Source of the DNA: Pseudomonas extremaustralis
GTDB taxonomy: Bacteria > Pseudomonadota > Gammaproteobacteria > Pseudomonadales > Pseudomonadaceae
Assembly: GCF_900102035.1 (NCBI RefSeq)
Contig: NZ_LT629689.1
Coordinates: 4,758,001 to 4,822,000, forward strand
Length of the DNA: 64,000 nt
Reading direction: 5' to 3'
Part shown: piece by piece, positions 1 through 64,000 of the stretch
Layout: each line of letters starts with the position of its first letter
Numbering within the stretch: the first letter of the stretch is position 1
Position numbers and translations under genes: made by a program
The notes under the pieces: generated by a model
Told to the model about the DNA's origin: nothing
Database searches by the model: none
What the model saw: the letters and a program-made list of their open reading frames with translations, nothing else

Positions 1-726
1 CACTTCGTCGGCGATCAGCAGGATGCCGTGCTTGTCACACAGTTCACGCAGGCGCTTCATGAAGGCTTTAGGCGCGACGTAGAAACCGCCTTCGCCCTGT
101 ACCGGCTCGATGATGATGGCGGCGATATCACGTGGCTCGGCATCGTTCTTGAAGATGCGTTCGATGCTGGCGATGGAGTCGTCGACGCTCACACCGTGCA
201 GTTCGTTCGGGTACAGCGCACGGAAGATACCGCCTGGCATCAGGCCCATGCCGGCCGAGTAAGGCACGACTTTACCGGTCAGGCCCAGGGTCATCAGGGT
301 GCGACCGTGGTAAGCGCCGGTGAACGCGATCACGCCGGTACGGCCAGTGGCGGCGCGGGCGATTTTCACGGCGTTTTCGACAGCTTCGGAACCGGTGGTG
401 ACCAGCAGGGTTTTCTTGGCGAAATCACCTGGGACCTTGGCGTTGATTTTTTCGCACAGTTCCACGTAGGGCTCGTAGGCCAGTACCTGGAAGCAGGTGT
501 GGGTCAGCTTGTTCAGCTGCGCGGTCACGGCGGCAATGACTTTCGGGTGCACGTGACCAGTGTTCAGCACGGCGATACCGCCGGCGAAGTCGATGAACTC
601 GCGACCTTCAACGTCGGTCACTGTGGAGTTCTTCGCGTGGTCGGCGAAGATCGGGTGAATCTGGCCAACACCGCGTGGTACAGCGGCTTCGCGGCGTTTC
701 ATCAGGGATGCGTTGGTCTTGCTCAT
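1..726 (-). CDS. gabT: 4-aminobutyrate aminotransferase GabT, N-terminal 242 residues (cut by window edge)
   Basis: A PLP-dependent class III aminotransferase that moves the amino group of GABA to 2-oxoglutarate, giving succinate semialdehyde for the upstream GabD. The minus-strand translation begins MSKTNASLMKRREAAVPRGV and continues through the conserved GGIAVLNTGHVHPKV, TTGSEAVENAVKIARAATGR and AYHGRT segments typical of bacterial GabT. The frame is open up to base 1, in the IADEV region of the PLP site, so the C-terminal part including the catalytic lysine lies outside. It sits about 180 bp downstream of gabD in the same direction, the usual Pseudomonas gabDT order. Start ATG is at 726-724, with AGGACTTT just upstream. 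Cytoplasmic. Identification is strong; family paralogues such as 5-aminovalerate aminotransferase are a lesser alternative. Confidence 0.93.
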   Translation of the reverse strand, partial: MSKTNASLMKRREAAVPRGVGQIHPIFADHAKNSTVTDVEGREFIDFAGGIAVLNTGHVHPKVIAAVTAQLNKLTHTCFQVLAYEPYVELCEKINAKVPGDFAKKTLLVTTGSEAVENAVKIARAATGRTGVIAFTGAYHGRTLMTLGLTGKVVPYSAGMGLMPGGIFRALYPNELHGVSVDDSIASIERIFKNDAEPRDIAAIIIEPVQGEGGFYVAPKAFMKRLRELCDKHGILLIADEV

Positions 727-908
727 AAAGTCCTCATTCGCCACTCATCGGGTGGCGCGGTCCAAGGAATACGTGGCAGGGAGGCAACTACGGCAGCATG
801 CGATGATCGACTGCCACAGCGTTCCCGGCCGCTACGAATAACGGTGTGGAACACGCAAAGGGTCAGCGCTCTCGTGCCCTTTGCGTTTACTGCAATCTCT
901 TGCCGGGC

Positions 909-2351
909 TTAGATGCCCAGGCAGAGGTATTTGATTTCCAGGTAATCTTCGATCCCGTACTTGGAACCTTCACGGCCCAGGCCCGAAGCCTTGATGCCGC
1001 CGAACGGTGCCACTTCGTTGGAGATCAACCCGGTGTTGACGCCGACCATGCCGTATTCCAGGGCTTCGGCCACACGGAATACACGGCCCAGGTCACGTGC
1101 ATAGAAGTAGGAAGCCAGGCCGAATTCGGTGTCGTTGGACATCGCGATCACTTCGGCTTCGTCCTTGAAACGGAACAGCGGCGCCAGTGGGCCGAAGGTT
1201 TCTTCCTTGGCCACCGCAGCGTTTTTCGGCACGTTGGTCAGGATGGTCGGCTCGAAGAAGTTACCTTCCATGACCTTGCCACCGGCCAGCAGCGTAGCGC
1301 CTTTGGCCAGGGCATCAGCGATGTGTTCCTGGACCTTGGCCACGGCTTTGCCGTCGATCAGCGGGCCAGTGGTGGTGCCTTCTTCCAGACCGTTGCCGAT
1401 CTTGAGCTTGGCCACGGCCACCTTGAGTTTTTCGGCGAATGCGTCGTACACCCCATCTTGGATGTACAGACGGTTGGCGCAGACGCAGGTCTGGCCGTTG
1501 TTGCGGTACTTGGAGATGATCGCGCCTTCGACGGCCTTATCCAGGTCGGCGTCGTCGAACACGATGAACGGTGCGTTGCCGCCCAGTTCCAGGGACACTT
1601 TCTTGATGTCCTTGGCGCATTCGGCCATCAACTGGCGACCGATTTCGGTCGAGCCGGTGAAGGACAATTTACGCACGATCGGGTTGCTGGTCAGCTCGCT
1701 GCCGATGTCGCCGGCGCTGCCGGAGACTACGCTGAACACGCCTTTCGGAATGCCGGCGCGCTGGGCCAGTTCAGCCAGGGCGAACGCGGAGAACGGTGTT
1801 TGCGACGCAGGCTTGAGCACCATGGTGCAACCGGCGGCCAGGGCCGGGCCGGCTTTACGGGTAATCATCGCGGCCGGGAAGTTCCACGGGGTGATCGCAG
1901 CGGTCACGCCGATCGGCTGCTTGATCACGATCAGGCGCTTGTCGGGCTGGTGGCCGGGAATCACATCACCGTAGATGCGCTTGGCTTCTTCGGCGAACCA
2001 CTCGATAAAGGACGCGGCATAGACAATTTCGCCCTTGGCTTCGGCCAACGGCTTGCCCTGCTCCAGGGTCATCAAGCGTGCCAGGTCGTCCTGGTTCTCG
2101 ATGATCAGCTCGAACCAACGGCGCAGCTTGTTGGCGCGCTCCTTGGCGGTCAGCGCACGCCAGGCCGGCAAGGCCTTGTCGGCGGCGTCGATGGCGCGAC
2201 GGGTTTCCGCGGCTCCCATCTTCGGCACAGTGCCGAGAATCTCTCCCGTGGCCGGGTTGTTGACCTTGATGGTCTGACCGTTGTCCGCATCGACCCAAGC
2301 ACCGTCGATAAAGGCTTGCTGGCGGAACAACTGGGCATCTTTAAGCTGCAT
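909..2351 (-). CDS. gabD: NADP-dependent succinate-semialdehyde dehydrogenase GabD
   Basis: 480 residues, the normal length for GabD. It oxidises succinate semialdehyde to succinate and so completes GABA catabolism with GabT. Visible aldehyde dehydrogenase features are the PWNFPAAMITRK cofactor segment, the SFTGSTEIGRQL glycine motif, the catalytic glutamate in SLELGGNAPFIV and the catalytic cysteine in NNGQTCVCANRLY. The C-terminal VNTGLISNEVAPFGGIKASG stretch is typical of GabD. The reading frame is open 39 codons further upstream, but the ATG at 2351 (MQLKDAQLFRQQ) matches the family start and follows a GGAAAGCC purine stretch. It is the first gene of gabDT. A palindromic operator candidate lies about 130 bp upstream. 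Confidence 0.96.
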   Translation of the reverse strand: MQLKDAQLFRQQAFIDGAWVDADNGQTIKVNNPATGEILGTVPKMGAAETRRAIDAADKALPAWRALTAKERANKLRRWFELIIENQDDLARLMTLEQGKPLAEAKGEIVYAASFIEWFAEEAKRIYGDVIPGHQPDKRLIVIKQPIGVTAAITPWNFPAAMITRKAGPALAAGCTMVLKPASQTPFSAFALAELAQRAGIPKGVFSVVSGSAGDIGSELTSNPIVRKLSFTGSTEIGRQLMAECAKDIKKVSLELGGNAPFIVFDDADLDKAVEGAIISKYRNNGQTCVCANRLYIQDGVYDAFAEKLKVAVAKLKIGNGLEEGTTTGPLIDGKAVAKVQEHIADALAKGATLLAGGKVMEGNFFEPTILTNVPKNAAVAKEETFGPLAPLFRFKDEAEVIAMSNDTEFGLASYFYARDLGRVFRVAEALEYGMVGVNTGLISNEVAPFGGIKASGLGREGSKYGIEDYLEIKYLCLGI

Positions 2352-2723
2352 GTCGGCTTTCCTTAACAGCACCGCGCGCACGCGGAGCGAATTAGAGTTG
2401 TAGAAAGGCGCCTTGTGGGCTGCCGTCAGGGAAATCAGCCCCAGCGCGCGCGATAAGTAAAAGAGCACACGGGAGACAGAGCGTTTGAAATCTCAAACGA
2501 ATCCTAGGATCAATGGGGGTACAGGGCAATAGTCTGTTCGAAAAAAAGAACGAAAACCGCGCATTTGCCCGACTTTTCTGATCAGCGTACCCAGGCCCGG
2601 TTCCACGCCGCTGATCCCCACCGCCCGGCGCAGGGCTTCTATCAGGACAAATTCCTACCTGGAAACGGCCAAAGACCAGCATGGACGCCCAAGGTCGACA
2701 TGGGTATGATGTCGCCCGCACAA
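2352..2723. promoter_or_regulatory. Intergenic promoter region between gabD and tRNA-Arg
   Basis: 372 bp without a convincing gene. It must hold the gabD promoter (leftward) and the tRNA-Arg promoter (rightward). At 2482-2499 there is a perfect inverted repeat CGTTTGA-AATC-TCAAACG. A second, weaker dyad, GTTC...GAAC, flanks the run of A residues near 2535-2551. No riboswitch fold was recognised. Confidence 0.6.
2482..2499. promoter_or_regulatory. Palindromic operator candidate upstream of gabD
   Basis: Perfect 7-bp arms CGTTTGA and TCAAACG separated by AATC, 131 bp upstream of the gabD start codon. Symmetry of this kind suits a dimeric regulator. Which protein binds it cannot be told from this window; no regulator gene is adjacent. 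Confidence 0.45.
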
Positions 2724-2800
2724 GCATCCGTAGCTCAGCTGGATAGAGTACTGCCCTCCGAAGGCAGGGGTCGTGGGTTCGAATCCCGCCGGGTGCACCA
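2724..2800 (+). tRNA. tRNA-Arg(CCG), with encoded CCA
   Basis: 77 nt. The acceptor arm GCATCCG pairs with CGGGTGC, followed by the discriminator A and encoded CCA. The anticodon stem CTGCC/GGCAG holds the loop CTCCGAA, giving anticodon CCG (reads CGG, arginine). The T arm GTGGG-TTCGAAT-CCCGC is intact. Its 3' end from 2777 is the left attachment repeat of the adjacent genomic island, and the integrase regenerates a complete tRNA on this side. Confidence 0.97.
2777..2800 (+). repeat. attL: left 24-bp attachment repeat (tRNA-Arg 3' end)
   Basis: Bases 2777-2800, starting GTTCGAATCC and ending GGGTGCACCA, recur exactly at 13448-13471. The pair brackets an integrase-bearing segment of about 10.7 kb, the standard signature of tRNA-targeted integration. 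Confidence 0.93.
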
Positions 2801-2908
2801 TTTTCTGTAACTGCTTGTTTGATATACAGTTATCGACAAGAGAGGGCCTGGAAGGCCAGTGAGGCACTGCATGGTGCTTTTAGGTGGGGCATCGCAACGG
2901 TGCCAACC

Positions 2909-4771
2909 ATGCCAACCCAACCCGCATACCTCACCATCAGCCGTCATGGAACGTATTACTTTCGCGTGGTAATACCGAAGCCTTTGCGCTCTGCATTTGG
3001 CGCCCAACGCGAAATCCGACGATCCCTAAAGACAGACAGCTTACGGCTGGCGCTTCGACGCGCACGGCAATACGCTGCACGCTTTGAAGCCGCTTTTGAC
3101 AAGGTGCTAGGTGTGGTTGACCAAGATGATTACGAGCCATCAGATGATGACCTTGAACTGTTCATGGAACAGCTCAACAAAGCTAGCGAAGCTGAGTTTT
3201 GGAACTCACACTCAAGCAATTCGGCTGAGCCCGTGGCAGCCTACAAATCAGCGATCACAGAAGAAGAATGGCACGAACTAGAGGCGCAGCTAAGACGCAG
3301 TGACATCGCGAAGGCGTTAACCGGCCATGCTAAGCGAACCATCCCTGAAAGGCAGCGAGAGTTCGCAGAGAGCCTTTATACAGCCAGTCTCAGCCTGCCA
3401 CGCCCTCAGTTTATAAAGCTGTTGCCGAAGCTCATAGACAGCTTGGCGCTGCAACAGCTCCGCACTCCAGCTCAAGCAGGTGCGACGTCAGCTCCGCCTA
3501 GTTCGCAAACAGAGCCACCGCCAAACGGACCAACCTTATACGAGCTTTGGGAGCTTCAACGGGAAACAGAGAGAAGGCTCAATAAGAAAAAATCGCTAAG
3601 CGCACACAGAGATGAACATGGACACGCATCCAGGCTCTGCATCCTTAGCGGCAACAAACCGTTCGGCTCTCTCACACTCAAAGAAATTGACCAGCTCTAC
3701 TTACTCACCTCACAGATTAAAACCGTGCGAGGCGGAACGATACCTGCACCAGGCTCCCCAATTGAGTCAATTCTGGCGAAGCCCGGCGAAGAGCGACTGC
3801 ACGGCGCGACCGTAGAAAAAATGATAGTCAGGCTCGGCGTACTGCATAAGTTCGCTTACAAGAAAGGGCTGACGATAGTTGATCCGGCCATGACCGAGAA
3901 GCCAGTCGTATCCAAAAAAATCGCCCGTACCATCGAAGAGCAGCTAGACGATCTACGGCCTTTTACAAGAACAGATCTCAACGCAATTTTCTCCGGCTAC
4001 CTGTACTCAGGATCCGACGTCGGTGCGATTGAGCTGGTGTTCCCTTACCAGTTCTGGCTCCCGCTGCTCGGAATTTTTACGGGCAGCAGGCTCAACGAAA
4101 TTTGCCAACTTGACCTAGATGACATCGCTCAAGACGCTGAAACCGGATTATGGTTCATCAGCATTACCGACGATGAAGAGGACAAGCCCCATCCTAAAGC
4201 ACTGAAAAATCAGTCAAGTCGGCGATTCGTTCCAGTTCACGAACAACTCATCGGCGCAGGCTTCTTAGACTTCATTAGCCAAGCGCGCAGTGAAGGTCGG
4301 GAGAAACTTTTTTCAGACGGACTAACGTACAACCCAACGAAAGGATGGGGAGGTAATGCCACTACCTTCTTTACTCGCATGCCCAGCAAAAGCACCCCAC
4401 AAGGTGGCTACTTTTTTAACATCGGTATCCGCAAGCGATTAGAGGATGGTAAGCCGGACAACAAGAAATTTCACTCCTTTCGGCATACCTTCATCGATCT
4501 GGTGCGAAACACAGGCCTTGAAGCTAGATCCCTCCTAGAAACCTTCACCGGGCATGCCAAAAAAAGTAAGTCACAGGCCGACGACTACGGACTCGGGATC
4601 TACCTCCAAAACAAGTATGAGACGCTGCACACCGTGCAATTTCCAGCCATTCTTACGGGCATCACATACTCCGACTTTGAGAGCCGCCTGGGTCAAAAGC
4701 TACTAACGAGTGTAGAGCGACACCGAGAAAAACATGGGCTGAACCAGCGAGAAATACCTGCTGAGAGATGA
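2909..4771 (+). CDS. Tyrosine-type site-specific integrase of the island
   Basis: 620 residues from the ATG at 2909; the frame is also open to a GTG at 2900 and a TTG at 2819. It likely catalyses integration and excision at tRNA-Arg(CCG). The N-terminus, with YLTISRHGTYYFRVVIPKPL, resembles the DUF6538-type head of large tyrosine recombinases. The C-terminal catalytic domain shows the first arginine in GIFTGSRLNEICQLDLDD, the beta-hairpin with RRFVPVH, the HxxR box in FHSFRHTFIDL, the GH of TFTGHAKKS and a tyrosine nucleophile candidate in QADDYGLGIY. It is longer than the usual 400-residue phage integrase because of its long N-terminal region. It begins about 110 bp after attL and reads away from the tRNA. 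Confidence 0.9.
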   Translation: MPTQPAYLTISRHGTYYFRVVIPKPLRSAFGAQREIRRSLKTDSLRLALRRARQYAARFEAAFDKVLGVVDQDDYEPSDDDLELFMEQLNKASEAEFWNSHSSNSAEPVAAYKSAITEEEWHELEAQLRRSDIAKALTGHAKRTIPERQREFAESLYTASLSLPRPQFIKLLPKLIDSLALQQLRTPAQAGATSAPPSSQTEPPPNGPTLYELWELQRETERRLNKKKSLSAHRDEHGHASRLCILSGNKPFGSLTLKEIDQLYLLTSQIKTVRGGTIPAPGSPIESILAKPGEERLHGATVEKMIVRLGVLHKFAYKKGLTIVDPAMTEKPVVSKKIARTIEEQLDDLRPFTRTDLNAIFSGYLYSGSDVGAIELVFPYQFWLPLLGIFTGSRLNEICQLDLDDIAQDAETGLWFISITDDEEDKPHPKALKNQSSRRFVPVHEQLIGAGFLDFISQARSEGREKLFSDGLTYNPTKGWGGNATTFFTRMPSKSTPQGGYFFNIGIRKRLEDGKPDNKKFHSFRHTFIDLVRNTGLEARSLLETFTGHAKKSKSQADDYGLGIYLQNKYETLHTVQFPAILTGITYSDFESRLGQKLLTSVERHREKHGLNQREIPAER

Positions 4772-4915
4772 CTGTTATTTCGCTTCTCTATTGCGTAAGC
4801 GGAGGCTCAACGCGCCTTGACGAGGCTTTCGCGCCATTCGGTTTCGATGGCAGCTTGCTTCCCCTATGCTTCTTGACTCGCCTACCTGCGCGACAAGCCA
4901 CAGCGAAAGGGTATG

Positions 4916-5260
4916 TCAGCTACCATCCGGCCTCAGAAAAGCTTCTTTCAGCAGTGCTGATGATGAAAGGTAAAACGAGCACTCATATTTAAAGGGGATC
5001 ATCGCCCCGAAACCATTCATAAATTCAACACGCCCACTTATTAGTAGGTCTGATTTCTCAGCCTGTCCTAGAAACGCGACTTTGGATGGGTAATGAGCTT
5101 TTTCTTTCAAACCCCGCATGCAGTTATCACTCCGCTCTTTAGCGAAGGTCTCCGCCTTGTTTTTTTCCCCCAGCCAACTCGCGAATCCAACGCCGCCCAG
5201 GCAAAGAACTACCACACCTATGAAACCTAAAATCACGAGCTTCTCACGGCCTTCGTTCAT
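4916..5260 (-). CDS. Small single-pass membrane protein, unknown function
   Basis: 114 residues. An N-terminal hydrophobic segment (about residues 8-29, LVILGFIGVVVLCLGGVGFA) looks like an uncleaved signal anchor, so most of the protein would lie in the periplasm. There is a CMRG cysteine near residue 47 and a CSFYL cysteine near residue 94. AAGGAAGG precedes the ATG by about 9 bases, supporting the start. It lies convergent to the integrase within the island and no family was recognised. An overlapping plus-strand frame at 4768-4992 was judged a shadow. Confidence 0.6.
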   Translation of the reverse strand: MNEGREKLVILGFIGVVVLCLGGVGFASWLGEKNKAETFAKERSDNCMRGLKEKAHYPSKVAFLGQAEKSDLLISGRVEFMNGFGAMIPFKYECSFYLSSSALLKEAFLRPDGS

Positions 5261-5651
5261 TCTGAGCCTTCCTTGAATTTAGCCCTGCCAAGTACGCTGA
5301 ATTCGCAGGAGACTATCGAAACACCTCTGATTCGCCAAGAAGAATCACATAGCAAATGCTCAAGAACGAACGTTGCGCCGGTCACTGAGGGCTGCGCCCT
5401 AGCTGCCCTTGGAGAAAAGCAGTATTCGGTCGAACTCCGCCGGTGCTGGCCTAGCTGCACGATACCTAACTATCGTCTATCGAAATTTGCAGATTCGATT
5501 TCATAGACAACCCTAGCACCGCTATCAATGAAGTAGACAGGTTTGATAGGGGGACAGCCTTTAGCCGAGAGCTATCAAATAACTATTGCAGATAGACTAA
5601 CGATAGCATTATCATTGATCTATCGAATTTAAGTTTAAAGGATAGTCAACC
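5261..5651. promoter_or_regulatory. Intergenic region with clustered CTATC/GATAG repeats
   Basis: 391 bp with no convincing gene; short open frames on both strands here lack family features. The right part (5470-5645) holds nine copies of the pentamer CTATC or its complement: CTATC at 5470, 5477, 5522, 5572 and 5620, and GATAG at 5545, 5591, 5602 and 5641. The last one ends six bases before the start codon of the serine recombinase. This looks like a recombination (res-like) site, an operator array, or both. Confidence 0.6.
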
Positions 5652-6275
5652 ATGAACGCCCACCTCTATCTCCGAGCATCCACCAAGGATCAAGACGCCA
5701 ACAGAGCCAAGACCGCACTGGAAGCGTTCGCTGCGGACAAAGGGCTAGTTGTTGCGGGCATCTATGCAGAGAACATCAGCGGGACAAAGCTTGATCGTCC
5801 TCAATTACTCGCCATGCTCGAAGCCGCCGCCCCTGGAGACATCTGCCTCTGCGAATCTGTGGACAGACTCACTCGACTCTCCCAATCAGATTGGAAGTCC
5901 TTGAAAGCCACGATTGAAGCCAAAGGTTTACGGCTGGTGATTGCCGATCTACCTACCAGCCACCTGCTGGTGCAGGATACCGGCATCACCGGCCAAATCA
6001 TGGAGGTTGTCAACGGCATGCTGATTGACTTGATGGCAACCATGGCGCGCCTTGACCAAGAGAAACGTGTGGAACGCATCCGTCAGGGCATACAGAACAA
6101 GCAAGCCGCTGAACCTGACTGGAAGCCCACCGGCAAGAGCAAGAACGCGGACAAGTGGAAGAAGGTCGAGAGCATCCTGACAAAGCATCCACTGGCCTCC
6201 GCTGATGAGGTTGCGAAGATGGCCGAGTGTGGCGTCGCGACGGTCTACCGCATCAAGCGCACACTTAAAGCGTGA
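5652..6275 (+). CDS. Serine recombinase (resolvase/invertase family)
   Basis: 207 residues, the normal size for a small serine recombinase. The N-terminal catalytic domain starts with LYLRASTKDQDANRAK, where the serine of the RAST motif is the nucleophile. The conserved LCESVDRLTRLS segment carries the expected DRLTR arginines. The linker GIQNKQAAEPDWKPTGKS is followed by a C-terminal helix-turn-helix (DEVAKMAECGVATVYRIKRTL). An AAAGGA ribosome site precedes ATG 5652. The nine CTATC/GATAG elements directly upstream are a plausible target or autoregulatory site. A rho-independent terminator follows at 6295. Its job in the island (dimer resolution, inversion or excision) cannot be fixed from sequence. 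Confidence 0.92.
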   Translation: MNAHLYLRASTKDQDANRAKTALEAFAADKGLVVAGIYAENISGTKLDRPQLLAMLEAAAPGDICLCESVDRLTRLSQSDWKSLKATIEAKGLRLVIADLPTSHLLVQDTGITGQIMEVVNGMLIDLMATMARLDQEKRVERIRQGIQNKQAAEPDWKPTGKSKNADKWKKVESILTKHPLASADEVAKMAECGVATVYRIKRTLKA

Positions 6276-6294
6276 TCAGACAGATATTCAACAG

Positions 6295-6318
6295 AGCCCG
6301 CCTAGATGCGGGCTTTTT
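6295..6318 (+). terminator. Rho-independent terminator of the serine recombinase gene
   Basis: AGCCCGC-CTAGAT-GCGGGCT stem-loop (6295-6314) followed directly by further T residues, 20 bp after the recombinase stop codon. Confidence 0.9.
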
Positions 6319-6578
6319 GCTTCAGGACCATTAGTTTGTTCAGATTGTTGAATGCCTTCGACACTGATGTCGGGCCAAGAAAAGGTGTAACGACAAAAAA
6401 CCGATAAAGTACGAATAAACGCTTGCAAGCAATTGATATTTATGAAGTAAACGCTAGACGCTAAATCCTGAGCGCCATATGATCAGCTCACTGCTCCTAG
6501 AAGCAGATCAACCATAAACAAAACGAGAGTCGCACTTCATGAACGCTTACCAACGATCCAAACCTAGGAAACACCACT
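6319..6578. other. AT-rich island intergenic region, nothing recognised
   Basis: 260 bp between the recombinase terminator and the next gene. It is AT-rich and probably holds the promoter of the two-gene unit that follows. No clear dyad, RNA fold or remnant gene was seen. Confidence 0.5.
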
Positions 6579-7013
6579 ATGAGCACCTTAGAAGACAACG
6601 CACGTGACTTCCTCAAGAACCCAATCAGTTCCTACAGACGCCTCGCGCAACATCTGAACAACAGTAATCCCCGCACTGACGGCATCCGCTGGACGAAAGA
6701 CTCTGCCTACCACCTTTGCCGGAAGAACGGCATCAGCTCGCCTAGACCTTGCCGCAACCAACCTGCAGCGAGCATCACCCAGCGCAGCCATACGCGCCAA
6801 GCCATCGCTAATTCGCTCATAGAGGCACTGAGAGCCTCCGGCACCCCGGTCGTATCGCTCTCTCCATTCCAAATTCACGACATCGCCCGCTTGTCCGGCT
6901 TTCCTACAGCCACCGTCGCAGGTAACTGGGAGAGACTCGAAGGCGAATTGCTCGCCATAGCTAAGCTACCGCCAAGACCCACCGTGCTGCGCAATTTCGA
7001 TGACGAGGTGTGA
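6579..7013 (+). CDS. Island protein of unknown function (144 aa), possibly DNA-binding
   Basis: 144 residues, basic and soluble, without signal peptide or membrane segment. The first third (ISSYRRLAQHLNNS...IRWTKDSAYHLCRKNGI) reads like a recombinase- or resolvase-associated helical DNA-binding unit. The second half has FQIHDIARLSGFPTATVAGNWERL, which resembles a helix-turn-helix. AGGAAA precedes ATG 6579 by about 10 bases. Its stop codon lies one base before the next start, so the two genes are probably co-translated. No named family was recognised. Confidence 0.6.
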   Translation: MSTLEDNARDFLKNPISSYRRLAQHLNNSNPRTDGIRWTKDSAYHLCRKNGISSPRPCRNQPAASITQRSHTRQAIANSLIEALRASGTPVVSLSPFQIHDIARLSGFPTATVAGNWERLEGELLAIAKLPPRPTVLRNFDDEV

Positions 7014-7014
7014 C

Positions 7015-7674
7015 ATGGCGGGTAAAAAAGCAACGCCAGACCAAAACGCGCAAGCAGTCATTCTGAGAGAAGCGGGATATACCATTCCCTCAATCGCGCA
7101 TGAGCTAGCTCTCAGCGTGAGCACCACCCAACGCATTTTGAAAGCGAATACAGCCGTCGCTGGCGCTACCCAACAGAAGCTAATCGCAAAAGCCAGAGAG
7201 GACATGCTGAACGCTGCGTTCGCCCTAGAGCAGGTTCAGATGAAGGCGGCGTCCTTGGTGATGGACGACCTAGCAATCAGTCAGCAGATAAGAAGAAAGC
7301 TCTCGATGGCCGTCGACCAACTTGATCCAGGAGACATCGCCTCCCTCCGAGCTCTCGCCGCAAGCGCCACCACTCTCAAGCTTACTCAGGACGTATACCA
7401 GCGTGCACTCCCGTTAGAACGGATGAACATGGCGCTGGACGTCGAGGAGATGCCCGAACTTCAGATTCGCATCATGACGGAGTACGACGTTGCAAAACTC
7501 AGAGCTGAGCAACGCAGAGAGGATGCAGAACAAAATGGAGATGCTGAAGCTATCGAAGGCGAGACCGAAACAATACGTTGGCTCGAATCAAAAGAAGATG
7601 AAGCCTGGAATAAACGACTGGCGGATGAAGACGACGACATCGTCATCGAAGGCTTTGATAGTGAAGTGACCTGA
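7015..7674 (+). CDS. Island HTH protein (219 aa), unknown function
   Basis: 219 residues from ATG 7015; GAGGTG 6 bases upstream decides this start over the in-frame ATG at 7000, which would overlap the previous gene. Residues 10-45 (ILREAGYTIPSIAHELALSV and on through TTQRILK) form a convincing helix-turn-helix of the Hin/homeodomain-like type. The middle is helical and the C-terminal 60 residues are very acidic (EEDAEQ, DEDDDIVIE), suggesting a protein-interaction tail or a DNA-mimic surface. It is paired with the preceding gene. A regulator or recombination accessory role is possible but unproven. Confidence 0.65.
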   Translation: MAGKKATPDQNAQAVILREAGYTIPSIAHELALSVSTTQRILKANTAVAGATQQKLIAKAREDMLNAAFALEQVQMKAASLVMDDLAISQQIRRKLSMAVDQLDPGDIASLRALAASATTLKLTQDVYQRALPLERMNMALDVEEMPELQIRIMTEYDVAKLRAEQRREDAEQNGDAEAIEGETETIRWLESKEDEAWNKRLADEDDDIVIEGFDSEVT

Positions 7675-7725
7675 TACTGACCTTCCATCTGTCAAAGCCT
7701 TAGAACCAGGAAAAGACGCTCACCC

Positions 7726-7783
7726 CCCTGGCGACAACCAGGGAACCACGAAAATGAAAATCTGCCCGGATCCGTGCCGGGCA
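7726..7783 (+). promoter_or_regulatory. Two tandem hairpins upstream of the HUH Rep-like gene (origin candidate)
   Basis: Hairpin 1 is CCCTGG-cgacaa-CCAGGG at 7726-7743. Hairpin 2 is TGCCCGG-atccgtg-CCGGGCA at 7763-7783, ending 11 bases before ATG 7795. HUH enzymes nick at or next to hairpins, often close to their own gene, so this could be a replication or transfer origin. It could also act in translation control or as a weak terminator. Confidence 0.4.
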
Positions 7784-7794
7784 TTGAGACTGCT

Positions 7795-8991
7795 ATGACG
7801 ACCAATCATCAGAGCCCATTCAAGGAGGGTGAGGTTCTAGAAATTCAAACTCGCCTGCTCTCCAGTGCTCGTAACCGCCACGCAGAAAGCATGGCGCAGA
7901 GGCAAGCTTACAGAAATCTTTTTGGAGACGACTGGACTGAGCAGCCCCAACCAATCGACGTCGATCTAGATGAATCTGCACACTTGGATGACCTACTCGT
8001 CGAGCTTGCTTTGGAGCTACCAGCCGATCCTAGCGAAGTGATCATTGGTGCGCCTCAGGAGTATCGGGCCACAGAGGTTGGTCTATTTGCTGGAGAGCCT
8101 TCATACAGGCCTCTGAGCTCTTCTAGGCCGCATCTGGAACACCAAGAGACAATTTCTCACCGGGCGGATCAAATCATTGCACGCGGGATGGATTTTGCCG
8201 TCTCTGGAGTAAATGCAAAAAGCGGCTGCTCAAAACGTCATGATCGATCACTATCAACCCCAGGTAGAACGGGGCTTATCGCTAATTTCTACTTGAGTCA
8301 TGCGCAGCGTGTAGTAGCTATTAAGGACCTACATCCAGACGTTGATCATCTACAGATAGAGAAGCTACTGAAGATAGATGCCTTCATTCGGAAGCTGGTG
8401 CAGGAATATCAAGGAACCAGTGAGCTGCCGGGTTGGGCCAAATTTGTTAGCCCGGAAATCAAACAGTTCTTTCGTATCTTTCATCTGTGCACGAGGCCCG
8501 ACGCTAAAACGATCACCATCCGGCTCGATCACGAAACAGCTCAAGCGGCTCTTGCTGCTCCACGCGGTCCCGCGAACTACATCGGTGAGATCATCAAGCG
8601 AACGCTGGCGAAATTGGGGATAGCGACCGATCAGGCTTTCAATCTGGAATTCAATCACACCGGGCGCACAGAAAATCATCCTGCCCACATTCATGGTGCA
8701 CTATGCATACCAGATAACAGGGTAGTGGAGGTGACAGGAGCTCTCAGGAGGGCGCTAGCTGAAGGCTACAGGCAACGATACAACAATCTCGCTGTTCACA
8801 TCGAAGCCCCCCGGAGTGCACGTTCATGGGCCATGTATTGCATCAAAGAATATGATCTCACGGCGAGTAAGCTTTCTGATGAGCGCTCGCGAAAAACCCG
8901 CCCGGATTACGCGACTCAAAAGCTTACCCAGCAAGCACAAGAATTATATGAGGACATTAACGCTTGGATTGTTCTTGAGTCGATCAGTTGA
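7795..8991 (+). CDS. Putative HUH-endonuclease Rep-like protein (398 aa)
   Basis: 398 residues from ATG 7795 (GTG 7774 is also in frame; neither has a clear ribosome site). The C-terminal half shows two motifs expected of single-strand nicking HUH enzymes: the metal-binding HUH pair as H298-I-H300 in NHPAHIHGAL, and a YxxK nucleophile motif Y348-C-I-K351 in WAMYCIKEYD. About 50 residues between them fits the Rep class with one catalytic tyrosine. The N-terminal half is acidic and unrecognised. Such proteins start rolling-circle replication or transfer, so this one could let the excised island replicate or be mobilised. The call rests on motif spacing by eye and needs profile or structure support. 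Confidence 0.6.
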   Translation: MTTNHQSPFKEGEVLEIQTRLLSSARNRHAESMAQRQAYRNLFGDDWTEQPQPIDVDLDESAHLDDLLVELALELPADPSEVIIGAPQEYRATEVGLFAGEPSYRPLSSSRPHLEHQETISHRADQIIARGMDFAVSGVNAKSGCSKRHDRSLSTPGRTGLIANFYLSHAQRVVAIKDLHPDVDHLQIEKLLKIDAFIRKLVQEYQGTSELPGWAKFVSPEIKQFFRIFHLCTRPDAKTITIRLDHETAQAALAAPRGPANYIGEIIKRTLAKLGIATDQAFNLEFNHTGRTENHPAHIHGALCIPDNRVVEVTGALRRALAEGYRQRYNNLAVHIEAPRSARSWAMYCIKEYDLTASKLSDERSRKTRPDYATQKLTQQAQELYEDINAWIVLESIS

Positions 8992-9086
8992 CCGCACGTC
9001 GACTGCATCAGAATGAATAAGCACGCTTTTCAATCATCAGGCGCTTACCAAAAAATGCTCATGGAGCTATCGGCAAGAGTCGTTGC

Positions 9087-9791
9087 TCAACCCGCACGGA
9101 GGACCATACCTACAGGTTGGTTAGGTGGAGCCGGGCAAGCTGTATTGAGCTGGCCTCGTAACTCTTCAGCAGTCTCCTGAACATCTGTGTACGAAGCTGG
9201 TCGTTTTTCAATGGGTAGCGATGCCGCAGCAGCCAGCTCAAAAGGGATCAAACGAAGCCCGTTCACATTCTTCTCTACAGCCGCAACATGCTTGTCATCT
9301 GCCCCATGCTGCCTCAATAACATGATGACATCAGCCGCCCACTTTCGATTGGCATCGCGATCTGTCCAAGTTTCTTCACGTATGAGCGGGACTGCAGCAG
9401 ATCTCAGCACTTCAAGGACGAAGGAAGCACATGTGAGACCGTCACTGCCCTTGGGGGGAGTATATGTAGTTCCTACGAATGAGCCTTTTGAGGCAATAAA
9501 GTCAATGCCATAGGAAATTTTCGGCTTTTTCCGTGACACTGCTCGAACCACCGCGATAACCGATTTCCCCGCTTTCGGCGGCAATGCTATAGGGATTGCG
9601 ATACCGCACTTTCGATGGGGGATTTCGGACACGTAAAATGCATGGTGCCAACCGAGCTCCACTACCCTCAGCTCATTTCCTTTCTCATTGAATATGATGC
9701 CCAGGTGCCCACCACCCAAATCGCTATGGAAAAGAGCAAGTGCAATCTCATGCTCGGGCAGTACCACGTTATTTACAGTGCCGAATACCAT
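9087..9791 (-). CDS. Permuted papain-fold (NlpC/P60 or LRAT-like) candidate, third gene of a minus-strand cassette
   Basis: 234 residues, no signal peptide, so cytoplasmic. A histidine comes first (H29 in LGGGHLGIIFNE) and a cysteine later (C121 in GSDGLTCASFVLEVL). This is the order and local sequence seen in circularly permuted NlpC/P60 proteins such as YiiX and LRAT (HxG...CSxFV). Such proteins hydrolyse amide or acyl bonds. It is the last gene of a three-gene unit, 10 bases after the 174-residue protein and downstream of a TIGR04255-like gene. In this setting it is the likely effector enzyme of a small accessory system. It is convergent with the Rep-like gene. Confidence 0.5.
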   Translation of the reverse strand: MVFGTVNNVVLPEHEIALALFHSDLGGGHLGIIFNEKGNELRVVELGWHHAFYVSEIPHRKCGIAIPIALPPKAGKSVIAVVRAVSRKKPKISYGIDFIASKGSFVGTTYTPPKGSDGLTCASFVLEVLRSAAVPLIREETWTDRDANRKWAADVIMLLRQHGADDKHVAAVEKNVNGLRLIPFELAAAASLPIEKRPASYTDVQETAEELRGQLNTACPAPPNQPVGMVLRAG

Positions 9792-9801
9792 TTATAGGCT
9801 C

Positions 9802-10326
9802 TTAGATCATTCCGTAGAGTGCGTCATCAGGGTCTATCCCCTGCTCGGCCAACCTCAGTTTGGCTACACCCAGTGCGTGATCCCACCCCGGAATTTCCTT
9901 GCGCCATGAGTAAGTAACACGGAGCAGTGTAGCGAGTTGCTCACCATGAACATGAATCCCGTCTAAGTCATTGGCCGGAATGATCCCAGGCCCAAACTCG
10001 AGTACGGCCTCTAACGCCGTTTCAGCGGTAATGGTCAGGCTGTCCAAGTCTGCCGAGCTATTTTCTGTCGAGATCAGCGCGCGCAGCTTACTGTAGGTCG
10101 CTGATTTATGGCTTGATTTTAGATACGTCTTCAGATTCTTTTCTGTACCGGAGTAGTAGCTCCCAACCAAGAACACCACATCTTTGAACTGGCGCAGGTA
10201 CTGAGGAACCTCCGCGATCCCGGAGGTGCGGCCAATATCGACTTTCGTGCTATACCGACGATTAGTCTCTCGGCTCGATATCTCGGTAGAAAGCCACGCA
10301 TTGTTACTGAGGGCTGAGAGCGTCAT
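9802..10326 (-). CDS. Unknown protein (174 aa), middle gene of the TIGR04255 cassette
   Basis: 174 residues, soluble, no signal peptide or membrane segment. Notable segments are YLRQFKDVVFLVGSYYSGTE near residue 45, an acidic helical centre and a C-terminal RLAEQGIDPDDALYGM. It overlaps the end of the TIGR04255-like gene by 23 bp and is followed after 10 bp by the papain-fold candidate, so the three are surely one transcript. No family was recognised. Small partners of TIGR04255 proteins are usually uncharacterised; an immunity or adaptor role is possible. Confidence 0.6.
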   Translation of the reverse strand: MTLSALSNNAWLSTEISSRETNRRYSTKVDIGRTSGIAEVPQYLRQFKDVVFLVGSYYSGTEKNLKTYLKSSHKSATYSKLRALISTENSSADLDSLTITAETALEAVLEFGPGIIPANDLDGIHVHGEQLATLLRVTYSWRKEIPGWDHALGVAKLRLAEQGIDPDDALYGMI

Positions 10327-11119
10327 GGAGCTTCTCCGTTATGGCTCGCCGAAAAAGAGCGCCAGCATTGCTATGCAACGTCTCTAACAACGCGACTAGC
10401 TCTTTTGAAGAAGTGGCGGCGTTGCCACATTCTTCATTGCTATCCATTTCATGAAAAAAATCAGCGTCAATGAGGAACGCTTTGGAAGCGTCCGCAACAG
10501 AAGTCAGTAACGAAGTCTGAAGCAGCAAGCTACAACCGTCCAAACGCATTAGGCACTGGGAAACCTGGCTTTCAAACGCATCCTCATCTACTTCACCTTC
10601 CTCGCAAAGGGCCTTATTGGCAAGGGGGCCGAGCAGGAAAGGTTTAATCAACTCGTGCCACGGCGTTCCCTCAAGGCCGAGCACTGACCTCTCTATCACG
10701 TCTCGGTACCGAAGCCCGATACGTGTTACGGCTAGCGTGCCAATTTCGTTGTTGAAATCTGTCACAGCCTGAAGCAAACAAGGAAGGTATTCGTCCCAGC
10801 TTTTGTAATTAGTAGAGGTGAAAGCAATGAACTCTCGAGATATCGATACCTTGGAGCTTCCGTCCGGCTGAGAGAGGTGATGAATGCTATCGCCTTCAAC
10901 AATTCGGGGGACAGGAGAAGCACCCTCTTTGACGGGCTCAATTACCACGTTGAACGAAGACTCATCATGGCGCTGAATGTAACCGCGATCTTTTAGGGTC
11001 TTCTGGAGCTGCTCAAGCACGGTCGCTGGGAGTTCCAAGCGCTGAAACCGTATCTGGCATACGACTTCCGCAAGCGGATTCTTTCCATATATCACGCGTG
11101 AGGTAGGAGCAATTTTCAT
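10304..11119 (-). CDS. TIGR04255 family protein (271 aa)
   Basis: 271 residues starting MKIAPTSRVIYGKNPLAEVV. The NPLxEVVCQIRF head and the later VTRIGLRYRDVIE segment are hallmarks of TIGR04255, a sporadically distributed family of unknown function found on islands and near other accessory genes. Soluble, no signal peptide. It is the first gene of a three-gene minus-strand operon, with the promoter in the 417-bp gap upstream. Patchy distribution and tight coupling to two small partners inside a mobile island suggest a conflict-type module, but no activity can be read from the sequence. Confidence 0.75.
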   Translation of the reverse strand: MKIAPTSRVIYGKNPLAEVVCQIRFQRLELPATVLEQLQKTLKDRGYIQRHDESSFNVVIEPVKEGASPVPRIVEGDSIHHLSQPDGSSKVSISREFIAFTSTNYKSWDEYLPCLLQAVTDFNNEIGTLAVTRIGLRYRDVIERSVLGLEGTPWHELIKPFLLGPLANKALCEEGEVDEDAFESQVSQCLMRLDGCSLLLQTSLLTSVADASKAFLIDADFFHEMDSNEECGNAATSSKELVALLETLHSNAGALFRRAITEKLHDALSPQ

Positions 11120-11536
11120 GAAAGTCCGAATCTTTCCTAGAATTTGGTCTGCTTCAATAGGTTTCGACTATCGCCCACTGAATCCCCGAAAGATCGCAGT
11201 GGGGGGCATTCACGCGGACTATAGACTCAGGATACGAATTTTGCACGATGTTCCCTTCGATTGAAGCCGCACAGCTCTGCCTAATTCGAAGCAGACTCAA
11301 GCCATCGAAAATTCTCCATCAGCATCCTGCCTCTCAGGTGACAGAACCATTTCAGAAGCCGAACCATATCTCAGACTGGGCTTGGTGATCCCTTTAGAGG
11401 TTACGTTGTGGGCCGTGCACTGCCATGTGCGAGCAAATCGATGGAATATCTAGTTTGTCAGTGGGTTTGGAGAAGCGCCATCAACATCTGCGAGGTCAGC
11501 TAGTCTTCCCTCACCAGTTACTCAAGGACGATACGC
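11120..11536. other. Island intergenic region, 417 bp
   Basis: Divergent gap between the TIGR04255 operon and the 75-residue gene. It must contain promoters in both directions. No open frame with family features, strong dyad or RNA was recognised. Confidence 0.5.
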
Positions 11537-11764
11537 ATGCCAGATAATTCCGAAGCCAACATAGCTACAGCGGACGCTCTCACATTGCTCCTGCATAACC
11601 AGCACGCCATATGTGCGGCAATTGAGGAGGTGACCAAGTGGCTCTCTGAGAATGGAGAGGTGAGTATCGCTGCCAACGCAATTGGGGCCATGGAAACGCT
11701 GGACGCGAATGCTCAAGACATCACGGACGCTATTATGCGATTAAGGCAGTCGTCCCCCTCATGA
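11537..11764 (+). CDS. Small Pseudomonas island protein (75 aa), unknown function
   Basis: 75 residues, acidic and helical, containing LLHNQHAICAAIEEVTKWLS. From memory, small proteins of this type (ALLxxNQxAICAAIEELxxW...ALETI) occur in many Pseudomonas accessory regions; their function is unknown. AAGGACG about 10 bases upstream supports ATG 11537. It stands alone between two minus-strand genes. An overlapping minus-strand frame at 11522-11716 was treated as a shadow. Confidence 0.6.
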   Translation: MPDNSEANIATADALTLLLHNQHAICAAIEEVTKWLSENGEVSIAANAIGAMETLDANAQDITDAIMRLRQSSPS

Positions 11765-11790
11765 GCTAGCCTGAAAGAAATGCGAGTGTC

Positions 11791-12255
11791 TCAAAAACCT
11801 TGATTCATAAGGATCAGCTCCTTGATTTCGACCTGATCATAGAGATCGGCGTACTCGACAAAGGACATCGCTCCGGCTCCCTTGGTCAAGTCCAATCCGG
11901 AGTCCACGATTTTTCGAGCTTCGAACAAGTCGCCTTGAGCAATCGCCCTCATTAAGTCTTCAGCGGAATAGTGAGCCGGCTCTTGCTTCTGTGCAGAAGA
12001 TATCTCGCCACGAGTGGCACCGGACTTGCTGGCAACGAAACCGAACCCAAAAAGCAGCACACCCAAAATCAGAAAGGCTACGGCGATAAGCGTGTAGTTC
12101 TGCTTGTCTGAGATCAGACCTAGGTTGTTCACCCGCATCCCGGTGAGAGATGGATAGGCGCTGTCCACTACGACGCTGGTGTCCATACCCATAGCAATCA
12201 TCAGCATCACAAAGCCAGCAGCACCAATAACCATCCCAGAAATTTTCATGTTCAT
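11791..12255 (-). CDS. Two-pass membrane protein with cytoplasmic repeat-like tail, unknown function
   Basis: 154 residues. Hydrophobic segments lie at about 5-24 (ISGMVIGAAGFVMLMIAMGM) and 53-74 (YTLIAVAFLILGVLLFGFGF), joined by a short extracytoplasmic loop. The C-terminal part, SAEDLMRAIAQGDLFEARKI followed by VDSGLDLTKGAGAM, has the look of a single ankyrin-like repeat. AAAGGAA lies about 9 bases before the ATG. It is on the island between unrelated small genes. No family name can be given. Confidence 0.65.
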   Translation of the reverse strand: MNMKISGMVIGAAGFVMLMIAMGMDTSVVVDSAYPSLTGMRVNNLGLISDKQNYTLIAVAFLILGVLLFGFGFVASKSGATRGEISSAQKQEPAHYSAEDLMRAIAQGDLFEARKIVDSGLDLTKGAGAMSFVEYADLYDQVEIKELILMNQGF

Positions 12256-12489
12256 GAATAGTGATTCCTTTCGTTTAGGCCAGGTGGCCGAGAAAAACCG
12301 TAATCGAACAGCTTAGCGATCATTAAGATAATGACGAGGTGACCTACGTTATTCATTGCTATGAGTAGTTGATGCGCAGAGCGAGCAGAACGGCGCGTTG
12401 AGGCCAGGTGGAGCTAAAAGTGACGCTTTGTAGGAAGGTCATATACACAGCACTGAAAACTGTCACTGCTTGGTATGTAGCCTCTGCAC

Positions 12490-12891
12490 TCAGTTGGCGA
12501 CGACCTTCGTCGTCATGATGCAATTGGTGGAGGCCTTCTCCCACGGGTTGTCAGACTCACAGAACGCCATCGGGCTCATTGGCGTGCCTTTGACTGACCA
12601 GGAATTGGAGGCAGTGCGCTCACGGATGTCATTGGCTTCTACAAGCCCGGAGCAAATTTCTTCTGATGTGAGAGCTGCTCCCTTTCCACCAAATGACGGA
12701 CGAGTATAGGTTTTAGCATCGTAGGCTCTTACCACTTCGATGACGACGCAAGAGCTGTCCTTCTGCTTACCCTTGTTGGCGAACTCACAGTGCGCATCGC
12801 CATTCATCTTGGCGCTGCAATCGGCCTGGACTTCAGCCAACACAGCAGTGGATAGAGCGCATGAAGCGACAATCAGTACTGTTTTCAGCAT
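12490..12891 (-). CDS. Small exported cysteine-rich protein, unknown function
   Basis: 133 residues from ATG 12891 (the frame extends upstream but without a better start). Residues 1-19 (MLKTVLIVASCALSTAVLA) form a clear signal peptide with an ALA-type cleavage site. The mature part has six cysteines (ADCSAK, HCEF, SCVVIEV, EEICSG, FCESD, NCIMT), consistent with three disulfide bonds in the periplasm. Its stop lies close to the 12359-12489 gap. No family recognised; the paired-cysteine pattern and the VVIEVVRAYDAKTY segment suggest a small beta-rich periplasmic protein. Confidence 0.65.
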   Translation of the reverse strand: MLKTVLIVASCALSTAVLAEVQADCSAKMNGDAHCEFANKGKQKDSSCVVIEVVRAYDAKTYTRPSFGGKGAALTSEEICSGLVEANDIRERTASNSWSVKGTPMSPMAFCESDNPWEKASTNCIMTTKVVAN

Positions 12892-13033
12892 TTTATGAGC
12901 CTTGTTGGGAATGAATTCGCCCGCAACGCAGCGCATCAAAATACGCTGTGGTTGAAGGTGCACAGTCAGAGACAGGGCCAAAAATACTACATAAACCCGT
13001 TTTGGGATAACCCTGAAATAGGTTTACTTAAGT

Positions 13034-13053
13034 TGCCGAACATTTTTTCGGCA
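13034..13053. promoter_or_regulatory. Palindrome upstream of the XRE regulator (autoregulatory operator candidate)
   Basis: TGCCGAA-CATTTT-TTCGGCA, perfect 7-bp arms with a 6-bp spacer, ending 7 bases before ATG 13061. Position and symmetry fit repression of its own gene by the XRE dimer. Confidence 0.55.
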
Positions 13054-13060
13054 GCGCGCA

Positions 13061-13324
13061 ATGAAATCCATCCGCACACAACCCTATGTCCGTCTGCTTG
13101 AGCTTTTGGTGGAACGGCGAAATACAGCCGGTCTCACCCAATCACAAGTGGCTGATCGACTGGGTCGTCCTCAATCCTTTGTGTCGAAGTTCGAAAGAGG
13201 TGAACGTCGATTGGACGTGATTGAGTTCCTGGAGGTGTGCAGGCAGTTGGAAACTGATCCGTATCAGCTCCTTCGCGATTTGGAGGGTGCAGGCAATCCA
13301 GCGACGAGAAAAAAGGCGAAATGA
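13061..13324 (+). CDS. XRE-family helix-turn-helix regulator (87 aa)
   Basis: 87 residues, almost entirely one Cro/CI-type domain: LLVERRNTAGLTQSQVADRL followed by GRPQSFVSKFERGERRLDV, with the classical Q...S-V-S-K-F-E-x-G-E-R-R-L-D signature. Cytoplasmic repressor, likely a dimer. It is the last gene before attR, where integrative elements often keep a regulator of excision or of island genes. The perfect palindrome just upstream suggests autoregulation. The tail GAGNPATRKKAK is basic and unstructured. Confidence 0.88.
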   Translation: MKSIRTQPYVRLLELLVERRNTAGLTQSQVADRLGRPQSFVSKFERGERRLDVIEFLEVCRQLETDPYQLLRDLEGAGNPATRKKAK

Positions 13325-13447
13325 AATTTGCCTCTCATGGGTTCGATGGATACCGTGGGTGAGACATTAACCAGCCCCACCAAGCTGGTGCATTCATCCA
13401 GAAAGGCCCGCCAGGCGGCTCGGGACTACGGCTTACCGCTGTTGTGA

Positions 13448-13471
13448 GTTCGAATCCCGCCGGGTGCACCA
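13448..13471 (+). repeat. attR: right 24-bp attachment repeat
   Basis: Exact copy of 2777-2800 (tRNA-Arg 3' end). Bases further 5' match only loosely, so this is not a second tRNA gene but the right border of the island. Confidence 0.93.
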
Positions 13472-13514
13472 CATACTAGTTTCTGGCTGTCTCAGACAGT
13501 CTACGAAACACCCC

Positions 13515-13542
13515 AAGAAGCCCGCCCCGTGCGGGCTTTCTT
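13515..13542 (+). terminator. Original tRNA-Arg terminator, displaced by the island
   Basis: AAGCCCGC-CCCGT-GCGGGCTT stem-loop followed by TCTTGTTT, 44 bp after attR. With no gene immediately upstream it is best explained as the terminator of tRNA-Arg before the island was inserted. Confidence 0.75.
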
Positions 13543-13730
13543 GTTTCTGACTATCCGTTCCCGTCCCCCCTATAACTTCCTGCCGTGTATGCCCACATGT
13601 GGGCTTTGAGATTTATATAACTGAAGGCATACCGGAAAAACGCCGCCCTTAGCCCCCCCACCCGAGATACGCTGGCATCCAGACGAAACCGTGACATAGG
13701 ATAAATCCCTCAAAAACCGGAGCATCACGG

Positions 13731-14507
13731 ATGAGCACCACCGCCCCCCAATCGTTCTCTCTTTCGTTGCGCTCTTACTCCGGTCAGGTTGAGCTTCACC
13801 AACATGACTTTCATCAAATAGTGCTTCCCCAATCCGGGTCGATGGAGATTGAGGTCGACGGGCGGGGGGGCAAGGTCGATGCGAGTCAGGGGGTGGTGAT
13901 TTCGGCGGGGGCCCGGCATGCGTTCCTGGCCAATACGCGTAACCGTTTCCTGGTGTTGGACGTCGCGACCGATCGTGGCGACGCGCAGAAAAGCACGGTT
14001 GCGTCGCTCGAGCCACTCGGTGATAAGCGCTTTTTTGCGCTCAGGCCCGATGTACGTCATTTGCTCGATTACGCCAGTAGCAACGGGTCACGGTTGATCG
14101 GCTCACTCACGATGGTCGAGTCCTGGAGTCGGTTGCTGTTGGGTTCGTTATTGCAGCCCGAGGTTGCGCGGGACGATCCCGGCCAGTTCATTCTGGCGCG
14201 AGCGCTGGCCTATATTGAGCAGCATCTGAGCAGCGCTCTGACGGTGCCTGATATTGCTCGTAATGCGGGCACCAGCGAGCGGCGTTTGTATGTGCTTTTT
14301 GGGCAGCACCTGAACACGACGCCGTTCTCGCATATCGCGAACTTGCGCCTGAATCTGGCCATTGACCTGCTGCGCCAAACGTCGTTGTCGATCATTGAAA
14401 TTGCGCATCGCGCCGGGTACGCCGATCAGAGCGCGTTAACCCATGCCCTGAAGAAAGCTCGCCATCTGACGCCGGCCGTTGTGCGTAAACACCTGCGGGA
14501 CCACTGA
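13731..14507 (+). CDS. AraC-family transcriptional regulator
   Basis: 258 residues. The N-terminal half is a cupin-like sensor (ELHQHDFHQIVLPQSGSMEI, then ISAGARHAFLA), and the C-terminal half contains two helix-turn-helix units (LTVPDIARNAGTSERRLYVL and LSIIEIAHRAGYADQSALTH) typical of AraC. GGAG lies about 8 bases before ATG 13731. The EamA exporter gene starts about 100 bp downstream in the same direction and is the likely target. The ligand is unknown; the histidines in HQHDFH and ARHAF resemble those of cupin regulators that sense small amphipathic compounds. Confidence 0.9.
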   Translation: MSTTAPQSFSLSLRSYSGQVELHQHDFHQIVLPQSGSMEIEVDGRGGKVDASQGVVISAGARHAFLANTRNRFLVLDVATDRGDAQKSTVASLEPLGDKRFFALRPDVRHLLDYASSNGSRLIGSLTMVESWSRLLLGSLLQPEVARDDPGQFILARALAYIEQHLSSALTVPDIARNAGTSERRLYVLFGQHLNTTPFSHIANLRLNLAIDLLRQTSLSIIEIAHRAGYADQSALTHALKKARHLTPAVVRKHLRDH

Positions 14508-14610
14508 AAAATCAGCAGTCCTGAACAATTTTTTGGCAGGTCTGATCAATACGCGCGGTGCCGACCTTTCTATTGTTCTCGCTTGAGGATTATCCACAGA
14601 GGGGATTTGC

Positions 14611-15507
14611 ATGAGCACTTCCGAGGCATCTATCACCCTCGCCAAGCGTGCCACCCTGATCGGGGTGATTGCGGTGTTTTTGTGGGCGTGCCTGGCGCTT
14701 CTGACCACTTTGACCGCCGGGATCCCGGCCTTTCAGTTGCTGGCTTCGAGCTTCGCGGTCGCGTTCCTGGCCAGCGTGTGCCTGCTAGGCCTGCGTGGCG
14801 CGGCGGGGTTCAGCAGTTGGCGTCAGCCTTGGTCTGTGTGGGCAACGGGGTTTGCCGGCATCTTTGTCTATCACGCGTTGTATTTCTTTGCGCTGAAGGC
14901 CGCGCCTGCGGCTGACGCCAGCCTGATTGCCTACCTGTGGCCGCTGTTGATCGTCCTGCTGTCGAGTGTTGCTACCGGCGAGTCGCTGCGCAGGCGCCAA
15001 CTGCTGGGCGCTTTGCTCGGCCTTGCGGGGACGGCCTTTATCATGCAACTGCGGGCCCGGAGTGACGGTGCGTCGATGCCGGTAATCGGTTACGCCGCAG
15101 CCTTTGCCTGTGCTTGGGTCTGGGCGGTCTATTCGATCGTCAACCGGCGTTTCAGCCATGTTCCGAGCAGCATCATCGGCGGTATTTGCGGGCTGGTGGC
15201 AGTGGCCGGATGGCTCTGCCACCTGGCTTTCGAAACCACGGTGCGACCTGACACGGGCCAATGGGCGGCAATCATAGCGCTGGGGCTGGGCCCGGTCGGT
15301 CTGGCTTTTTTCGCCTGGGATCACGCGACGAAGCACGGAAATCTAGCGACGCTTGGCGCCCTGTCTTACCTGGCGCCGCTGTTCTCCACGCTGCTGCTGA
15401 TTGCTGTGGGGCAAAGCGACGCCAAGCCGATCCTGATGATTCCCGCGGTGTTGATCATTACGGGGGCGGTGATCGCCACGTCACGCTCGCGCAATACCTC
15501 ACGGTGA
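14611..15507 (+). CDS. EamA/DMT-superfamily exporter (YddG-like)
   Basis: 298 residues with about ten hydrophobic segments in two five-helix EamA halves, the normal DMT size and layout. The IGVIAVFLWACLALLTTL start, YHALYFFALKAAPAADASLI in the first half and LGPVGLAFFAWDHATKHGNL in the second are close to YddG-type exporters of aromatic amino acids. An inner-membrane proton-coupled efflux carrier is therefore likely. AGAGGGG precedes ATG 14611. It follows the AraC regulator gene, which probably controls it. The substrate is inferred only from family resemblance. Confidence 0.85.
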   Translation: MSTSEASITLAKRATLIGVIAVFLWACLALLTTLTAGIPAFQLLASSFAVAFLASVCLLGLRGAAGFSSWRQPWSVWATGFAGIFVYHALYFFALKAAPAADASLIAYLWPLLIVLLSSVATGESLRRRQLLGALLGLAGTAFIMQLRARSDGASMPVIGYAAAFACAWVWAVYSIVNRRFSHVPSSIIGGICGLVAVAGWLCHLAFETTVRPDTGQWAAIIALGLGPVGLAFFAWDHATKHGNLATLGALSYLAPLFSTLLLIAVGQSDAKPILMIPAVLIITGAVIATSRSRNTSR

Positions 15508-15607
15508 TATCACTGGATAGCTTCGCAGGCAGCCCTGAACGGCTGAGCAAGCTATTTCATTGAGGTTGGCGCGTACACAGAACGGATTGACACCTGACAG
15601 CGATAAA

Positions 15608-15622
15608 TGGAACCATATTCCA
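15608..15622. promoter_or_regulatory. IclR-type operator candidate, site 1
   Basis: TGGAAC-CAT-ATTCCA, one mismatch to the TGGAAT-N3-ATTCCA pattern found at three other promoters of this locus. It lies 38 bp upstream of the first FAD dehydrogenase gene. Confidence 0.6.
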
Positions 15623-15659
15623 AATATTAACATCATCTCTTATCAGACTTGAAAAGCGG

Positions 15660-17468
15660 ATGACCACCCCTGCCAGGTATTCCCTCATGACACCTTCCCA
15701 TCAGCAGCAAACCCGACAGATTGATTGCGATCTGCTGGTTATCGGTTCTGGCGCTTCTGGCCTCGCGGCTGCGGTGACGGCCGCCTGGCATGGGTTGAAG
15801 GTCGTGGTCGTGGAGAAAGATACGCACTTTGGCGGCGCGTCGGCGTGGTCGGGCGGTTGGGCGTGGGTGCCGGGTAATCCGCTGGCCAGGCGCGCGGGGA
15901 TCATTGAGGATCCGCAGCAACCGCGCACCTACCTGAAGAACGAATTGGGCGTGCATTACAACGCCGAACGAGTGGATGCCTTCCTCGACAATGCGCCTCA
16001 CATGGTGGCTTTTTTCGAACGTTTTACCGCGCTGAAGTGGGCCGACGGCAATGGTATTCCGGACGTCCATGGCAATGTGCCGGGGGCCGCGACCCAAGGC
16101 CATCAGGTGATTGCGGCGCCCTACGATGCAAGGGAGATGGGGCGGTTGATCAAACGCATGCGCAAGACCATGCGCGAGACCTCGTTTTTCGGCATGCCCA
16201 TCATGGCTGGCGCCGATCTGGGTGCCTTCCTCAGCATGACCCGCTCGCTCAAGGCGTTTATCCATGTGGCCAAGCGCTTCACTGCCCACTTGCGCGACCT
16301 TGCCGTGCATGGCCGCGCCATGCATCTGGTCAACGGCGTGGCGCTGACCGGGCGCCTGGCCAAGTCGGCTGAAGACCTGGGCGTGATATTGATCGAGTCG
16401 GCGCCCGCCCGCGAGTTGCTGATGGAAAACGGCAATGTGCTGGGTGCCAGGGTCGATACGCTCAAGGGCCCCCTCGACATCCGCGCCCGCAAGGGTGTGG
16501 TGTTGGCCGCCGGCGGTTTCCCGAATGATATTGCGCGCCGCCAGGCGCTGTTCCCGCGCACGCCTACCGGTCACGAACACTTGGCGCTGCCACCGCAATC
16601 CTGCTCCGGCGACGGCATCAGCCTGGGCGAATCCGCCGGTGGCGTTCTGGAAACCCATGTTGCCTCCCCCGCTGCCTGGGCGCCCGTGTCGCTGGTCAAG
16701 CATGCCGATGGCAGCACGGGGCATTTCCCGCACATCATCGAGCGCGGCAAGCCCGGCATCATTGGCGTGCTATCCACCGGCAAGCGCTTCTGTAATGAGG
16801 CCGACGGTTATTACGATTACACGGCGGCGATGGTGGCCGGCGCGCCACCCGGTGAAGAAGTGGCCTCCTGGCTGATCTGCGATCACCGTTTTCAACGCCG
16901 GTTCGGGCTGGGCATCTCTCGCCCCTTCCCTTTACCCGTTGGCCCTGCGGTGCGCAGCGGCTACCTCCAGCGCGCCGACACGCTCGAAGCGCTGGCCAGA
17001 GCGTGCGGCATTGATTCGGCGCAACTGGTCAAGACCGTCAACCATTTCAACGAGCACGCGCGACGTGGCGAAGACCCGGAATTCGGGCGTGGCTCCACCG
17101 CCTACAACCGCAAGATGGGCGACCCGCTGATCACCCAAGGCAACCCTTGCGTCGCACCCATCGAAACCGGGCCGTTCTATGCGGTCAAGGTGCGCCCCGG
17201 CAGCTTCGGCACATTCGCCGGGCTCAAGACCAATGGCCAGGCGCAGGTCCTCGACCAACGCGGCAAGCCAATCAGCGGGCTGTACGCGGTAGGCACCGAC
17301 ATGGCCAGCGTCATGGGCGGCCACTACCCGTCTGGCGGCATTAACCTGGGCCCCGGATTGACATTCGGCTACGTGGCCGGCCGGCATGCGGCGGGAGCGC
17401 ACGCTTATGAAAGCCACGACACAACCCACAGCCCCGGCGTGGACAAGGTCGCGCAAGCCGTCACCTGA
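15660..17468 (+). CDS. FAD-dependent dehydrogenase, fumarate reductase/ketosteroid dehydrogenase type (paralogue 1)
   Basis: 602 residues. The N-terminal Rossmann motif (LLVIGSGASGLAAAVTAAWH) binds FAD, followed by EKDTHFGGASAWSGGWAWVP, a hallmark of FAD_binding_2 flavoproteins. VVLAAGGFPNDIARR and, near the end, GLYAVGTDMASVMGGHYPSG followed by GINLGPGLTFGYVAG complete the family signature. Relatives reduce or dehydrogenate C-C bonds next to a carbonyl or carboxylate (3-ketosteroid dehydrogenase, tricarballylate dehydrogenase, flavocytochrome c). No signal peptide, so cytoplasmic. A second, diverged paralogue lies at 18465-20198. Both share operator-like sites with an IclR gene, suggesting one catabolic pathway. 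ATG 15687 is an alternative start. Confidence 0.85.
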   Translation: MTTPARYSLMTPSHQQQTRQIDCDLLVIGSGASGLAAAVTAAWHGLKVVVVEKDTHFGGASAWSGGWAWVPGNPLARRAGIIEDPQQPRTYLKNELGVHYNAERVDAFLDNAPHMVAFFERFTALKWADGNGIPDVHGNVPGAATQGHQVIAAPYDAREMGRLIKRMRKTMRETSFFGMPIMAGADLGAFLSMTRSLKAFIHVAKRFTAHLRDLAVHGRAMHLVNGVALTGRLAKSAEDLGVILIESAPARELLMENGNVLGARVDTLKGPLDIRARKGVVLAAGGFPNDIARRQALFPRTPTGHEHLALPPQSCSGDGISLGESAGGVLETHVASPAAWAPVSLVKHADGSTGHFPHIIERGKPGIIGVLSTGKRFCNEADGYYDYTAAMVAGAPPGEEVASWLICDHRFQRRFGLGISRPFPLPVGPAVRSGYLQRADTLEALARACGIDSAQLVKTVNHFNEHARRGEDPEFGRGSTAYNRKMGDPLITQGNPCVAPIETGPFYAVKVRPGSFGTFAGLKTNGQAQVLDQRGKPISGLYAVGTDMASVMGGHYPSGGINLGPGLTFGYVAGRHAAGAHAYESHDTTHSPGVDKVAQAVT

Positions 17469-17534
17469 GGCTCGCGGCGAAGGCAACCAGGGCGCCCGGC
17501 GCGGCGCTATGGTTGCTATGCTTGCGCGCGGAGA

Positions 17535-17549
17535 TGAAATAAGATTCCA
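17535..17549. promoter_or_regulatory. IclR-type operator candidate, site 2
   Basis: TGAAAT-AAG-ATTCCA, one mismatch to the TGGAAT-N3-ATTCCA pattern, 38 bp upstream of the IclR gene itself; consistent with autoregulation. Confidence 0.5.
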
Positions 17550-17587
17550 AGTCGATCCAGTCACGTTTTGTATAAAAGGAAACAGTC

Positions 17588-18400
17588 ATGAGCAATGCCC
17601 TGGGCCGTGGCCTTCGCGCCTTAGAATTACTGGCCGGCCATTGCGAAGGTCTACCCCTTCAGGACATCGCCGGAGCGCTGGATATGGCGCCCAGCGCGAC
17701 CCATCGAATGCTCGTCAGCCTCGTCGAAATGGGCTACGTCCGCCAGGACCCACGCCACGGTAATTACATCCTCGCGTTGAAACTGATTTCTCTGGCCCTC
17801 AAGCATCTCTCCGACATCGACTTGGTCGACCTGGCGCGCCCCATGCTCGACCAGCTGGCCAACGAATCGGGCGAGTTGGTGCGTCTGGGGCTTGTCGATG
17901 GGGAATCGTTGATCTGGGTTTCCAAGGCTCAGGGCACCCGTTCCGGCCTGCGCTACGACCCCGATGCGGGCGCCGAGGCCAAGCTCAGTTGCACCGCTTC
18001 GGGGCTGGCGTGGCTGAGCACGATGAGCACCGAACAGGCGCTGGAGCTGGTGTATCGCCAAGGCTTGCCGAAACCCGGCCAATACGGCCCGAATGCGCCG
18101 ACCACGGTCGAAGAGCTGTTGGCGTGCCTGCAACGGGCGCGCAGCCAGGGTTACGCCATGGTCAGCGAGAGCTTCGAGGCCGGTGCCGCAGCCATTGCCA
18201 TGCCAATCATGCAGGCAGGACAGAAGACCGCGGCCGGCGTCATCAGCATCGCCGGCCCCAGCGTAAGGCTGACCCTTGAGCGCCTGGAGCAACTGGTTCC
18301 AGCATTGCAGCAAACCGTTCGGCAACTGGAGCAGGCGCAGGTCGGCAGCGTGCCCCATCTGTCACTGATGACCGCCACCAGCGTGCCGGCATTGCCATAA
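17588..18400 (+). CDS. IclR-family transcriptional regulator
   Basis: 270 residues. The N-terminal winged helix (ALELLAGHCEGLPLQDIAGA, MAPSATHRMLVSLVEMGYV) is followed by the IclR effector domain (LVRLGLVDGESLIWVSKAQG, SCTASGLAWLSTM, ESFEAGAAAIAMPIM, AGVISIAGPSVRLT). AAAAGGAAAC lies about 5 bases before ATG 17588. It stands between two FAD dehydrogenase genes, and similar TGGAAT-N3-ATTCCA elements occur upstream of itself, both dehydrogenases and the downstream isomerase. It is therefore the likely shared regulator. The inducer is probably a small aromatic or carboxylic acid, by family habit only. Confidence 0.92.
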   Translation: MSNALGRGLRALELLAGHCEGLPLQDIAGALDMAPSATHRMLVSLVEMGYVRQDPRHGNYILALKLISLALKHLSDIDLVDLARPMLDQLANESGELVRLGLVDGESLIWVSKAQGTRSGLRYDPDAGAEAKLSCTASGLAWLSTMSTEQALELVYRQGLPKPGQYGPNAPTTVEELLACLQRARSQGYAMVSESFEAGAAAIAMPIMQAGQKTAAGVISIAGPSVRLTLERLEQLVPALQQTVRQLEQAQVGSVPHLSLMTATSVPALP

Positions 18401-18420
18401 GGCGTGGGGTTGTCACCTGC

Positions 18421-18444
18421 AAAGGCCGGTCAGCACCGGCCTTT
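18421..18444. terminator. Bidirectional terminator between the convergent IclR and FAD dehydrogenase genes
   Basis: AAAGGCCGGT-CAGC-ACCGGCCTTT, perfect 10-bp arms ending in TTTGTTGTT on the plus strand and starting with AAA for the minus strand. It lies between the two stop codons. Confidence 0.85.
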
Positions 18445-18464
18445 GTTGTTGATACCGCGCGGCG

Positions 18465-20198
18465 TTACTGCTCCAGCACCGCCTCCTTGGCCGGCATTTT
18501 CGCCCGTTGCGCCGCATGGCCCGCCGCCAGGTAAGCGAACGTCAGCCCAGGCCCCAAGGTAATTCCCGGCCCCGGATAGGTGCCGCCCATGATCGAGTGC
18601 ATGTCGTTGCCGATGGCGTAAAGACCTGGGATGACCTGATCCCGATCGTCCAGCGTGCGCCCCTTCGCATCGGTCGCGAAGCCGGTTGCCGCGCCGATAT
18701 CGCCTGGGTACAGGCGGATCGCGTAGAACGGTGCAATGCCGAGGGTGCCGAGGTTGGGGTTGGGCGTGTTGCTCCCATCGCCGTTGGCCCGCTGATAGTC
18801 GGTGGTCCCCCGTTGATAGTCGAGGTCGACGCCGGTCCTGGCATATTCATTCATGCGCCGCACGCTGTCCTGCAACCCGCTGGCATCAATGCCCAGACGC
18901 CCGGCCAACGCCGCCAGGCTCGCCCCTTCAGTCAGATAGCCATCCTCGAGGAACGGCTTAAGGCCTTTGCCCCCAGGTCGCACCATGCCCAGACCGTACT
19001 GACGCAAGCCCTTCGCATCGGTGACCAGATAGGCTGGCGCCACGCCCGCCTTCTGCATGCCGATACCAAACAGGTGGTAAGAGGTCGACTCGTTCAGAAA
19101 GCGTTTGCCCTGCTGGTTGACCGTGATCATCCCCGGCTTCCCACGGTCAAGGATGAAGTGCGGGAACACCGCGAGACTGCCATCGGCCCGCTTGCGCGTG
19201 GACACCGGTGCCCAGAACGCATTGCTCAGGCCGGGCTTGCCATAGCGCGCGCCCACGCCCTGCGCCACATCATGTGCCTGCCCCGTGTGCCCGCTGGCGC
19301 CAGGGCACCATTTGACATCAATTCCCGGCAGTAACGCCTTGCGCCGCTCCGGATGGCGGTTGAAGCCACCCGAGGCGAGGATCACCCCGCCTTTGACCCG
19401 CAGTCGCCGTTTGAGCCCCTGTTGCGACAGGACAATCGCCTCGATGCCATCACTGCCCGACTCCACACTGTCCATCTGGCACTGCGTCAATACCGGCACG
19501 CGTCGTTGATCCAGCGATTGCAGCAGGCTGGCGATCAGCGCATTGCCCATCACCAGGCGGGTACCGCGCGAATGCCGCAGGCGGTCGACACCCTGGCGAA
19601 CCAGAAGCTTGATGCTGTGACGCAGGGACTTGAACGACTTGGTCATGCCCAGCAAGTGGTTGACGTCATCGCGGTCCACCATCATCCCCCCCAGCACCGT
19701 GAACTCGGGAATGGGCGGACGTATCAGGGCAAAGCGCTCGCCGAGCTGGCGACCGTCGAACGGCAGTGGCTCCAGGGCGCGGCCTTTGAGTGTCGAGCCT
19801 TCCAGGTCGGAGATGTAGTCGGGATGGAACGGTCGGGCACGGTAGCGCACCGACGAATTGTCCTCGATGCACTTGACCGCCAGCGGGCCGTTTTCCAGGA
19901 ACGCACGGCGAAGGGCCGGACTCGATCGATCACCCACGGCCAGATCGAGGTAATGGGCGGCTTTCTCCAGGCTGTCGTCGTGCGCGCCGACCGCGCGGGC
20001 GTGGTGGCTGTTGGGCACCCATGTGGTGCCCGCGGAAAAAGCCGTGGTGCCGCCGACATATTCAGACTTTTCCACCAGCAGCACCTTGGCGCCATTGATG
20101 GCCCCAAACAAGGCGGCGGACATGCCAGCGCCGCCCGCGCCGACTACAACAATGTCGAAGGCTTCACCTTCGGATATCTGCGACAAGCGGGTGATCAT
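18465..20198 (-). CDS. FAD-dependent dehydrogenase, fumarate reductase/ketosteroid dehydrogenase type (paralogue 2)
   Basis: 577 residues. The FAD Rossmann motif (IVVVGAGGAGMSAALFGAIN), EKSEYVGGTTAFSAGTTWVP, GGVILASGGFNRHPERR and the C-terminal GLYAIGNDMHSIMGGTYPGP followed by GITLGPGLTFAYLA mark it as FAD_binding_2. It is related to, but clearly diverged from, the 15660 gene. GGAAGGT precedes the ATG by about 6 bases. It is convergent with the IclR gene and has an operator-like palindrome 32 bp upstream. Likely role: flavin-dependent C-C oxidoreduction in the same pathway. Substrate unknown. Confidence 0.85.
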   Translation of the reverse strand: MITRLSQISEGEAFDIVVVGAGGAGMSAALFGAINGAKVLLVEKSEYVGGTTAFSAGTTWVPNSHHARAVGAHDDSLEKAAHYLDLAVGDRSSPALRRAFLENGPLAVKCIEDNSSVRYRARPFHPDYISDLEGSTLKGRALEPLPFDGRQLGERFALIRPPIPEFTVLGGMMVDRDDVNHLLGMTKSFKSLRHSIKLLVRQGVDRLRHSRGTRLVMGNALIASLLQSLDQRRVPVLTQCQMDSVESGSDGIEAIVLSQQGLKRRLRVKGGVILASGGFNRHPERRKALLPGIDVKWCPGASGHTGQAHDVAQGVGARYGKPGLSNAFWAPVSTRKRADGSLAVFPHFILDRGKPGMITVNQQGKRFLNESTSYHLFGIGMQKAGVAPAYLVTDAKGLRQYGLGMVRPGGKGLKPFLEDGYLTEGASLAALAGRLGIDASGLQDSVRRMNEYARTGVDLDYQRGTTDYQRANGDGSNTPNPNLGTLGIAPFYAIRLYPGDIGAATGFATDAKGRTLDDRDQVIPGLYAIGNDMHSIMGGTYPGPGITLGPGLTFAYLAAGHAAQRAKMPAKEAVLEQ

Positions 20199-20229
20199 GA
20201 TGGGTACCTTCCGAGGCTTTGAACTGTTT

Positions 20230-20244
20230 TGGAATGTGATTCCA
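20230..20244. promoter_or_regulatory. IclR-type operator candidate, site 3
   Basis: TGGAAT-GTG-ATTCCA, perfect inverted repeat 32 bp upstream of the minus-strand FAD dehydrogenase. Confidence 0.65.
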
Positions 20245-20345
20245 CAAAATAATTCAATTTGTTTAAGCCTACAAGACAGGAAAATCTGCTGCTAAAAAAA
20301 CCCGGATCAGGCTCATAAACAGCAGCAAGGAAGATACTTCACTAT

Positions 20346-20360
20346 TGGAATGGCATTCCA
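20346..20360. promoter_or_regulatory. IclR-type operator candidate, site 4
   Basis: TGGAAT-GGC-ATTCCA, perfect inverted repeat upstream of the transporter remnant and the isomerase gene. Confidence 0.65.
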
Positions 20361-20370
20361 CTCATGCTAA

Positions 20371-20481
20371 TTTCCCCCGGTGTTCCTGTTCATTTTCCTG
20401 CCTTCATCGCTCGGCGTGCTGGCCATGATCATCAAAGGTCGCCACGGGCACTCATCCCTGAAAACCGCCACGCAGAAATAA
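20371..20481 (+). pseudogene. C-terminal remnant of a membrane transporter (probably MFS)
   Basis: About 36 sense codons ending in TAA at 20479-20481. They read as one hydrophobic helix (VFLFIFLPSSLGVLAMI) and then a short basic hydrophilic tail (IKGRHGHSSLKTATQK). This is how many MFS transporters end, and the segment sits right before the ribosome site of the isomerase gene. There is an in-frame stop just upstream (20368) and no start, so only the tail remains. The simplest reading is deletion of most of a substrate transporter that once stood between operator site 4 and the isomerase. Confidence 0.5.
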
Positions 20482-20496
20482 GACCAAGGAGTTCCC

Positions 20497-21306
20497 ATGC
20501 CCACCCCCTATTCACTGGCTCATTTGACAGCCCTGACCCATAACCCTGCGCAAATGGTCGATCTGGCGGCGCGTACCGGCTACAGCTATGCCGGCTTGCG
20601 CTTGCTGCCCGTGGCACCGGGCGCGCTGGCCTATCCCTTGATGGACAACCCCGCCCTGCTCGCCGAAACGTTGGCACGCATGGAGGATACCGGCGTCGGC
20701 ATCTTTGACTTGGAACTGATCCGCCTGAACGCCGATTTCAACGCGCAGGACTACCTCGCCTTCTTTGAAGTCGGAGAGCGGCTCGGTGCGCGTGCGGTGC
20801 TCATTGCCGGCGACGATCGCGAATTCAGCCGGCTGGTGGAGAACTACGCGCGTCTCTGCGAGGCCATGCAGCCCTATGGCTTGAGCGCCGATCTGGAATT
20901 CATGCCGTGGACCGCCGTGCCCGACCTGACCACCGCCTTGCGTGTCGTCGGCCAGGCAGACCAGGTCAACGGCGGCATCCTGATCGACGCGCTGCATTTC
21001 GACCGCTCCGACAGCCGCGTCGAGGACATCGCGAAGATTCCCACGCAGTGGCTGCACTACGCCCAGATCTGCGATGGCCCGGCTCAGCGCCCAACGACTG
21101 ACGAAGGCTTGATCTACGCCGCACGCAACGCGCGATTGCTGCCGGGTGAAGGCGCCATCGACTTGCGGCGGATCTGGCAATCACTGCCGGCCGAGCTGCC
21201 GATCAGCATCGAGATTCCGAACGAGCAGCGCGTGGCGCAAGTCGGCGTGGAAGCATGGGCGCGCTCGGCATTGGTCGCCGCCAAAGCCACGCTCGGGCCT
21301 GCATAA
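20497..21306 (+). CDS. Sugar phosphate isomerase/epimerase-family TIM barrel protein
   Basis: 269 residues, a complete AP-endonuclease-2/xylose-isomerase-like barrel. Segments include GLRLLPVAPGALAYP, GIFDLELIRLNADF, ARAVLIAGDDREFSRL, LEFMPWTAVPDL, GGILIDALHFDRSDSR and ISIEIPNEQR. The glutamates and histidines (E in DLEF, D and H in IDALHFDR, E in IEIPNE) are the usual metal ligands. AAGGAG lies 7 bases before ATG 20497. It is the last gene of the IclR-linked catabolic locus and probably isomerises or dehydrates a hydroxy-acid intermediate. Exact substrate unknown. Confidence 0.8.
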   Translation: MPTPYSLAHLTALTHNPAQMVDLAARTGYSYAGLRLLPVAPGALAYPLMDNPALLAETLARMEDTGVGIFDLELIRLNADFNAQDYLAFFEVGERLGARAVLIAGDDREFSRLVENYARLCEAMQPYGLSADLEFMPWTAVPDLTTALRVVGQADQVNGGILIDALHFDRSDSRVEDIAKIPTQWLHYAQICDGPAQRPTTDEGLIYAARNARLLPGEGAIDLRRIWQSLPAELPISIEIPNEQRVAQVGVEAWARSALVAAKATLGPA

Positions 21307-21319
21307 CGCAGATTTTTTT

Positions 21320-21342
21320 GTAGGAGCAAGCTTGCTCGCGAA
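21320..21342. repeat. Pseudomonas REP-type palindrome
   Basis: The stretch beginning GTAGGAGCAAGCTTGCTCG matches the common intergenic repeat of fluorescent pseudomonads. Single copy in this window, after the isomerase stop codon and before a convergent lipoprotein gene. Confidence 0.75.
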
Positions 21343-21372
21343 GAGGCTCAACGACGACACGGGAAGTCTGGC

Positions 21373-21990
21373 TTATCGACACGCACGCTCGGCCGGCGCG
21401 GTCGCCGCTATCGGCATAAAGGTGCCCGCCGACAACTCGTAAATCAGGAACAGGCAGCGCCGCGACACGCTGCCATCCGGCGCCTTGGCATATTTCATCC
21501 CGGTATAGAGTTCGTAGTCTTTGCCTCTCTCGAAGGTGACCACCTGGGTATCGGCGGCGCATTGGAAATAGCGTTGGCCGTCGACACCGGCGGCCAACGC
21601 TTCGCGCTGGAGCACAAACGGCATGCCGGCCGGCACCCGATACTCGGCGACGATCTCGGTGTAGGCGCCTTCGGCCATGCGGATCGCTCCCAAGTATTGA
21701 TCCAGGGTCGGCAGCTTGCGGGGCGGCATGCCCAGTTGCGGCGGGGTCACGGGCGACTGTGGGTAGTTGATGCTGGGCTGGCCGTCACTGCCGAAGCGTC
21801 CGGCCCTGGCCAGGCCCTGCTCATTGCCGACGCAGCCGGTGTACGCACCGCCCCGCACTTCGCCATTGGTGATCACACGCAGCCTGGCGGTGTCGCTGCC
21901 GGCGGGCGGGTCGACGTAAGGCACCCAAGGCTGGTGATTGCAGGCGGACAGCAACAACGTGCTGCACAGGGCGAGAAATTTCAGGTCCAT
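21373..21990 (-). CDS. Exported lipoprotein, unknown function
   Basis: 205 residues from ATG 21990 (MDLKFLALCSTLLLSACNHQ). A classical lipoprotein signal with lipobox LLSAC at residues 13-17 is visible. An upstream ATG at 22005 is in frame, but GGAAGTG is better placed for 21990. The mature protein has ITNGEVRGGAYTGCVGNEQG, RMAEGAYTEIVAEYRVPAGM and a C-terminal SRRCLFLIYELSAGTFMPI. Two or three cysteines beyond the lipobox may pair. Probably anchored in the outer membrane facing the periplasm. No family recognised; it is convergent with the isomerase gene. Confidence 0.75.
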   Translation of the reverse strand: MDLKFLALCSTLLLSACNHQPWVPYVDPPAGSDTARLRVITNGEVRGGAYTGCVGNEQGLARAGRFGSDGQPSINYPQSPVTPPQLGMPPRKLPTLDQYLGAIRMAEGAYTEIVAEYRVPAGMPFVLQREALAAGVDGQRYFQCAADTQVVTFERGKDYELYTGMKYAKAPDGSVSRRCLFLIYELSAGTFMPIAATAPAERACR

Positions 21991-22170
21991 TGATAGCACT
22001 TCCATGTGATGAATGCGGGGGGATGACAGGTTGTCGGGCGCGACTTTACGCCAGGGTCAGATCGCCCGAAACCCGCACGAGCGCCTTGGGCAAAATAAAA
22101 ACCGTGCGCTCAAGTTATGCGCGAGCGGGTCGAGACACTGACTTGGTTCGTTCATTTATAGGGATATTGC

Positions 22171-22782
22171 ATGCATAAACTTCTCCTTCGGGCTGTGGCT
22201 CTGATCGCGGCGCTGTCGATGACCGGCTGCGTGTCCTACACCGTCACCGGCCCTATCGCCGCTCCGCTTCAACCGGTGCCTGTCAGCAGCCCGCGCAGCG
22301 CGCAAATCGCCGATGTCACCGTGAGCGCCGCCGACGTCAACGATGCGAACAAGACCGCCATCAGCCGCTCCCTGACCGCCCAGCTCAACCAGTACGTGCG
22401 CACGGCGGGTTACTTCAAGCAGGTCACCGAGTACCCCGTGCGCCTGGAAGAGAACGACGTGGTGCTCAAGTTCAACATGACCTCCCTCAAGGGCCATCGC
22501 GCGCCGCACCCGGCGTACGTGCCCGGCGCGCTGTTGACGCTGACGATCTGGATCTGGGTCAACGGCCCTATCTACGTGGACAGCTTCGACGTGGCCGGCG
22601 ACCTGGTGATCGTCGACCGCAACGGCAAGGAACTGGCCACGGCCAAGGACACGATCACGTTCGAGCACAACGTCGGCCTCTACAGCGGCCAATATTGGGC
22701 ACCGTCCATGGGCGGCCAACAGTTGACCAAACTGGTCGCGCAACTGCTCGACACCGCGACCGCCAAACTGGCCAAGCCGTAA
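22171..22782 (+). CDS. Lipoprotein, unknown function (first of a pair)
   Basis: 203 residues. The N-terminus MHKLLLRAVALIAALSMTGC is a lipoprotein signal with lipobox MTGC, followed by VSYTVTGPIA. The mature part has ITVTVSAADVNDANKTA-like content, an RLEENDVVLKFNMTSL strand region and a hydrophobic LLTLTIWIWVNGPIYVDSF. The last third, LVIVDRNGKELATAKDTI, resembles periplasmic beta-rich lipoproteins. It is followed after 16 bp by a second lipoprotein that shares the TGCVSY start and a KDGKEL/RNGKEL segment, so the two are probably distant paralogues in one operon. Confidence 0.75.
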   Translation: MHKLLLRAVALIAALSMTGCVSYTVTGPIAAPLQPVPVSSPRSAQIADVTVSAADVNDANKTAISRSLTAQLNQYVRTAGYFKQVTEYPVRLEENDVVLKFNMTSLKGHRAPHPAYVPGALLTLTIWIWVNGPIYVDSFDVAGDLVIVDRNGKELATAKDTITFEHNVGLYSGQYWAPSMGGQQLTKLVAQLLDTATAKLAKP

Positions 22783-22798
22783 TTTCAAGGAGCAACAC

Positions 22799-23386
22799 AT
22801 GAAGGGATTGATCAAACACAGCCTGGTGCTCATGGCGGTCTTGCTGACTGGCTGCGTGTCCTACTCGCAACACGAATTGCCGGTGGTACAACCCTGGCCG
22901 CCGACTGCCAACGCGCCAGCGCAGAAGCCAACGGCGTACGTGCGCACCACGGCGCAAAACCACGTCAACGGCGGCCCAGGCAACGCCGCGGTCGGTGCCC
23001 CGGTGGTGCTGTGGGAAAAGGCCGTAGCCGATTCGTACCGCGCCTCCAACCGTTTTTCGCGGGTGAGCACCGACAAGGTCGACTCGGATCTCTACGTGGA
23101 CGCCACACTGCACAACAACGAAGAGTACAGCCCGGTGTCGGCGTTCATCACCGGCTTCACGTTCTTCATCATCCCGTCGACGGCGAAGAACACCTTCACC
23201 CTGGAAACGGTGTTCAAGGACAAGGACGGCAAAGAACTGGGCCGGGTCAAAAAGAGCGAATCGGTGCGGACCTGGATGCACCTGGTGCTGATCGTGGGTC
23301 TCCCGTTCCAGGCCGATACGCGGGATGTTGTGGAAGCGCTGACGCGCAGCACGCTGGACGAGGCGGTGCAGCGCAAGTTGCTGTAA
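22799..23386 (+). CDS. Lipoprotein, unknown function (second of a pair)
   Basis: 195 residues. The signal MKGLIKHSLVLMAVLLTGC has lipobox LTGC followed by VSYSQHELPV. The middle has VSTDKVDSDLYVDATLHNNE, a hydrophobic SAFITGFTFFIIPS segment and then VFKDKDGKELGRVKKSESV. A C-terminal WMHLVLIVGLPF hydrophobic stretch could be a membrane-dipping helix. CAAGGAGCAACAC precedes ATG 22799. It shares its layout with the lipoprotein just upstream and probably acts with it at the inner or outer membrane. It is convergent with pgaD, but a link to PNAG is not shown. Confidence 0.75.
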   Translation: MKGLIKHSLVLMAVLLTGCVSYSQHELPVVQPWPPTANAPAQKPTAYVRTTAQNHVNGGPGNAAVGAPVVLWEKAVADSYRASNRFSRVSTDKVDSDLYVDATLHNNEEYSPVSAFITGFTFFIIPSTAKNTFTLETVFKDKDGKELGRVKKSESVRTWMHLVLIVGLPFQADTRDVVEALTRSTLDEAVQRKLL

Positions 23387-23435
23387 CGCGCAAGCCCGCA
23401 GGGGGTTGGTGCCGGCTTGAGGAATTGCGCCTGCG

Positions 23436-23918
23436 CTAGCTGGCGTCCTTGTTTCGATCCTGGCCCGGCACCAGGGTCAGCCCCGGTTTTTCCACATCGC
23501 GGGAGACATGGGCTTTCACTTCCGAGACGTGCCCTTCTTCGTCGTTGTGGATCACCAGCACCCCCGGCCGGCGCAGTTGCTCCAGCTCGCCTTCGGCCAG
23601 GCTGAAGCTCTCGCTGAGGTTCTTGTCGCTCAGGGCCTTGGCTTCGGCGCGACGCCGGGCGAACTGGCGGCCTCGACGTTGCTGGTAGCGGGCCCAACTG
23701 ATCAGGATCACGGCGTTGAACACAGCAATCCACAGGTAGACCTGCAAGGTATTGATCGCGGCAAAAATCGGCGCGTCGAAGCGCGGGCCGCCGTGGGTGT
23801 CGAGCATCGAGCCGATCCCCCGCGCCAGCAGCCAGATCAACCCGGCCCAGGCGACCAGGGTCAACAGCACATCGATGAGCCACATCGCGGTGCGTTGGCG
23901 GGTTCTGACCAGTTTCAT
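23436..23918 (-). CDS. pgaD: PgaD, small partner of the PNAG synthase
   Basis: 160 residues from ATG 23918, which has GGAGGT 7 bases upstream; GTG 23924 is an alternative. Two transmembrane helices are visible (about 13-33, MWLIDVLLTLVAWAGLIWLL, and about 58-78, INTLQVYLWIAVFNAVILIS), followed by a basic, cytoplasmic C-terminal region. In Escherichia coli PgaD binds PgaC and is required for polymerisation of poly-beta-1,6-GlcNAc, with control by c-di-GMP. It starts two bases after the pgaC stop, giving translational coupling. Position as last gene of pgaABCD makes the call firm although sequence conservation in PgaD is low. Confidence 0.88.
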   Translation of the reverse strand: MKLVRTRQRTAMWLIDVLLTLVAWAGLIWLLARGIGSMLDTHGGPRFDAPIFAAINTLQVYLWIAVFNAVILISWARYQQRRGRQFARRRAEAKALSDKNLSESFSLAEGELEQLRRPGVLVIHNDEEGHVSEVKAHVSRDVEKPGLTLVPGQDRNKDAS

Positions 23919-23920
23919 GC

Positions 23921-25261
23921 TCACACCTCCTTTTCAACAGGTTTGATGCCGCGATCCGGGCTGACCCAGCGCGCGCGCTTCTGGTGCTGCTTGAACAGCA
24001 CCCTGGGGAAGCTGACCAAGGTGGTGAACAGGCTCACCAGCCAGAACACCATCGGGTACCACACGGTCCAAAACAGGGTTTTCCACAGGTCTTTTTCGTA
24101 GCGCCGGTCGATCAGGATGCTCACCGCGAACTGCAGCAGGCACACCATCGCCAGCACCAGCCCGGTGAACGCCGGCGGCATCAGCGACTCGACGGTAATC
24201 GCCTGGGGCAACGGGATGAACTTGCCCACGCTCCAGAAGATCACCGAAAGCATGAAGGTGAACGCCCAGCCGGTGGACAAGCAGTATTCGAACAGCAGCG
24301 GCCACAGGTAGCGATGACGCCACTGCCAGATGCCACGGATGTTCTTGAACAGCACCTCGGCACCGCCCTGGGCCCAGCGCAGACGCTGGCGCCACAGGCC
24401 GCCGACGGTTTCCGGCATGAGGATCCAGCACAGTGCGCGGGGCTCGTAGAAGATGCTCCAGTGATCGAGCTGCAGCTTCCAGCTGACATCGATGTCCTCG
24501 GTGATCATGTCGGTGCTCCAGTAGTCGACGCGGTCCAGCGCCTTTTTACGGAACGCCACCACCACACCGGACACCGTGAAGATCCGACCGACTACCCGTT
24601 GGGTGCGCTTGATCAAACCGATGATCGAGGAGAACTCGCCCACCTGCACGCGGCCGATCAAAGTCGAGCGCGTGCGGATGCGCGGGTTGCCGGTCACGGC
24701 GCCCAGGCGCGGGTTGTCGAGCATCGGCGCGACCAGGTAGGCCGCCGCGTTTTTGTCGAGCAATGCGTCGCCGTCGATGCACACCAGGTATTCGCTGCGC
24801 GACGCCACCGCGCCCATGCGCAAGGCCACGGCCTTACCCTGGTTCTGCGCCAGGTGCAACACCCGCAGGCGTGGGTGCTGCAAGGCCAGGGCATCGAGCA
24901 CCTGCGCGGTGTTGTCCGTGGAACCGTCGTTGACGGCGATCACTTCGATATTCGGGTACACCTGGCCCAGCGCGGCTTCCAGGGTGTCGGCGACGTTTTC
25001 CCCTTCGTTGTAGCAAGGGATGATGATCGAGATCAGCGGGTTGCCGGCCAGAGGCGGCGCCGGGGTGTCGTCTTCCCACGGCCAGTGGCGCTCCCAGTGC
25101 AGCCAGAAGTACAGGCCGCCGGCGATCCACAGCGCCGACATGAACAGCGGGTAGAAAAACACGAAGTCCATCAGGAACTGCCCGGTGACCAGGAAGATCA
25201 GGCCCAGGGGCACGCCCAATACCAGTGCCAATACGAATAACGCCAGGATTCTGTCGAACAT
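23921..25261 (-). CDS. pgaC: PgaC, poly-beta-1,6-N-acetylglucosamine synthase (GT2)
   Basis: 446 residues from ATG 25261 ([13 protein letters not shown]); the upstream extension of the frame overlaps pgaB and is rejected. Two N-terminal membrane helices precede the GT2 domain ([56 protein letters not shown]) and the processivity motif QRLRWAQG (QxxRW). Several C-terminal helices follow. It polymerises UDP-GlcNAc into PNAG and passes the chain across the inner membrane, with PgaD as partner. Operon position pgaA-B-C-D on the minus strand. Confidence 0.96.
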
Positions 25262-25263
25262 GG

Positions 25264-27261
25264 TCAAGGGTTCCATTGGTTGGAAAGGGCCGGACGCACG
25301 GTGTTCAGGTCCGGCGAGTTCTCCAGGAAGTTGTCCGGGTAATAACCAAAACTCGTGACCCCCTGGCGTTTGAGCACACCCATCCATTGCGCCATCTGCA
25401 CACCATCGATATCGGGCGCGGCCTTGGTGCGCCAGTCTTTGGCTTGCAGCTCAAAGACCGTCCGCTGCAATGCCCCAGGGCGTGCCTTGACCGTGGCGAC
25501 CAGTTTTTCCAACCAAGCATTGGACGTCTTCAGTTCCTGCCCTTCCATCAGCGGCATGGCCATGGGCGCGGTCCAGTCGTAGGTCTGGAGGAAATCGTCG
25601 AGGTTCTGCGCGAACCACGCCTCGCTGGCCGGGTTGAGCATCGGTTCGGCGAAGATATTCCGCGCGGTCTGCACCTGCGGCCCACCGATGGCGCGCACCT
25701 TGGCGGTCAGCTCCTGGGTGAAGTCGATCAGGTAGCGGCTCTTGAATCGCGTCCAGCGCTGCATCACCGCCGGGTCGGCGCGCAAGGCCGCGATGCTGGT
25801 GGGCAGGCCGTGGGCAGCGTAGGCCTTGAGCGCGGCGGGGCTGGCGTCTTCGAAGTCCGACAGCAACGCATCGTCGTGGTACAGCACACCGTCGATGACA
25901 CTGTTGCGCGCCAGGTCCTCATAGAGCTCGCCGATGATCTTGCGCACCTGCGGGTCGAACGGCGACAGGCGCTGGTATTGATCCGGGTCGAGGCCGACCT
26001 GGCCGGTTTGCGGATCCCAGCGGGTCACGCGCGGCAGCTTGGGGTCGAGGGCGAAACTCAGCACCGGCATCCACGCATACACGCTGGCATGGGCACGGGT
26101 GCGCAGTTGCCAGGCGACGCGGTTGAACAGGTCGGCGCGCACCGGCAGGTGGCGGTTGGGGAAGTACAGCTCATGCACCAGGCCGTCGCCCTTGGGGTCG
26201 GCGAAAGCTTGCAGGAACACGGTGCCCGCGCCCATGTCCATGACGCGCTGCACCAGTTGGTCGAGGTTGCGCGCCTGCTGCGCCGCGTCCGGGTCGTAGA
26301 CGTTGTCCAGGTCCACATGCAGCACGCGCAGCGGCGCCTGGGTTTGCACCGCGACGATGCTGTTGGCGAAATGCTCGCCGTCCGGATCGGAGGCCACCAG
26401 GAAGCGTGGGCTGTTCATCAGGGCGGTCGAGCTGTCGAGGCCGTCATCCAGGGTCAGGGCCATCTCATAGCCATGCTCGCCGACGATCGCCAGCGAGGTG
26501 CCTTTGGCCACGCCATAGGGCCACACCCACACCCGTGGCGCCTTGCCGGTGACGGTGCGGATCTTGTCGGAGATCGCCACCACATCCGCACGCATCCGCG
26601 CCTGGAACTGCGCTTGGGTTTCATAGCGGCCGGTGGCCGGATCAAAGCGCAGGGAGGTCGCCGCCGGCTCCAGGTTGCCCTGGGGGTTGGCCAGAATGCC
26701 TTTGTGACTGGCATCGGTGTGGGCGGCGATTTCCACCAGGCCGGACTGGGACACTTCACGAATCTGCTGCCAGGTGAGGAACTCGCCACGCGGCCGTGGT
26801 GAGCCGGCAAAGTCCACCGGTTGGTTCGACGGCGTGTCGATCCAGGTGCCGACCGGCGCGAGCAAGGCCGGCCAGCGATAGGCGCGCAGGATCGGCATCA
26901 CGCGGGTGTAGAAGCTCGAATAGCCGTCATCGAAGCTGAGCAGGATGGCTTTGGGCGGCAACACCGGGCCACCCCGGCGCGCTGCGAGAATCTGGTCGAC
27001 AGTCACCGGCTGATAGCCGTTTTCGCGCAGCCAGGCCAACTGCTCGATCAACCGTTCGGTACGCACCGCCACCACCGCCTGATCGGGGTCGCGGTCCTCG
27101 ACGTCGTGGTAGGCAATGCCCAGGAAGTGGTTTTTCGGCCACGGCGCTTCGTTGGCCGGGGTCGGCCGCTCGGCGGGTGGAGTGAAGGGCGCGGGTTGCT
27201 GGGCGCAGGCGCTGGCCAGCAATACACCCAGGACCAACAAGCAACGGCTGAGGACGGTCAT
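25264..27261 (-). CDS. pgaB: PgaB, PNAG deacetylase lipoprotein
   Basis: 665 residues, the normal PgaB length. Lipobox LLASAC after [13 protein letters not shown] makes it an outer-membrane lipoprotein. The N-terminal NodB-type deacetylase has the metal motifs YHDVED and [11 protein letters not shown] and the HxxxH in [11 protein letters not shown]. The C-terminal glycoside-hydrolase-like barrel ([29 protein letters not shown]) binds and can cleave PNAG. It removes part of the N-acetyl groups and is needed for export through PgaA. pgaC starts within 3 bases of its stop. Confidence 0.96.
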
Positions 27262-27273
27262 GGTCAGGCTCTT

Positions 27274-29754
27274 CTAGAAACGGTAAGTGAGGTCGACGAG
27301 CAGGCGCAGATCGCGTTCGCGAGCACCGTCATAAGGTCGGCTGATCAGGCTGAGGTTGGCCCCCACGTCCAGGACATCGTTCCAGCGCAAGCGTTGGCCA
27401 TAACCGATCAGGCCGACGCCACCGGTGGAATAATCCCGCTGGCTGTAGGTTCCCGCACCGACTTGGAACTGCTGACTCCACTGGGTCTCGTAGCGGTGAT
27501 AGAGCACGTGGTTGACGTTGACGATGGGCAATACGCTGAAGTCGGACCTGGGGTTGAAGTACACCGTGTCTGCCTTGCTGTTGTGGCTGGCGCCGACTTC
27601 CAGGCCCAGGTCCACTTGCACATGGGACGAGCTGTAGAGGCCCTCGCGGCCGGTGAGCAAGGCTTCGACCCGGTCGTTGCCGTCGCTGAAATGGGACGGG
27701 CTCAGGGACAGTTTCCATTCGCGGCTTTCATTGGCGCGCCAGCGGATAAAGCCGCTGCCGCCGTTGGCGGTGATGTCGGCGTTCAAGGCCCGCAGCGGCG
27801 TGGTGGCCAGCAGGTAGCCGAGGCTGGCGCCGTATTGCCAGTTGTCATTGATGTCGCGGGTCATCGACACCGCCGCGCCCTGCTTGCTGCCGAAGCCGTA
27901 GGAATGGTTGGACACCTCGGCTTCCAGGGTCATGTCACGGGTACGCCGCTCCACGCCCACGCGCTGGAAACGGTGCTGGCCGGTGCCTTCGGTGAAGTCG
28001 GCGGTGGCGTATCCGGCGCCGGCGAATACGCGCCAGTCTTCGTCGATGGGCGGGCTGTAGAGCACGCTTTCGATGCCCCAGTCGCGGCTGCCGCTCACCG
28101 CACCGGCATCCTGGTTATTACCACCGCCATAGCTTTTGCCGGTGTAGGCCTCGACGCGCAGCTCGGCCATGTCGTGCACATCGCGCAGGCGGCTGAGGCG
28201 CTGCACCTGGCGGTTATCGGGGTTACGCGCCAGGACGTCATCGGTCAGCGCATCCATTTGCCGCCATTCCTGCAGGTCCATGGCGGTGTAGGCCTGGCTC
28301 ACTTCCAGGCCGATATCGCGCGGGGCCTGGGTTTCGGTTTCCTTGAGGGTGCCTTCGGCGCGACGCGGCCACTCACGGGCGCGGTACATGTCGGCCTGGG
28401 CCACGCGCAGGCCGACATTGCCCGGCGCCTTGGCCACCAGGGCTTCAAGCCCGGCTTCGCTGCCCGGCAGGTCGCCGCCGTAGGTGCCAGCCTGGGCCGC
28501 GAGTTGCTGCGCGTCCATCCAACTGTCGCTGGGGTTGCCGATCGGCAGGCCCTTGAGTTCGACGCGCGGTTTTTCCTGGTTGGCCAGGTTGCTGGCGACC
28601 TCTCGGGCCTCCATCACCTTGTCGCTTTCGAGCAAGGCATAGAACAGCGCGGTGCTGTCTTCGACACGATCAGCCGGGTCGGCATCCGCTGCGCTCAGCG
28701 CCTGGCGATACAGCGGCTCGGCCTTTTCCGGCTCGCGCTGGTCGAGGTAGGCGGCGGCCACCCAGCGCACGGCGTAGGTCGGCAATTGCACGCCTTCGCC
28801 TTTCAGGGTTTCGTACTCGCGGATCACATCCGCCATGCGCGCCCGCGCCTTGAGGGCGCCCAGGCGGTCGATACGCCAAGTCACTACGTCGTCGTGGGCG
28901 CCGGGCTCCGGGGGCCAGCGGGCGAGCAGTCGGTCGTAATCCTGCAGCGCGCGGTCGGCGATGACATAGCGTTCCTGTTCAGTGCGCGTGGCGAACTCGG
29001 CCATGCGCACGCGCTCGGCGGCGAGGTCGCCTTCCAGCCGGCGCTGGGTGACCGCGTCCAACAGGCCGGGACGCAGGGCCGACAGGCGCAACGCCGGCTC
29101 CGGCAGACGGGCTTTTTGCAGGGCGACGATGTATTCGCGGGCGACGTCGGGTTTGTCGCCGGCGCGGATGAATGCTTGGTCGAATTCATGCAGCGCGTCG
29201 TAGTTCAAGCCTGCACGGGTCAGCGCGTAGCCCAGGGCCATGCGCCGGTTGGGGTCATCAGGCTTGGCCGCCACCAGCGCGCGGGTGCGTTGCACGGCTT
29301 CGCTGGCCTGGCCGCCATCGGCCTGGGTGAGGGCCAGGCCCAATTGCAGGTCGACATTATTTGGCTCGCGCAACAGCGCCTGGCGATAGACCGCCTCGGC
29401 CTGGGCCCATTGCTTCTGGTTGCGATAGGTGCGCGCGACGGTGGCCAGCGCCTGGGTGCTCAGGTTGCGATGTTTACCCTGGGCCTCGTACACCTGCAGC
29501 ACTTCGGCGTCCTGGCCGGCCCACCCGGCGATGACCAGGTGATCGCTGACCTGGCCTGGGGTCTGGCGTTCGCTGGAGAGCTGACGAAGTTGCGTGAGCG
29601 CAGGGGTGAAGTTGCCGTTGCGCGCCTGGATGATCAGGGCGTCGTAGGCCGGATCGGCCTTGGCGAAAGCGGGCACCAGCAGTTGGCTGCACAAGGCGAT
29701 CCCGATGAGCAGTCGCAACCGGCCTGAAGCACTGAGGGGGAGGTTTCGCAACAT
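27274..29754 (-). CDS. pgaA: PgaA, outer-membrane PNAG export porin
   Basis: 826 residues from ATG 29754, with AAGGAAG 8 bases upstream (the frame opens 7 codons earlier at 29775). A signal peptide ends in LLVPAFAKA. The N-terminal 500 residues carry TPR repeats (WAQAEAVYRQALLREPNNVD, PEKAEPLYRQALSAADADPA), which interact with PgaB and polymer in the periplasm. The last 300 residues have alternating beta strands ending in a terminal aromatic residue (LRLLVDLTYRF), a barrel in the outer membrane. First gene of pgaABCD. Confidence 0.96.
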   Translation of the reverse strand: MLRNLPLSASGRLRLLIGIALCSQLLVPAFAKADPAYDALIIQARNGNFTPALTQLRQLSSERQTPGQVSDHLVIAGWAGQDAEVLQVYEAQGKHRNLSTQALATVARTYRNQKQWAQAEAVYRQALLREPNNVDLQLGLALTQADGGQASEAVQRTRALVAAKPDDPNRRMALGYALTRAGLNYDALHEFDQAFIRAGDKPDVAREYIVALQKARLPEPALRLSALRPGLLDAVTQRRLEGDLAAERVRMAEFATRTEQERYVIADRALQDYDRLLARWPPEPGAHDDVVTWRIDRLGALKARARMADVIREYETLKGEGVQLPTYAVRWVAAAYLDQREPEKAEPLYRQALSAADADPADRVEDSTALFYALLESDKVMEAREVASNLANQEKPRVELKGLPIGNPSDSWMDAQQLAAQAGTYGGDLPGSEAGLEALVAKAPGNVGLRVAQADMYRAREWPRRAEGTLKETETQAPRDIGLEVSQAYTAMDLQEWRQMDALTDDVLARNPDNRQVQRLSRLRDVHDMAELRVEAYTGKSYGGGNNQDAGAVSGSRDWGIESVLYSPPIDEDWRVFAGAGYATADFTEGTGQHRFQRVGVERRTRDMTLEAEVSNHSYGFGSKQGAAVSMTRDINDNWQYGASLGYLLATTPLRALNADITANGGSGFIRWRANESREWKLSLSPSHFSDGNDRVEALLTGREGLYSSSHVQVDLGLEVGASHNSKADTVYFNPRSDFSVLPIVNVNHVLYHRYETQWSQQFQVGAGTYSQRDYSTGGVGLIGYGQRLRWNDVLDVGANLSLISRPYDGARERDLRLLVDLTYRF

Positions 29755-29936
29755 ATCGTGAGCTTCCTTACACACGGAAAGCTTTAACGATAGGTGGTCC
29801 TGAGCAATTTGCCTCAGGGTGCCGACGTCTGATGACCCGGCCGGGCTTTCCTGGGGTCACTATCTCCGACGTCTGAATCGAAATGCACAAACCGGAACAT
29901 TTGTTCAGATTTGCCCCGCCATTCTGAAATACAAAT
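29755..29936. promoter_or_regulatory. pgaA promoter region with an 11-bp direct repeat
   Basis: About 180 bp upstream of pgaA. CCGACGTCTGA occurs twice, at 29822-29832 and 29866-29876 (44 bp apart, about four helical turns). Such phasing suits a regulator binding two sites on one face. No regulator gene is adjacent to pgaABCD here. Confidence 0.4.
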
Positions 29937-29962
29937 GGGGGAGTGGACTGGCCTGCTCCCCC
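29937..29962 (-). terminator. Terminator candidate of the DUF945 gene
   Basis: GGGGGAG...CTCCCCC stem-loop (7-bp arms, 12-nt loop) about 25 bp after the DUF945 stop; on the minus strand it is followed by ATTTGTATTTC, only moderately T-rich. Confidence 0.6.
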
Positions 29963-29987
29963 ATGATTGCTTTCGGTGTTGACTCTT

Positions 29988-31484
29988 TTACTGCGCGCCG
30001 CTCACCGCACCGACTTTCGCGATCACAAAACCAATGAACTGCTCGACGGTCATCTTCTGGCCGTTGAAGATCACTTCGTTGTTGGCGTAGTGCAACTTGG
30101 ACACCACGTCGCTGCCCACCAGGGTCGCCAGCTGTGTGCCAACGGCCATGCCGCTGACCATATCGCTGGCCATCTGGGATTGCTGCTCGATGGCTTGAGG
30201 GTCGGTCACGCCACTCACCTGCGCTTGCAGGGCGGCAACGTCGGCGATCATCGGCTTGGACAGGGTCAGGTTGGCGTCCAACAGCGCGATCACCTGCTTG
30301 CCCAGCTCAACCGGCGGCAGTTCCATGGACGCGGGCTTGGCCAGGTCCAGCGCGAGGCTGAATCTGCTTTCGCCGTGGGTGGTTTTCAGGGACAGGTTTT
30401 CCAGCGCCAGGTGGGGCTTGGCCGCCAGCAACTGGTTGACGTTGGCTTCGACCAGGGCCTGCTCGGCGTCGGTCAATTGCAGCTCCGGCACCGGTTCGCC
30501 GGCGGCGGCAGCGGCTTGCACCGGCTGCATCTTGTCTTGGTACAGCTTGGTCAGCAGCAGGCCCGACGGTACGTCGATGTTCTTCAAACTCAGGGCCATG
30601 GCGGCGGAACCAACCGGTTTGCCCTGGTAGCCGATCTCGTCGATCTTGTAGTCGACGCGGCCGTCCATGTTGTTGTCTTTGATGTCGCTGCTGTCTTTCT
30701 GCTCGAAGCCCTTGAGGGTGAGCACGGCTTTCTGCGGGCCGAAGGTCAGCTTGGTGTCGGTCAGCTCGATCGTGTTCTGGCCGGTGTAGAAACCGAAAGT
30801 GGATTTCTCGACATTGCTGGCCACGGTCAGGCCGGCGAATTCAACGTCGAAGGGCGCGCCATTGGCGTCGACCACCGCGACCTTGAGGCTGTTCATGTAG
30901 CCATCGGCCTTGACCTTCTTGCCCTCGGCGGTGCTGTCGATGTCCAGGTTGGCGCCGGAGAAGCTCACCGAGGACGTGTCGTCCTTGAACTCCAGGGGCA
31001 GCAGTTCGAGATTGCCGTTGACCGAGCGGTTGTAGCCGATATTGACGACGCCTTTGAGGGGCGAGACGTCCTTGGCGGCGGCGAACCATTTTTCGCTGGT
31101 GGCGTTCTTTTCCAGTGCGTAGTGACTGGTGGCCATGACCGGCAGCCATTTGAACGACACCAGGCGCGAGAACGGCAGCGGGCCGTGTTCGATATGGTCG
31201 ACGAACAGAAGTTCGGGGTTGGGGTTCTGCTCACCAAAGAACGAGCCCTGCGCCTTGACGCGATAATGCGCGGTGCTGCTGAACAAGCCACGCTCCAGGG
31301 ACGCCAGCTCCAGGACAACGCTGCCGTCGACGCCGGCCATGGAGCGCTGCAGTTCCTTGTTGGCATCCTGGATCGCCGTTTGCAGCACCGGCTCAAGTTG
31401 CTTACCGGTGTACCAGGCACCGCCTGCACTGACGACGCCAACGGCGACAACGAAACCCAAGAGAACGACTGCTGGCTTATTCAT
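29988..31484 (-). CDS. DUF945 (YdgA-like) membrane-anchored periplasmic protein
   Basis: 498 residues. The N-terminal signal anchor (MNKPAVVLLGFVVAVGVVSA) is followed by AWYTGKQLEPVLQTAIQDAN, the standard start of DUF945/YdgA proteins. The rest is beta-rich (FGFYTGQNTIELTDTKLTFG, KVKADGYMNSLKVA), as in AsmA/DUF945 relatives. It is probably anchored in the inner membrane with a large periplasmic domain. The function of the family is unsettled; envelope homeostasis is suspected. It is a single-gene unit, followed by a hairpin at 29937-29962. Length is typical. Confidence 0.88.
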   Translation of the reverse strand: MNKPAVVLLGFVVAVGVVSAGGAWYTGKQLEPVLQTAIQDANKELQRSMAGVDGSVVLELASLERGLFSSTAHYRVKAQGSFFGEQNPNPELLFVDHIEHGPLPFSRLVSFKWLPVMATSHYALEKNATSEKWFAAAKDVSPLKGVVNIGYNRSVNGNLELLPLEFKDDTSSVSFSGANLDIDSTAEGKKVKADGYMNSLKVAVVDANGAPFDVEFAGLTVASNVEKSTFGFYTGQNTIELTDTKLTFGPQKAVLTLKGFEQKDSSDIKDNNMDGRVDYKIDEIGYQGKPVGSAAMALSLKNIDVPSGLLLTKLYQDKMQPVQAAAAAGEPVPELQLTDAEQALVEANVNQLLAAKPHLALENLSLKTTHGESRFSLALDLAKPASMELPPVELGKQVIALLDANLTLSKPMIADVAALQAQVSGVTDPQAIEQQSQMASDMVSGMAVGTQLATLVGSDVVSKLHYANNEVIFNGQKMTVEQFIGFVIAKVGAVSGAQ

Positions 31485-31621
31485 GAAGTGACCTGATCAA
31501 ATCCTGTGAGAAGTGGGCTGTCTTCCTTGACCCCCGGGAGGAGGGCTGAAAACGGGGGGAAGATTAGCACTGGCGGCCGCGAACGGCCCAGCTTTTCAGA
31601 GGGTTCAGGTCGACCGTTGGT

Positions 31622-32254
31622 TCACGAATATTCCAATTCGATTTCGTCGAGTTGGTGGTCGAAACTCTTCAGGCGCGCGGTCCAGGTGTACACCAGCACC
31701 TCGAATTCACGGTGGATCACGGCATTGCCGGGGGTGTCGGCCTTGGGATCGCAGAAGTCCAGTTGGTAGCGCTCACGGGCCATCTGGGTGGCGACGTCGG
31801 ACAATTCCCGCGCGTTATTCAGCCAATGCCTACCTTCGGCGACCTGTCGATCCAGCACCACGCATTGTTTTTTCAGGACTTCGAGGCTTTTTTCCAGGGG
31901 CGTGCCGGTGAGGTCGCCCATGACTTCCTGGAAGGTACGCCCCGGCTGCCAATAGCTGCCCCAGAAATAGCGGTCGAAGACCGTCTCGACCCGGCGCAGG
32001 GCGACCTTGGTGTCCCAGATCGCCACGCGGGTCTTGCCTTGCTCAAGGAGCTTTTTCTTCACCCGCAGATTTTGGTAGGAGGCCCAGGCGACCACGCCAA
32101 TCGACAAGGTGCCGATCACCAGGCACGCACTGTCGAGGAACACCATGGCCTTGTCGATTTGATGGGCGAGCATGACGCCGTAGAAGTAAGTCGCCGATAA
32201 CAGCACCAGTGCGAAGAACACGCACCAGAAAGCGGGAGCATAAGGGTTTTTCAT
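31622..32254 (-). CDS. Two-pass inner-membrane protein, unknown function
   Basis: 210 residues from ATG 32254 (MKNPYAPAFWCVFFALVLLS); GGGGATT about 8 bases upstream favours it over the in-frame ATG at 32275. Two transmembrane helices at about 8-28 and 38-58 are followed by a soluble helical domain (RVAIWDTKVALRRVETVFDR, QCVVLDRQVAEGRHWLNNAR). This head-plus-helical-tail layout is common among uncharacterised Pseudomonas membrane proteins. It is close to neither neighbour's operon. Function cannot be assigned. Confidence 0.7.
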   Translation of the reverse strand: MKNPYAPAFWCVFFALVLLSATYFYGVMLAHQIDKAMVFLDSACLVIGTLSIGVVAWASYQNLRVKKKLLEQGKTRVAIWDTKVALRRVETVFDRYFWGSYWQPGRTFQEVMGDLTGTPLEKSLEVLKKQCVVLDRQVAEGRHWLNNARELSDVATQMARERYQLDFCDPKADTPGNAVIHREFEVLVYTWTARLKSFDHQLDEIELEYS

Positions 32255-32350
32255 TATTGGAATCCCCATGAGCAAACGCGAGCAGTGTCAAGCGAGCCGC
32301 CGGCCGGTCAAAAAGCCCCGCGACTCGCCTGTCAAAGCATAGCTAGTCGC

Positions 32351-33793
32351 TCAGGGTTTGCCGGCCTGCGAGGCTTGCGTTCGTCCGCTTTCCCAGCCGC
32401 CGCCCAGGGCCAGGAACAGATCGATCTGGCTCATGGCGACCTGGGTGTTGGCCGCCGCCAGCTGCGCGCGCACGTCGGTGTAGGTGCGGGTGGCTTGCAG
32501 GTCGGCCAGGAACGACGCGCGGCCGGCCTGGAAGAAACGGTGGGTCTGGTCGGCGGCTTCACGGGCAGAGTCGTCGGCTTCGGCCAGGGCGTCGCGGCGT
32601 TGCAACTGTGCGGTGTATTGGGCCAGGCCCGTCTGGGTTTCGCGGATGGCGTTGAGCACCACGCCGTCGAAATGCGCCAGGGCGCCCTGGGTCGCGGCTT
32701 CGGCCTCATGGATACGCGCCCGCGCGCCGTTGGTCGGCACCGACCAGCTGATCAGCGGGCCGAAGCCCCAGCGGTTGGTGGCCGGCTGACCGAGGTTTTC
32801 CAGAATACCGACGGTGCTGACGGAGGCGCCGATGCTGATGTCCGGGTACAGCGCACCGGTCGCCACGCCGATACGTGCGGTGGCGGCCGCCAATTGGCGT
32901 TCGGCCTGGCGCACATCGGGGCGACGCTTGAGCAGCGCGGCGCCGTCGCCCACCGGCAGCAACTGGGCGATGTGCGGCAGCTCGGCGCACGTCCCGGTGC
33001 CCGCCGGCAACTGGTCCACCGGTTTGGCCAGCAGCATCGACAGGCGGAACAACCCGGCCTGGCGCGCGGCTTCGTAGCGCGGCATGTCGGCGCGCAAGGA
33101 TTTGTATTGGGTCTGCGAGCGAGTCACCTGGGTTTCATCACCGCGCCCGGCGTCACGCAGGCGCTGGGTGAGCTTGGTGCTCTGGGCTTGCAGGTCCAGG
33201 GATTCGTTGGCAATCGCCAGCTCTTCGTTGGCCGCGCACACCTGGGTATAGGACCGCACCACATCGGCCACCAGGGTGATGCGGGCGATGTCGGCGGCGG
33301 CTTGGGCGGCATCGGCGCTGGCCTGGGCGCTTTCGATGCCGCGTTGCAGGGTACCGAACAGATCGAACTGATAAGAGGTGCTGATCCCGACGCTGCCGAT
33401 ATTTGCCACCGGGACTTTATCCGCCAGCAAAAACGCTTCGCCCGATTCCTGCAGGCGCTGGACCTCGGCCTTGGCGCCAGCGCTCCAGCCGCCGGCGGAT
33501 TCGGCTTGCTGCACCTGATAGCGCGAGCGCTGCAGGTTGGCCGCCGCCACGCGCAGGTCAGTGTTGGAGGCCATGGCCTGGCGCACCAGTTCATCCAGGC
33601 GCGGGTCCTGGTACAGCTTCCACCAGTCCGCCGGCACCGGCGCCGACACCACGTTGTTGCCCTCGCCCGCCAGTTGCCCTTGCAGGTCACCACGGTTGAC
33701 CGCGGCCTTGTCCGGCAATTGGTAATCCGGGCCCACTACCTGGCAGGCCGACAACAGCAAACCCAACGCGGCGGTGGCCAAAAGCTGCTTCAT
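32351..33793 (-). CDS. Outer-membrane efflux lipoprotein, NodT/TolC family
   Basis: 480 residues. Lipobox LLSAC in MKQLLATAALGLLLSACQVV. Two OEP repeats follow, with typical segments DWWKLYQDPRLDELVRQAMA, NTDLRVAAANLQRSRYQV, RITLVADVVRSYTQVCAANE and RPDVRQAERQLAAATARIGV. It forms the trimeric outer-membrane channel of a tripartite pump. It overlaps the HlyD adaptor gene by 4 bp (ATGA) and is the last gene of the MarR-FUSC-DUF1656-HlyD-OMF operon. Confidence 0.93.
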   Translation of the reverse strand: MKQLLATAALGLLLSACQVVGPDYQLPDKAAVNRGDLQGQLAGEGNNVVSAPVPADWWKLYQDPRLDELVRQAMASNTDLRVAAANLQRSRYQVQQAESAGGWSAGAKAEVQRLQESGEAFLLADKVPVANIGSVGISTSYQFDLFGTLQRGIESAQASADAAQAAADIARITLVADVVRSYTQVCAANEELAIANESLDLQAQSTKLTQRLRDAGRGDETQVTRSQTQYKSLRADMPRYEAARQAGLFRLSMLLAKPVDQLPAGTGTCAELPHIAQLLPVGDGAALLKRRPDVRQAERQLAAATARIGVATGALYPDISIGASVSTVGILENLGQPATNRWGFGPLISWSVPTNGARARIHEAEAATQGALAHFDGVVLNAIRETQTGLAQYTAQLQRRDALAEADDSAREAADQTHRFFQAGRASFLADLQATRTYTDVRAQLAAANTQVAMSQIDLFLALGGGWESGRTQASQAGKP

Positions 33794-34680
33794 GGCTGGG
33801 CTCCGTCCTGGGGCTTGTCGCCGATGATCGACACCGTCGCCGTGCGCCCGGCGATCATGCGAAAGTCTGCCGGCACGTCGTCGAACGCAATGCGCACCGG
33901 AATCCGCTGGGCCAGGCGCACCCAGCTGAACGCCGGGTTGACGTTGGGCAACAGGTTGGCGCCGCTGCTGCGGTCACGGTCTTCGATACCGGCGACGATG
34001 CTCTGCACATGGCCGTGCAGGCGTGCGCCGTCGCCGATCACGCGGATATCGACGCCCATGCCGACGTGGATGCCGTCGAGCTTGGTCTCTTCGAAATAAC
34101 CGTCGATATGGAAGGAGTTGCTGTCCACCACCGACAGCACCGGGTGCCCGGCAGTGACGAACTCCTGGGTGCGCGGCGCACGGTCGTTGACGTAGCCGTC
34201 CACGGGGCTGCGGATCACCGAGCGGTCGAGGTTGAGTTGGGCCGAGTCCACCGTCACTTGCGCTTCGGCCAGGGCCGATTGGGCGCGGGCGACGCGGGAC
34301 TGGCTTTCTTCCAGTTGCTCGATCGGCACCAGGTTGCCCAGGCCACGGTTACGCTTGTACTCGCGCTGGGCCTGGGCCAGGGTTTCCTGGCGGTCGGCCA
34401 CGGCGGCCTGGGCCTGGCGCAGGGCCAGCTTGAAGCGGTCCTGGTCGACGGCGAACAGCACCTGGCCTTTGCTCACCAACTGGTTGTCGCGCACGTCGAC
34501 GCGCTGGATCAACCCGGACACGTCCGGGGCGATCTGCACGATATCGGCGCGAATATGGCCGTCACGGGTCCAGGGCGCAAACATGTAGTACATGACCATG
34601 CGCCACACAACGACGACCGCGAACGTCACGATCAACAATGTGAGGACTACACGGCCGATGGTCAAAAAGGGTTTTTTCAT
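33790..34680 (-). CDS. Membrane-fusion (HlyD/AaeA-like) adaptor of the efflux operon
   Basis: 296 residues. One N-terminal membrane helix (VVLTLLIVTFAVVVVWRMVM), then the lipoyl half-motifs (IVQIAPDVSGLIQRVDVRDN with KGQVLFAVDQDRF, and LDRSVIRSPVDGYVNDRAPR), a coiled-coil hairpin (ALRQAQAAVADRQETLAQAQ) and a beta-barrel. It links the FUSC inner-membrane protein to the outer-membrane factor. Start and stop overlap its neighbours by 4 bp on both sides. Resembles AaeA, which exports aromatic carboxylic acids. Confidence 0.92.
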   Translation of the reverse strand: MKKPFLTIGRVVLTLLIVTFAVVVVWRMVMYYMFAPWTRDGHIRADIVQIAPDVSGLIQRVDVRDNQLVSKGQVLFAVDQDRFKLALRQAQAAVADRQETLAQAQREYKRNRGLGNLVPIEQLEESQSRVARAQSALAEAQVTVDSAQLNLDRSVIRSPVDGYVNDRAPRTQEFVTAGHPVLSVVDSNSFHIDGYFEETKLDGIHVGMGVDIRVIGDGARLHGHVQSIVAGIEDRDRSSGANLLPNVNPAFSWVRLAQRIPVRIAFDDVPADFRMIAGRTATVSIIGDKPQDGAQP

Positions 34681-34886
34681 GTCATCAGGTATCGACTGAG
34701 TGAGTCCACCGCGCCCAGCAACAGCGCGTAGAGCCCCACATTGAACAATGCCCGGTGCCAGACCAGGCGATAAAAGTGGACGCGGTTCAACAACCCGTGC
34801 ACCACCAGAAACAACACGTACGCGATGCCCATCAGCACCAGCAGCGTGGGCAGGAAGACCCCGCTGATATCCAGATCACCGATCAT
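34677..34886 (-). CDS. DUF1656 small membrane protein (AaeX-like)
   Basis: 69 residues with two membrane helices (VFLPTLLVLMGIAYVLFLVV and ALFNVGLYALLLGAVDSL). The start MIGDLDISGVFLPTLL is the standard DUF1656 head. These small proteins are nearly always coded between a FUSC transporter and a HlyD adaptor, as here, with 4-bp overlaps on both sides. Probably an accessory subunit of the pump; no biochemical role is established for the family. Confidence 0.92.
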   Translation of the reverse strand: MIGDLDISGVFLPTLLVLMGIAYVLFLVVHGLLNRVHFYRLVWHRALFNVGLYALLLGAVDSLSRYLMT

Positions 34887-36955
34887 AAAGGCGCTCCATC
34901 AGGCAGCGGCGCCTCCACGTCGGTGCCGCCAATGAATTCCACGCCGGGCAACAACGCCAGGCGCAGGCCAGCCAGCGCATGCAACAGGTGCAGGCGGGTG
35001 TCGTCTCGCAGGCCCTGGTCGCTGAGGGCGCGGCGCGTGCGGTCGAGGGTCATCAGCAGACCACCCGGCGCAGGCAAGCGTTCACCCGCCTTGAGACAAG
35101 CCTTGTAGTAACCGCCCACGCCTTCGACCGCCTGCTCGAGCAGCACCCGTGGCACGCCGTGGATGCGCGGCGAGTAGGCCAGCAGGTCGAGCAGGTTCAG
35201 CGCCACACTCAGATCGCGCAGGGCGACACCGCTGTCCTGGCCGATGATGGCCAGGCGCGGCAGGTGTTGCATCAGGCGGTCGAGCATCTGCGCGGCCAGG
35301 TGACGGTGTTCGGCCAGGGTCGCCGGTTCGGTCAGGCTGACGATGTCGTGCCAGCTGAACCGGGTCATGCGCTTGGCGGCCAGTTCGGCACCGAAGGGCC
35401 GCGCGATCAGCGTCCACACAAAGGCGAACAGCAGGCCCACCGGCCCGGCCAGGTTGACGTTGGTGAAGTTGAGGAAGTCGGCGTCATAGGCACCCTGGAT
35501 GCTGATGAACGACGAGGTGTTCACCAGCGTCAGCAACATGCCCAGGTAGAACCGCGGCTGCACCGTCAGCGTGCCAATGCAGATAAACGGCACGGCGAAC
35601 CCCAGCACCAGCATGGGAAAGTCGTGCAGGTTGGGCAGTACCAGGAACAGATACAGGCTGGCGAACAGCACCGACATGGCGGTCCAGAAAAAGAACCGGT
35701 AGATCTGCGGGGCCGGGTCGTCCATCGAGGCGAAGAAGCTGCACGCGACAGCGGCCAGGATCACGGCGCTGCCGCCGTCGGTCCAGCCCAGCAGAATCCA
35801 TAGCACCGAGGCGACGATGATGGCAGTGACCGTGGAAAACGCCGAGTAGAACATCAGCCCACGGTCGAGGAATGGCGTGAGCCGGCCCAGGCGCCAGTGG
35901 CGGTAGACGGCGCGCCAGGTGTCCTGGCTTTCGCACTGGATGGCGACTTGCAGGCTGCGGCAGTCTTGCCACAGATCGATCCACTCGCCCAGGCGATACA
36001 GGGCGTTGGAAAACAGCAGCGTGTGGCGGTCGTCCAGCGCTTCGCCCTCGGGTTGCAGGGCGTCGAGTCGATCGCGTAGGGCGCGCCAGCGTTCCAGCGG
36101 TGCGCTTTGGGTGGTGCTTTGCAGCCATTCGTTGGCCGCCTCGAGCAGCGGCTTCAACTGATCGAGAAACTGCGGCGCACGGTGCTCGATGGCGTACAGC
36201 GCGTCGTCCAGGGCGTCCACCACCGGCAGCAGGTGAATCATGCGCCCGCGCAATTCCTTGGTGTTGCGCACCGTCTGCGACCGCGCGCCTTCGTGGGGCA
36301 GTTGGCCGATCATCAATTCCAGGGTGTTGAAGGTGACCACCATGCCACCGCGCAGGGCACTGGCTTCGCCCGGCTGCACGGTGCGGCTGAGAAACCGTTG
36401 GCTGTAGACCTGGGCATCGGTAAACCACTTGGCTACCGCGCCGTCGAACACCGGCATCAGGCGCCGTGGCCAGAACATCGCGCCCACCACTGCCGCGACC
36501 GCGATGCCAAGGAAGATTTCTTCGGTCCGCGCCTCGGCCACATCCCAGACCGTCAGGGGGTTATCCACCACCGGCAGGGCGATCAGCGGCAAGGTGTAGC
36601 CGGCCAGCATCAGCGCATAGTTATTCGCGGTGCGCAGGTGCATGGACAAGAACAGCAAAGTACCCGTCCACAAGGCGATCACCACCACCAGCAGGTACGG
36701 CGACTGCACGAACATCGGCACGAAGATCACCGCCGCCGCCGCGCCCATAAAGGTGCCGATGGCGCGGTACAAGGCTTTGGAACTGGTGGGGCCGACAAAC
36801 GGGCTGGAGACGATATACACCGTGGCCATCGCCCAATACGGACGCGGCATTTGCATGAGCATGGCGATGTACAGCGCAATCATCGAAGCGGCAAACGTGC
36901 GTACGCCGTAGAACCAGTCCTTCGCCGGCGGCATGCCGGTAAAAAATCCGTTCAA
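34883..36955 (-). CDS. FUSC-family inner-membrane transporter (AaeB-like)
   Basis: 690 residues, the usual AaeB length. N-terminal helices start with FAASMIALYIAMLMQMPRPY and YWAMATVYIVSSPF, typical of FUSC proteins. A cytoplasmic region of about 200 residues is followed by a second six-helix half (SAFSTVTAIIVASVLWILLG, AVACSFFASMDDPAPQIYRF) and a C-terminal cytoplasmic domain. It is the transport subunit for aromatic acids or similar toxic anions in a tripartite pump. The gene starts inside the MarR stop (ATGA) and is probably under its control. Confidence 0.92.
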   Translation of the reverse strand: MNGFFTGMPPAKDWFYGVRTFAASMIALYIAMLMQMPRPYWAMATVYIVSSPFVGPTSSKALYRAIGTFMGAAAAVIFVPMFVQSPYLLVVVIALWTGTLLFLSMHLRTANNYALMLAGYTLPLIALPVVDNPLTVWDVAEARTEEIFLGIAVAAVVGAMFWPRRLMPVFDGAVAKWFTDAQVYSQRFLSRTVQPGEASALRGGMVVTFNTLELMIGQLPHEGARSQTVRNTKELRGRMIHLLPVVDALDDALYAIEHRAPQFLDQLKPLLEAANEWLQSTTQSAPLERWRALRDRLDALQPEGEALDDRHTLLFSNALYRLGEWIDLWQDCRSLQVAIQCESQDTWRAVYRHWRLGRLTPFLDRGLMFYSAFSTVTAIIVASVLWILLGWTDGGSAVILAAVACSFFASMDDPAPQIYRFFFWTAMSVLFASLYLFLVLPNLHDFPMLVLGFAVPFICIGTLTVQPRFYLGMLLTLVNTSSFISIQGAYDADFLNFTNVNLAGPVGLLFAFVWTLIARPFGAELAAKRMTRFSWHDIVSLTEPATLAEHRHLAAQMLDRLMQHLPRLAIIGQDSGVALRDLSVALNLLDLLAYSPRIHGVPRVLLEQAVEGVGGYYKACLKAGERLPAPGGLLMTLDRTRRALSDQGLRDDTRLHLLHALAGLRLALLPGVEFIGGTDVEAPLPDGAPL

Positions 36956-37410
36956 GGGGCGACGACCGTTGGATGTTGATAGGCAGTTTCAAAGGCGCGC
37001 AGCACGCGCAGCGCAGCCTCCAAGTCCGCCGGTGCGATATCGGCCAGCACGTCACGGCGCAGGCGCACCAATTGCGCCTCCACCGCCTGCACCAGCTCGC
37101 GGCCGCGCTCGGTGAGGCTCAAGGCCTTGGCGCGGCGATCGCAGGCGTCTTCGGTGCGACACACATAGCCGTCATGACACAGCCGGTCGAGCAGGCGCAC
37201 CAGCGACGGGCTTTCCATCCCGGAAGCCTGGGCCACCTTGACCTGATGCACACCGTCGCCCAAGCGGCCGATCATCAGCAACGGCACGGCGCAGGCTTCG
37301 GAAATACCGTAGCTCACCAGCGTGCTCTGGCAGATTTTGCGCCAATTACGGGCGCCCGCCACCATGCTGCTGCTGAGGTTCATCTGGAGTTGTTCGAGGG
37401 TCTTGGGCAC
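36952..37410 (-). CDS. MarR-family repressor of the efflux operon
   Basis: 152 residues. The MarR winged helix is clear (PLLMIGRLGDGVHQVKVAQA, then GMESPSLVRLLDRLCHDGYV and the wing RTEDACDRRAKALSLTERGR). It precedes and overlaps the FUSC gene by 4 bp and has the perfect palindrome AGTTAG-TTTG-CTAACT 17 bp before its own start. It is therefore very likely an autorepressor of the whole five-gene operon, released by a phenolic ligand as in other MarR systems. Confidence 0.93.
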   Translation of the reverse strand: MPKTLEQLQMNLSSSMVAGARNWRKICQSTLVSYGISEACAVPLLMIGRLGDGVHQVKVAQASGMESPSLVRLLDRLCHDGYVCRTEDACDRRAKALSLTERGRELVQAVEAQLVRLRRDVLADIAPADLEAALRVLRAFETAYQHPTVVAP

Positions 37411-37426
37411 TGGATCGTTCGCACAA

Positions 37427-37442
37427 AGTTAGTTTGCTAACT
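37427..37442. promoter_or_regulatory. MarR operator candidate
   Basis: AGTTAG-TTTG-CTAACT, perfect 6-bp arms, 17-32 bp upstream of the marR start. Matches the size and symmetry of MarR boxes and would overlap the promoter of the efflux operon. Confidence 0.7.
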
Positions 37443-37691
37443 ATCAATATGAGCAATGATGCGGCGTCCGTCAAGTTTTGAAACAATTTGGCGGATGGAT
37501 GGAGAGGCAGGTCAGTGACGCGGGTGTGAGCGCGGGTGTTGGATTTTCATGCTGGGAAAGCGCCCGTCAATCACGGGTTCCTCACTTTGCCCTCCATCAC
37601 CCGTCTCGACAAATCGCTGCCGTGCGCGTCGAAACGCGGGTTCACGGCCTCGATCACAAGCTAATAATTGCGACATTTCATCAAGGTTTTT

Positions 37692-37937
37692 TTACACCTC
37701 TCGACCCCGCCGCAACATCAGGTTCAACTCATCCACCACTTCCGCCCAATCCGCATCCTCCAGGATCTCCTCACGCAAGAACTGCCGCTGGCTATCCGTC
37801 CAGAAAAACGCATCGGCCAGTTGCAGATCCGGCTTGAGCGGTGAATGCGCGGTGATGAACTGCTCGATGCTGGCAGGGTCATCGGCCAGGCCGAGTTGTT
37901 TGAACAGCGAGGGCAAGCTGTGTTCGGACGATTGCAT
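37692..37937 (-). CDS. DUF2789 family protein
   Basis: 81 residues. The sequence LFKQLGLADDPASIEQFITA followed by HSPLKPDLQLADAFFWTDSQ and REEILEDADWAEVVDELNLM is a complete DUF2789 domain, a small acidic helical protein family frequent in Pseudomonas. CGGAGC lies about 5 bases upstream of ATG 37937. Single-gene unit. Function unknown. Confidence 0.88.
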   Translation of the reverse strand: MQSSEHSLPSLFKQLGLADDPASIEQFITAHSPLKPDLQLADAFFWTDSQRQFLREEILEDADWAEVVDELNLMLRRGREV

Positions 37938-38003
37938 GATGAGCTCCGGATAGAGGGGAATTACTCGAGTCTAGCCCTCACCCACGGCAGGCGCGAGCGC
38001 GCC

Positions 38004-38591
38004 CTAGAGGGTTTGCAACCAGGCCTGCAGCTGTGCGACGCATTGCTGCGCGGACAGCTGGCCGGTCTCCAGGACCAGCGCGGCTTGCGGCGGCGGTTCG
38101 TAGGGTGAGCCGATACCGGTGAACCCCGGCAATTCGCCGCGTCGGGCGCGGGCGTAGTGGCCTTTGGGGTCGCGGCGTTCGCAGATGTCGAGTGCGGCGT
38201 TGCACCACACTTCCCGATAATCCGCGCCCAGGCGTTCGGCGAGCACCGCGCGCAATTCGACCAACGGGGCGATCAACGCCAGGATCACGATTTGCCCGTT
38301 ATCCACCAGCAACGCCGCCAGTTCGGCGGCGCGGCGGATGTTTTCCAGGCGGTCGCTGTCGGCAAACCCCAGGTCTTTGTTCAACCCGCCGCGCAAAGCA
38401 TCGCCGTCGAGCACGATGCTTTGTCGGCCTTGTTCGAACAACGCAGCCTGCAGTCCCTGGGCCAGGGTCGATTTACCCGACGCCGGCAGGCCGGTCAGCA
38501 GGATCGCCACGCCGCGATGACCGTTGCGAGCCTCACGCTGGGCACGCGTGATGCTCGCGGTCGGTGCCACCAGATTACTGGGCCGCAACAT
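38004..38591 (-). CDS. cysC: Adenylyl-sulfate (APS) kinase CysC, stand-alone
   Basis: 195 residues from ATG 38591; the longer frame would lie inside the TolC gene. P-loop GLPASGKST, then LDGDALRGGLNKDLGFADSD and RLENIRRAAELAALLVDNGQ, the CysC signature for APS binding, and RDPKGHYARARRGELPGFTG. It phosphorylates APS to PAPS, the sulfate donor of sulfotransferases. It overlaps the stop of the TolC-like gene by 17 bp, so it belongs to the adhesin operon rather than to cysteine synthesis. A sulfotransferase lies upstream of the adhesin. It probably supplies PAPS for sulfation of the surface product. Confidence 0.9.
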   Translation of the reverse strand: MLRPSNLVAPTASITRAQREARNGHRGVAILLTGLPASGKSTLAQGLQAALFEQGRQSIVLDGDALRGGLNKDLGFADSDRLENIRRAAELAALLVDNGQIVILALIAPLVELRAVLAERLGADYREVWCNAALDICERRDPKGHYARARRGELPGFTGIGSPYEPPPQAALVLETGQLSAQQCVAQLQAWLQTL

Positions 38592-40089
38592 GAGGCGCCG
38601 GAACGGCGATGTTGCCGGCGGCCCATGCCGATTCGCGGCCGGCCAGCGCCGTGGCGATGGATTGCACGCGGTCGGAATCGACCTGCTCCGGCAGCGGGTC
38701 GAGCCCGGCGCTGGCGAAGATCTGGCCATAGGCGTTGCGCAGGTCGGCGTAGGCCAGGTCGCGACGCAGATCGGCTTGCAGGGTATTGAGTTCGCCCTGG
38801 ATCAGGTCCAGTTCGCCCAGGCCCGCCGCTTGGTGACGGTTGCGCAACTGGGTGAGGATCTGCCCGTCGATGTCGGCCAGTTGTTCGTTGGTCTTGAACT
38901 GGCGCACGGCGTCCTGGAAGTTCGCGTTGGCGACGTAGAGTTGCGCCAGCACCGCGATGGACATGGCCTGGCGTCGTGCGGTGGCGACTTCTTCGCCGGC
39001 CTTGGCGACGTCGATGGCTGCCGGGGCGGAAAGCACGTTGAACAGGTTCCAGGTGACCTTGGCGCCGTAGTCGGCCCAGCGGTTGTCCACCAGGAAGGAG
39101 TTGCTGTCGTAATGCCCGCCGGCCGAGAACTCCAGGCCCGGCAGCAGGCGCAGCATGGCCTTGCGGGTTTCGGCGGCGCTGATGCGGGTCTGGTAGTCCT
39201 GCTCGCGCAGTTCAGGGCGGTTAGCCAGGGCTTCCTGTTCCAGGCTGGCCAGGTTGACCTTGAGCTGCGGCACGGCGTAGTCGTCCGGCGTGGCCAGCTT
39301 GAGGTCGGTGCCCATGGGCAGGTTGATCAGGGTCGACAATTCGGTCTTGGCCAGGGAGAGCGCACGGCGCTGTTCCTGCAATTGGCGCGTGGCTTCGATC
39401 AGCGAGCGCTGGTAGCCCAGAGCCTGGACCGGGTCGCCGATACGCTGTTCGCTCATGCTTTGGCTGTTGGTCTGGGCCTGGTCGACCCGCGCCATCAGGC
39501 TGTCGATCTGGGTCAGCAGGCGTTCGGCCGCGACCGCCCGCCAGTAGGCCGAGCGCACGTCCTGAACGATGGTGTTGATCACCTTGCGGCGCCGTTCCTG
39601 GACGATCAGCCGTTGGTCGCCTTGCTGTTTGGCGCTGATGTAGCTGACGCCGAAGTCGAGGACGTTCCACACCATGGTCAGGTCGGCCACGCGGCGGTCG
39701 CGGTCCTGGGACGTCGACGGTTCCAGGGACTGGGTGCCGGTGCGTACGCTCTGGCTGCTGGAGGCATTGGTGTTGTTACGCCCGGCGTAACCGGCGGACA
39801 ACGCCATGCGCGGCAGCATGTCGAAACTGGCGAGGTCGAGTTGGCGCTTGGCCAAGGCCTCCTCCATGATCTTCAAGCGCCCTTCGAGGTTGTATTTCAC
39901 CGCACGGGCCATGGCCTGGTGCAGTGTCAATGGGCCGTTCAATGGCTCCTGATTCTTGTACATGCCTTGCAGGTCGCTGCGGGCTCGTTGCTCGCTGACA
40001 CTGCGTTCAATCGGCTCGCTGGTGACCGCACAACCGCTGATCGCCAGCGCCAGCACGCTGGCGCCGAACAACTTATGAACTGTTTTCAT
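38575..40089 (-). CDS. TolC-type outer-membrane factor lipoprotein of the adhesin locus
   Basis: 504 residues from ATG 40089 (MKTVHKLFGASVLALAISGC), with lipobox AISGC. OEP-type helical segments follow: LHQAMARAVKYNLEGRLKIM, AYWRAVAAERLLTQIDSLMA, YQRSLIEATRQLQEQRRALS and LIQGELNTLQADLRRDLAYA. The N-terminal QRARSDLQGMYKNQEPLNGP head is unlike drug-efflux TolC proteins. It starts about 40 bp after the adhesin stop and overlaps cysC. It likely forms the outer-membrane exit of the adhesin export machinery; HlyD-type adaptors lie further upstream in the locus. Confidence 0.88.
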   Translation of the reverse strand: MKTVHKLFGASVLALAISGCAVTSEPIERSVSEQRARSDLQGMYKNQEPLNGPLTLHQAMARAVKYNLEGRLKIMEEALAKRQLDLASFDMLPRMALSAGYAGRNNTNASSSQSVRTGTQSLEPSTSQDRDRRVADLTMVWNVLDFGVSYISAKQQGDQRLIVQERRRKVINTIVQDVRSAYWRAVAAERLLTQIDSLMARVDQAQTNSQSMSEQRIGDPVQALGYQRSLIEATRQLQEQRRALSLAKTELSTLINLPMGTDLKLATPDDYAVPQLKVNLASLEQEALANRPELREQDYQTRISAAETRKAMLRLLPGLEFSAGGHYDSNSFLVDNRWADYGAKVTWNLFNVLSAPAAIDVAKAGEEVATARRQAMSIAVLAQLYVANANFQDAVRQFKTNEQLADIDGQILTQLRNRHQAAGLGELDLIQGELNTLQADLRRDLAYADLRNAYGQIFASAGLDPLPEQVDSDRVQSIATALAGRESAWAAGNIAVPAPHVAAQ

Positions 40090-40129
40090 CCGTGGACTGC
40101 CCCTGTTACTGCGCCTTGATTTAAGTGTG

Positions 40130-43100
40130 TCAGGCCTGCATTTCGCTGATGCCGACCTGTTGCAATGCCTGCGCCAGATCAATCACCTGACGCTGTTCCA
40201 AGTCCTTGATCTGCTGCAACTGCTGGCCCAGGGTCGGGGCGCCGAATACGCCCCGCAGGCCGTGGGCCGTATCACCGCCGCCCTGGATCGCTCTGCTGTC
40301 GAACGCCTTGAAGCCACTGTCGCCACCGCCGCTCTCCCGATTGAACAAGCCCGACAAAGTGCTTGAACCAAACACCCCGCCATCGCCGCCGCCAAAGCCG
40401 AGGAAGCCCTGCGCGCCGCCGTTCGCGCCTCCATCGCTGCTGAACACCTGGGCAATGAAGCTAGGCGCCAAGGCACCGTTGTGAATGAAGATGTTGCCGA
40501 TAGGCGGCAAGCCCGCGCCGACATCACGCTGCTCGAACAATGGCGGGAAGCCGATGGGTGAACCAATGTTGCCCACGGGCCGGCCAAACACGATCGGTTG
40601 CAGTGGAATATCCGGCGCGCCGAGTGGTGGTGCCGGATCGGTGACGCGGAACAGCGGGTCGCCGGTCAGGGCACTGGTGTTGACCGCATAGTTGTTCGAG
40701 ATCGCAATGCCGCTGCCGGCGTTACCGGCGACATCGTTGACCTGGCTGGCGTCCAGCGTGATCACGTTGCTCGCATCGGTGATCGCCGCCGTCGGGGTCA
40801 GCGTCGCCGTCCACGTTTTGCCGCCATCGTTGCTGGCCAGGTTGGACAGCACGCCGTTGGCCACACTCAGGTCAGAGAGATTGAGACCGCTGACGACCTC
40901 GCTGAAGGTAATGGTGACAGTGGTGGTCTGGCCGATGCCCAGTGTGCCGTTGGCCACGGCAATGGTCGCGGTCGGACGCTGGGTTTCGACCACATAGTTG
41001 TTGGAATCGGTGCTGCCGCTGCCCGCGTTGCCCGAGGCGTTTTGCACACCGCTGTTATCCAGGGTGATCACGTTGCTGGTGTCGCTGATCGCGCTGGCCG
41101 GTGTGAAGGTGGCCGTCCAGGTCATGCCGCCGTCGCTGCTACTGACGGCGCTCAGCGTGCCGTTGGCGACCGTCAGGTCGGCGTTGGTAAAACCGCTGAC
41201 CGCTTCGGAGAAGGTAATGGTGACCTGCGAGGTATCACCGATTTTCAGCGCAGTGTCGGCAACGACGACGGTGGCGGTCGGCCGCACTGTGTCGATGGTG
41301 AAGTTGCCCGAGTTGGTGATACCGCTGCCGGTGTTGCCGGCCAGGTCGGTGTAGCCGGCGTTGTTCAGGCTGATCAGGTTGGTGGTGTCGCGGGTGTTGC
41401 TGCTCGGTGTGAACGTCCCTATCCAGGTGACCCCGCCATCCTGGCTGGTGAGTGCCGAGAGGCTACCGTTGGGCACGTTCAGGTCGCTGTTGTCAAAACC
41501 GCTGACGGCTTCCGAGAACGTGACCGTGACCAAAGAAGTTTCGCCCGCCTTCAATACAGGGTCGGCAATCACGATGGTCGCCGTCGGACGCAGGCTGTCG
41601 ATCATATAGGCGTTGGACGACGTGATACCGGACCCCAAATTACCGGCGATATCGGACACGCCAGTGTTGTCCAGGACAATGTGATTGTTGCTCTGGGTAA
41701 TGCCTGCCACCGGCGTCAACGTCGCGGTATAGGTGATGTTGTCGTTGGTGCTCAGGTTGCTCAGGGTGCCGTTGTCGGTGGTCAGATCGGCCAGGCTGAA
41801 CCCGGTCACAGCTTCGCTGAAAGTGACGGTCACCAGCGACGAACTGCCGATCCCCATATGATCGTTGCTCACCACCACCGTTGCGGTCGGACGCTGGGTG
41901 TCGATGGCGTAGTTATTGGAATTGCTGGTGCCGATGCCGACATTACCCGACACCGCCGCCTGGACGCCGCTGTTGTCCAGGGTGATCTGGTTGGTGGCGT
42001 CGGTTTGGTTGGCGCTCGGGGTGAACGTCGCGCCCCAGGTAATGCCGCCGTCACTGCTGCTGACCGCGCTCAAGGTGCCATTGGTGATCGTCAGGTCGGC
42101 ATTGCTGAAACCGGTCACGGCCTCGTTGAACGTAATCGTCACTTGGGAGGAATCGCCGATTTTCAGCACCGGGTTGGCCACCACGATGGTCGCCGAAGGC
42201 AACACCGTATCGATGGTGTAATTCGCCGAATTGGTGGTGCCCGCGCCTGCGTTGCCGGCCAGGTCGGAGACGCCGGTGTTGGCCAGGGCGATCACGTTGT
42301 TCGCGCTGTTGGTGTTTGTCCCTGGAGTGAAGGTCGCGGTCCAGGTGATGCCGGCGTCGGCGCTGCTCAGGCTGCTCAGGCTGCCGTGGCTTGCCGTCAG
42401 GTCGGCGAGGGTGAAGCCGGTCACGGCTTCGCTGAAGGTGATGGTCACCAGCGATGTTTCGCCTGCGTGAAGCGCCGGGTCGGCAACCACGATGGTTGCG
42501 GTGGGGCGCAGGGTGTCGATGGCGTAGTTGTTGGAGTCAGTGGTCCCGCTGCCCGCGTTGCCGCTGGTGTCGCTATAGCCGGTATTGTCCAGGGTGATGA
42601 CGTTGGTGGTGTTGGTGACGCTCGCTGTGGGCGTGAAGGTTGCCGTCCAGGTGACGCCACCGTCGCTGCTGCTCACCGCACTCAGGGTGCCACTGGACAC
42701 GGTCAGGTCAGCGTTGCTGAAACCGACCACGGTTTCCGAGAAAGTAATGGTCACCTGCGAGGTCTGGCCAATGATCAGGGAATCGTTCGCCACCACCACA
42801 GTGGCGGTGGGACGCACGCCGTCGATGGCCACGTTGTTCGACGTGGTGCTGCCGCTGCCGGCGTTGCCCGCCATGTCCTGGACCCCGGTGTTGTCCAGGG
42901 TGATGTGGTTGCTCGCGTTGACGATACTCGCTGTCGGGGTAAAGGTGGCGGTCCAGGTGGTACCACCGTCGTTGCTGCTGACCGCGCTCAGGGTGCCATT
43001 GGACACTATCAGGTCGGCGTTGGTGAACCCGGTCACGGCTTCGCTGAAGGTGATGGTCACCAGCGAGGTCTGGCCGATGCCCAGGTTGCTGTTGGCGAAC

Positions 43101-45889
43101 ACGACAGTCGCGGTCGGCCGCACGGTGTCGACCGCATAGGTGTTGGAATTGGTGGTGCCACTGCCGGCGTTGCCCGCGCCATCACTGACTGCGGTGTTGT
43201 TCAGGGTGATGACATCGCCGGTACGGATAACCTCGGGGCTCGCAGTCAGGGTTGCGGTCCACGTGAGACCACCATCGTTGCTGCCCAAGTTGCTCAGGAT
43301 GCCGTCGGCGACGGTGAAGGCGCCGGCGGTGAGCCCGGTGACCGGCTCGCTGAAGGTGATGGTCACCAACGATGTGTTACCGCTGATGTTCAGTGCGGTA
43401 TCGGACACCACGATGCTCGCGGTCGGCCGCACGGTGTCGATCGCATAGGTATTGGAAGTGGTTGTGCCGGTACCGGCGTTGGTCGCCGTATCGGTATAGA
43501 GGGTGTTGTCCAGGGTAATGACATTGCCGCTGCTGCTATTGTTGCTGCCGGTCGGCGTCAGGGTCGCGGTCCAGTGGATATTGTCGCTGGTGGTCAGGTT
43601 GCTCAGGGTGCCGTTGGACGCCGACATGTCGGTAAGGCTGAAACCGCTCACCGCTTCGCTGAAGGTAATGTTCACCGTCGAGTTGACCGTGGTGCTCAAC
43701 GTCGGCGCAACCACCGTAACGGTCGCGGTCGGGCGCACGGTATCGATGGTGAAGTTGTTGGACGAGGTGGTACCGGTCCCCGGTGTCCCCGTCGACGTAG
43801 CGGTGACGCCGCTATTGTCGAGGACAATATGGTTGGTGGCGCTGGTCACGCTCGCGCTCGGCGTAAAGGTCGCGGTGTAGGTGATGTTGTCACTGGTATT
43901 CAGGGTGCCCAGGGTACCGTTGCTGATCGTCAGGTCGGCGCTGGTAAAGCCGGTCACGGCCTGGTTGAAGGTAATGGTCACCAGCGAGGTGCTGCCGATG
44001 TGCTGCGCGGTGTTGGTGACCACGATGGTCGCGGTCGGGGCCGGACTGTAAGCGGTGTTCGCCGTTCCGCCGATATCGTTGAACAGACCGTTGACTGCTG
44101 TGGGTTTGCTGCCCGCCGAGGCGTTGGTGGCCAAGCCTCCGTTACCACTGGCACCGGTGTTGGCCGAACCGCCCAGCGCGGCGAAGTTGGCCGCCGTGAT
44201 CAATACCGTGCCTTTGTTCCAGATGGCACCGACACCCAGGCCACCGTCACCGCCATTCAGAGCAGTGTCGCTGCCGGTAGCCGAACCGCCACCGCCGCCG
44301 CCGCCGGCACCGATGTTACCGGTAATCGAGCTGGTGCCGACGATGGTCAGGGTGGCGCCGCTGGCGTTGTAGATACCGCCAGCCGCTCCGCCGCCCTTGC
44401 CACCGGCACCATCCCAGCCGGAACCACCCCCGCCGCCGCCGATCGACAAGGCGCCAGAGCTCGCTGTGCCACCCGCGGAGCCGTTGGTATAACCCCCGAG
44501 ACCGGTCGAGCCGGCGCCACCGACGCTCGAACCGCCGCGACCGCCCATGGTGTAGGCGCCCCCGCCTGCCCCCCCAAGGTTGGTTGAACCTGCGATACCG
44601 GCGTACAGGCCGGCCCCGGAGTTGCCGCCAGTCCCGCCGATGCCGCCGCCCAACGCGCCGCCACCACCACCGCCACCGCTGGCATTACTAACGCTCGCGC
44701 CACCACCACCGCCGCCGCCTGAGGCCGCGTTCGCTGTCACGCTGACATTATTCAGGGTCAGGACACCGAAGTTACTTATCCCCGCCCCCAACAAATTGGC
44801 TGCGGTGGCACCGCTGCTATTGGCGCTGCCATTGCCGCCGTTGCCAGCCGCTAGACCCTGGGTGATAACCAAGCCGTCCAAGGTCGCGGTGACACCGCTG
44901 TTAACCTTGAGCACCTGGGTCTTGTACTGCCCGCTGAGAGTCACGTCAGCAACGCCGTCGAGGTTCAGGTCGCCTTCGACGGTCAGGTTCTTGCTGATGA
45001 CCAGTTGCGAATTCAAGTTGACCGTCATGTTGGCGTTGAAGGTGATGATGTCGCCCGCCACCGCGCTGCTCAGGGCCGAGCGCAGTGAGCCGACGCCGCT
45101 GTCGGCATTGCTGGTCACGGTAATGGTCGCCAGGCCGTACTGGTAAGCGGCCAAAGCGTCGGTCGAGAGTACGTTGTGGCTTTCGATGGAGCCGGTGGCG
45201 ACTTCCAGGGTCCAGTCGCCGCCCAGGCCGGTGCGGTTGGTGGACGCGGCGATATCGCGCCCGGTCAGTTGCGCCAGGGAATCGACAAAGTTGATGCCCT
45301 TGTCGCCGGCGGCGGTGTTACAGGCGTAGATCAGGATATCGCCGCCCACGTTCATGTCCTGGCCGATCTGCGCCAGCACTTCGCTGCGGGCCGCGACGTT
45401 GTCGGCGGACAAATAGGTATTGCCCAGCCACAGGTCACCGGCATTGCCGTGGGCGATGATCTGCACCGAGCTGACGCCCTGATGGCTGCCCAGGTAATCG
45501 GCGATCTGCTGCAGGCCGTCCCTGCTGGCATCCAATTGCACCACTTGGGTGCCGGGGGCGACGCCCTTGAGCAGTTCGGCGGAATCCTTCACGCGGGCAT
45601 CGACAAACACCACGCTTTGCCCCGGCACGGCAACCGGTGCGGGGGTGGCGGGCGCGTCGGACTGCGGGTGGCTTTCGCTGCCGGTGGCGGCGCGTTCGGT
45701 GGTCGCCGGCGCCTTGGCTGCGGCATCTGCGGTGGCGGTGGCGTGGCTGTCAGCCTGGGCCGCATCGGCCACAGTGGCGGCCACGGCGCCGTCGAACAGC
45801 ATGCGCGGTTCCAGGGACATAATCATCGGCGTCGCCAGGGTGCTGGCATTGGTTGTTGCTGGCCGTGCCTTAACGTTGTTCCACCACAT
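40130..45889 (-). CDS. Giant LEPR-XLL/DUF4347 surface protein with Ig-like repeats
   Basis: 1919 residues from ATG 45889 (MWWNNVKARPATT), with GGGTGAG upstream; a farther start at 45958 would overlap the sulfotransferase. Order of parts: an N-terminal LEPR-XLL sorting/processing motif (LEPRMLFDG at 26-34), an Ala/Thr/Pro-rich linker, a DUF4347 domain (about 92-255) with H147 in IIAHGNAG and C190 in IYACNTAAG, a beta-helix start (VTSNADSGVGSLRSALSSAV), a Gly-rich beta-helix, then eleven Ig-like repeats of about 102 residues (each with RPTATxVV...VTITFSEAVxGF). A non-repetitive C-terminus ends in a Gln-rich helix. No RTX nonapeptides. Predicted secreted or surface-anchored adhesin of the neighbouring export genes. 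Confidence 0.9.
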   Translation of the reverse strand: MWWNNVKARPATTNASTLATPMIMSLEPRMLFDGAVAATVADAAQADSHATATADAAAKAPATTERAATGSESHPQSDAPATPAPVAVPGQSVVFVDARVKDSAELLKGVAPGTQVVQLDASRDGLQQIADYLGSHQGVSSVQIIAHGNAGDLWLGNTYLSADNVAARSEVLAQIGQDMNVGGDILIYACNTAAGDKGINFVDSLAQLTGRDIAASTNRTGLGGDWTLEVATGSIESHNVLSTDALAAYQYGLATITVTSNADSGVGSLRSALSSAVAGDIITFNANMTVNLNSQLVISKNLTVEGDLNLDGVADVTLSGQYKTQVLKVNSGVTATLDGLVITQGLAAGNGGNGSANSSGATAANLLGAGISNFGVLTLNNVSVTANAASGGGGGGGASVSNASGGGGGGGALGGGIGGTGGNSGAGLYAGIAGSTNLGGAGGGAYTMGGRGGSSVGGAGSTGLGGYTNGSAGGTASSGALSIGGGGGGSGWDGAGGKGGGAAGGIYNASGATLTIVGTSSITGNIGAGGGGGGGSATGSDTALNGGDGGLGVGAIWNKGTVLITAANFAALGGSANTGASGNGGLATNASAGSKPTAVNGLFNDIGGTANTAYSPAPTATIVVTNTAQHIGSTSLVTITFNQAVTGFTSADLTISNGTLGTLNTSDNITYTATFTPSASVTSATNHIVLDNSGVTATSTGTPGTGTTSSNNFTIDTVRPTATVTVVAPTLSTTVNSTVNITFSEAVSGFSLTDMSASNGTLSNLTTSDNIHWTATLTPTGSNNSSSGNVITLDNTLYTDTATNAGTGTTTSNTYAIDTVRPTASIVVSDTALNISGNTSLVTITFSEPVTGLTAGAFTVADGILSNLGSNDGGLTWTATLTASPEVIRTGDVITLNNTAVSDGAGNAGSGTTNSNTYAVDTVRPTATVVFANSNLGIGQTSLVTITFSEAVTGFTNADLIVSNGTLSAVSSNDGGTTWTATFTPTASIVNASNHITLDNTGVQDMAGNAGSGSTTSNNVAIDGVRPTATVVVANDSLIIGQTSQVTITFSETVVGFSNADLTVSSGTLSAVSSSDGGVTWTATFTPTASVTNTTNVITLDNTGYSDTSGNAGSGTTDSNNYAIDTLRPTATIVVADPALHAGETSLVTITFSEAVTGFTLADLTASHGSLSSLSSADAGITWTATFTPGTNTNSANNVIALANTGVSDLAGNAGAGTTNSANYTIDTVLPSATIVVANPVLKIGDSSQVTITFNEAVTGFSNADLTITNGTLSAVSSSDGGITWGATFTPSANQTDATNQITLDNSGVQAAVSGNVGIGTSNSNNYAIDTQRPTATVVVSNDHMGIGSSSLVTVTFSEAVTGFSLADLTTDNGTLSNLSTNDNITYTATLTPVAGITQSNNHIVLDNTGVSDIAGNLGSGITSSNAYMIDSLRPTATIVIADPVLKAGETSLVTVTFSEAVSGFDNSDLNVPNGSLSALTSQDGGVTWIGTFTPSSNTRDTTNLISLNNAGYTDLAGNTGSGITNSGNFTIDTVRPTATVVVADTALKIGDTSQVTITFSEAVSGFTNADLTVANGTLSAVSSSDGGMTWTATFTPASAISDTSNVITLDNSGVQNASGNAGSGSTDSNNYVVETQRPTATIAVANGTLGIGQTTTVTITFSEVVSGLNLSDLSVANGVLSNLASNDGGKTWTATLTPTAAITDASNVITLDASQVNDVAGNAGSGIAISNNYAVNTSALTGDPLFRVTDPAPPLGAPDIPLQPIVFGRPVGNIGSPIGFPPLFEQRDVGAGLPPIGNIFIHNGALAPSFIAQVFSSDGGANGGAQGFLGFGGGDGGVFGSSTLSGLFNRESGGGDSGFKAFDSRAIQGGGDTAHGLRGVFGAPTLGQQLQQIKDLEQRQVIDLAQALQQVGISEMQA
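40680..44045 (-). repeat. Eleven tandem ~306-bp repeats coding Ig-like domains of the adhesin
   Basis: Each unit codes about 102 residues starting RPTAT (LPSAT or APTAT in two units) and ending near NNYAIDT. The units are diverged at protein and DNA level, so they are old internal duplications, not recent copies. Not a CRISPR or mobile repeat. Confidence 0.9.
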
Positions 45890-45927
45890 GCTGCTCACCC
45901 GTCGGTCGAATACTGATTCCCACAATG

Positions 45928-45955
45928 AAAAAAAACCGCGATCAACTGATCGCGG
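45928..45955 (-). terminator. Rho-independent terminator between sulfotransferase and adhesin genes
   Basis: On the minus strand CCGCGATCA-GT-TGATCGCGG followed by eight T residues. The sulfotransferase stop codon lies inside the hairpin. It separates the sulfotransferase from the adhesin, whose ATG is about 40 bp further down. Confidence 0.88.
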
Positions 45956-46808
45956 CATCGGCTTTGGTACGGATCACATTGGCGGCACTGGAAGTGCCAT
46001 CACGCCAAAAAGACATATGCGCGAACTGCTCGAACAGATCGGGCGGCAGAATGGTGCGCCGAGGCTGCAATTCCACCTTCGGCTTGACCCGATGCAAACC
46101 GCTCACGCCGAGGGCATCATCGAAGTCCGGCGCGTCGTAGCTCAGGTGCTCGAAATCGTGCTCGAACCAAGGCTCGCCGATAAATTCGTAGACCAGCCGC
46201 ATGACCCGCTCGGGGGCCTGGGAGAGCAAGTCGTAGTCGACGACCAGCATCGAGCCGGCATGTTCACCGTAGTACGCCTCTTTGAGCGCCGACCAAGCGT
46301 ACCCCACCAGGCGATTGCGCTGGCCGAGGGTTTCAACGCGGCTATAGACGGTGTTGCGCTCGACGTCGTCGTTGAACAGCTTGGTGTTTTCGAACGGGTT
46401 AGCGCGGTACACACGCTCGAGGCTGTCCATGATCCACGCCACGTTGCGCACGCAGGCAATCACCTTGGCCTGGGGGAACAGGTCATGCAGCGCCGGCATG
46501 CGGGCGCACCATTGGCGATTGGTATCGAACACCACCGGAACAGGGGCGCGATCGGCGTAATAGGCATCGAACAACCCGCGCAGCAAGCGGCGCCGGGTAT
46601 TGGCATCGATGACCGAACCGAACTCGCTGCCGGCACTGCATTGCCCCAACACGCCGTTGAACAGGGGGCCCACGGGGCTACTCATGCCAGCGTGAAAGCG
46701 CGGGTTCTGCAAGAGGATCGCAGAAAGCAGCGTCGAGCCCGAACGGGGCAAACCGGAGATAAAGTGATACTGCAATCCATTCACCGCTTTTGTAGGACAA
46801 GAATCCAT
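45942..46808 (-). CDS. PAPS-dependent sulfotransferase family protein
   Basis: 288 residues. The 5'-phosphosulfate-binding loop is the clear FISGLPRSGSTLLSAILLQN at residues 16-35. The 3'-phosphate site follows in VIACVRNVAWIMDSLERVYR with its R and S. No signal peptide, so cytoplasmic. It transfers sulfate from PAPS to an alcohol or amine acceptor, perhaps a glycan or a tyrosine. PAPS would come from the stand-alone CysC of the same locus. The gene stop lies in a strong terminator just before the giant adhesin gene. It follows a GT39 glycosyltransferase, so a sulfated glycan is a natural guess. Confidence 0.88.
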   Translation of the reverse strand: MDSCPTKAVNGLQYHFISGLPRSGSTLLSAILLQNPRFHAGMSSPVGPLFNGVLGQCSAGSEFGSVIDANTRRRLLRGLFDAYYADRAPVPVVFDTNRQWCARMPALHDLFPQAKVIACVRNVAWIMDSLERVYRANPFENTKLFNDDVERNTVYSRVETLGQRNRLVGYAWSALKEAYYGEHAGSMLVVDYDLLSQAPERVMRLVYEFIGEPWFEHDFEHLSYDAPDFDDALGVSGLHRVKPKVELQPRRTILPPDLFEQFAHMSFWRDGTSSAANVIRTKADAAIS

Positions 46809-46894
46809 TTGTGTCCAAATCGTAACTGATGATTACAAACTTCACTAGTGGTCAATTGCCACTGTTTTGATATTCCACTCATTCCGAATGGATA

Positions 46895-48532
46895 TTAGCG
46901 ACACCCCTCTGATTGCGATGACTCTGGGCCGAGGCATAGCACGAATAGTCGCGCCCTGGCACCGCCACCGTCCTGCTGCATTATTTGACGCCATCCGTCC
47001 GGCAGCGGCGCAAAATCGTCCGGCGCTTCGTTGCTGCTGATCAGCCAGACACGCTGGGTAGTGGCCGGCAATGCCGACAAGCGGTCGAGGTAAATACGCC
47101 CGCCGTCCTGATCCACCAGGGTGCCAAACCCATAGGAGTTCGGCCGCGTCGGTGTGCCATCAGGCTTGGGCGGGGTGTAAAGCTGCAATTGGGCGTCGGT
47201 GCGGTCGTAATACACGTAGCTGAGGTACCACAGCATGTCGCTGAGGACGATGCGGTCACCTTCCTGGTAGTTGCGATTGACGAACTCCACCGGCACGTTG
47301 AATTGGTCATCCACATCCACGGTCGCGTTGTTCTTCACCCCCAGCAGTTCCACACCGAGGCACAGCACGAACAATGCCGCGCCCAGCCATGCAAGGCGCC
47401 TGGGCAGACGGTCGATGGCCAGCGCCAGGAGGATCGGCAAAGCCAGGGCATAGACGGTGAGGTAACGCTCGATAAACACCGACGAGATAAACGAAACCCC
47501 GTACACCAACAGCAGCGGCAGCAGGAAAAACAGCGCCAACAGCCCGGCCGGCCGGTAGCGCCCCTTATCGTGCCAGGCGCAGACACCGACCACGGCCACC
47601 AGCAGCAGCGGGAATGACCAGAACAGCACTGGCCTTAAGCCAAGGCCTTCATCCTGCAACATAAACTGCCAGATCATCGACGGCACAGAGAACAGGTTGA
47701 CCGGCGCTTCCCAGCCGATGTCGCCGCCGACCTTGAGCTGCTCGACATGCTGCACCAGGCCCACCAGGTTCGGCAGCCAGGGCAGGTACACCAGCACGAT
47801 CCCGACGTTGGCCAGCCACCAGGCCGGACGCGTGATCAAGCGCCGAGCGGATGGTTGGGACGCACTCAACAGCCCCAGCCAGGCCCAATGCACCAATACA
47901 CACAACGCGGTGAAGTAATGGGTGTAGAAACCGGCCGCCATCAGCAGCCCATACACCAGCAGGTAGCGTGTGCGCGCGGGTTGGCGCACCCAATACACCA
48001 GCGCCAGCGTCGCGCCCAGCAGCCACACGCCGAGCAGCGAGTACATACGCACTTCCTGGCTGTAGCGCACCGCGCTGGGAAACAGCGCCAACAGCACACC
48101 CGCCAGCACTGCGGCGCGAAAGGTCGACAACTGCCGCGTGAGCCAGATGCCCAGGCCCACCACGACCACGCCGGGAATCGCACTCATGCTGCGAATCGAC
48201 CAGATGCCATCGCCGAACAGCTCGATCCAGCCGCGCAGCAAGAAGAAATACAACGGCGGATGCACATCGTGGGCGGCGTGAAACCACAGGTCGGCCGCCG
48301 CATATTGGCTGAGCAGCAGGCTCGAACCTTCGTCGCCCCAGATCGCTGCGGCGGTCAGTCCATAAAAACGCACGGCAAGCGCCAGCGCCAGAATCGGCAC
48401 CCACCATAACCGGCGCAACCAACCGCCATCTTCGCGGGCCTCCGCGAGGCGATTGGCGGCCGAAATCACCCCAACTTTGTCGTCTTGCTCTACCACAGAC
48501 CGTTGCACCCCAATTCCCCTGCCACTGCCCAT
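46895..48532 (-). CDS. GT39/PMT-like membrane glycosyltransferase
   Basis: 545 residues from ATG 48532; a longer frame begins with TTG at 48610. About ten hydrophobic helices and a C-terminal periplasmic domain. The first loop has IWGDEGSSLLLSQ, with the DE pair of the GT-C fold, and HAAHDVHPPLYFFLLRGW, with the HPPL motif of GT39 (PMT/ArnT relatives). A later loop has SQEVRMYSLLGVW. Such enzymes use polyprenyl-phosphate sugars to glycosylate protein or lipid in the periplasm. Co-directional with the sulfotransferase (86 bp downstream) and the export genes upstream; the exported adhesin, rich in Thr and Ser, is a plausible acceptor. Confidence 0.85.
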   Translation of the reverse strand: MGSGRGIGVQRSVVEQDDKVGVISAANRLAEAREDGGWLRRLWWVPILALALAVRFYGLTAAAIWGDEGSSLLLSQYAAADLWFHAAHDVHPPLYFFLLRGWIELFGDGIWSIRSMSAIPGVVVVGLGIWLTRQLSTFRAAVLAGVLLALFPSAVRYSQEVRMYSLLGVWLLGATLALVYWVRQPARTRYLLVYGLLMAAGFYTHYFTALCVLVHWAWLGLLSASQPSARRLITRPAWWLANVGIVLVYLPWLPNLVGLVQHVEQLKVGGDIGWEAPVNLFSVPSMIWQFMLQDEGLGLRPVLFWSFPLLLVAVVGVCAWHDKGRYRPAGLLALFFLLPLLLVYGVSFISSVFIERYLTVYALALPILLALAIDRLPRRLAWLGAALFVLCLGVELLGVKNNATVDVDDQFNVPVEFVNRNYQEGDRIVLSDMLWYLSYVYYDRTDAQLQLYTPPKPDGTPTRPNSYGFGTLVDQDGGRIYLDRLSALPATTQRVWLISSNEAPDDFAPLPDGWRQIMQQDGGGARARLFVLCLGPESSQSEGCR

Positions 48533-48745
48533 TTCCTGGGCCAAACCTGCGCACGCGCAAACAAGCGCCACTCTAGGACAAAAGCCCCGGATTCGCTCGT
48601 TGTTTCGCAACCGGCGGGCAGCGGGGAAACCTGCGTCTACAGGCAGTGATGAGGCCGGATCAAAGGCACTACTGCCCCTGAACGGTGCACATCCGCAGAG
48701 GTCTGGGCTGGCGGTCCAGATCCAACGTGCGACCGATGCGCTCCG

Positions 48746-50842
48746 TCAGAATCCGCTTTCCCGCACGCCCAAGGCCGCGGCTCGGCGCCAGGCCACGCCC
48801 AGCACCGACTCGCTGCGCCCTTGCAACACCACCACGCCGCGCAACGGTTGATGGGGGGTGGCGATCGGTTGCGCACTGCGTAGCCGCACGCCGTACTGCG
48901 CCTGCACCGGCGCCGGGCGCTGGTTTTCGTCGCGGCGCACGGCAATCGGCCCGTGGTGGTCAGAGGTCAGGGCTTCCTGATCCAGATAGGCCACGCCATT
49001 GGCATCGATATCGGTCAACACCACCGGAATGGCAGCGCGCATCGGGTCATCGGCGATAAACCGCCCGGTCGCCCCCGGCGCCACCCGCCACAGCTCGGCT
49101 TCCTCCAGATAACCGCGCAGGCGCGCACCCTCTTCGACCACTTGCGCCAGCGGGTCTTTAGGCGACAGCCAACGGCCCACGCTCAACTGCGGCAACACGT
49201 CGCGCACGGTGCCGGCATGGGGGGCGCGCAATAACAGGCGTTCACGCTGGGCGGCGAGCCCGCGATATTCGGCCAGGGCCTGGGACAAGCGCTGATCGTT
49301 GATCCCGGCGTCGGCCGCGGTTTCACTGCGCCCAGCCTGGCGACGCATCTGCAACTGCAGGATCTCCACTTCGCGGCGCACGATGCTTTGCCGCGCGTCC
49401 AGGTCCGGCGATTCCAATTCGATCAGCACCTGGCCCTGGGTCACGACTTGCCCATCCACCACCCGCAACTGTTTCACCCGCGCCGCCACCGGCGCGTGCA
49501 AGGCACTGGCGCGCCCGGCCTCGAGCATGCTCGGCAACTCCACGGCACTGCGCCACGGCACCACCAGGGCCAGCACGATCAACAGCAGGCCCAGGCCGCT
49601 GAGCAGTACCCGCGGCGCATGGGCCTGGCTGCGGCGACTCCACCATTCGCGCCACTCCTTGAAGATCGGCAGGCAGATGAACCACACCAGTTCCACCAGC
49701 ATCAGAAAGATCCCGAGCAGCTTGAAGAACAGGTGATACACCGCCAGGGCGATCCCCAGGAACAGCGCCGCCCGCCACAACCAGGCCAGGTAGCCCCACC
49801 ACAGCAGGCGCCGTTGCATATTCGGCGCCCAGGGTTCCGGCGCCGGTTCGCCATAGCCGAACAACCACTCGCGCAGGCGCCAACGGCAAAGGGCGAAGGC
49901 GCGGCCTTGCAGGTTGTCGACGCCCCACAGGTCACTGATCAAAAAGTAACCATCGAAGCGCATGAAGGGGTTGAGGTTGATCGCCAGGGTGGTCAGCCAT
50001 GTCGCACTGGCCAGCATGAACGCCGCCGTGCGCGCCGCGCCGTCCGGCAGCAGCGACCAGGCCAGCAAGGCCACGCAGGCCAGCAACAATTCGGCCATCA
50101 CCCCACCGGCGCCGATCAGCAACCGCGCGCGCCGATCATTGACCCGCCAGGCATCACTCACATCGGTGTAGAACATCGGCAGCAACACCATGAACGCCAC
50201 GCCCATGCTTTGCACGCGACACCCGGCACGCTTGGCCATGAAGGCGTGGCCGAACTCATGGCACAACTTGGCAAAGAACAACGCCGCGCCAAACGCCAGG
50301 GCCCCGCCGAGGCTGAACAGATGCGGAAACGTCGCGAGAAAGCGCTGCCAGTCCCGCGCCACCAGAAACACGCCCAGGCCCAGGGTCAGCGGCAAACCGT
50401 AGCGCAACAGCCCCGGCCCGAAGCGCGCCAGCCACGGCCAGGCGCGGTTGAGGAATGCATCCGGGCGCCACAGCGGGATGCGAAAGAACAAATATTGATG
50501 CAGCAGGATTTGCCACAGGCTTTGCTTACGGGCGGCGGCCTTGTAGGCGTAACTGGCTCGTTGCTGCGGGTCCAGCGCGGCGATCAGGTCATGGGCGCGC
50601 AGGAAACTCAGCAGCTCATCCACTTCGCTGGCGCCCAGGGGCAGGCCCGGCTCACGGTTGGCGGCTTGCAGGACGTGTTGCGGGTCGCCCAGGGACCAAT
50701 GGCGCAGCAGCCGAATGGCGGTGGTGCCGAGCTTGAAGTAACGCCCGCGCACCGGGTCGGCCAGGGTCCAGCGCGGCGAACCGTCCAGGGCCGCGCCGGC
50801 GCTGGACAGTTGCAAGTCTTCACGCAGTGGGGGCAGGTTCAT
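48746..50842 (-). CDS. M50 metalloprotease fused to a HlyD-type arm (possible PqqD-like head)
   Basis: 698 residues. Residues 24-88 (WTLADPVRGRYFKLGTTAIR, RHWSLGDPQHVLQ) resemble a PqqD-type RiPP recognition element. The membrane core has the zinc motif H195-E-F-G-H199 in LCHEFGHAFMAK and the second M50 motif NPFMRFDGYF at 291-300. After more helices come the half-lipoyl HlyD segments (HAPVAARVKQLRVVDGQVVT, RAPHAGTVRDVLPQLSV) in the periplasm. A zinc site-2-type protease joined to an adaptor arm could cleave and hand over a substrate, here perhaps the LEPR-XLL adhesin. Its start shares one base with the stop of the preceding gene (TGATG). Confidence 0.88.
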   Translation of the reverse strand: MNLPPLREDLQLSSAGAALDGSPRWTLADPVRGRYFKLGTTAIRLLRHWSLGDPQHVLQAANREPGLPLGASEVDELLSFLRAHDLIAALDPQQRASYAYKAAARKQSLWQILLHQYLFFRIPLWRPDAFLNRAWPWLARFGPGLLRYGLPLTLGLGVFLVARDWQRFLATFPHLFSLGGALAFGAALFFAKLCHEFGHAFMAKRAGCRVQSMGVAFMVLLPMFYTDVSDAWRVNDRRARLLIGAGGVMAELLLACVALLAWSLLPDGAARTAAFMLASATWLTTLAINLNPFMRFDGYFLISDLWGVDNLQGRAFALCRWRLREWLFGYGEPAPEPWAPNMQRRLLWWGYLAWLWRAALFLGIALAVYHLFFKLLGIFLMLVELVWFICLPIFKEWREWWSRRSQAHAPRVLLSGLGLLLIVLALVVPWRSAVELPSMLEAGRASALHAPVAARVKQLRVVDGQVVTQGQVLIELESPDLDARQSIVRREVEILQLQMRRQAGRSETAADAGINDQRLSQALAEYRGLAAQRERLLLRAPHAGTVRDVLPQLSVGRWLSPKDPLAQVVEEGARLRGYLEEAELWRVAPGATGRFIADDPMRAAIPVVLTDIDANGVAYLDQEALTSDHHGPIAVRRDENQRPAPVQAQYGVRLRSAQPIATPHQPLRGVVVLQGRSESVLGVAWRRAAALGVRESGF

Positions 50843-52161
50843 CAGAGGCCAACGCTCTGGCGCAAGCCAGCCAATGGCCGACGCAACAGGTACAGGGCCA
50901 GGGGCGCGCGCTCACCGAAGAGCTTCGCCGTGCCGCGCAGGCCGATGCGTGGCGGTGCCTCGTCGAAGCGTGCATCGAGGCGATAGGCGAGTTGCCCGCC
51001 GGGCGTGGGCTGCGCCTCGTAGGCGGCGCGTTGCAAGGTGGCGAGGTGGCGCTGCAACGGGTCGCTGTCGAGGAACAGCGCGACCTGGGCGTCGGGCGCC
51101 AAGGCGATGGCATCGCCCACCGCCAGTTCGATGCGCAACTCCGCTTGGCCGGGGTCGGCGATCTGCAGCAGACGTTCGCCGGTCTGCACCGGTTTGCCGG
51201 TCCAACGCTCGGCGTCGGCAAACACCGCGATACCATCACGCTCGGCGCGCACTTCGCTGCGCTTGAGCAGTTCGCGGGCGTAGTCGCGCTCGGCGCGTTT
51301 TTGCTCGACCCGAGCCGCGAGCAGGTCAATACGCGAACTCGACTCGGCATCGGCAAAGGCACGTTGGGAATTGGCCTTGAGTTCCGCTTCGGCCACACCC
51401 AAGGCGCGCGCCGCCACATCGGCCTGGGCCGTGAGGGTGGTGCTTTCGAAGCGCAGCAGCAAGTCGCCGGTTTTCACCGTCTGGTTGGGCTTGACCAGGA
51501 ACTCGGCGATCACCCCGTCCAACGGCGCCGCCACCACCTGACCGGCCAACGGCACCACTTCAGCGGGCGCCAGTACCGATTGGCGCACCGGAATCAGCAG
51601 CATCAGCAGTAACGCGACCACCACCAGCACCTGGCGCTTGCGGGTCAGGCGCAGCCGCCATGGCTGGCGCGGTTGCAGGGCGCGCCAGGCGTGGCTGTAG
51701 GTATCGCCCAACTGCGCCAGCAGCACTTGCTCGGCCGGGTTCCAGGCGATATCCCGCGCCAGCCACACACCACCGAACACGCGGCCTTGCGGGTCGATCA
51801 AGGGCAACCAGAACACATGGCCGGCGGACAGGCTCTGCCAGTCGGCCTGCAGTTGCGCACTCAATTGCGCGGCCGGCACTTCCCGGGCGGTCTGGCCCAG
51901 CCCGAGTTTGTGCAATTGCGCCACGGCCTGCTCGACGAAGGCCACGAACGGCGCATTCGGGTCGATGCTGCTCACCGCCGTCACCGCCCGCACCTTGCCG
52001 GCGATCAACAGTGCCGCATGACGGTAGCCGAACAGCGGTTGCCCATCGTTGACCAGGCTGTAGGCCAATTGCTCAGTGCTGTGGGCCGCGCGGGTCTGGC
52101 GCTCCAACTCGAGAAACTGCGCGAATACCCGCTCGACATTGCCCGTCATCGGCGCGTTCAT
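50842..52161 (-). CDS. HlyD-family membrane adaptor with N-terminal GAF-like domain
   Basis: 439 residues. The first 165 residues (FLELERQTRAAHSTEQLAYS, RHAALLIAGKVRAVTAVSSI, FWLPLIDPQGRVFGGVWLAR) look like a cytoplasmic GAF-type sensor. A membrane helix (RKRQVLVVVALLLMLLIPVR) follows and then a HlyD periplasmic arm (VVAAPLDGVIAEFLVKPNQT, LKRSEVRAERDGIAVF). It overlaps the preceding adaptor gene by 4 bp and shares one base with the M50 gene. Likely an inner-membrane adaptor of the same export complex, with possible ligand or c-di-GMP-like control through the GAF part. Confidence 0.85.
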   Translation of the reverse strand: MNAPMTGNVERVFAQFLELERQTRAAHSTEQLAYSLVNDGQPLFGYRHAALLIAGKVRAVTAVSSIDPNAPFVAFVEQAVAQLHKLGLGQTAREVPAAQLSAQLQADWQSLSAGHVFWLPLIDPQGRVFGGVWLARDIAWNPAEQVLLAQLGDTYSHAWRALQPRQPWRLRLTRKRQVLVVVALLLMLLIPVRQSVLAPAEVVPLAGQVVAAPLDGVIAEFLVKPNQTVKTGDLLLRFESTTLTAQADVAARALGVAEAELKANSQRAFADAESSSRIDLLAARVEQKRAERDYARELLKRSEVRAERDGIAVFADAERWTGKPVQTGERLLQIADPGQAELRIELAVGDAIALAPDAQVALFLDSDPLQRHLATLQRAAYEAQPTPGGQLAYRLDARFDEAPPRIGLRGTAKLFGERAPLALYLLRRPLAGLRQSVGL

Positions 52162-52931
52162 TGCAGTTGGGCAAAGTGAGCGGTGCCGCTCATGCCGGCC
52201 ATCAACCCACTGGCATTGGGCAAGGTCGCGACCAACAACAAGGTCTGGCTGCCTTCGTCGATGCGGGCGCCAAGGCGTTTGACGGTGGCGCTGAACGCCT
52301 TGCCAGTTTCATCGGGGGTGAAACTGAACGTCTGTCCGGGCTTGAGCTTGCCCATCCAGCGCGACGGCACCAGCAGGTGGATCTCCAGGCTGCGGTTGTC
52401 GACGATTTCCAGCAGCGGCGCGCCGGCCGAGACGCTTTCATAGCGCTGGACTTTGCGCTGCACCACTTGGCCGTCATACGGCGCCAGCACGCTGCAGCGC
52501 TTGACCTGCACCTGATAGACCTGGGACTGGGCCTGGGTTTCGGTGAGTTTGGCTTCGGCGCGAGCCACTTCAAACCGGCCGACCGAATTGAGCGCCGCCA
52601 GTTGTTTGTTGTGCGCCAGTTCTTCGCTGGCGCCACGGCTGGCGGCCGAGGCGGCATTGAGCTGGGCCTGGTAGGCCGAGCAATCGAAACGCGCCAGGGT
52701 GTCGCCTTTCTTGAACGACTCGCCCTCGCTGAACGGCAGCTCGACAATCCGCCCCGACAATTCACTGGCGAGCATCGCCTGGTCACGGGCACGCAATACA
52801 CCACGGGCTTCACTGTCAGCGCTAACGGCCACTGCGGGCGCAGGGTCCAACAGCGGATCGTCCGCCATGGCCATCTGCGCCAGACTCACCAAGCAGGAAA
52901 ATCCCAGCACCGATCTATATAACAACTTCAT
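52158..52931 (-). CDS. Periplasmic HlyD/RND-type adaptor protein
   Basis: 257 residues. A cleavable signal peptide (MKLLYRSVLGFSCLVSLAQM, ending AMA) is followed by an adaptor fold: lipoyl halves ARDQAMLASELSGRIVELPF and RCSVLAPYDGQVVQRKVQRY, a short coiled-coil (AQLNAASAASRGASEELAHN) and a beta-barrel (LEIHLLVPSRWMGKLKPGQT). GGGAGGTCAAG sits 7-8 bases before ATG 52931. First gene of the adaptor/M50 operon. No cognate RND pump is encoded here, so it probably works with the two other HlyD proteins and the TolC-like factor. Confidence 0.88.
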   Translation of the reverse strand: MKLLYRSVLGFSCLVSLAQMAMADDPLLDPAPAVAVSADSEARGVLRARDQAMLASELSGRIVELPFSEGESFKKGDTLARFDCSAYQAQLNAASAASRGASEELAHNKQLAALNSVGRFEVARAEAKLTETQAQSQVYQVQVKRCSVLAPYDGQVVQRKVQRYESVSAGAPLLEIVDNRSLEIHLLVPSRWMGKLKPGQTFSFTPDETGKAFSATVKRLGARIDEGSQTLLLVATLPNASGLMAGMSGTAHFAQLQ

Positions 52932-53093
52932 ACACTTGACCTCCCTGGCGATGTGCGCAGTCTAAGGTAGCAGAGTTAAATTGCCACTACCCCAAGTCAG
53001 ACAAACCAACAATTTCTGTAGGCCTTCGCCGAAGCTTTCGTCGGATCAAGTTATGATTGGCGCCCTCCAAGGACTCAGGATCAAGGACACCTC
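52932..53093. promoter_or_regulatory. Divergent promoter region of the export operon and the TPR protein
   Basis: 162 bp between oppositely oriented starts, with AGGGAGG for the leftward gene and AAGGACACC for the rightward gene. It should hold both promoters. No clear operator was seen. Confidence 0.55.
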
Positions 53094-55262
53094 ATGCGCA
53101 TCGGTTTTCTGTCACCCCTGGCACTGGCACTGCTCGCCAGCCTCTCCCAGCCGGTACTCGCCAGCTCCGATGACTCGTGCTACCCCGACTGGAGGGTCTC
53201 GCGGGACAGCCTGGACACCTGCAACAATCTGCCGTTCCTGAGCCCCGGCAATGACAGCCGGACCAACCTGCGCCTGTTGCTGGCCGACAAAAAAGCCGCA
53301 CCCCTGGCCCCGAACGCCTTGGGCGAGGACGACCTGTCCCAAGGGTTCGGCTCGGTGCCGTTCCCGGTGTATCGCCTGGTGCCGATCACCGCCGCGCCAG
53401 CCGAACCGGATAACACGCCGCACGCCTCACCCAGCGCCGAACTCGACACCTTGCTCCAGCCATTGGGCATCAAGCGCGACGAATACAAAGCAGCGGGGGC
53501 TGACTTCCTGAATGGCGAAGGCAGCCGCTGCCGCAGCAACGACGATGACAGCGCCACCGCCTTTATCCGCCAGGTGCTCAAGGCCGATATACCGGCGGTC
53601 GAACGCGAGCGACTGGTGAAGGCGCGTTTGCAATTGCTCACGGCCTGTTCCTGGGAAGGCCAAGTGGTGGATCCACAGCAGATTCAATCCAGCGAAGGCC
53701 AACTGTTTCGTACATACCTGCAGGCCGCCGCCGACTTTTATAGTGGCCGTTTCAGTGACGCCGAGCGCGGTTTCGCCGGCGCCAGCGTCAGCAATGTGCC
53801 CTGGCTGAAGGAAACCGCGCTGTACATGACCGCGCGAACATCACTGAACCAGGCGCAGGCCGACGCCTTCGACGAATACGGCATGCCGCAACTCGAGCAT
53901 GTGGATAAGTCCGCCCTGAGCGCCGCCGAAGAAGGCTTCCTCGGTTACCTGAAGACTTATCCACAGGGTGATTACGTCGCCTCCGCCCGTGGCCTGCTGC
54001 GCCGGGTGTATTGGCTGGCGGACGATCAAGCCAAGCTCGCCGAGGCCTACGCCTGGCAATTGACCCAAGCCACCGACGCCCAGCGCAACGTGTCCGTGGA
54101 TGAGCTGGTGGCCGAGGCCGACCTCAAGCTGCTGATGGGCAATAGCAACGCGGTCAAGAACCCGATGATCCTGCTCGTCAGCGACCTGATGCGGATGCGC
54201 GCTCACACGCCGCCCGCCCTCACCCGCGCCGACCTCGATCAACAAAAGGCCGTGTTTGCCGACGCCCCCGCGCTGTTCGACTACCTGCAAGCGGCGTATG
54301 CCCTGTACGTTGAGCATCAACCCGACAACGCACTGAAGCACTTGCCCCAGGACGTGCCGTCGAACCCGGATTACTTCGCCTTCAGCCAACAGACCCTGCG
54401 CGGCCTGGCCCTGGAAGCCAAGCAAGACTGGAAAGCCGCCGAAACCCTGTGGCTGCAACTGCTGCCGCTGGCCAAGCAACCGTTGCAACGCGACCAGTTG
54501 GAGCTGGCCCTGGCGATGAACTACGAACGCAGCGGCCAGTTGGCCAAGGTGTTCGCCGCCGATTCGCCGATCGGCGCCAAACAGGTGCGCTACATCCTGC
54601 TGCGCCACATCGCCGGGCCGGACTTGCTACGCCAGCAGATCGCCCAGGCCCGCGACCCGCTGGAGCGCCAGACCGCCCAATTCGTGCTGCTCTATAAAGA
54701 CCTGCTGCGCGGCCAGTTCGCCACCTTCAACGACGACCTCAAGCACCTGCCGGCGTCGGCCCCGGACGACAAACTGGGTACCAGCCTGGGTTATGTCTAT
54801 AGCGCCAGCCAGACGTTGAAACTGTTCCAGTGGAACGGCGACAAGGCCGAATCGGGCTACGCCTGCCCGAGCATTGCGCAAACCGCCGCAACCTTGCAGA
54901 ACGATGCGAAAAATCCCCACGGCCTGAACTGCTTCGGCGAGTTCATCCTGCGCAACAACCTCGACGGCATGCCCATTGAACAGGCACGCGCCGCCGGCAG
55001 CCTGGGCAGCACGCCATCGGACTTCAAGGGCGACACCTTCTCGCGGCTCGACGGCTACCAACAGGTGATCGGCAACCCCAAGGCGCCGAAAGCCGACAAG
55101 GCCTACGCGCTGTTCCGCGCCATCAACTGCTACGCGCCCGCCGGCTATAACAGCTGCGGCGGCACCGACGTCGCACCGGCCGTGCGCAAGGCCTGGTTCC
55201 GCCAACTCAAGACGGGCTTTGCCGACACGCAGTGGGGCAAATCCCTGCAGTACTACTGGTGA
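53094..55262 (+). CDS. Exported TPR-like protein, unknown function
   Basis: 722 residues. Signal peptide MRIGFLSPLALALLASLSQP, cleaved after VLA. The middle has helical repeats of TPR type (FRTYLQAAADFYSGRFSDAE, PDYFAFSQQTLRGLALEAKQ, DWKAAETLWLQLLPLAKQPL). Cysteines at the start (DDSCYPDW, DTCNNLP) and the end (LNCFGEF, INCYAPAGYNSCGG) may form disulfides. Starts divergently from the adaptor/M50 operon and overlaps the DUF3142 gene (GTGA). Periplasmic or outer-membrane; probably an accessory of the adhesin system. No named family recognised. Confidence 0.8.
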   Translation: MRIGFLSPLALALLASLSQPVLASSDDSCYPDWRVSRDSLDTCNNLPFLSPGNDSRTNLRLLLADKKAAPLAPNALGEDDLSQGFGSVPFPVYRLVPITAAPAEPDNTPHASPSAELDTLLQPLGIKRDEYKAAGADFLNGEGSRCRSNDDDSATAFIRQVLKADIPAVERERLVKARLQLLTACSWEGQVVDPQQIQSSEGQLFRTYLQAAADFYSGRFSDAERGFAGASVSNVPWLKETALYMTARTSLNQAQADAFDEYGMPQLEHVDKSALSAAEEGFLGYLKTYPQGDYVASARGLLRRVYWLADDQAKLAEAYAWQLTQATDAQRNVSVDELVAEADLKLLMGNSNAVKNPMILLVSDLMRMRAHTPPALTRADLDQQKAVFADAPALFDYLQAAYALYVEHQPDNALKHLPQDVPSNPDYFAFSQQTLRGLALEAKQDWKAAETLWLQLLPLAKQPLQRDQLELALAMNYERSGQLAKVFAADSPIGAKQVRYILLRHIAGPDLLRQQIAQARDPLERQTAQFVLLYKDLLRGQFATFNDDLKHLPASAPDDKLGTSLGYVYSASQTLKLFQWNGDKAESGYACPSIAQTAATLQNDAKNPHGLNCFGEFILRNNLDGMPIEQARAAGSLGSTPSDFKGDTFSRLDGYQQVIGNPKAPKADKAYALFRAINCYAPAGYNSCGGTDVAPAVRKAWFRQLKTGFADTQWGKSLQYYW

Positions 55263-55963
55263 AGACGCTGTGGCTCGGCTTGCTGTTGCTGGCAAGCCCG
55301 GCTTTCGGTGCGGTCGACGCCCGCGACTATGACGCTTTCTGGCTGTGGAGCGGCGTCGCTCCGCAACCGGTACTCAAGCAGGCGAAAACCCTCTACATCC
55401 TCCAGGGCCAGATCAACGCCACACGCCGCGCACCTCAGCGCGGCGTGCAATTGATCGCCCAGGGCATCAGCGTGCCGCGTCTCACTGAAGGCGATGTCTG
55501 GATCGTCTACCGCGCCCACACCCTGCACTGGCCGGAACAGGTCTACACCCAACTACTCGGCCAGGTACAACGCTGGCGCGACGCCGGCAACCCGGTGGTC
55601 GGCATCCAGATCGACTTCGACGCCCGCACTCAATACCTGCACGAATACGCCACCTTCCTGCGTGACCTGCGCCAGCGCCTGCCCGCCGACCTGCGCCTGA
55701 GCATCACCGGCCTGATGGACTGGAGCAGCAACGCCGACCCCACCGCCATCGCCCAACTCAAGGGCGTGGTGGATGAGGTGGTGGTGCAGACATATCAGGG
55801 GCGCCACAGCATCCCGGACTACGCCGCGTATTTGCCGCGGATGAACCGGTTGGGGGTGCCGTTCAAGATTGGGTTGATTCAGGGCGGGGAGTGGCAGGCG
55901 CCGGGGTATTTGCAGGAGAGTGAGTGGTTTCGGGGGTATGTGGTGTTTTTGCGCAATCCCTGA
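55259..55963 (+). CDS. DUF3142 domain exported protein
   Basis: 234 residues from GTG 55259 (MKTLWLGLLLLASPAFG as read with initiator Met); the GTG overlaps the TPR stop by 4 bases. A signal peptide is followed by AFWLWSGVAPQPVLKQAKTL, GIQIDFDARTQYLHEYATFL, RLSITGLMDWSSNADPT and VQTYQGRHSIPDYAAYLPRM, the DUF3142 pattern. This looks like a TIM-barrel glycoside-hydrolase relative (the DFDART acidic pair). It could act on cell-surface polysaccharide. A longer frame from GTG 55232 is possible. Transcribed with the TPR gene. Confidence 0.83.
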   Translation: MKTLWLGLLLLASPAFGAVDARDYDAFWLWSGVAPQPVLKQAKTLYILQGQINATRRAPQRGVQLIAQGISVPRLTEGDVWIVYRAHTLHWPEQVYTQLLGQVQRWRDAGNPVVGIQIDFDARTQYLHEYATFLRDLRQRLPADLRLSITGLMDWSSNADPTAIAQLKGVVDEVVVQTYQGRHSIPDYAAYLPRMNRLGVPFKIGLIQGGEWQAPGYLQESEWFRGYVVFLRNP

Positions 55964-56002
55964 CCTGCCTTGACATAGGTATCAAAGCATGCAAGAAATC
56001 GC

Positions 56003-56022
56003 CCACAGTCCATGGACAGTGG
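56003..56022. promoter_or_regulatory. Near-perfect 20-bp palindrome upstream of the HTH-NTase-PP2C cassette
   Basis: CCAC-A-GTCCATGGAC-A-GTGG, symmetric except for one A on each side. It ends 20 bp before ATG 56043 and suggests autoregulation by the winged-helix product. It would lie inside the reading frame if ATG 55989 were the start. Confidence 0.6.
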
Positions 56023-56042
56023 ACACTTGGATTTCGTTGCAG

Positions 56043-56768
56043 ATGAAAAGTCAAGACATCGTACTTCTCTTCAAACTAATCAGCCTGGACCTTCAAGCCA
56101 AGGGCGAGCGCGTCAAAAAGCGCGAGTTCACGGTCATACGCGACCTCGACGAAGCCATGCTTCTGGCTCCCAAGGAGCCCCAGGCTTACTTCGACCATTT
56201 TCCCAATCTTCGCCTTGCAGGAAATTCCGAGAAGATCGAACTTTCTCCTGCCGAACTATGGGAAGGGTGGGAGGACATCGAGGACACAGAAAGTGTGCCC
56301 AACATCGAGAGCTACTCCGTGAGGGCCCTTTCAGCCTCGCTCATGCTGAGCAAAAGCGAAGTGTCCAACTCGATGAATCGCTGTCGAGAGATTGGGCTCA
56401 TTTACAGCGATTTACCGAGCGGGAAACCAACAGTCAGGAGCATGGCTCTTTTAGACTTCGTCAAGTATGCGATCCGCTATGTATTCCCAGCCAAACTTGG
56501 CCCTATTGTCCGAGGCATTCCTACCGCTTTTGCTGCACCGATAATGGCGGGCAAAGTCATGACTGGTGGCGATCTCATTCCGGTGTGGCCGGATGCTTAT
56601 GGGAAGAGCAAAGGACAGGAGGTTCTGCCGTTATTTAGAACCGTGCCTGGCGCAGTCAAGAAAGATGAACTGCTCTATCACTTCCTGGCCCTGGTAGATG
56701 CCATCCGTATTGGCGGCCCTCGCGAGGCAAAAGTGGCGGACGCCATCCTGAGGGAGTGGATCCTATGA
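56043..56768 (+). CDS. Winged-helix protein, first gene of a three-gene cassette
   Basis: 241 residues from ATG 56043 (MKSQDIVLLFKLISLDLQA); the frame also opens at ATG 55989, but the palindrome at 56003-56022 would then be coding. No signal peptide. A MarR/wHTH-like unit spans SYSVRALSASLMLSKSEVSN and RCREIGLIYSDLPSGKPT. The C-terminal half (FVKYAIRYVFPAKLGPIVRG, PLFRTVPGAVKKDELLYHFL) is unlike MarR and recalls antitoxin-type regulators coded before nucleotidyltransferases. Its stop overlaps the NTase ATG by 4 bp. Probable transcriptional repressor and antitoxin of the module. Confidence 0.7.
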   Translation: MKSQDIVLLFKLISLDLQAKGERVKKREFTVIRDLDEAMLLAPKEPQAYFDHFPNLRLAGNSEKIELSPAELWEGWEDIEDTESVPNIESYSVRALSASLMLSKSEVSNSMNRCREIGLIYSDLPSGKPTVRSMALLDFVKYAIRYVFPAKLGPIVRGIPTAFAAPIMAGKVMTGGDLIPVWPDAYGKSKGQEVLPLFRTVPGAVKKDELLYHFLALVDAIRIGGPREAKVADAILREWIL

Positions 56769-57469
56769 CGCCCAGCCGAACAATGATGCTGCAAATGCTC
56801 GAAGAGGTCGCAAAGGCGCTGGGAGAAGAGCTATGTAAGCAAGTCGCCTTTGTCGGCGGATGTACCACTGTCTTGCTTATCACCGACGAATACACCCTTG
56901 AGTCGATTCGTGGCACCGATGATGTGGACTTGGTCATTCATCTGACAGGCACACCTGATTGGTATCGGCTGGAAGAAAACCTGAAACCCAGAGGCTTCAA
57001 AAATACCGGCCAGGACTCCGTCACCTGCCGTTTACGACTAGGTAGTTTGAAAGTCGATTTCATGCCAACCGACGAAAAAGTACTGGGCTTTTCCAATACT
57101 TGGTTTGTCGGCGGTCTAGAAAATGCCATCGATTACACACTCCCCGACGGAACATCCATAAGAATATTTGCAGCGCCATGGTTTCTCGCAGCAAAACTTC
57201 AGGCTTATCAGGGTCGAGGTCATGGCGACGTACTGATGTCCAATGACATCGAAGACATCATCGCCTTGCTGGACGGAAGAGAAGAACTCGTAGAAGAAAT
57301 GAAGCGAGCGAGTGCTGAGCTCCAACACTTCGTGAGCAGTCAATTTACCGCATTGATGAGACTGTCAGCGTTTCGCGACGTCATCCAAAGCACCGCCCAG
57401 AACCAGGATCGGGAGACGTTGCTCTATGAGCGCCTGAAAACGCTAGTTGGATTGGGAGTGAGCGCTTGA
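56765..57469 (+). CDS. Nucleotidyltransferase (AbiEii/MNT-like), toxin candidate
   Basis: 234 residues from ATG 56765. The polymerase-beta-type NTase core is complete: the GG motif in VAFVGGCTTVLL, the two catalytic aspartates in GTDDVDLVIHL, and the third in GSLKVDFMPTDEK. The C-terminal half has KLQAYQGRGHGDVLMSNDIE and DIIALLDGREELVEEM, as in AbiEii/MNT proteins. Such enzymes add nucleotides to tRNA or proteins, and in toxin-antitoxin or defence systems block growth. It overlaps the upstream regulator by ATGA and the downstream phosphatase by TTGA. In this company it is the best candidate for the toxic enzyme. Confidence 0.85.
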   Translation: MTPSRTMMLQMLEEVAKALGEELCKQVAFVGGCTTVLLITDEYTLESIRGTDDVDLVIHLTGTPDWYRLEENLKPRGFKNTGQDSVTCRLRLGSLKVDFMPTDEKVLGFSNTWFVGGLENAIDYTLPDGTSIRIFAAPWFLAAKLQAYQGRGHGDVLMSNDIEDIIALLDGREELVEEMKRASAELQHFVSSQFTALMRLSAFRDVIQSTAQNQDRETLLYERLKTLVGLGVSA

Positions 57470-58137
57470 TCCTAGAGTTGAGCCTCAGCCAGAAAGGAAC
57501 TGATAGAACAGAAAACCGCGACGTCATCGGTTCGGCTCAACGCACGGGAGCGTACCTCTACGTGATCGCTGATGGAACCTCCAAGCCAGCCAGTGGCGAC
57601 TTGGCGCGCGCCTTGACTCATCATCTGCTGAAGTCGTTTTCCCGCGCAGAGTTGACGGTTACATCGTGCCCCGATAAAGCATCGAAGCTGTTACTCGACT
57701 CACTCAGCGAAGTGCATTCAAAGCTTTGCCCAGACTTTCCATTTGCCTCCACCAGCTACCTTGCGCTGCTGGTGATCGGTCAGACGACAATATCCATTCA
57801 CGCAGGTGACTGTTGCCTTGGATATCTGGGAAAAGATCGGAACATGATCTGGCTAAGTTCACCCCACTGCGGCCCCAACTGGAAAGGTGACCTGAGCCAT
57901 TCATTCATCGCCGACAGCCCTGCCCGCAAGATACTGCTCAACTGCATGAGTCACCGCAGACCTCATGAACCAACGGTTGAGTTCATGCAGACCGTTGCGG
58001 ACAGGACATGGATTTTGGCAACAGATGGGTTTTGGGCCGAACTTTCAATGGCAGACCAGCTTAAGGCCATCGCAGAGCAAACTCTCGACGATTGCTCAAC
58101 AGAAGACGACGCCACCGTCATGCTATTGCGCTCTTAG
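57466..58137 (+). CDS. PP2C-family serine/threonine phosphatase
   Basis: 223 residues from TTG 57466, which overlaps the NTase stop (TTGA). A compact PP2C domain: D36-G37 in YVIADGTSKPASGDL, HAGDCCLGYLG, ILATDGFWAEL and EDDATVMLLRS. All four metal-binding aspartate motifs are present, so it should be active and cytoplasmic. The rare linkage of a PP2C to an HTH/NTase pair suggests that it reverses a modification made by the NTase or senses phosphorylation to trigger the module. It ends just before a convergent membrane-protein gene. Confidence 0.88.
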   Translation: MILELSLSQKGTDRTENRDVIGSAQRTGAYLYVIADGTSKPASGDLARALTHHLLKSFSRAELTVTSCPDKASKLLLDSLSEVHSKLCPDFPFASTSYLALLVIGQTTISIHAGDCCLGYLGKDRNMIWLSSPHCGPNWKGDLSHSFIADSPARKILLNCMSHRRPHEPTVEFMQTVADRTWILATDGFWAELSMADQLKAIAEQTLDDCSTEDDATVMLLRS

Positions 58138-58160
58138 ACACAACACCGGGTCCGGGAAAA

Positions 58161-58739
58161 TCAGGCCAGCTCTTGCTCAAAAAGCGCAGACACAAGACCC
58201 ACGCCCCACATACCCAGCCCGATCACGATCCAAACTCCATTCGACCAGGTCAGGTGTTTGTTCGCCTCACCGTGGGAATCATCCTCGATCCGGTTCACTG
58301 CGCCCTGCACCTGCAGGACCAGGGATACGTGCACGATCGCCAGGCAGATGGCCAACATGAATGTGATCAAGGGCGCGGCGAACCAGATGTAGGTAAACGG
58401 CAAGAGCGCGAAGAAGATCATCCCCAGGGCAAGACTTTGCGGCCGCCAAGGGTAGGACACACCGTCGAGCGCCAGCTTGTCCCGGATCTTCATCACCAGC
58501 GAATAAATGAAAAATATCGCGAAGAATGCTCGGACCAGCGGCAATACCTTTGCGCCGGTCGACTGCCGGTAGCAGTCCCACTGTTTGTAGAACCAATAGA
58601 AGGAATAAAGGCCCTGGGACAGCAGCACCATCAGCACCAGCTTGCGCGGAGCGACCACGAAGAACGTGGGTTGGCGCGGGGCGGACGGGCTGCCTAAATC
58701 CGCTTGCGGAGGAGCGTAGGGGTTTTCAATGACAGACAT
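58161..58739 (-). CDS. Four-pass inner-membrane protein, unknown function
   Basis: 192 residues from ATG 58739 (MSVIENPYAPPQADLGSP). The NPYAPPQ head is common in Pseudomonas DUF805/DUF4234-like membrane proteins. Hydrophobic segments at KLVLMVLLSQGLYSFYWFYK, VRAFFAIFFIYSLVM, LALGMIFFALLPFTYIWFAA and VWIVIGLGMWGVGLVSALFE suggest four to five helices. The GLYSFYWFYKQWDCYRQSTG stretch recalls DUF4234. It is convergent with the PP2C gene. No function assigned. Confidence 0.75.
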   Translation of the reverse strand: MSVIENPYAPPQADLGSPSAPRQPTFFVVAPRKLVLMVLLSQGLYSFYWFYKQWDCYRQSTGAKVLPLVRAFFAIFFIYSLVMKIRDKLALDGVSYPWRPQSLALGMIFFALLPFTYIWFAAPLITFMLAICLAIVHVSLVLQVQGAVNRIEDDSHGEANKHLTWSNGVWIVIGLGMWGVGLVSALFEQELA

Positions 58740-58920
58740 TTGGATAGCTCGCAGGAAATAATTGACGCAAAAGCTTAAAGCCCACGCCTCGCGATTTTTT
58801 CCTGCTGCGAAAATCAAGAACGCTCCTACATTCAACGTTACGGTTTCAGTACCGCACATGCGCCACCGGGTACACCGACTCTCCACCGAGTTGTAGATAG
58901 CCTGACCCTGGTTGAGTGAA

Positions 58921-59769
58921 TCAGCGCTGCATGCCCCAGCGCTTGACCGTCAAGCGTTCGAAAGTGTCGAACACCAGGTTTTCCACCAGCAGGCCGATCA
59001 GGATCACCACCGCCAACCCGGCGAATACCTTGTCGGTGTACAGCTCATTGCGGTTCTGGAAGATGTACCAGCCCAGGCCGCCCTTGCCGCTGGTTGCACC
59101 GAACACCAGCTCGGCGGCGATCAACGTGCGCCAGGCGAATGCCCAGCCGATTTTCAGGCCGGCGAGGATCGACGGCAGTGCCGCCGGGATCAGGATGAAC
59201 AGCACAAAGCGCATGCCCTTCAACCCGTAGTTGCGACCGGCCATGCGCAGGGTTTCGGACACCCCGCGAAACCCCGAATAGGTGTTGAGCGCCAATGCCC
59301 ACAATACCGAATGCACCAGCACGAAAATCAGGCTGTTCTGGCCCAGCCCAAACCACAACAGCGCCAGCGGCAGCAGGGCAATGGCCGGCAACGGGTTGAA
59401 CATCGAGGTCAGGGTGCTGAGCAAATCTCGGCCCAATTGCGTCGAGACCGCCAACGTGGTCAAGGCAAACGCCAGCACGATGCCGATCAGATAGCCCTTG
59501 ACCAGCACCACCAGCGAGATGCTGACTTTGCTGAGCAATTCGCCGCTCAGCAGCCCGTCGTAGAGCGCGTGAAACGTCTGCAAGAAGCTCGGCAGCAACA
59601 GGTCATTGTTCTGGTAGCGCGCAACGGCTTCCCAGAGGATCGCGAGCACGATCAGGATCAAGCCTTTGCGCAACCAGCCTTGTTGCCACAGGCGTTGGCG
59701 CAGTGGCAGTTCGCGTTCCACAGGGACGCTGAGCAGCGGTTCGAGGGTGATTTCATATTCCTGGCGCAT
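58921..59769 (-). CDS. ABC transporter permease, SsuC/TauC type
   Basis: 282 residues from ATG 59769 (MRQEYEITLEPLLS). About six membrane helices and the EAA-like loop LRMAGRNYGLKGMRFVLFIL place it with BPD_transp_1 permeases. The GATSGKGGLGWYIFQNRNEL segment and the C-terminal GLLVENLVFDTFERLTVKRW are typical of TauC/SsuC. CAGGAGC lies 5 bases upstream. It works with the ATPase encoded immediately upstream. No periplasmic binding protein is present in the operon, so the solute is unknown; sulfonates are a guess from the TauD-like neighbour. Confidence 0.9.
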   Translation of the reverse strand: MRQEYEITLEPLLSVPVERELPLRQRLWQQGWLRKGLILIVLAILWEAVARYQNNDLLLPSFLQTFHALYDGLLSGELLSKVSISLVVLVKGYLIGIVLAFALTTLAVSTQLGRDLLSTLTSMFNPLPAIALLPLALLWFGLGQNSLIFVLVHSVLWALALNTYSGFRGVSETLRMAGRNYGLKGMRFVLFILIPAALPSILAGLKIGWAFAWRTLIAAELVFGATSGKGGLGWYIFQNRNELYTDKVFAGLAVVILIGLLVENLVFDTFERLTVKRWGMQR

Positions 59770-59794
59770 GGACGCTCCTGAAAAAAGTAACGCC

Positions 59795-60646
59795 TTAGTA
59801 AGCGATGCGGATATCGGCGAAGCCCAACTCACGTTCGGCTTCGGGCGCTTCATCGAACAGCAGGCGATGAATCCTTCGCGCCGAGGCCTGGAACTCCACA
59901 CCGCCAAGGCTGTGCAGATCGTATTGATGGCTGTGGATTTCCGCGCGCACGCGCCCGGGATGGGGCGACAGCAACAGGATGCGATTGCCCACCACCAGCG
60001 CCTCTTCGATGGAGTGGGTGACAAACAGCAAGGTGAAACGCACCTCTTCCCAGAGCTGCAGCAACTCTTCCTGCATCTTGCGTCGGGTCAGGGCATCGAG
60101 GGCGGCGAAGGGTTCGTCCATCAGCAGGATTTTCGGCTGCATGGCCAGGGCGCGGGCGATCGCCACGCGGGCTTTCATGCCGCCGGAAAGCGTGTGGGGA
60201 TAGGCGTCGGCAAAGGCGCTGAGACCGACTTTGTCGAGGTAGTGCAGCGCCCGCTGTTCGGCTTCGCGACGCGGCAGGGTTTTCGACGCCAGCAGCGGAA
60301 ACATCACATTCTGTTTGACGGTTTTCCACGGCGGTAATTGGTCGAATTCCTGGAACACCACGATGCGGTCCGGGCCCGGCTGTTCGACCTTCTGCCCCAG
60401 CAGGCGGATCTCGCCTTCACAGGGTTTGATAAACCCGGCGATGGACTTGAGCAAGGTGGACTTGCCACACCCAGAGGGGCCGAGCAATACGTAGCGATCG
60501 GCCGGGTCGATCTCGAAACTGACCTGGTGCGTGGCCCGCACCACGCGCTCGGGGGTACGGTATTCCAGGCTGACGTTATCCACCGCCAGCAACGGGGCGG
60601 TGGTGTGCGGGTTGCTGGCCGTGTGGCCTTGCAAGGGTGCATTCAT
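59795..60646 (-). CDS. ABC transporter ATPase, SsuB/TauB type
   Basis: 283 residues. Walker A GPSGCGKST, Q-loop VFQEFDQLPPWKTVKQNV, signature LSGGMKARVAIARALA, Walker B ILLMDEPFAALDALTRRKMQ and the H-loop FVTHSIEEALVVG are intact. It energises the permease encoded 25 bp downstream. TauB and SsuB are the closest relatives by sequence feel. AAGGAAG lies close upstream of the ATG. The C-terminal 45 residues are longer than in TauB and may bind a regulatory ligand. Confidence 0.93.
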   Translation of the reverse strand: MNAPLQGHTASNPHTTAPLLAVDNVSLEYRTPERVVRATHQVSFEIDPADRYVLLGPSGCGKSTLLKSIAGFIKPCEGEIRLLGQKVEQPGPDRIVVFQEFDQLPPWKTVKQNVMFPLLASKTLPRREAEQRALHYLDKVGLSAFADAYPHTLSGGMKARVAIARALAMQPKILLMDEPFAALDALTRRKMQEELLQLWEEVRFTLLFVTHSIEEALVVGNRILLLSPHPGRVRAEIHSHQYDLHSLGGVEFQASARRIHRLLFDEAPEAERELGFADIRIAY

Positions 60647-60668
60647 CTCAACTTCCTTGCAGGGGCAA

Positions 60669-61562
60669 TCAGAAAGGCGCGTCGCCCTGGATGGTGGTGC
60701 GGTACAGCTTGCGGCGCAGATGGCTCGGGCAACCGGCGGCCAGGTGGATCAGCGAGCGGTTGTCCCAGAACACCAAGTCGTGGGGCTGCCATTGGTGGCG
60801 GTAGGTGTTTTCCGGCAACACGCTGTGGGCGTAGAGCTGGGCCAGCAGGTCGCGGCTTTCGTCTTCCGGCAAACCGATGATGCGAGTGGTGAAACCTTCG
60901 CTGACGAACAGGGCCTTGCGGCCAGTCTCCGGGTGAGTGCGCACAATGGGGTGCACCACTTCCGCCACTTGGGCCAGCTGTTCTGGCGTCAGCGTCGGGC
61001 GCCAATTGCCTTCGAATTTGGTTTCGCTGTAACGCGCGGTGTAGGAATGCGCGGCGTGGCGGCCGTCGACGGCTTTGCGCAGGTGTTCGGGCAACTGGTC
61101 CCAGGCTTTGTGCATGTCAGCGAACAACGTGTCGCCGCCTTCGGAGGGCAACTCCTGGGCATGTAGCATCGAGCCAAGGCTCGGCAGCTCTTTATAGGAA
61201 AGGTCCGAATGCCAGAATTTGCCCGCATCCCCCAGGCCGATGGACTGGCCATTCTCGATGATGTTGGAAACGATCAGGATTTCCGGGTGGTTGGCCAGTA
61301 GGAACTGCTTGAGCACGTGGATCTGCAGCACACCGAAACGTCGGCTGAAAGCGATCTGTTGTTCGGGCGTGATGCGCTGATCGCGGAACACAACAACGTG
61401 ATGGTCCAGGTGCGCACGGTGAATGCGCGCGAAATCCTGATCATTGACCCCACGGGATAAATCCAGACCGATGATTTCGGCACCCACGCTGCCGGGCAGT
61501 GGACGGATCTCGAAAGCTTGGGCGGTAGGGTTCGCTGTTGGAACAGTAGAGGTGGCGGACAT
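60669..61562 (-). CDS. TauD/TfdA-family Fe(II)/2-oxoglutarate dioxygenase
   Basis: 297 residues. The facial triad is visible: H and D in FWHSDLSYKELPS (HxD) and the distal H in NRSLIHLAAGCPSH, with the 2-oxoglutarate arginine in LRRKLYRTTIQG. SRGVNDQDFARIHRAHLDHH and VVVFRDQRITPEQQIAFSRR are typical TauD/TfdA segments. It hydroxylates a substrate next to a leaving group, as in taurine or 2,4-D catabolism. GGGAGTG precedes the ATG. First gene of the dioxygenase-ATPase-permease operon, divergent from a GntR regulator. Confidence 0.92.
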   Translation of the reverse strand: MSATSTVPTANPTAQAFEIRPLPGSVGAEIIGLDLSRGVNDQDFARIHRAHLDHHVVVFRDQRITPEQQIAFSRRFGVLQIHVLKQFLLANHPEILIVSNIIENGQSIGLGDAGKFWHSDLSYKELPSLGSMLHAQELPSEGGDTLFADMHKAWDQLPEHLRKAVDGRHAAHSYTARYSETKFEGNWRPTLTPEQLAQVAEVVHPIVRTHPETGRKALFVSEGFTTRIIGLPEDESRDLLAQLYAHSVLPENTYRHQWQPHDLVFWDNRSLIHLAAGCPSHLRRKLYRTTIQGDAPF

Positions 61563-61838
61563 GAGGTCACTCCCGGTCAGACAGGAGAGTGACTTTATAG
61601 ATATAAGAACCGCATTTTAAATACCGTTAACGAATATCGATATGCGGGAATGTACCGCTCAGGGGAAAGCCTGTTGAATCTGCGCGTAAGACGTCCTAAA
61701 GGCTGGCTGTGGGCGCTCGGAGCGCGGTGTTGAAGCGCTTACAAGCCGAAACCGTGCCCGTTTGACAAGCTTATGGGCAGTCTCTAGTGTGCATTGGATC
61801 CAATTAGCCAACATTCTAAAAAGGAGGAAAGCGTAACC
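61563..61838. promoter_or_regulatory. Divergent promoter region tauD-like / GntR
   Basis: 276 bp, AT-rich in its left half (ATAAGAACCGC, AATATCGATATGCG). It must serve the dioxygenase operon leftward and the GntR gene rightward. The ATTGGATCCAAT palindrome at 61793-61804 lies in it. Confidence 0.6.
61793..61804. promoter_or_regulatory. ATTGGATCCAAT operator candidate for the GntR/FCD regulator
   Basis: Perfect 12-bp palindrome 35 bp before the GntR start. From memory it is identical to the VanR operator of Caulobacter, a GntR/FCD family site. This supports binding by the adjacent FCD regulator; it does not show that the ligand is vanillate. Confidence 0.6.
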
Positions 61839-62537
61839 GTGACGCAGAAGTCGAACCCTTTGAACAGCATCAAGATCAGTGGTCCTATTCCGGCCCATCT
61901 CGCTCGCTCCATGATTGAAGAAACCTTGCGCAACGCCATCCTCGATGGTCGATTGCCCTGCGGCACAGCCATGCGCCAACAGGAGCTGGCCAGCCTGTTC
62001 GGGGTCAGTCGCATGCCGGTGCGTGAAGCCCTGCGCCAGCTGGAAGCCCAGTCACTGCTGCATGTGGTGATGCACAAAGGCGCTGTGGTTGCCCCATTGA
62101 TCGAGGATAACTCGGCCGAAACCTATGAGCTGCGCATGTTGCTGGAGTCTGAAGCGCTGCGCATGTCGATCCCCTTGCTCACCGAGGCCGATATCGCCGA
62201 GGCAGACGCGCTTATCCACGCATTGGAGCAAGAAAAGGACTACACCGAGATTGGTCGACTCAATCGCCTGTTTCACATGACCCTCTATGGCAAGGCCCCC
62301 AACCAGCGATTGCTCAAGTTGGTGGAGCATGGGTTGAATGAGGAAGAACGATTCCTGCGATTCAACCTTGAGGCCATGGGGCTCGGCGAAACGTCCCAGG
62401 AAGACCACCGTGAATTACTGCAATTGGTGGCGCAGAAAAAAGTCGGCGAAAGCATCCTCACACTGCGAAATCACTTGATGCGCGGGATGGAAGTGATCAC
62501 GACTTACCTCAATGGCCTGGACGTCGACGGCCAGTAA
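61839..62537 (+). CDS. GntR-family (FCD) transcriptional regulator
   Basis: 232 residues from GTG 61839, with AAGGAGGAAA about 11 bases upstream; the longer frame would begin with TTG 61794 inside the palindrome. The winged helix LARSMIEETLRNAILDGRLP, then LASLFGVSRMPVREALRQLE, is the FadR/VanR type. The FCD domain carries the metal-binding D/H residues (ELRMLLESEALRMSIPLL, LNRLFHMTLYG, EDHRELLQ, LRNHLMRGM). It likely controls itself and the divergent dioxygenase/ABC operon in response to an organic acid. Confidence 0.92.
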   Translation: MTQKSNPLNSIKISGPIPAHLARSMIEETLRNAILDGRLPCGTAMRQQELASLFGVSRMPVREALRQLEAQSLLHVVMHKGAVVAPLIEDNSAETYELRMLLESEALRMSIPLLTEADIAEADALIHALEQEKDYTEIGRLNRLFHMTLYGKAPNQRLLKLVEHGLNEEERFLRFNLEAMGLGETSQEDHRELLQLVAQKKVGESILTLRNHLMRGMEVITTYLNGLDVDGQ

Positions 62538-62867
62538 ACCCGCCTGGTTTTTTCGCGGTCCCTTACACTTCAAGCGCTGCGGTCCCTGCCTATACGGCGG
62601 GGCCTGCGACAAAGAAACTTCCCACTTCCGATAGAACAACTTACTGACAGCAATATTATTTGGAAAAACATCTAACACATTTATATGCTCGCCAACTTGT
62701 TTAACACGACTATCATCTTTTATTACTAAACCAGACTCCTCATTCAACCGCGGCCCTTGCACATCGGGCCTTACGTATCCTGTCCGGTTTACGCCTGCTT
62801 ATCTTTTTGCCGACCACAAAAGCCCATCGCTGTTTACAGCAGACGCAACAACTTATAGGCATCAACT
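62538..62867. promoter_or_regulatory. Promoter region of the mgo/pvf-type cluster
   Basis: 330 bp without a supported gene. AT-rich around 62640-62730, which fits a promoter for the following biosynthetic genes. No strong dyad or terminator seen. A minus-strand frame at 62415-62762 overlaps the GntR gene and is rejected. Confidence 0.5.
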
Positions 62868-63626
62868 ATGCACCAACCGTTACTTGAACAAAAAAAACTG
62901 CAGTTATGCAGCCATCCGTTATTTTCAGAAATAACTTCACTCCATAAGTTACAACTTTTTATGGAAAGTCATGTATTCGCGGTTTGGGACTTCATGACCC
63001 TGGCCAAGCGACTGCAACGGGACCTGACCTGCACCCACCTACCGTGGCTGCCGCCCGCCGACCCGCACGCCGCCCGCCTGATCAACGAGATCGTACTCGG
63101 TGAAGAATCAGACATTCATCCCCGACAGGGTCACTGCAGCCACTTCGAGCTGTACCTGGAAGCCATGACCGAAGCCGGCGCCAGCACCGCGGCGATCAAC
63201 CGTTTCGTTGCGCTGCTACGCAAGGGGCTGGAGGCGAGCGCGGCCTTGCACGAGGTTGACCCGCCGCCTGGCGTGGCCCGCTTCGTCAGCACCACCTTGC
63301 ACATGGCGGCGCACGCGCCCACTCACTGTGTAGCGGCAGCCTTTCTTCATGGCCGCGAGCATGTCATCCCCACCCTGTTCGAGCGCTTGCTGCAAACGGA
63401 TGATTTCATCCAACGCCAGGCCCCAATTTTGTGCGACTACCTCAAACGCCACATCGAACTGGACGCCGGGGATCATGGGCCGGCGGCGCAACAGTTGCTT
63501 GAGCGCCTGGTCAGCGCAGATCCGGCTTATCCGCAACAGGCCGGCGACACCGCCCTCGCCGCCGTGCAAAGCCGTATCACGTTCTGGAACGAGGTGCAGG
63601 TCTCGCTGCAAGAGGTGCGCCCATGA
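62868..63626 (+). CDS. mgoB: DUF3050 heme-oxygenase-like protein, MgoB/PvfA type
   Basis: 252 residues. The start HPLFSEITSLHKLQLFMESH followed by VFAVWDFMTLAKRLQRDLTC is the DUF3050 head, and NEIVLGEESDIHPRQGHCSH with FELYLEAMTEAG and HGREHVIPTLFERLL carries the glutamates and histidines expected of heme-oxygenase-like diiron proteins. Its stop overlaps the next start (ATGA). DUF3050 followed by an AurF-like N-oxygenase is the order of mgoBC in the mangotoxin regulatory cluster and pvfAB in Pseudomonas entomophila, which make diazeniumdiolate signals. Naming rests on this pairing; the NRPS gene would lie beyond the window. Confidence 0.8.
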   Translation: MHQPLLEQKKLQLCSHPLFSEITSLHKLQLFMESHVFAVWDFMTLAKRLQRDLTCTHLPWLPPADPHAARLINEIVLGEESDIHPRQGHCSHFELYLEAMTEAGASTAAINRFVALLRKGLEASAALHEVDPPPGVARFVSTTLHMAAHAPTHCVAAAFLHGREHVIPTLFERLLQTDDFIQRQAPILCDYLKRHIELDAGDHGPAAQQLLERLVSADPAYPQQAGDTALAAVQSRITFWNEVQVSLQEVRP

Positions 63627-64000
63627 ACATTGCCGACTACCTCTCCATCGCCGACGAATGGGAACGCCGCGCCACCATCCGTACACGCCCTCGCCGCGTG
63701 CTGGAAAACGATGACAGATTGATCTATCCGATGTGCCGGCAGCCTTTAGTGCTGAGTGCGACCTTTGTTGAACAGTGTCCGCAATGGCGCGACTTCGTGC
63801 TGCTGCAAAGCTTCTACAAATTCATCAACGACGTGGTGATCTTCGAAACCGAAATCGTCGACAAGACGGCGCGCAGCATTGCCAAGGCTCGCTTCTCGGT
63901 GCCCTTCCCCCTGGCCTGCCGCTATGACGCGATGACCGTCGTGGTGGACGAGGACTACCATGCCCTGGTCGCGTTGGACTTCCTGCAACAGACCGTGACC
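63623..64000 (+). CDS. mgoC: AurF-like diiron N-oxygenase, MgoC/PvfB type (cut by window end)
   Basis: The first 126 residues are present: MNIADYLSIADEWERRATIR, then RRVLENDDRLIYPMCRQPLV and FVLLQSFYKFINDVVIFETE, with DKTARSIAKARFSVPFPLAC. The early part of AurF-type p-aminobenzoate N-oxygenases reads like this; E in FETEIVD is a likely first iron ligand. In mgo/pvf clusters this enzyme oxidises the amino group used to form the N-hydroxylated, later diazeniumdiolate signal. It starts inside the stop of the DUF3050 gene. The rest, and the expected NRPS gene, are outside. Confidence 0.8.
   Translation, partial: MNIADYLSIADEWERRATIRTRPRRVLENDDRLIYPMCRQPLVLSATFVEQCPQWRDFVLLQSFYKFINDVVIFETEIVDKTARSIAKARFSVPFPLACRYDAMTVVVDEDYHALVALDFLQQTVT

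Follow-up and report, generated by a model that had tools for sequence, protein, structure and literature searches.

The locus between positions 38004 and 55963 of the window (the whole 64,000-nucleotide stretch of Pseudomonas extremaustralis DNA analyzed here) belongs to a widespread module that recurs across Proteobacteria, and the pairing within it of a giant protein bearing an N-terminal LEPR motif with an M50 intramembrane protease fused to a HlyD arm is well supported. With moderate confidence, we read this module as a TolC-linked system for the export and processing of giant proteins, in which the leader would be read by a PqqD-like domain and no dedicated ABC ATPase would take part. 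No published description of a LEPR/M50-HlyD module was found in listings of open-access journal papers.

A sequence-only reading had named ten genes in this region, and open reading frames combined with Pfam and NCBIfam matches bore out the gene set and its positions. The reverse strand encodes a periplasmic adaptor of the RND/HlyD type (MFP; 52158..52931; RND_mfp, TIGR01730, 3.4e-39, 134.7 bits; HlyD_3, 2.9e-19), the N-terminus of which is hydrophobic and signal peptide-like; a second adaptor laid out as a GAF-like N-terminal domain, a TM segment and a HlyD arm (50842..52161; HlyD_3, 1.9e-14); the M50-HlyD protease (48746..50842; Peptidase_M50, 1.8e-7; HlyD_3, 4e-10; HExxH present); a GT39/PMT_2-type glycosyltransferase (46895..48610; PMT_2, 2.6e-13); a TPST-like sulfotransferase (45942..46808; PF13469, 1.2e-16); the giant protein (40130..45889; 1919 aa from ATG); a TolC-type outer-membrane factor (38575..40089; OEP, 8e-41), a lipoprotein with a lipobox, LAISGC, read from the sequence; and an APS kinase (38004..38729; TIGR00455, 193.7 bits for a cut-off of 138.7). 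Two genes are divergent: a DUF3142 protein (55232-55963; 57.4 bits) and a protein of the PA5441 family (53094-55262; NCBIfam, 1027 bits), for which the earlier label of TPR exported protein was not confirmed, no Pfam match being obtained at 0.1. The earlier description of the 50842-52161 product as a GAF-like/HlyD membrane adaptor stood for its HlyD part, but Pfam detected no GAF domain in the window's own protein; GAF was found in four of nine relatives, exceeding the Pfam cut-off only in L223 and L285. Since the adaptor and GAF-HlyD genes lie upstream of M50-HlyD in all 80 named Pseudomonas loci kept, the arrangement of the module is not due to chance.

The co-occurrence of LEPR and M50/HlyD proteins, proposed as a check by the sequence-only reading, was confirmed at two phylogenetic levels. 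In a same-genus set of 36 genomes, the same 24 carry both a full-length M50-HlyD protein and the LEPR motif and the other 12 carry neither, with G008, G010 and G027 harboring two of each. For the phylum-wide set of 299 genomes, models A6 and NF012209 were used, because A4 proved too restrictive to capture S-type leaders; among order-level genomes outside the genus, A4 identified LEPR in only one of six with M50. Model A6 identified LEPR in 65 of the 299 genomes and M50-HlyD was present in 85, with both in 64. As A6 was built mostly from M50-linked proteins and is therefore possibly biased, NF012209 served as an independent check. Alone, it matched 49 genomes, 47 of which encode M50-HlyD, and it recovered LEPR in 14 of the 21 M50-only genomes that A6 had missed. 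Taken as a union, the two models placed M50-HlyD in 78 of 81 LEPR genomes (Fisher p = 2e-59, uncorrected for relatedness). Seven M50-only genomes remain, two of which (G508, G511) have giants with the sequence LEQRIAFDAAG adjoining the module. The wider list of linkage distances (54 LEPR places, 48 on a contig with a listed M50 place) was selected by hand, and linkage was hence assessed on the 11 LEPR genomes assembled as one or two contigs, in each of which a LEPR start lies at most 31 kb from an M50 gene. Some LEPR matches lie away from M50 genes (e.g. at 2799186 in G334, or a second match in G163). Among the order-level M50 genomes, G043 and G053 have a giant gene truncated where their contigs begin, the contig of G051 spans 4.1 kb, and the surroundings of the M50 genes in G045 and G038 showed no giant LEPR gene. 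Leader and protease types also correspond: six S-type leaders go with a single M50 clade (support 1.0), versus 32 of the D type, among which the G172 and G175 pairs were matched by genome rather than by contig.

The giant protein combines a DUF4347 domain (6.7e-52) with 11 Big_12 stretches in Pfam searches, and carries the motif LEPRMLFDGA at residues 26-35 (45785..45814, reverse strand; alignments A4 and A6). Positions L, E, R and D are invariant in all 18 sequences of alignment A4, and E and R in all 21 of alignment A6. The leader consensus reads L-E-x-R-x-x-[LF]-[DS]-[AG]-A. Proteins bearing this motif range from 836 aa (L222) to open frames of some 19,400 residues. The DUF4347 domain (45140..45613, reverse strand) has a caspase-like fold with a His/Cys dyad (H147 and C190, both invariant), which places it in peptidase clan CD. 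Its candidacy as an address tag was rejected, since two LEPR proteins, L119 (over its first 1500 residues) and L124 (over its whole length), have no DUF4347. The LEPR motif is probably the cognate tag of the M50/HlyD protein.

The M50-HlyD protein (AF2 model, mean pLDDT 85) has the residues of an M50 site-2 protease. Its HExxH zinc motif (residues 195-199; 50246..50260, reverse strand) is intact and, with H195, E196, H199 and D297, invariant in alignments A1 (14 of 14) and A7 (21 of 21). Its match to NF041824 reaches 145 bits, below the cut-off of 300 for that model, and residues 430-698 (48749..49555, reverse strand) form the HlyD arm. Because the matches listed for structure searches of the whole model covered the HlyD arm only, the N-terminal domain (residues 1-90; 50573..50842, reverse strand) was examined through profiles. 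Profile A5 matched PqqD (3g2b, E = 0.0016), TbiB1 (0.054) and PqqC/D (0.14) in the PDB; four of the ten chains with E ≤ 10, including the top two, are PqqD, PqqC/D or TbiB1, the others including a MarR regulator (third) and two Siglec-7 entries. Pfam PqqD matched 10 of 35 M50-HlyD members at E ≤ 1 (best 3.2e-5), and no Pfam or NCBIfam model matched the window's own segment at that threshold. With a b-b-b-a-a-a topology in the AF2 model, the domain resembles a winged-helix PqqD/RRE domain by profile and predicted fold, at moderate profile E-values, and it is predicted to be cytoplasmic because it precedes the first TM helix. The sequence-only reading had overlooked this domain, as well as the probable role of the LEPR motif as a tag and the resemblance of the DUF4347 fold to that of caspases.

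We infer how leader binding, cleavage, ABC-independent translocation, its energy source and the targets of modification might fit together. The extreme N-terminus of the giant protein would carry a short, RiPP-like leader, which the M50/HlyD protein would bind in the cytoplasm through its PqqD-like domain, much as RREs bind RiPP leaders, and at the membrane the M50 site would either cut at or near this leader or keep hold of it. A bridge to the TolC lipoprotein could then be formed by the soluble adaptor and by the HlyD arms of the M50 and GAF/HlyD proteins, and the giant protein would arrive at the surface with no ABC ATPase dedicated to its export. This unit may be gated by the GAF-like domain, and DUF4347 may cleave itself and thereby trim or release the giant protein. 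In Pseudomonas, the TPST-like sulfotransferase, supplied by the extra APS kinase, would sulfate the giant protein before export, and the GT39-type enzyme would glycosylate it on the periplasmic side.

The module does possess a HlyD-type adaptor and a TolC-type channel, as expected of type 1 secretion, and an unlinked ABC protein of that kind (e.g. of the lap system) could power export, leaving the M50/HlyD set to process the substrate or act as an alternative adaptor. LssB-type ABC proteins exceed the cut-off in 41 of 57 relatives (16 candidates scored per genome) and are encoded approximately 5-14 kb away from M50 in seven of these, all Pseudomonas (G005, G010, G011, G019, G021, G029 and G035, this last corresponding to L079, where the ABC gene adjoins the adaptor gene); in the window's genome the distance is approximately 192 kb. 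According to the excerpt of PMC10868602, moreover, a Vibrio LEPR-XLL protein has a C-terminal RTX/serralysin region, which suggests type 1 secretion for that protein. At the locus itself, as the sequence-only reading had noted, there is no ABC gene among the ten, and a motif search of 197 stretches, many partial and some overlapping, detected no ABC-signature ORF among recognized module genes. The observation that RTX repeats are lacking was also upheld: the giant protein has one GGxGxD match in 1919 residues, and among scanned LEPR proteins just two had more than two RTX-type matches (three each; many ORFs incomplete). Of the 12 same-genus genomes that have no LEPR match, 11 nevertheless have LssB over cut-off (G017 being the exception; 16 candidates per genome), and LssB hence does not track LEPR. 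Among the three families tested (LssB, HlyB and PrtD), with follow-up searches covering eight chosen genomes, G006 and G026 have PrtD only, and G008, with its two modules, and G049 have none over cut-off, so that a classical type 1 ATPase is not always present. The refuting condition set by the sequence-only reading, LEPR proteins always accompanied by a required unlinked ABC ATPase, was in this way addressed in part. Dependence on an unlinked ABC protein is weakened by these genome searches and appears unlikely.

A slightly smaller likelihood attaches to Sec carrying the giant protein across the inner membrane, with the module working only from the periplasm outward and GT39 glycosylating en route. 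PMT-type enzymes act on the periplasmic side, and of the 67 named Pseudomonas loci for which 6 kb or more of downstream sequence was available, 56 have GT39 and 65 the sulfotransferase. Yet no strongly hydrophobic stretch was found near the LEPR motif in the N-termini of 37 giants (top 19-residue mean 1.56, mostly about 1), the PqqD-like domain is predicted to be cytoplasmic, and neither GT39 nor the sulfotransferase was matched in any stretch from outside Pseudomonas. Sulfation and glycosylation, which the sequence-only reading had placed on the export path, were accordingly dropped as core parts and are, judging from sequence matches, Pseudomonas accessories; of the new inner-membrane unit it had proposed, what stands is a set of M50/HlyD, adaptors and TolC that has no ABC gene of its own and is linked to LEPR proteins. 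The best solved match of the sulfotransferase profile A8 is protein-tyrosine sulfotransferase 1 (TPST1, E = 1.3e-5), and its GLPRSGSTLL and VRNVAWxxDS motifs are invariant in 11 sequences, in keeping with a PAPS-dependent enzyme; no signal or TM segment was seen in its sequence. Cytochrome c matches from a single-sequence search disappeared with this profile. The APS kinase is one of four matches over cut-off in the window's genome. Finally, M50 proteases often act in signaling, and the M50/HlyD protein might be an RseP-like regulatory protease controlling the locus, with LEPR merely a conserved N-terminal feature, but this is made very improbable by its HlyD arm, by its linkage to TolC and adaptors, by a LEPR co-occurrence that persists where gene order differs and by a leader type that follows protease clade.

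On the favored reading, TolC-linked export with a leader read by the M50/HlyD protein, the widespread LEPR motif gains a testable partner and function, and RiPP-type leader recognition becomes tied to the secretion of giant proteins. Such an export route would be invisible to searches for type 1 ABC genes, and the consequences would be broad, because the M50/HlyD gene is present in 85 of 299 phylum-wide genomes. More tentatively, the module may represent a new export class, defined by a RiPP-type leader (LExR..[DS]A), a PqqD-like reader on an intramembrane protease, TolC, no ABC protein and leader/protease specificity of at least two kinds (D and S). Should an unlinked ABC protein or Sec prove necessary, it would still be a new tripartite export variant, and the leader logic would still be new.

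Among known systems, the LEPR-XLL/LEPR-8K domain (NF012209) shares its N-terminal motif with the module giants, although the window's own stretch scores 12.7 bits against a model cut-off of 17; no partner for this domain was found described in the excerpts of the literature searched. Type 1 secretion systems (HlyB/HlyD/TolC; LapEBC) likewise have a TolC-type outer channel, HlyD-type adaptors and a giant repetitive protein, whereas the module has no visible ABC ATPase, is nearly devoid of RTX and adds a conserved N-terminal motif and M50 and GAF-like parts. RiPP systems, with PqqD/RRE leader recognition and M50 proteases (daptide, YydH/LiaK models), resemble it in joining a PqqD-like domain to an M50 core and in the short N-terminal motif of the substrate, but the module substrates are large (836 aa to many thousands) and the protease has a HlyD arm and lies beside TolC. 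The Rax system of Xanthomonas (RaxST, RaxA, RaxB, TolC) offers a comparable setting for the accessories, with a TPST-like sulfotransferase beside HlyD/TolC-type export genes and enzymes for PAPS supply; in the excerpt of PMC6637879, RaxB removes a double-glycine leader and the substrate is a 60-residue peptide. The window module instead has M50-HlyD and a giant protein and, if the favored reading holds, would be a further case of TPST-like sulfation, here of a giant bacterial protein.

Genes for M50/HlyD, an M50 intramembrane protease with a PqqD-like N-terminal domain and a C-terminal HlyD arm, and for giant proteins with the LEPR motif were found to co-occur far beyond the window. Among 299 phylum-wide genomes, the broader LEPR model matched 65 and M50/HlyD was present in 85, with both in 64; the sole genome with LEPR and without M50/HlyD (G503) is 57% complete. 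The broader-model LEPR genomes carry 25 different family labels, and genomes with M50/HlyD occur under every one of them. NCBI's LEPR-8K model, which has no match in the window's own genome, matched 49 of the 299 genomes, 47 of them with M50/HlyD; the two exceptions are a 64-residue frame (G592) and a genome that is 86% complete (G525). For the union of both models, M50/HlyD was present in 78 of 81 genomes (Fisher p = 2e-59, p-values here ignoring relatedness). Seven genomes with M50/HlyD alone remain: in G508 and G511 giant proteins with LEQRIAFDAAG adjoin the module, the M50 protein of G050 has 408 residues only, the motif was not seen in the inspected stretches of G331, G376 and G517 (three of the seven), and the last is G443.

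In the genus set (36 genomes, the window's own included), full-length M50/HlyD and LEPR were found in the same 24 genomes and neither in the other 12, with two of each in G008, G010 and G027. Beyond the genus, in the same comparison set, six genomes had M50/HlyD above 150 bits and only G049 a LEPR match; the contig edge cuts the giant gene in G043 and G053, the contig of G051 is 4.1 kb long, and the surroundings of M50 in G045 and G038 showed no giant LEPR gene. The narrow LEPR model gave 11 matches among 274 class-wide genomes. M50/HlyD was present in all six genomes with matches below 1e-6 (in G179 just a piece at a contig end) and, next door, in two of the five with weaker matches (G168, G285), and was not found at 1e-20 in G243, G301 and G176. 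G301 encodes a LEKRIVFDAAA protein (L229:6341-9946) with an N-terminus similar to that of the window's giant protein, on a fetched stretch that stops at the contig end. The locus observation of the sequence-only reading is confirmed and larger than reported. Its central guess, a new unit based on M50/HlyD and serving LEPR proteins, has strong genomic support; the export and processing steps of this unit are inferred.

The window's genome (6.67 Mb) carries these genes in an operon-like run on the minus strand, in the order adaptor, GAF-like/HlyD, M50/HlyD (48746-50842), GT39-like, sulfotransferase, giant protein, TolC lipoprotein and APS kinase, with PA5441-family and DUF3142 protein genes divergent on the plus strand (53094-55963). 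The inventory given earlier was right, with two details changed. The divergent exported protein belongs to the NCBIfam PA5441 family and has no Pfam TPR match, so that its TPR label was not confirmed. The GAF label has support from relatives only: among nine scanned, GAF exceeded the Pfam cut-off in L223 and L285, was weaker in L113 and L217 and was undetected in the remaining five. The closest named M50 locus is that of P. marginalis ICMP 3553_3 (99% identity across the best segment of the M50 protein). Many Pseudomonas loci have about 1.5 kb extra between M50 and GT39 or sulfotransferase, including L003 (L003:12097-13638), whose M50 protein is 99% identical; the window (48610-48746) is without this stretch, which in some loci presumably holds a GNAT-like and a tail-collar (MdpB-like) gene, named by the look of the sequence. 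Elsewhere in the window, genes for a PgaA-type outer membrane barrel and for a polysaccharide deacetylase/GHL13 protein form a poly-N-acetylglucosamine-like matrix locus (25264-29775). A tRNA-Arg is followed by an ORF with DUF6538, which we take to be a possible integrase, and by a stretch of about 10 kb in which G+C is lower (0.50-0.55), a possible integrated island (2724-14000).

In all 80 named Pseudomonas loci kept out of 201 found, M50/HlyD comes after the adaptor and GAF/HlyD genes. The PA5441-family gene adjoins the module in 26 of the 80 and is therefore probably a neighbour rather than a system component. Where at least 6 kb downstream was available (67 loci), the sulfotransferase was found in 65, the giant protein in 62 and GT39 in 56; in the two loci without a sulfotransferase match the GT39 gene runs past the stretch end. 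The set of TolC, adaptor, GAF/HlyD, M50/HlyD and giant protein recurs in more distant genomes in differing orders (giant-TolC-adaptor-GAF-M50; TolC-adaptor-giant-GAF-M50; adaptor-GAF-M50-giant-TolC), and sulfotransferase and GT39 had matches at E<=1e-5 only in the stretches of the window's genus. The unit is therefore the export set plus the giant protein; sulfation and glycosylation, which had been placed within it, are Pseudomonas additions and not core. In L221 and L222 a compact version of the module has proteins of 836-1116 aa starting MRKLE[EQ]RVVLDAA between TolC and M50, and an ABC-type gene, presumably Uup-like, downstream of M50.

The feature common to the giant proteins is the short motif near the N-terminus, starting as early as residue 4 (MRKLEQRVVLDAA, L222) and present also in proteins without DUF4347 (L119, L124). 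All 18 diverse examples share L, E, R and D, and all 21 broader ones share E and R. Disorder is predicted for the motif region, and no strongly hydrophobic stretch was found there. Stop-to-stop open frames with a LEPR-8K match include ones of 19,427 (G380:C115 112865), 15,434 (G340:C1 496108) and 15,251 residues (G334:C1 2799186).

Type 1 secretion would require an ABC ATPase. In a motif test of 197 fetched stretches, many partial and some overlapping, none of the ORFs among recognised module genes combined a Walker A motif with an ABC signature, and 35 stretches had such an ORF elsewhere. An LssB-type T1SS ABC exceeded the cut-off in 41 of 57 relatives, LEPR present or absent (16 candidates scored per genome). 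Of the LssB, HlyB and PrtD families, PrtD alone did so in G006 and G026, and none in G049 or in G008, which has two modules. Seven Pseudomonas genomes have a lap-type ABC at a distance of about 5-14 kb from M50, and in L079 (same place as G035) it adjoins the adaptor gene; a functional link to the module is possible in those seven and cannot be general.

M50/HlyD itself is the probable reader of the tag. Its zinc ligands do not vary across the aligned proteins (14 of 14 and 21 of 21). In the AlphaFold2 model a three-strand, three-helix N-terminal unit precedes the first long membrane helix; next come a membrane part of several helices, which contains the zinc site, and then the HlyD arm. Leaders are either D-type (LExR..FDGA) or S-type (LEPRLLLSAD). 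The six S-type leaders that were traced (L296, L298, L303, L309, L310, L311) all fall in one M50 clade, with support 1.0 versus 32 D-type proteins, the pattern expected of a matched leader and reader, which shared descent alone could also give. As to known leader-binding domains, at E<=1 Pfam PqqD matched 10 of 35 M50/HlyD N-termini, with 3.2e-5 as the best value. NCBIfam PqqD-type models matched up to 7 of the 35, and neither source matched the window's own. A profile built from the 35 N-termini and searched against 177,635 PDB sequences placed PqqD first (E = 0.0016) and TbiB1, which we take to be a lasso-peptide RRE protein, second (0.054), with PqqC/D at 0.14 and 1.1 and a MarR regulator and unrelated chains in between.
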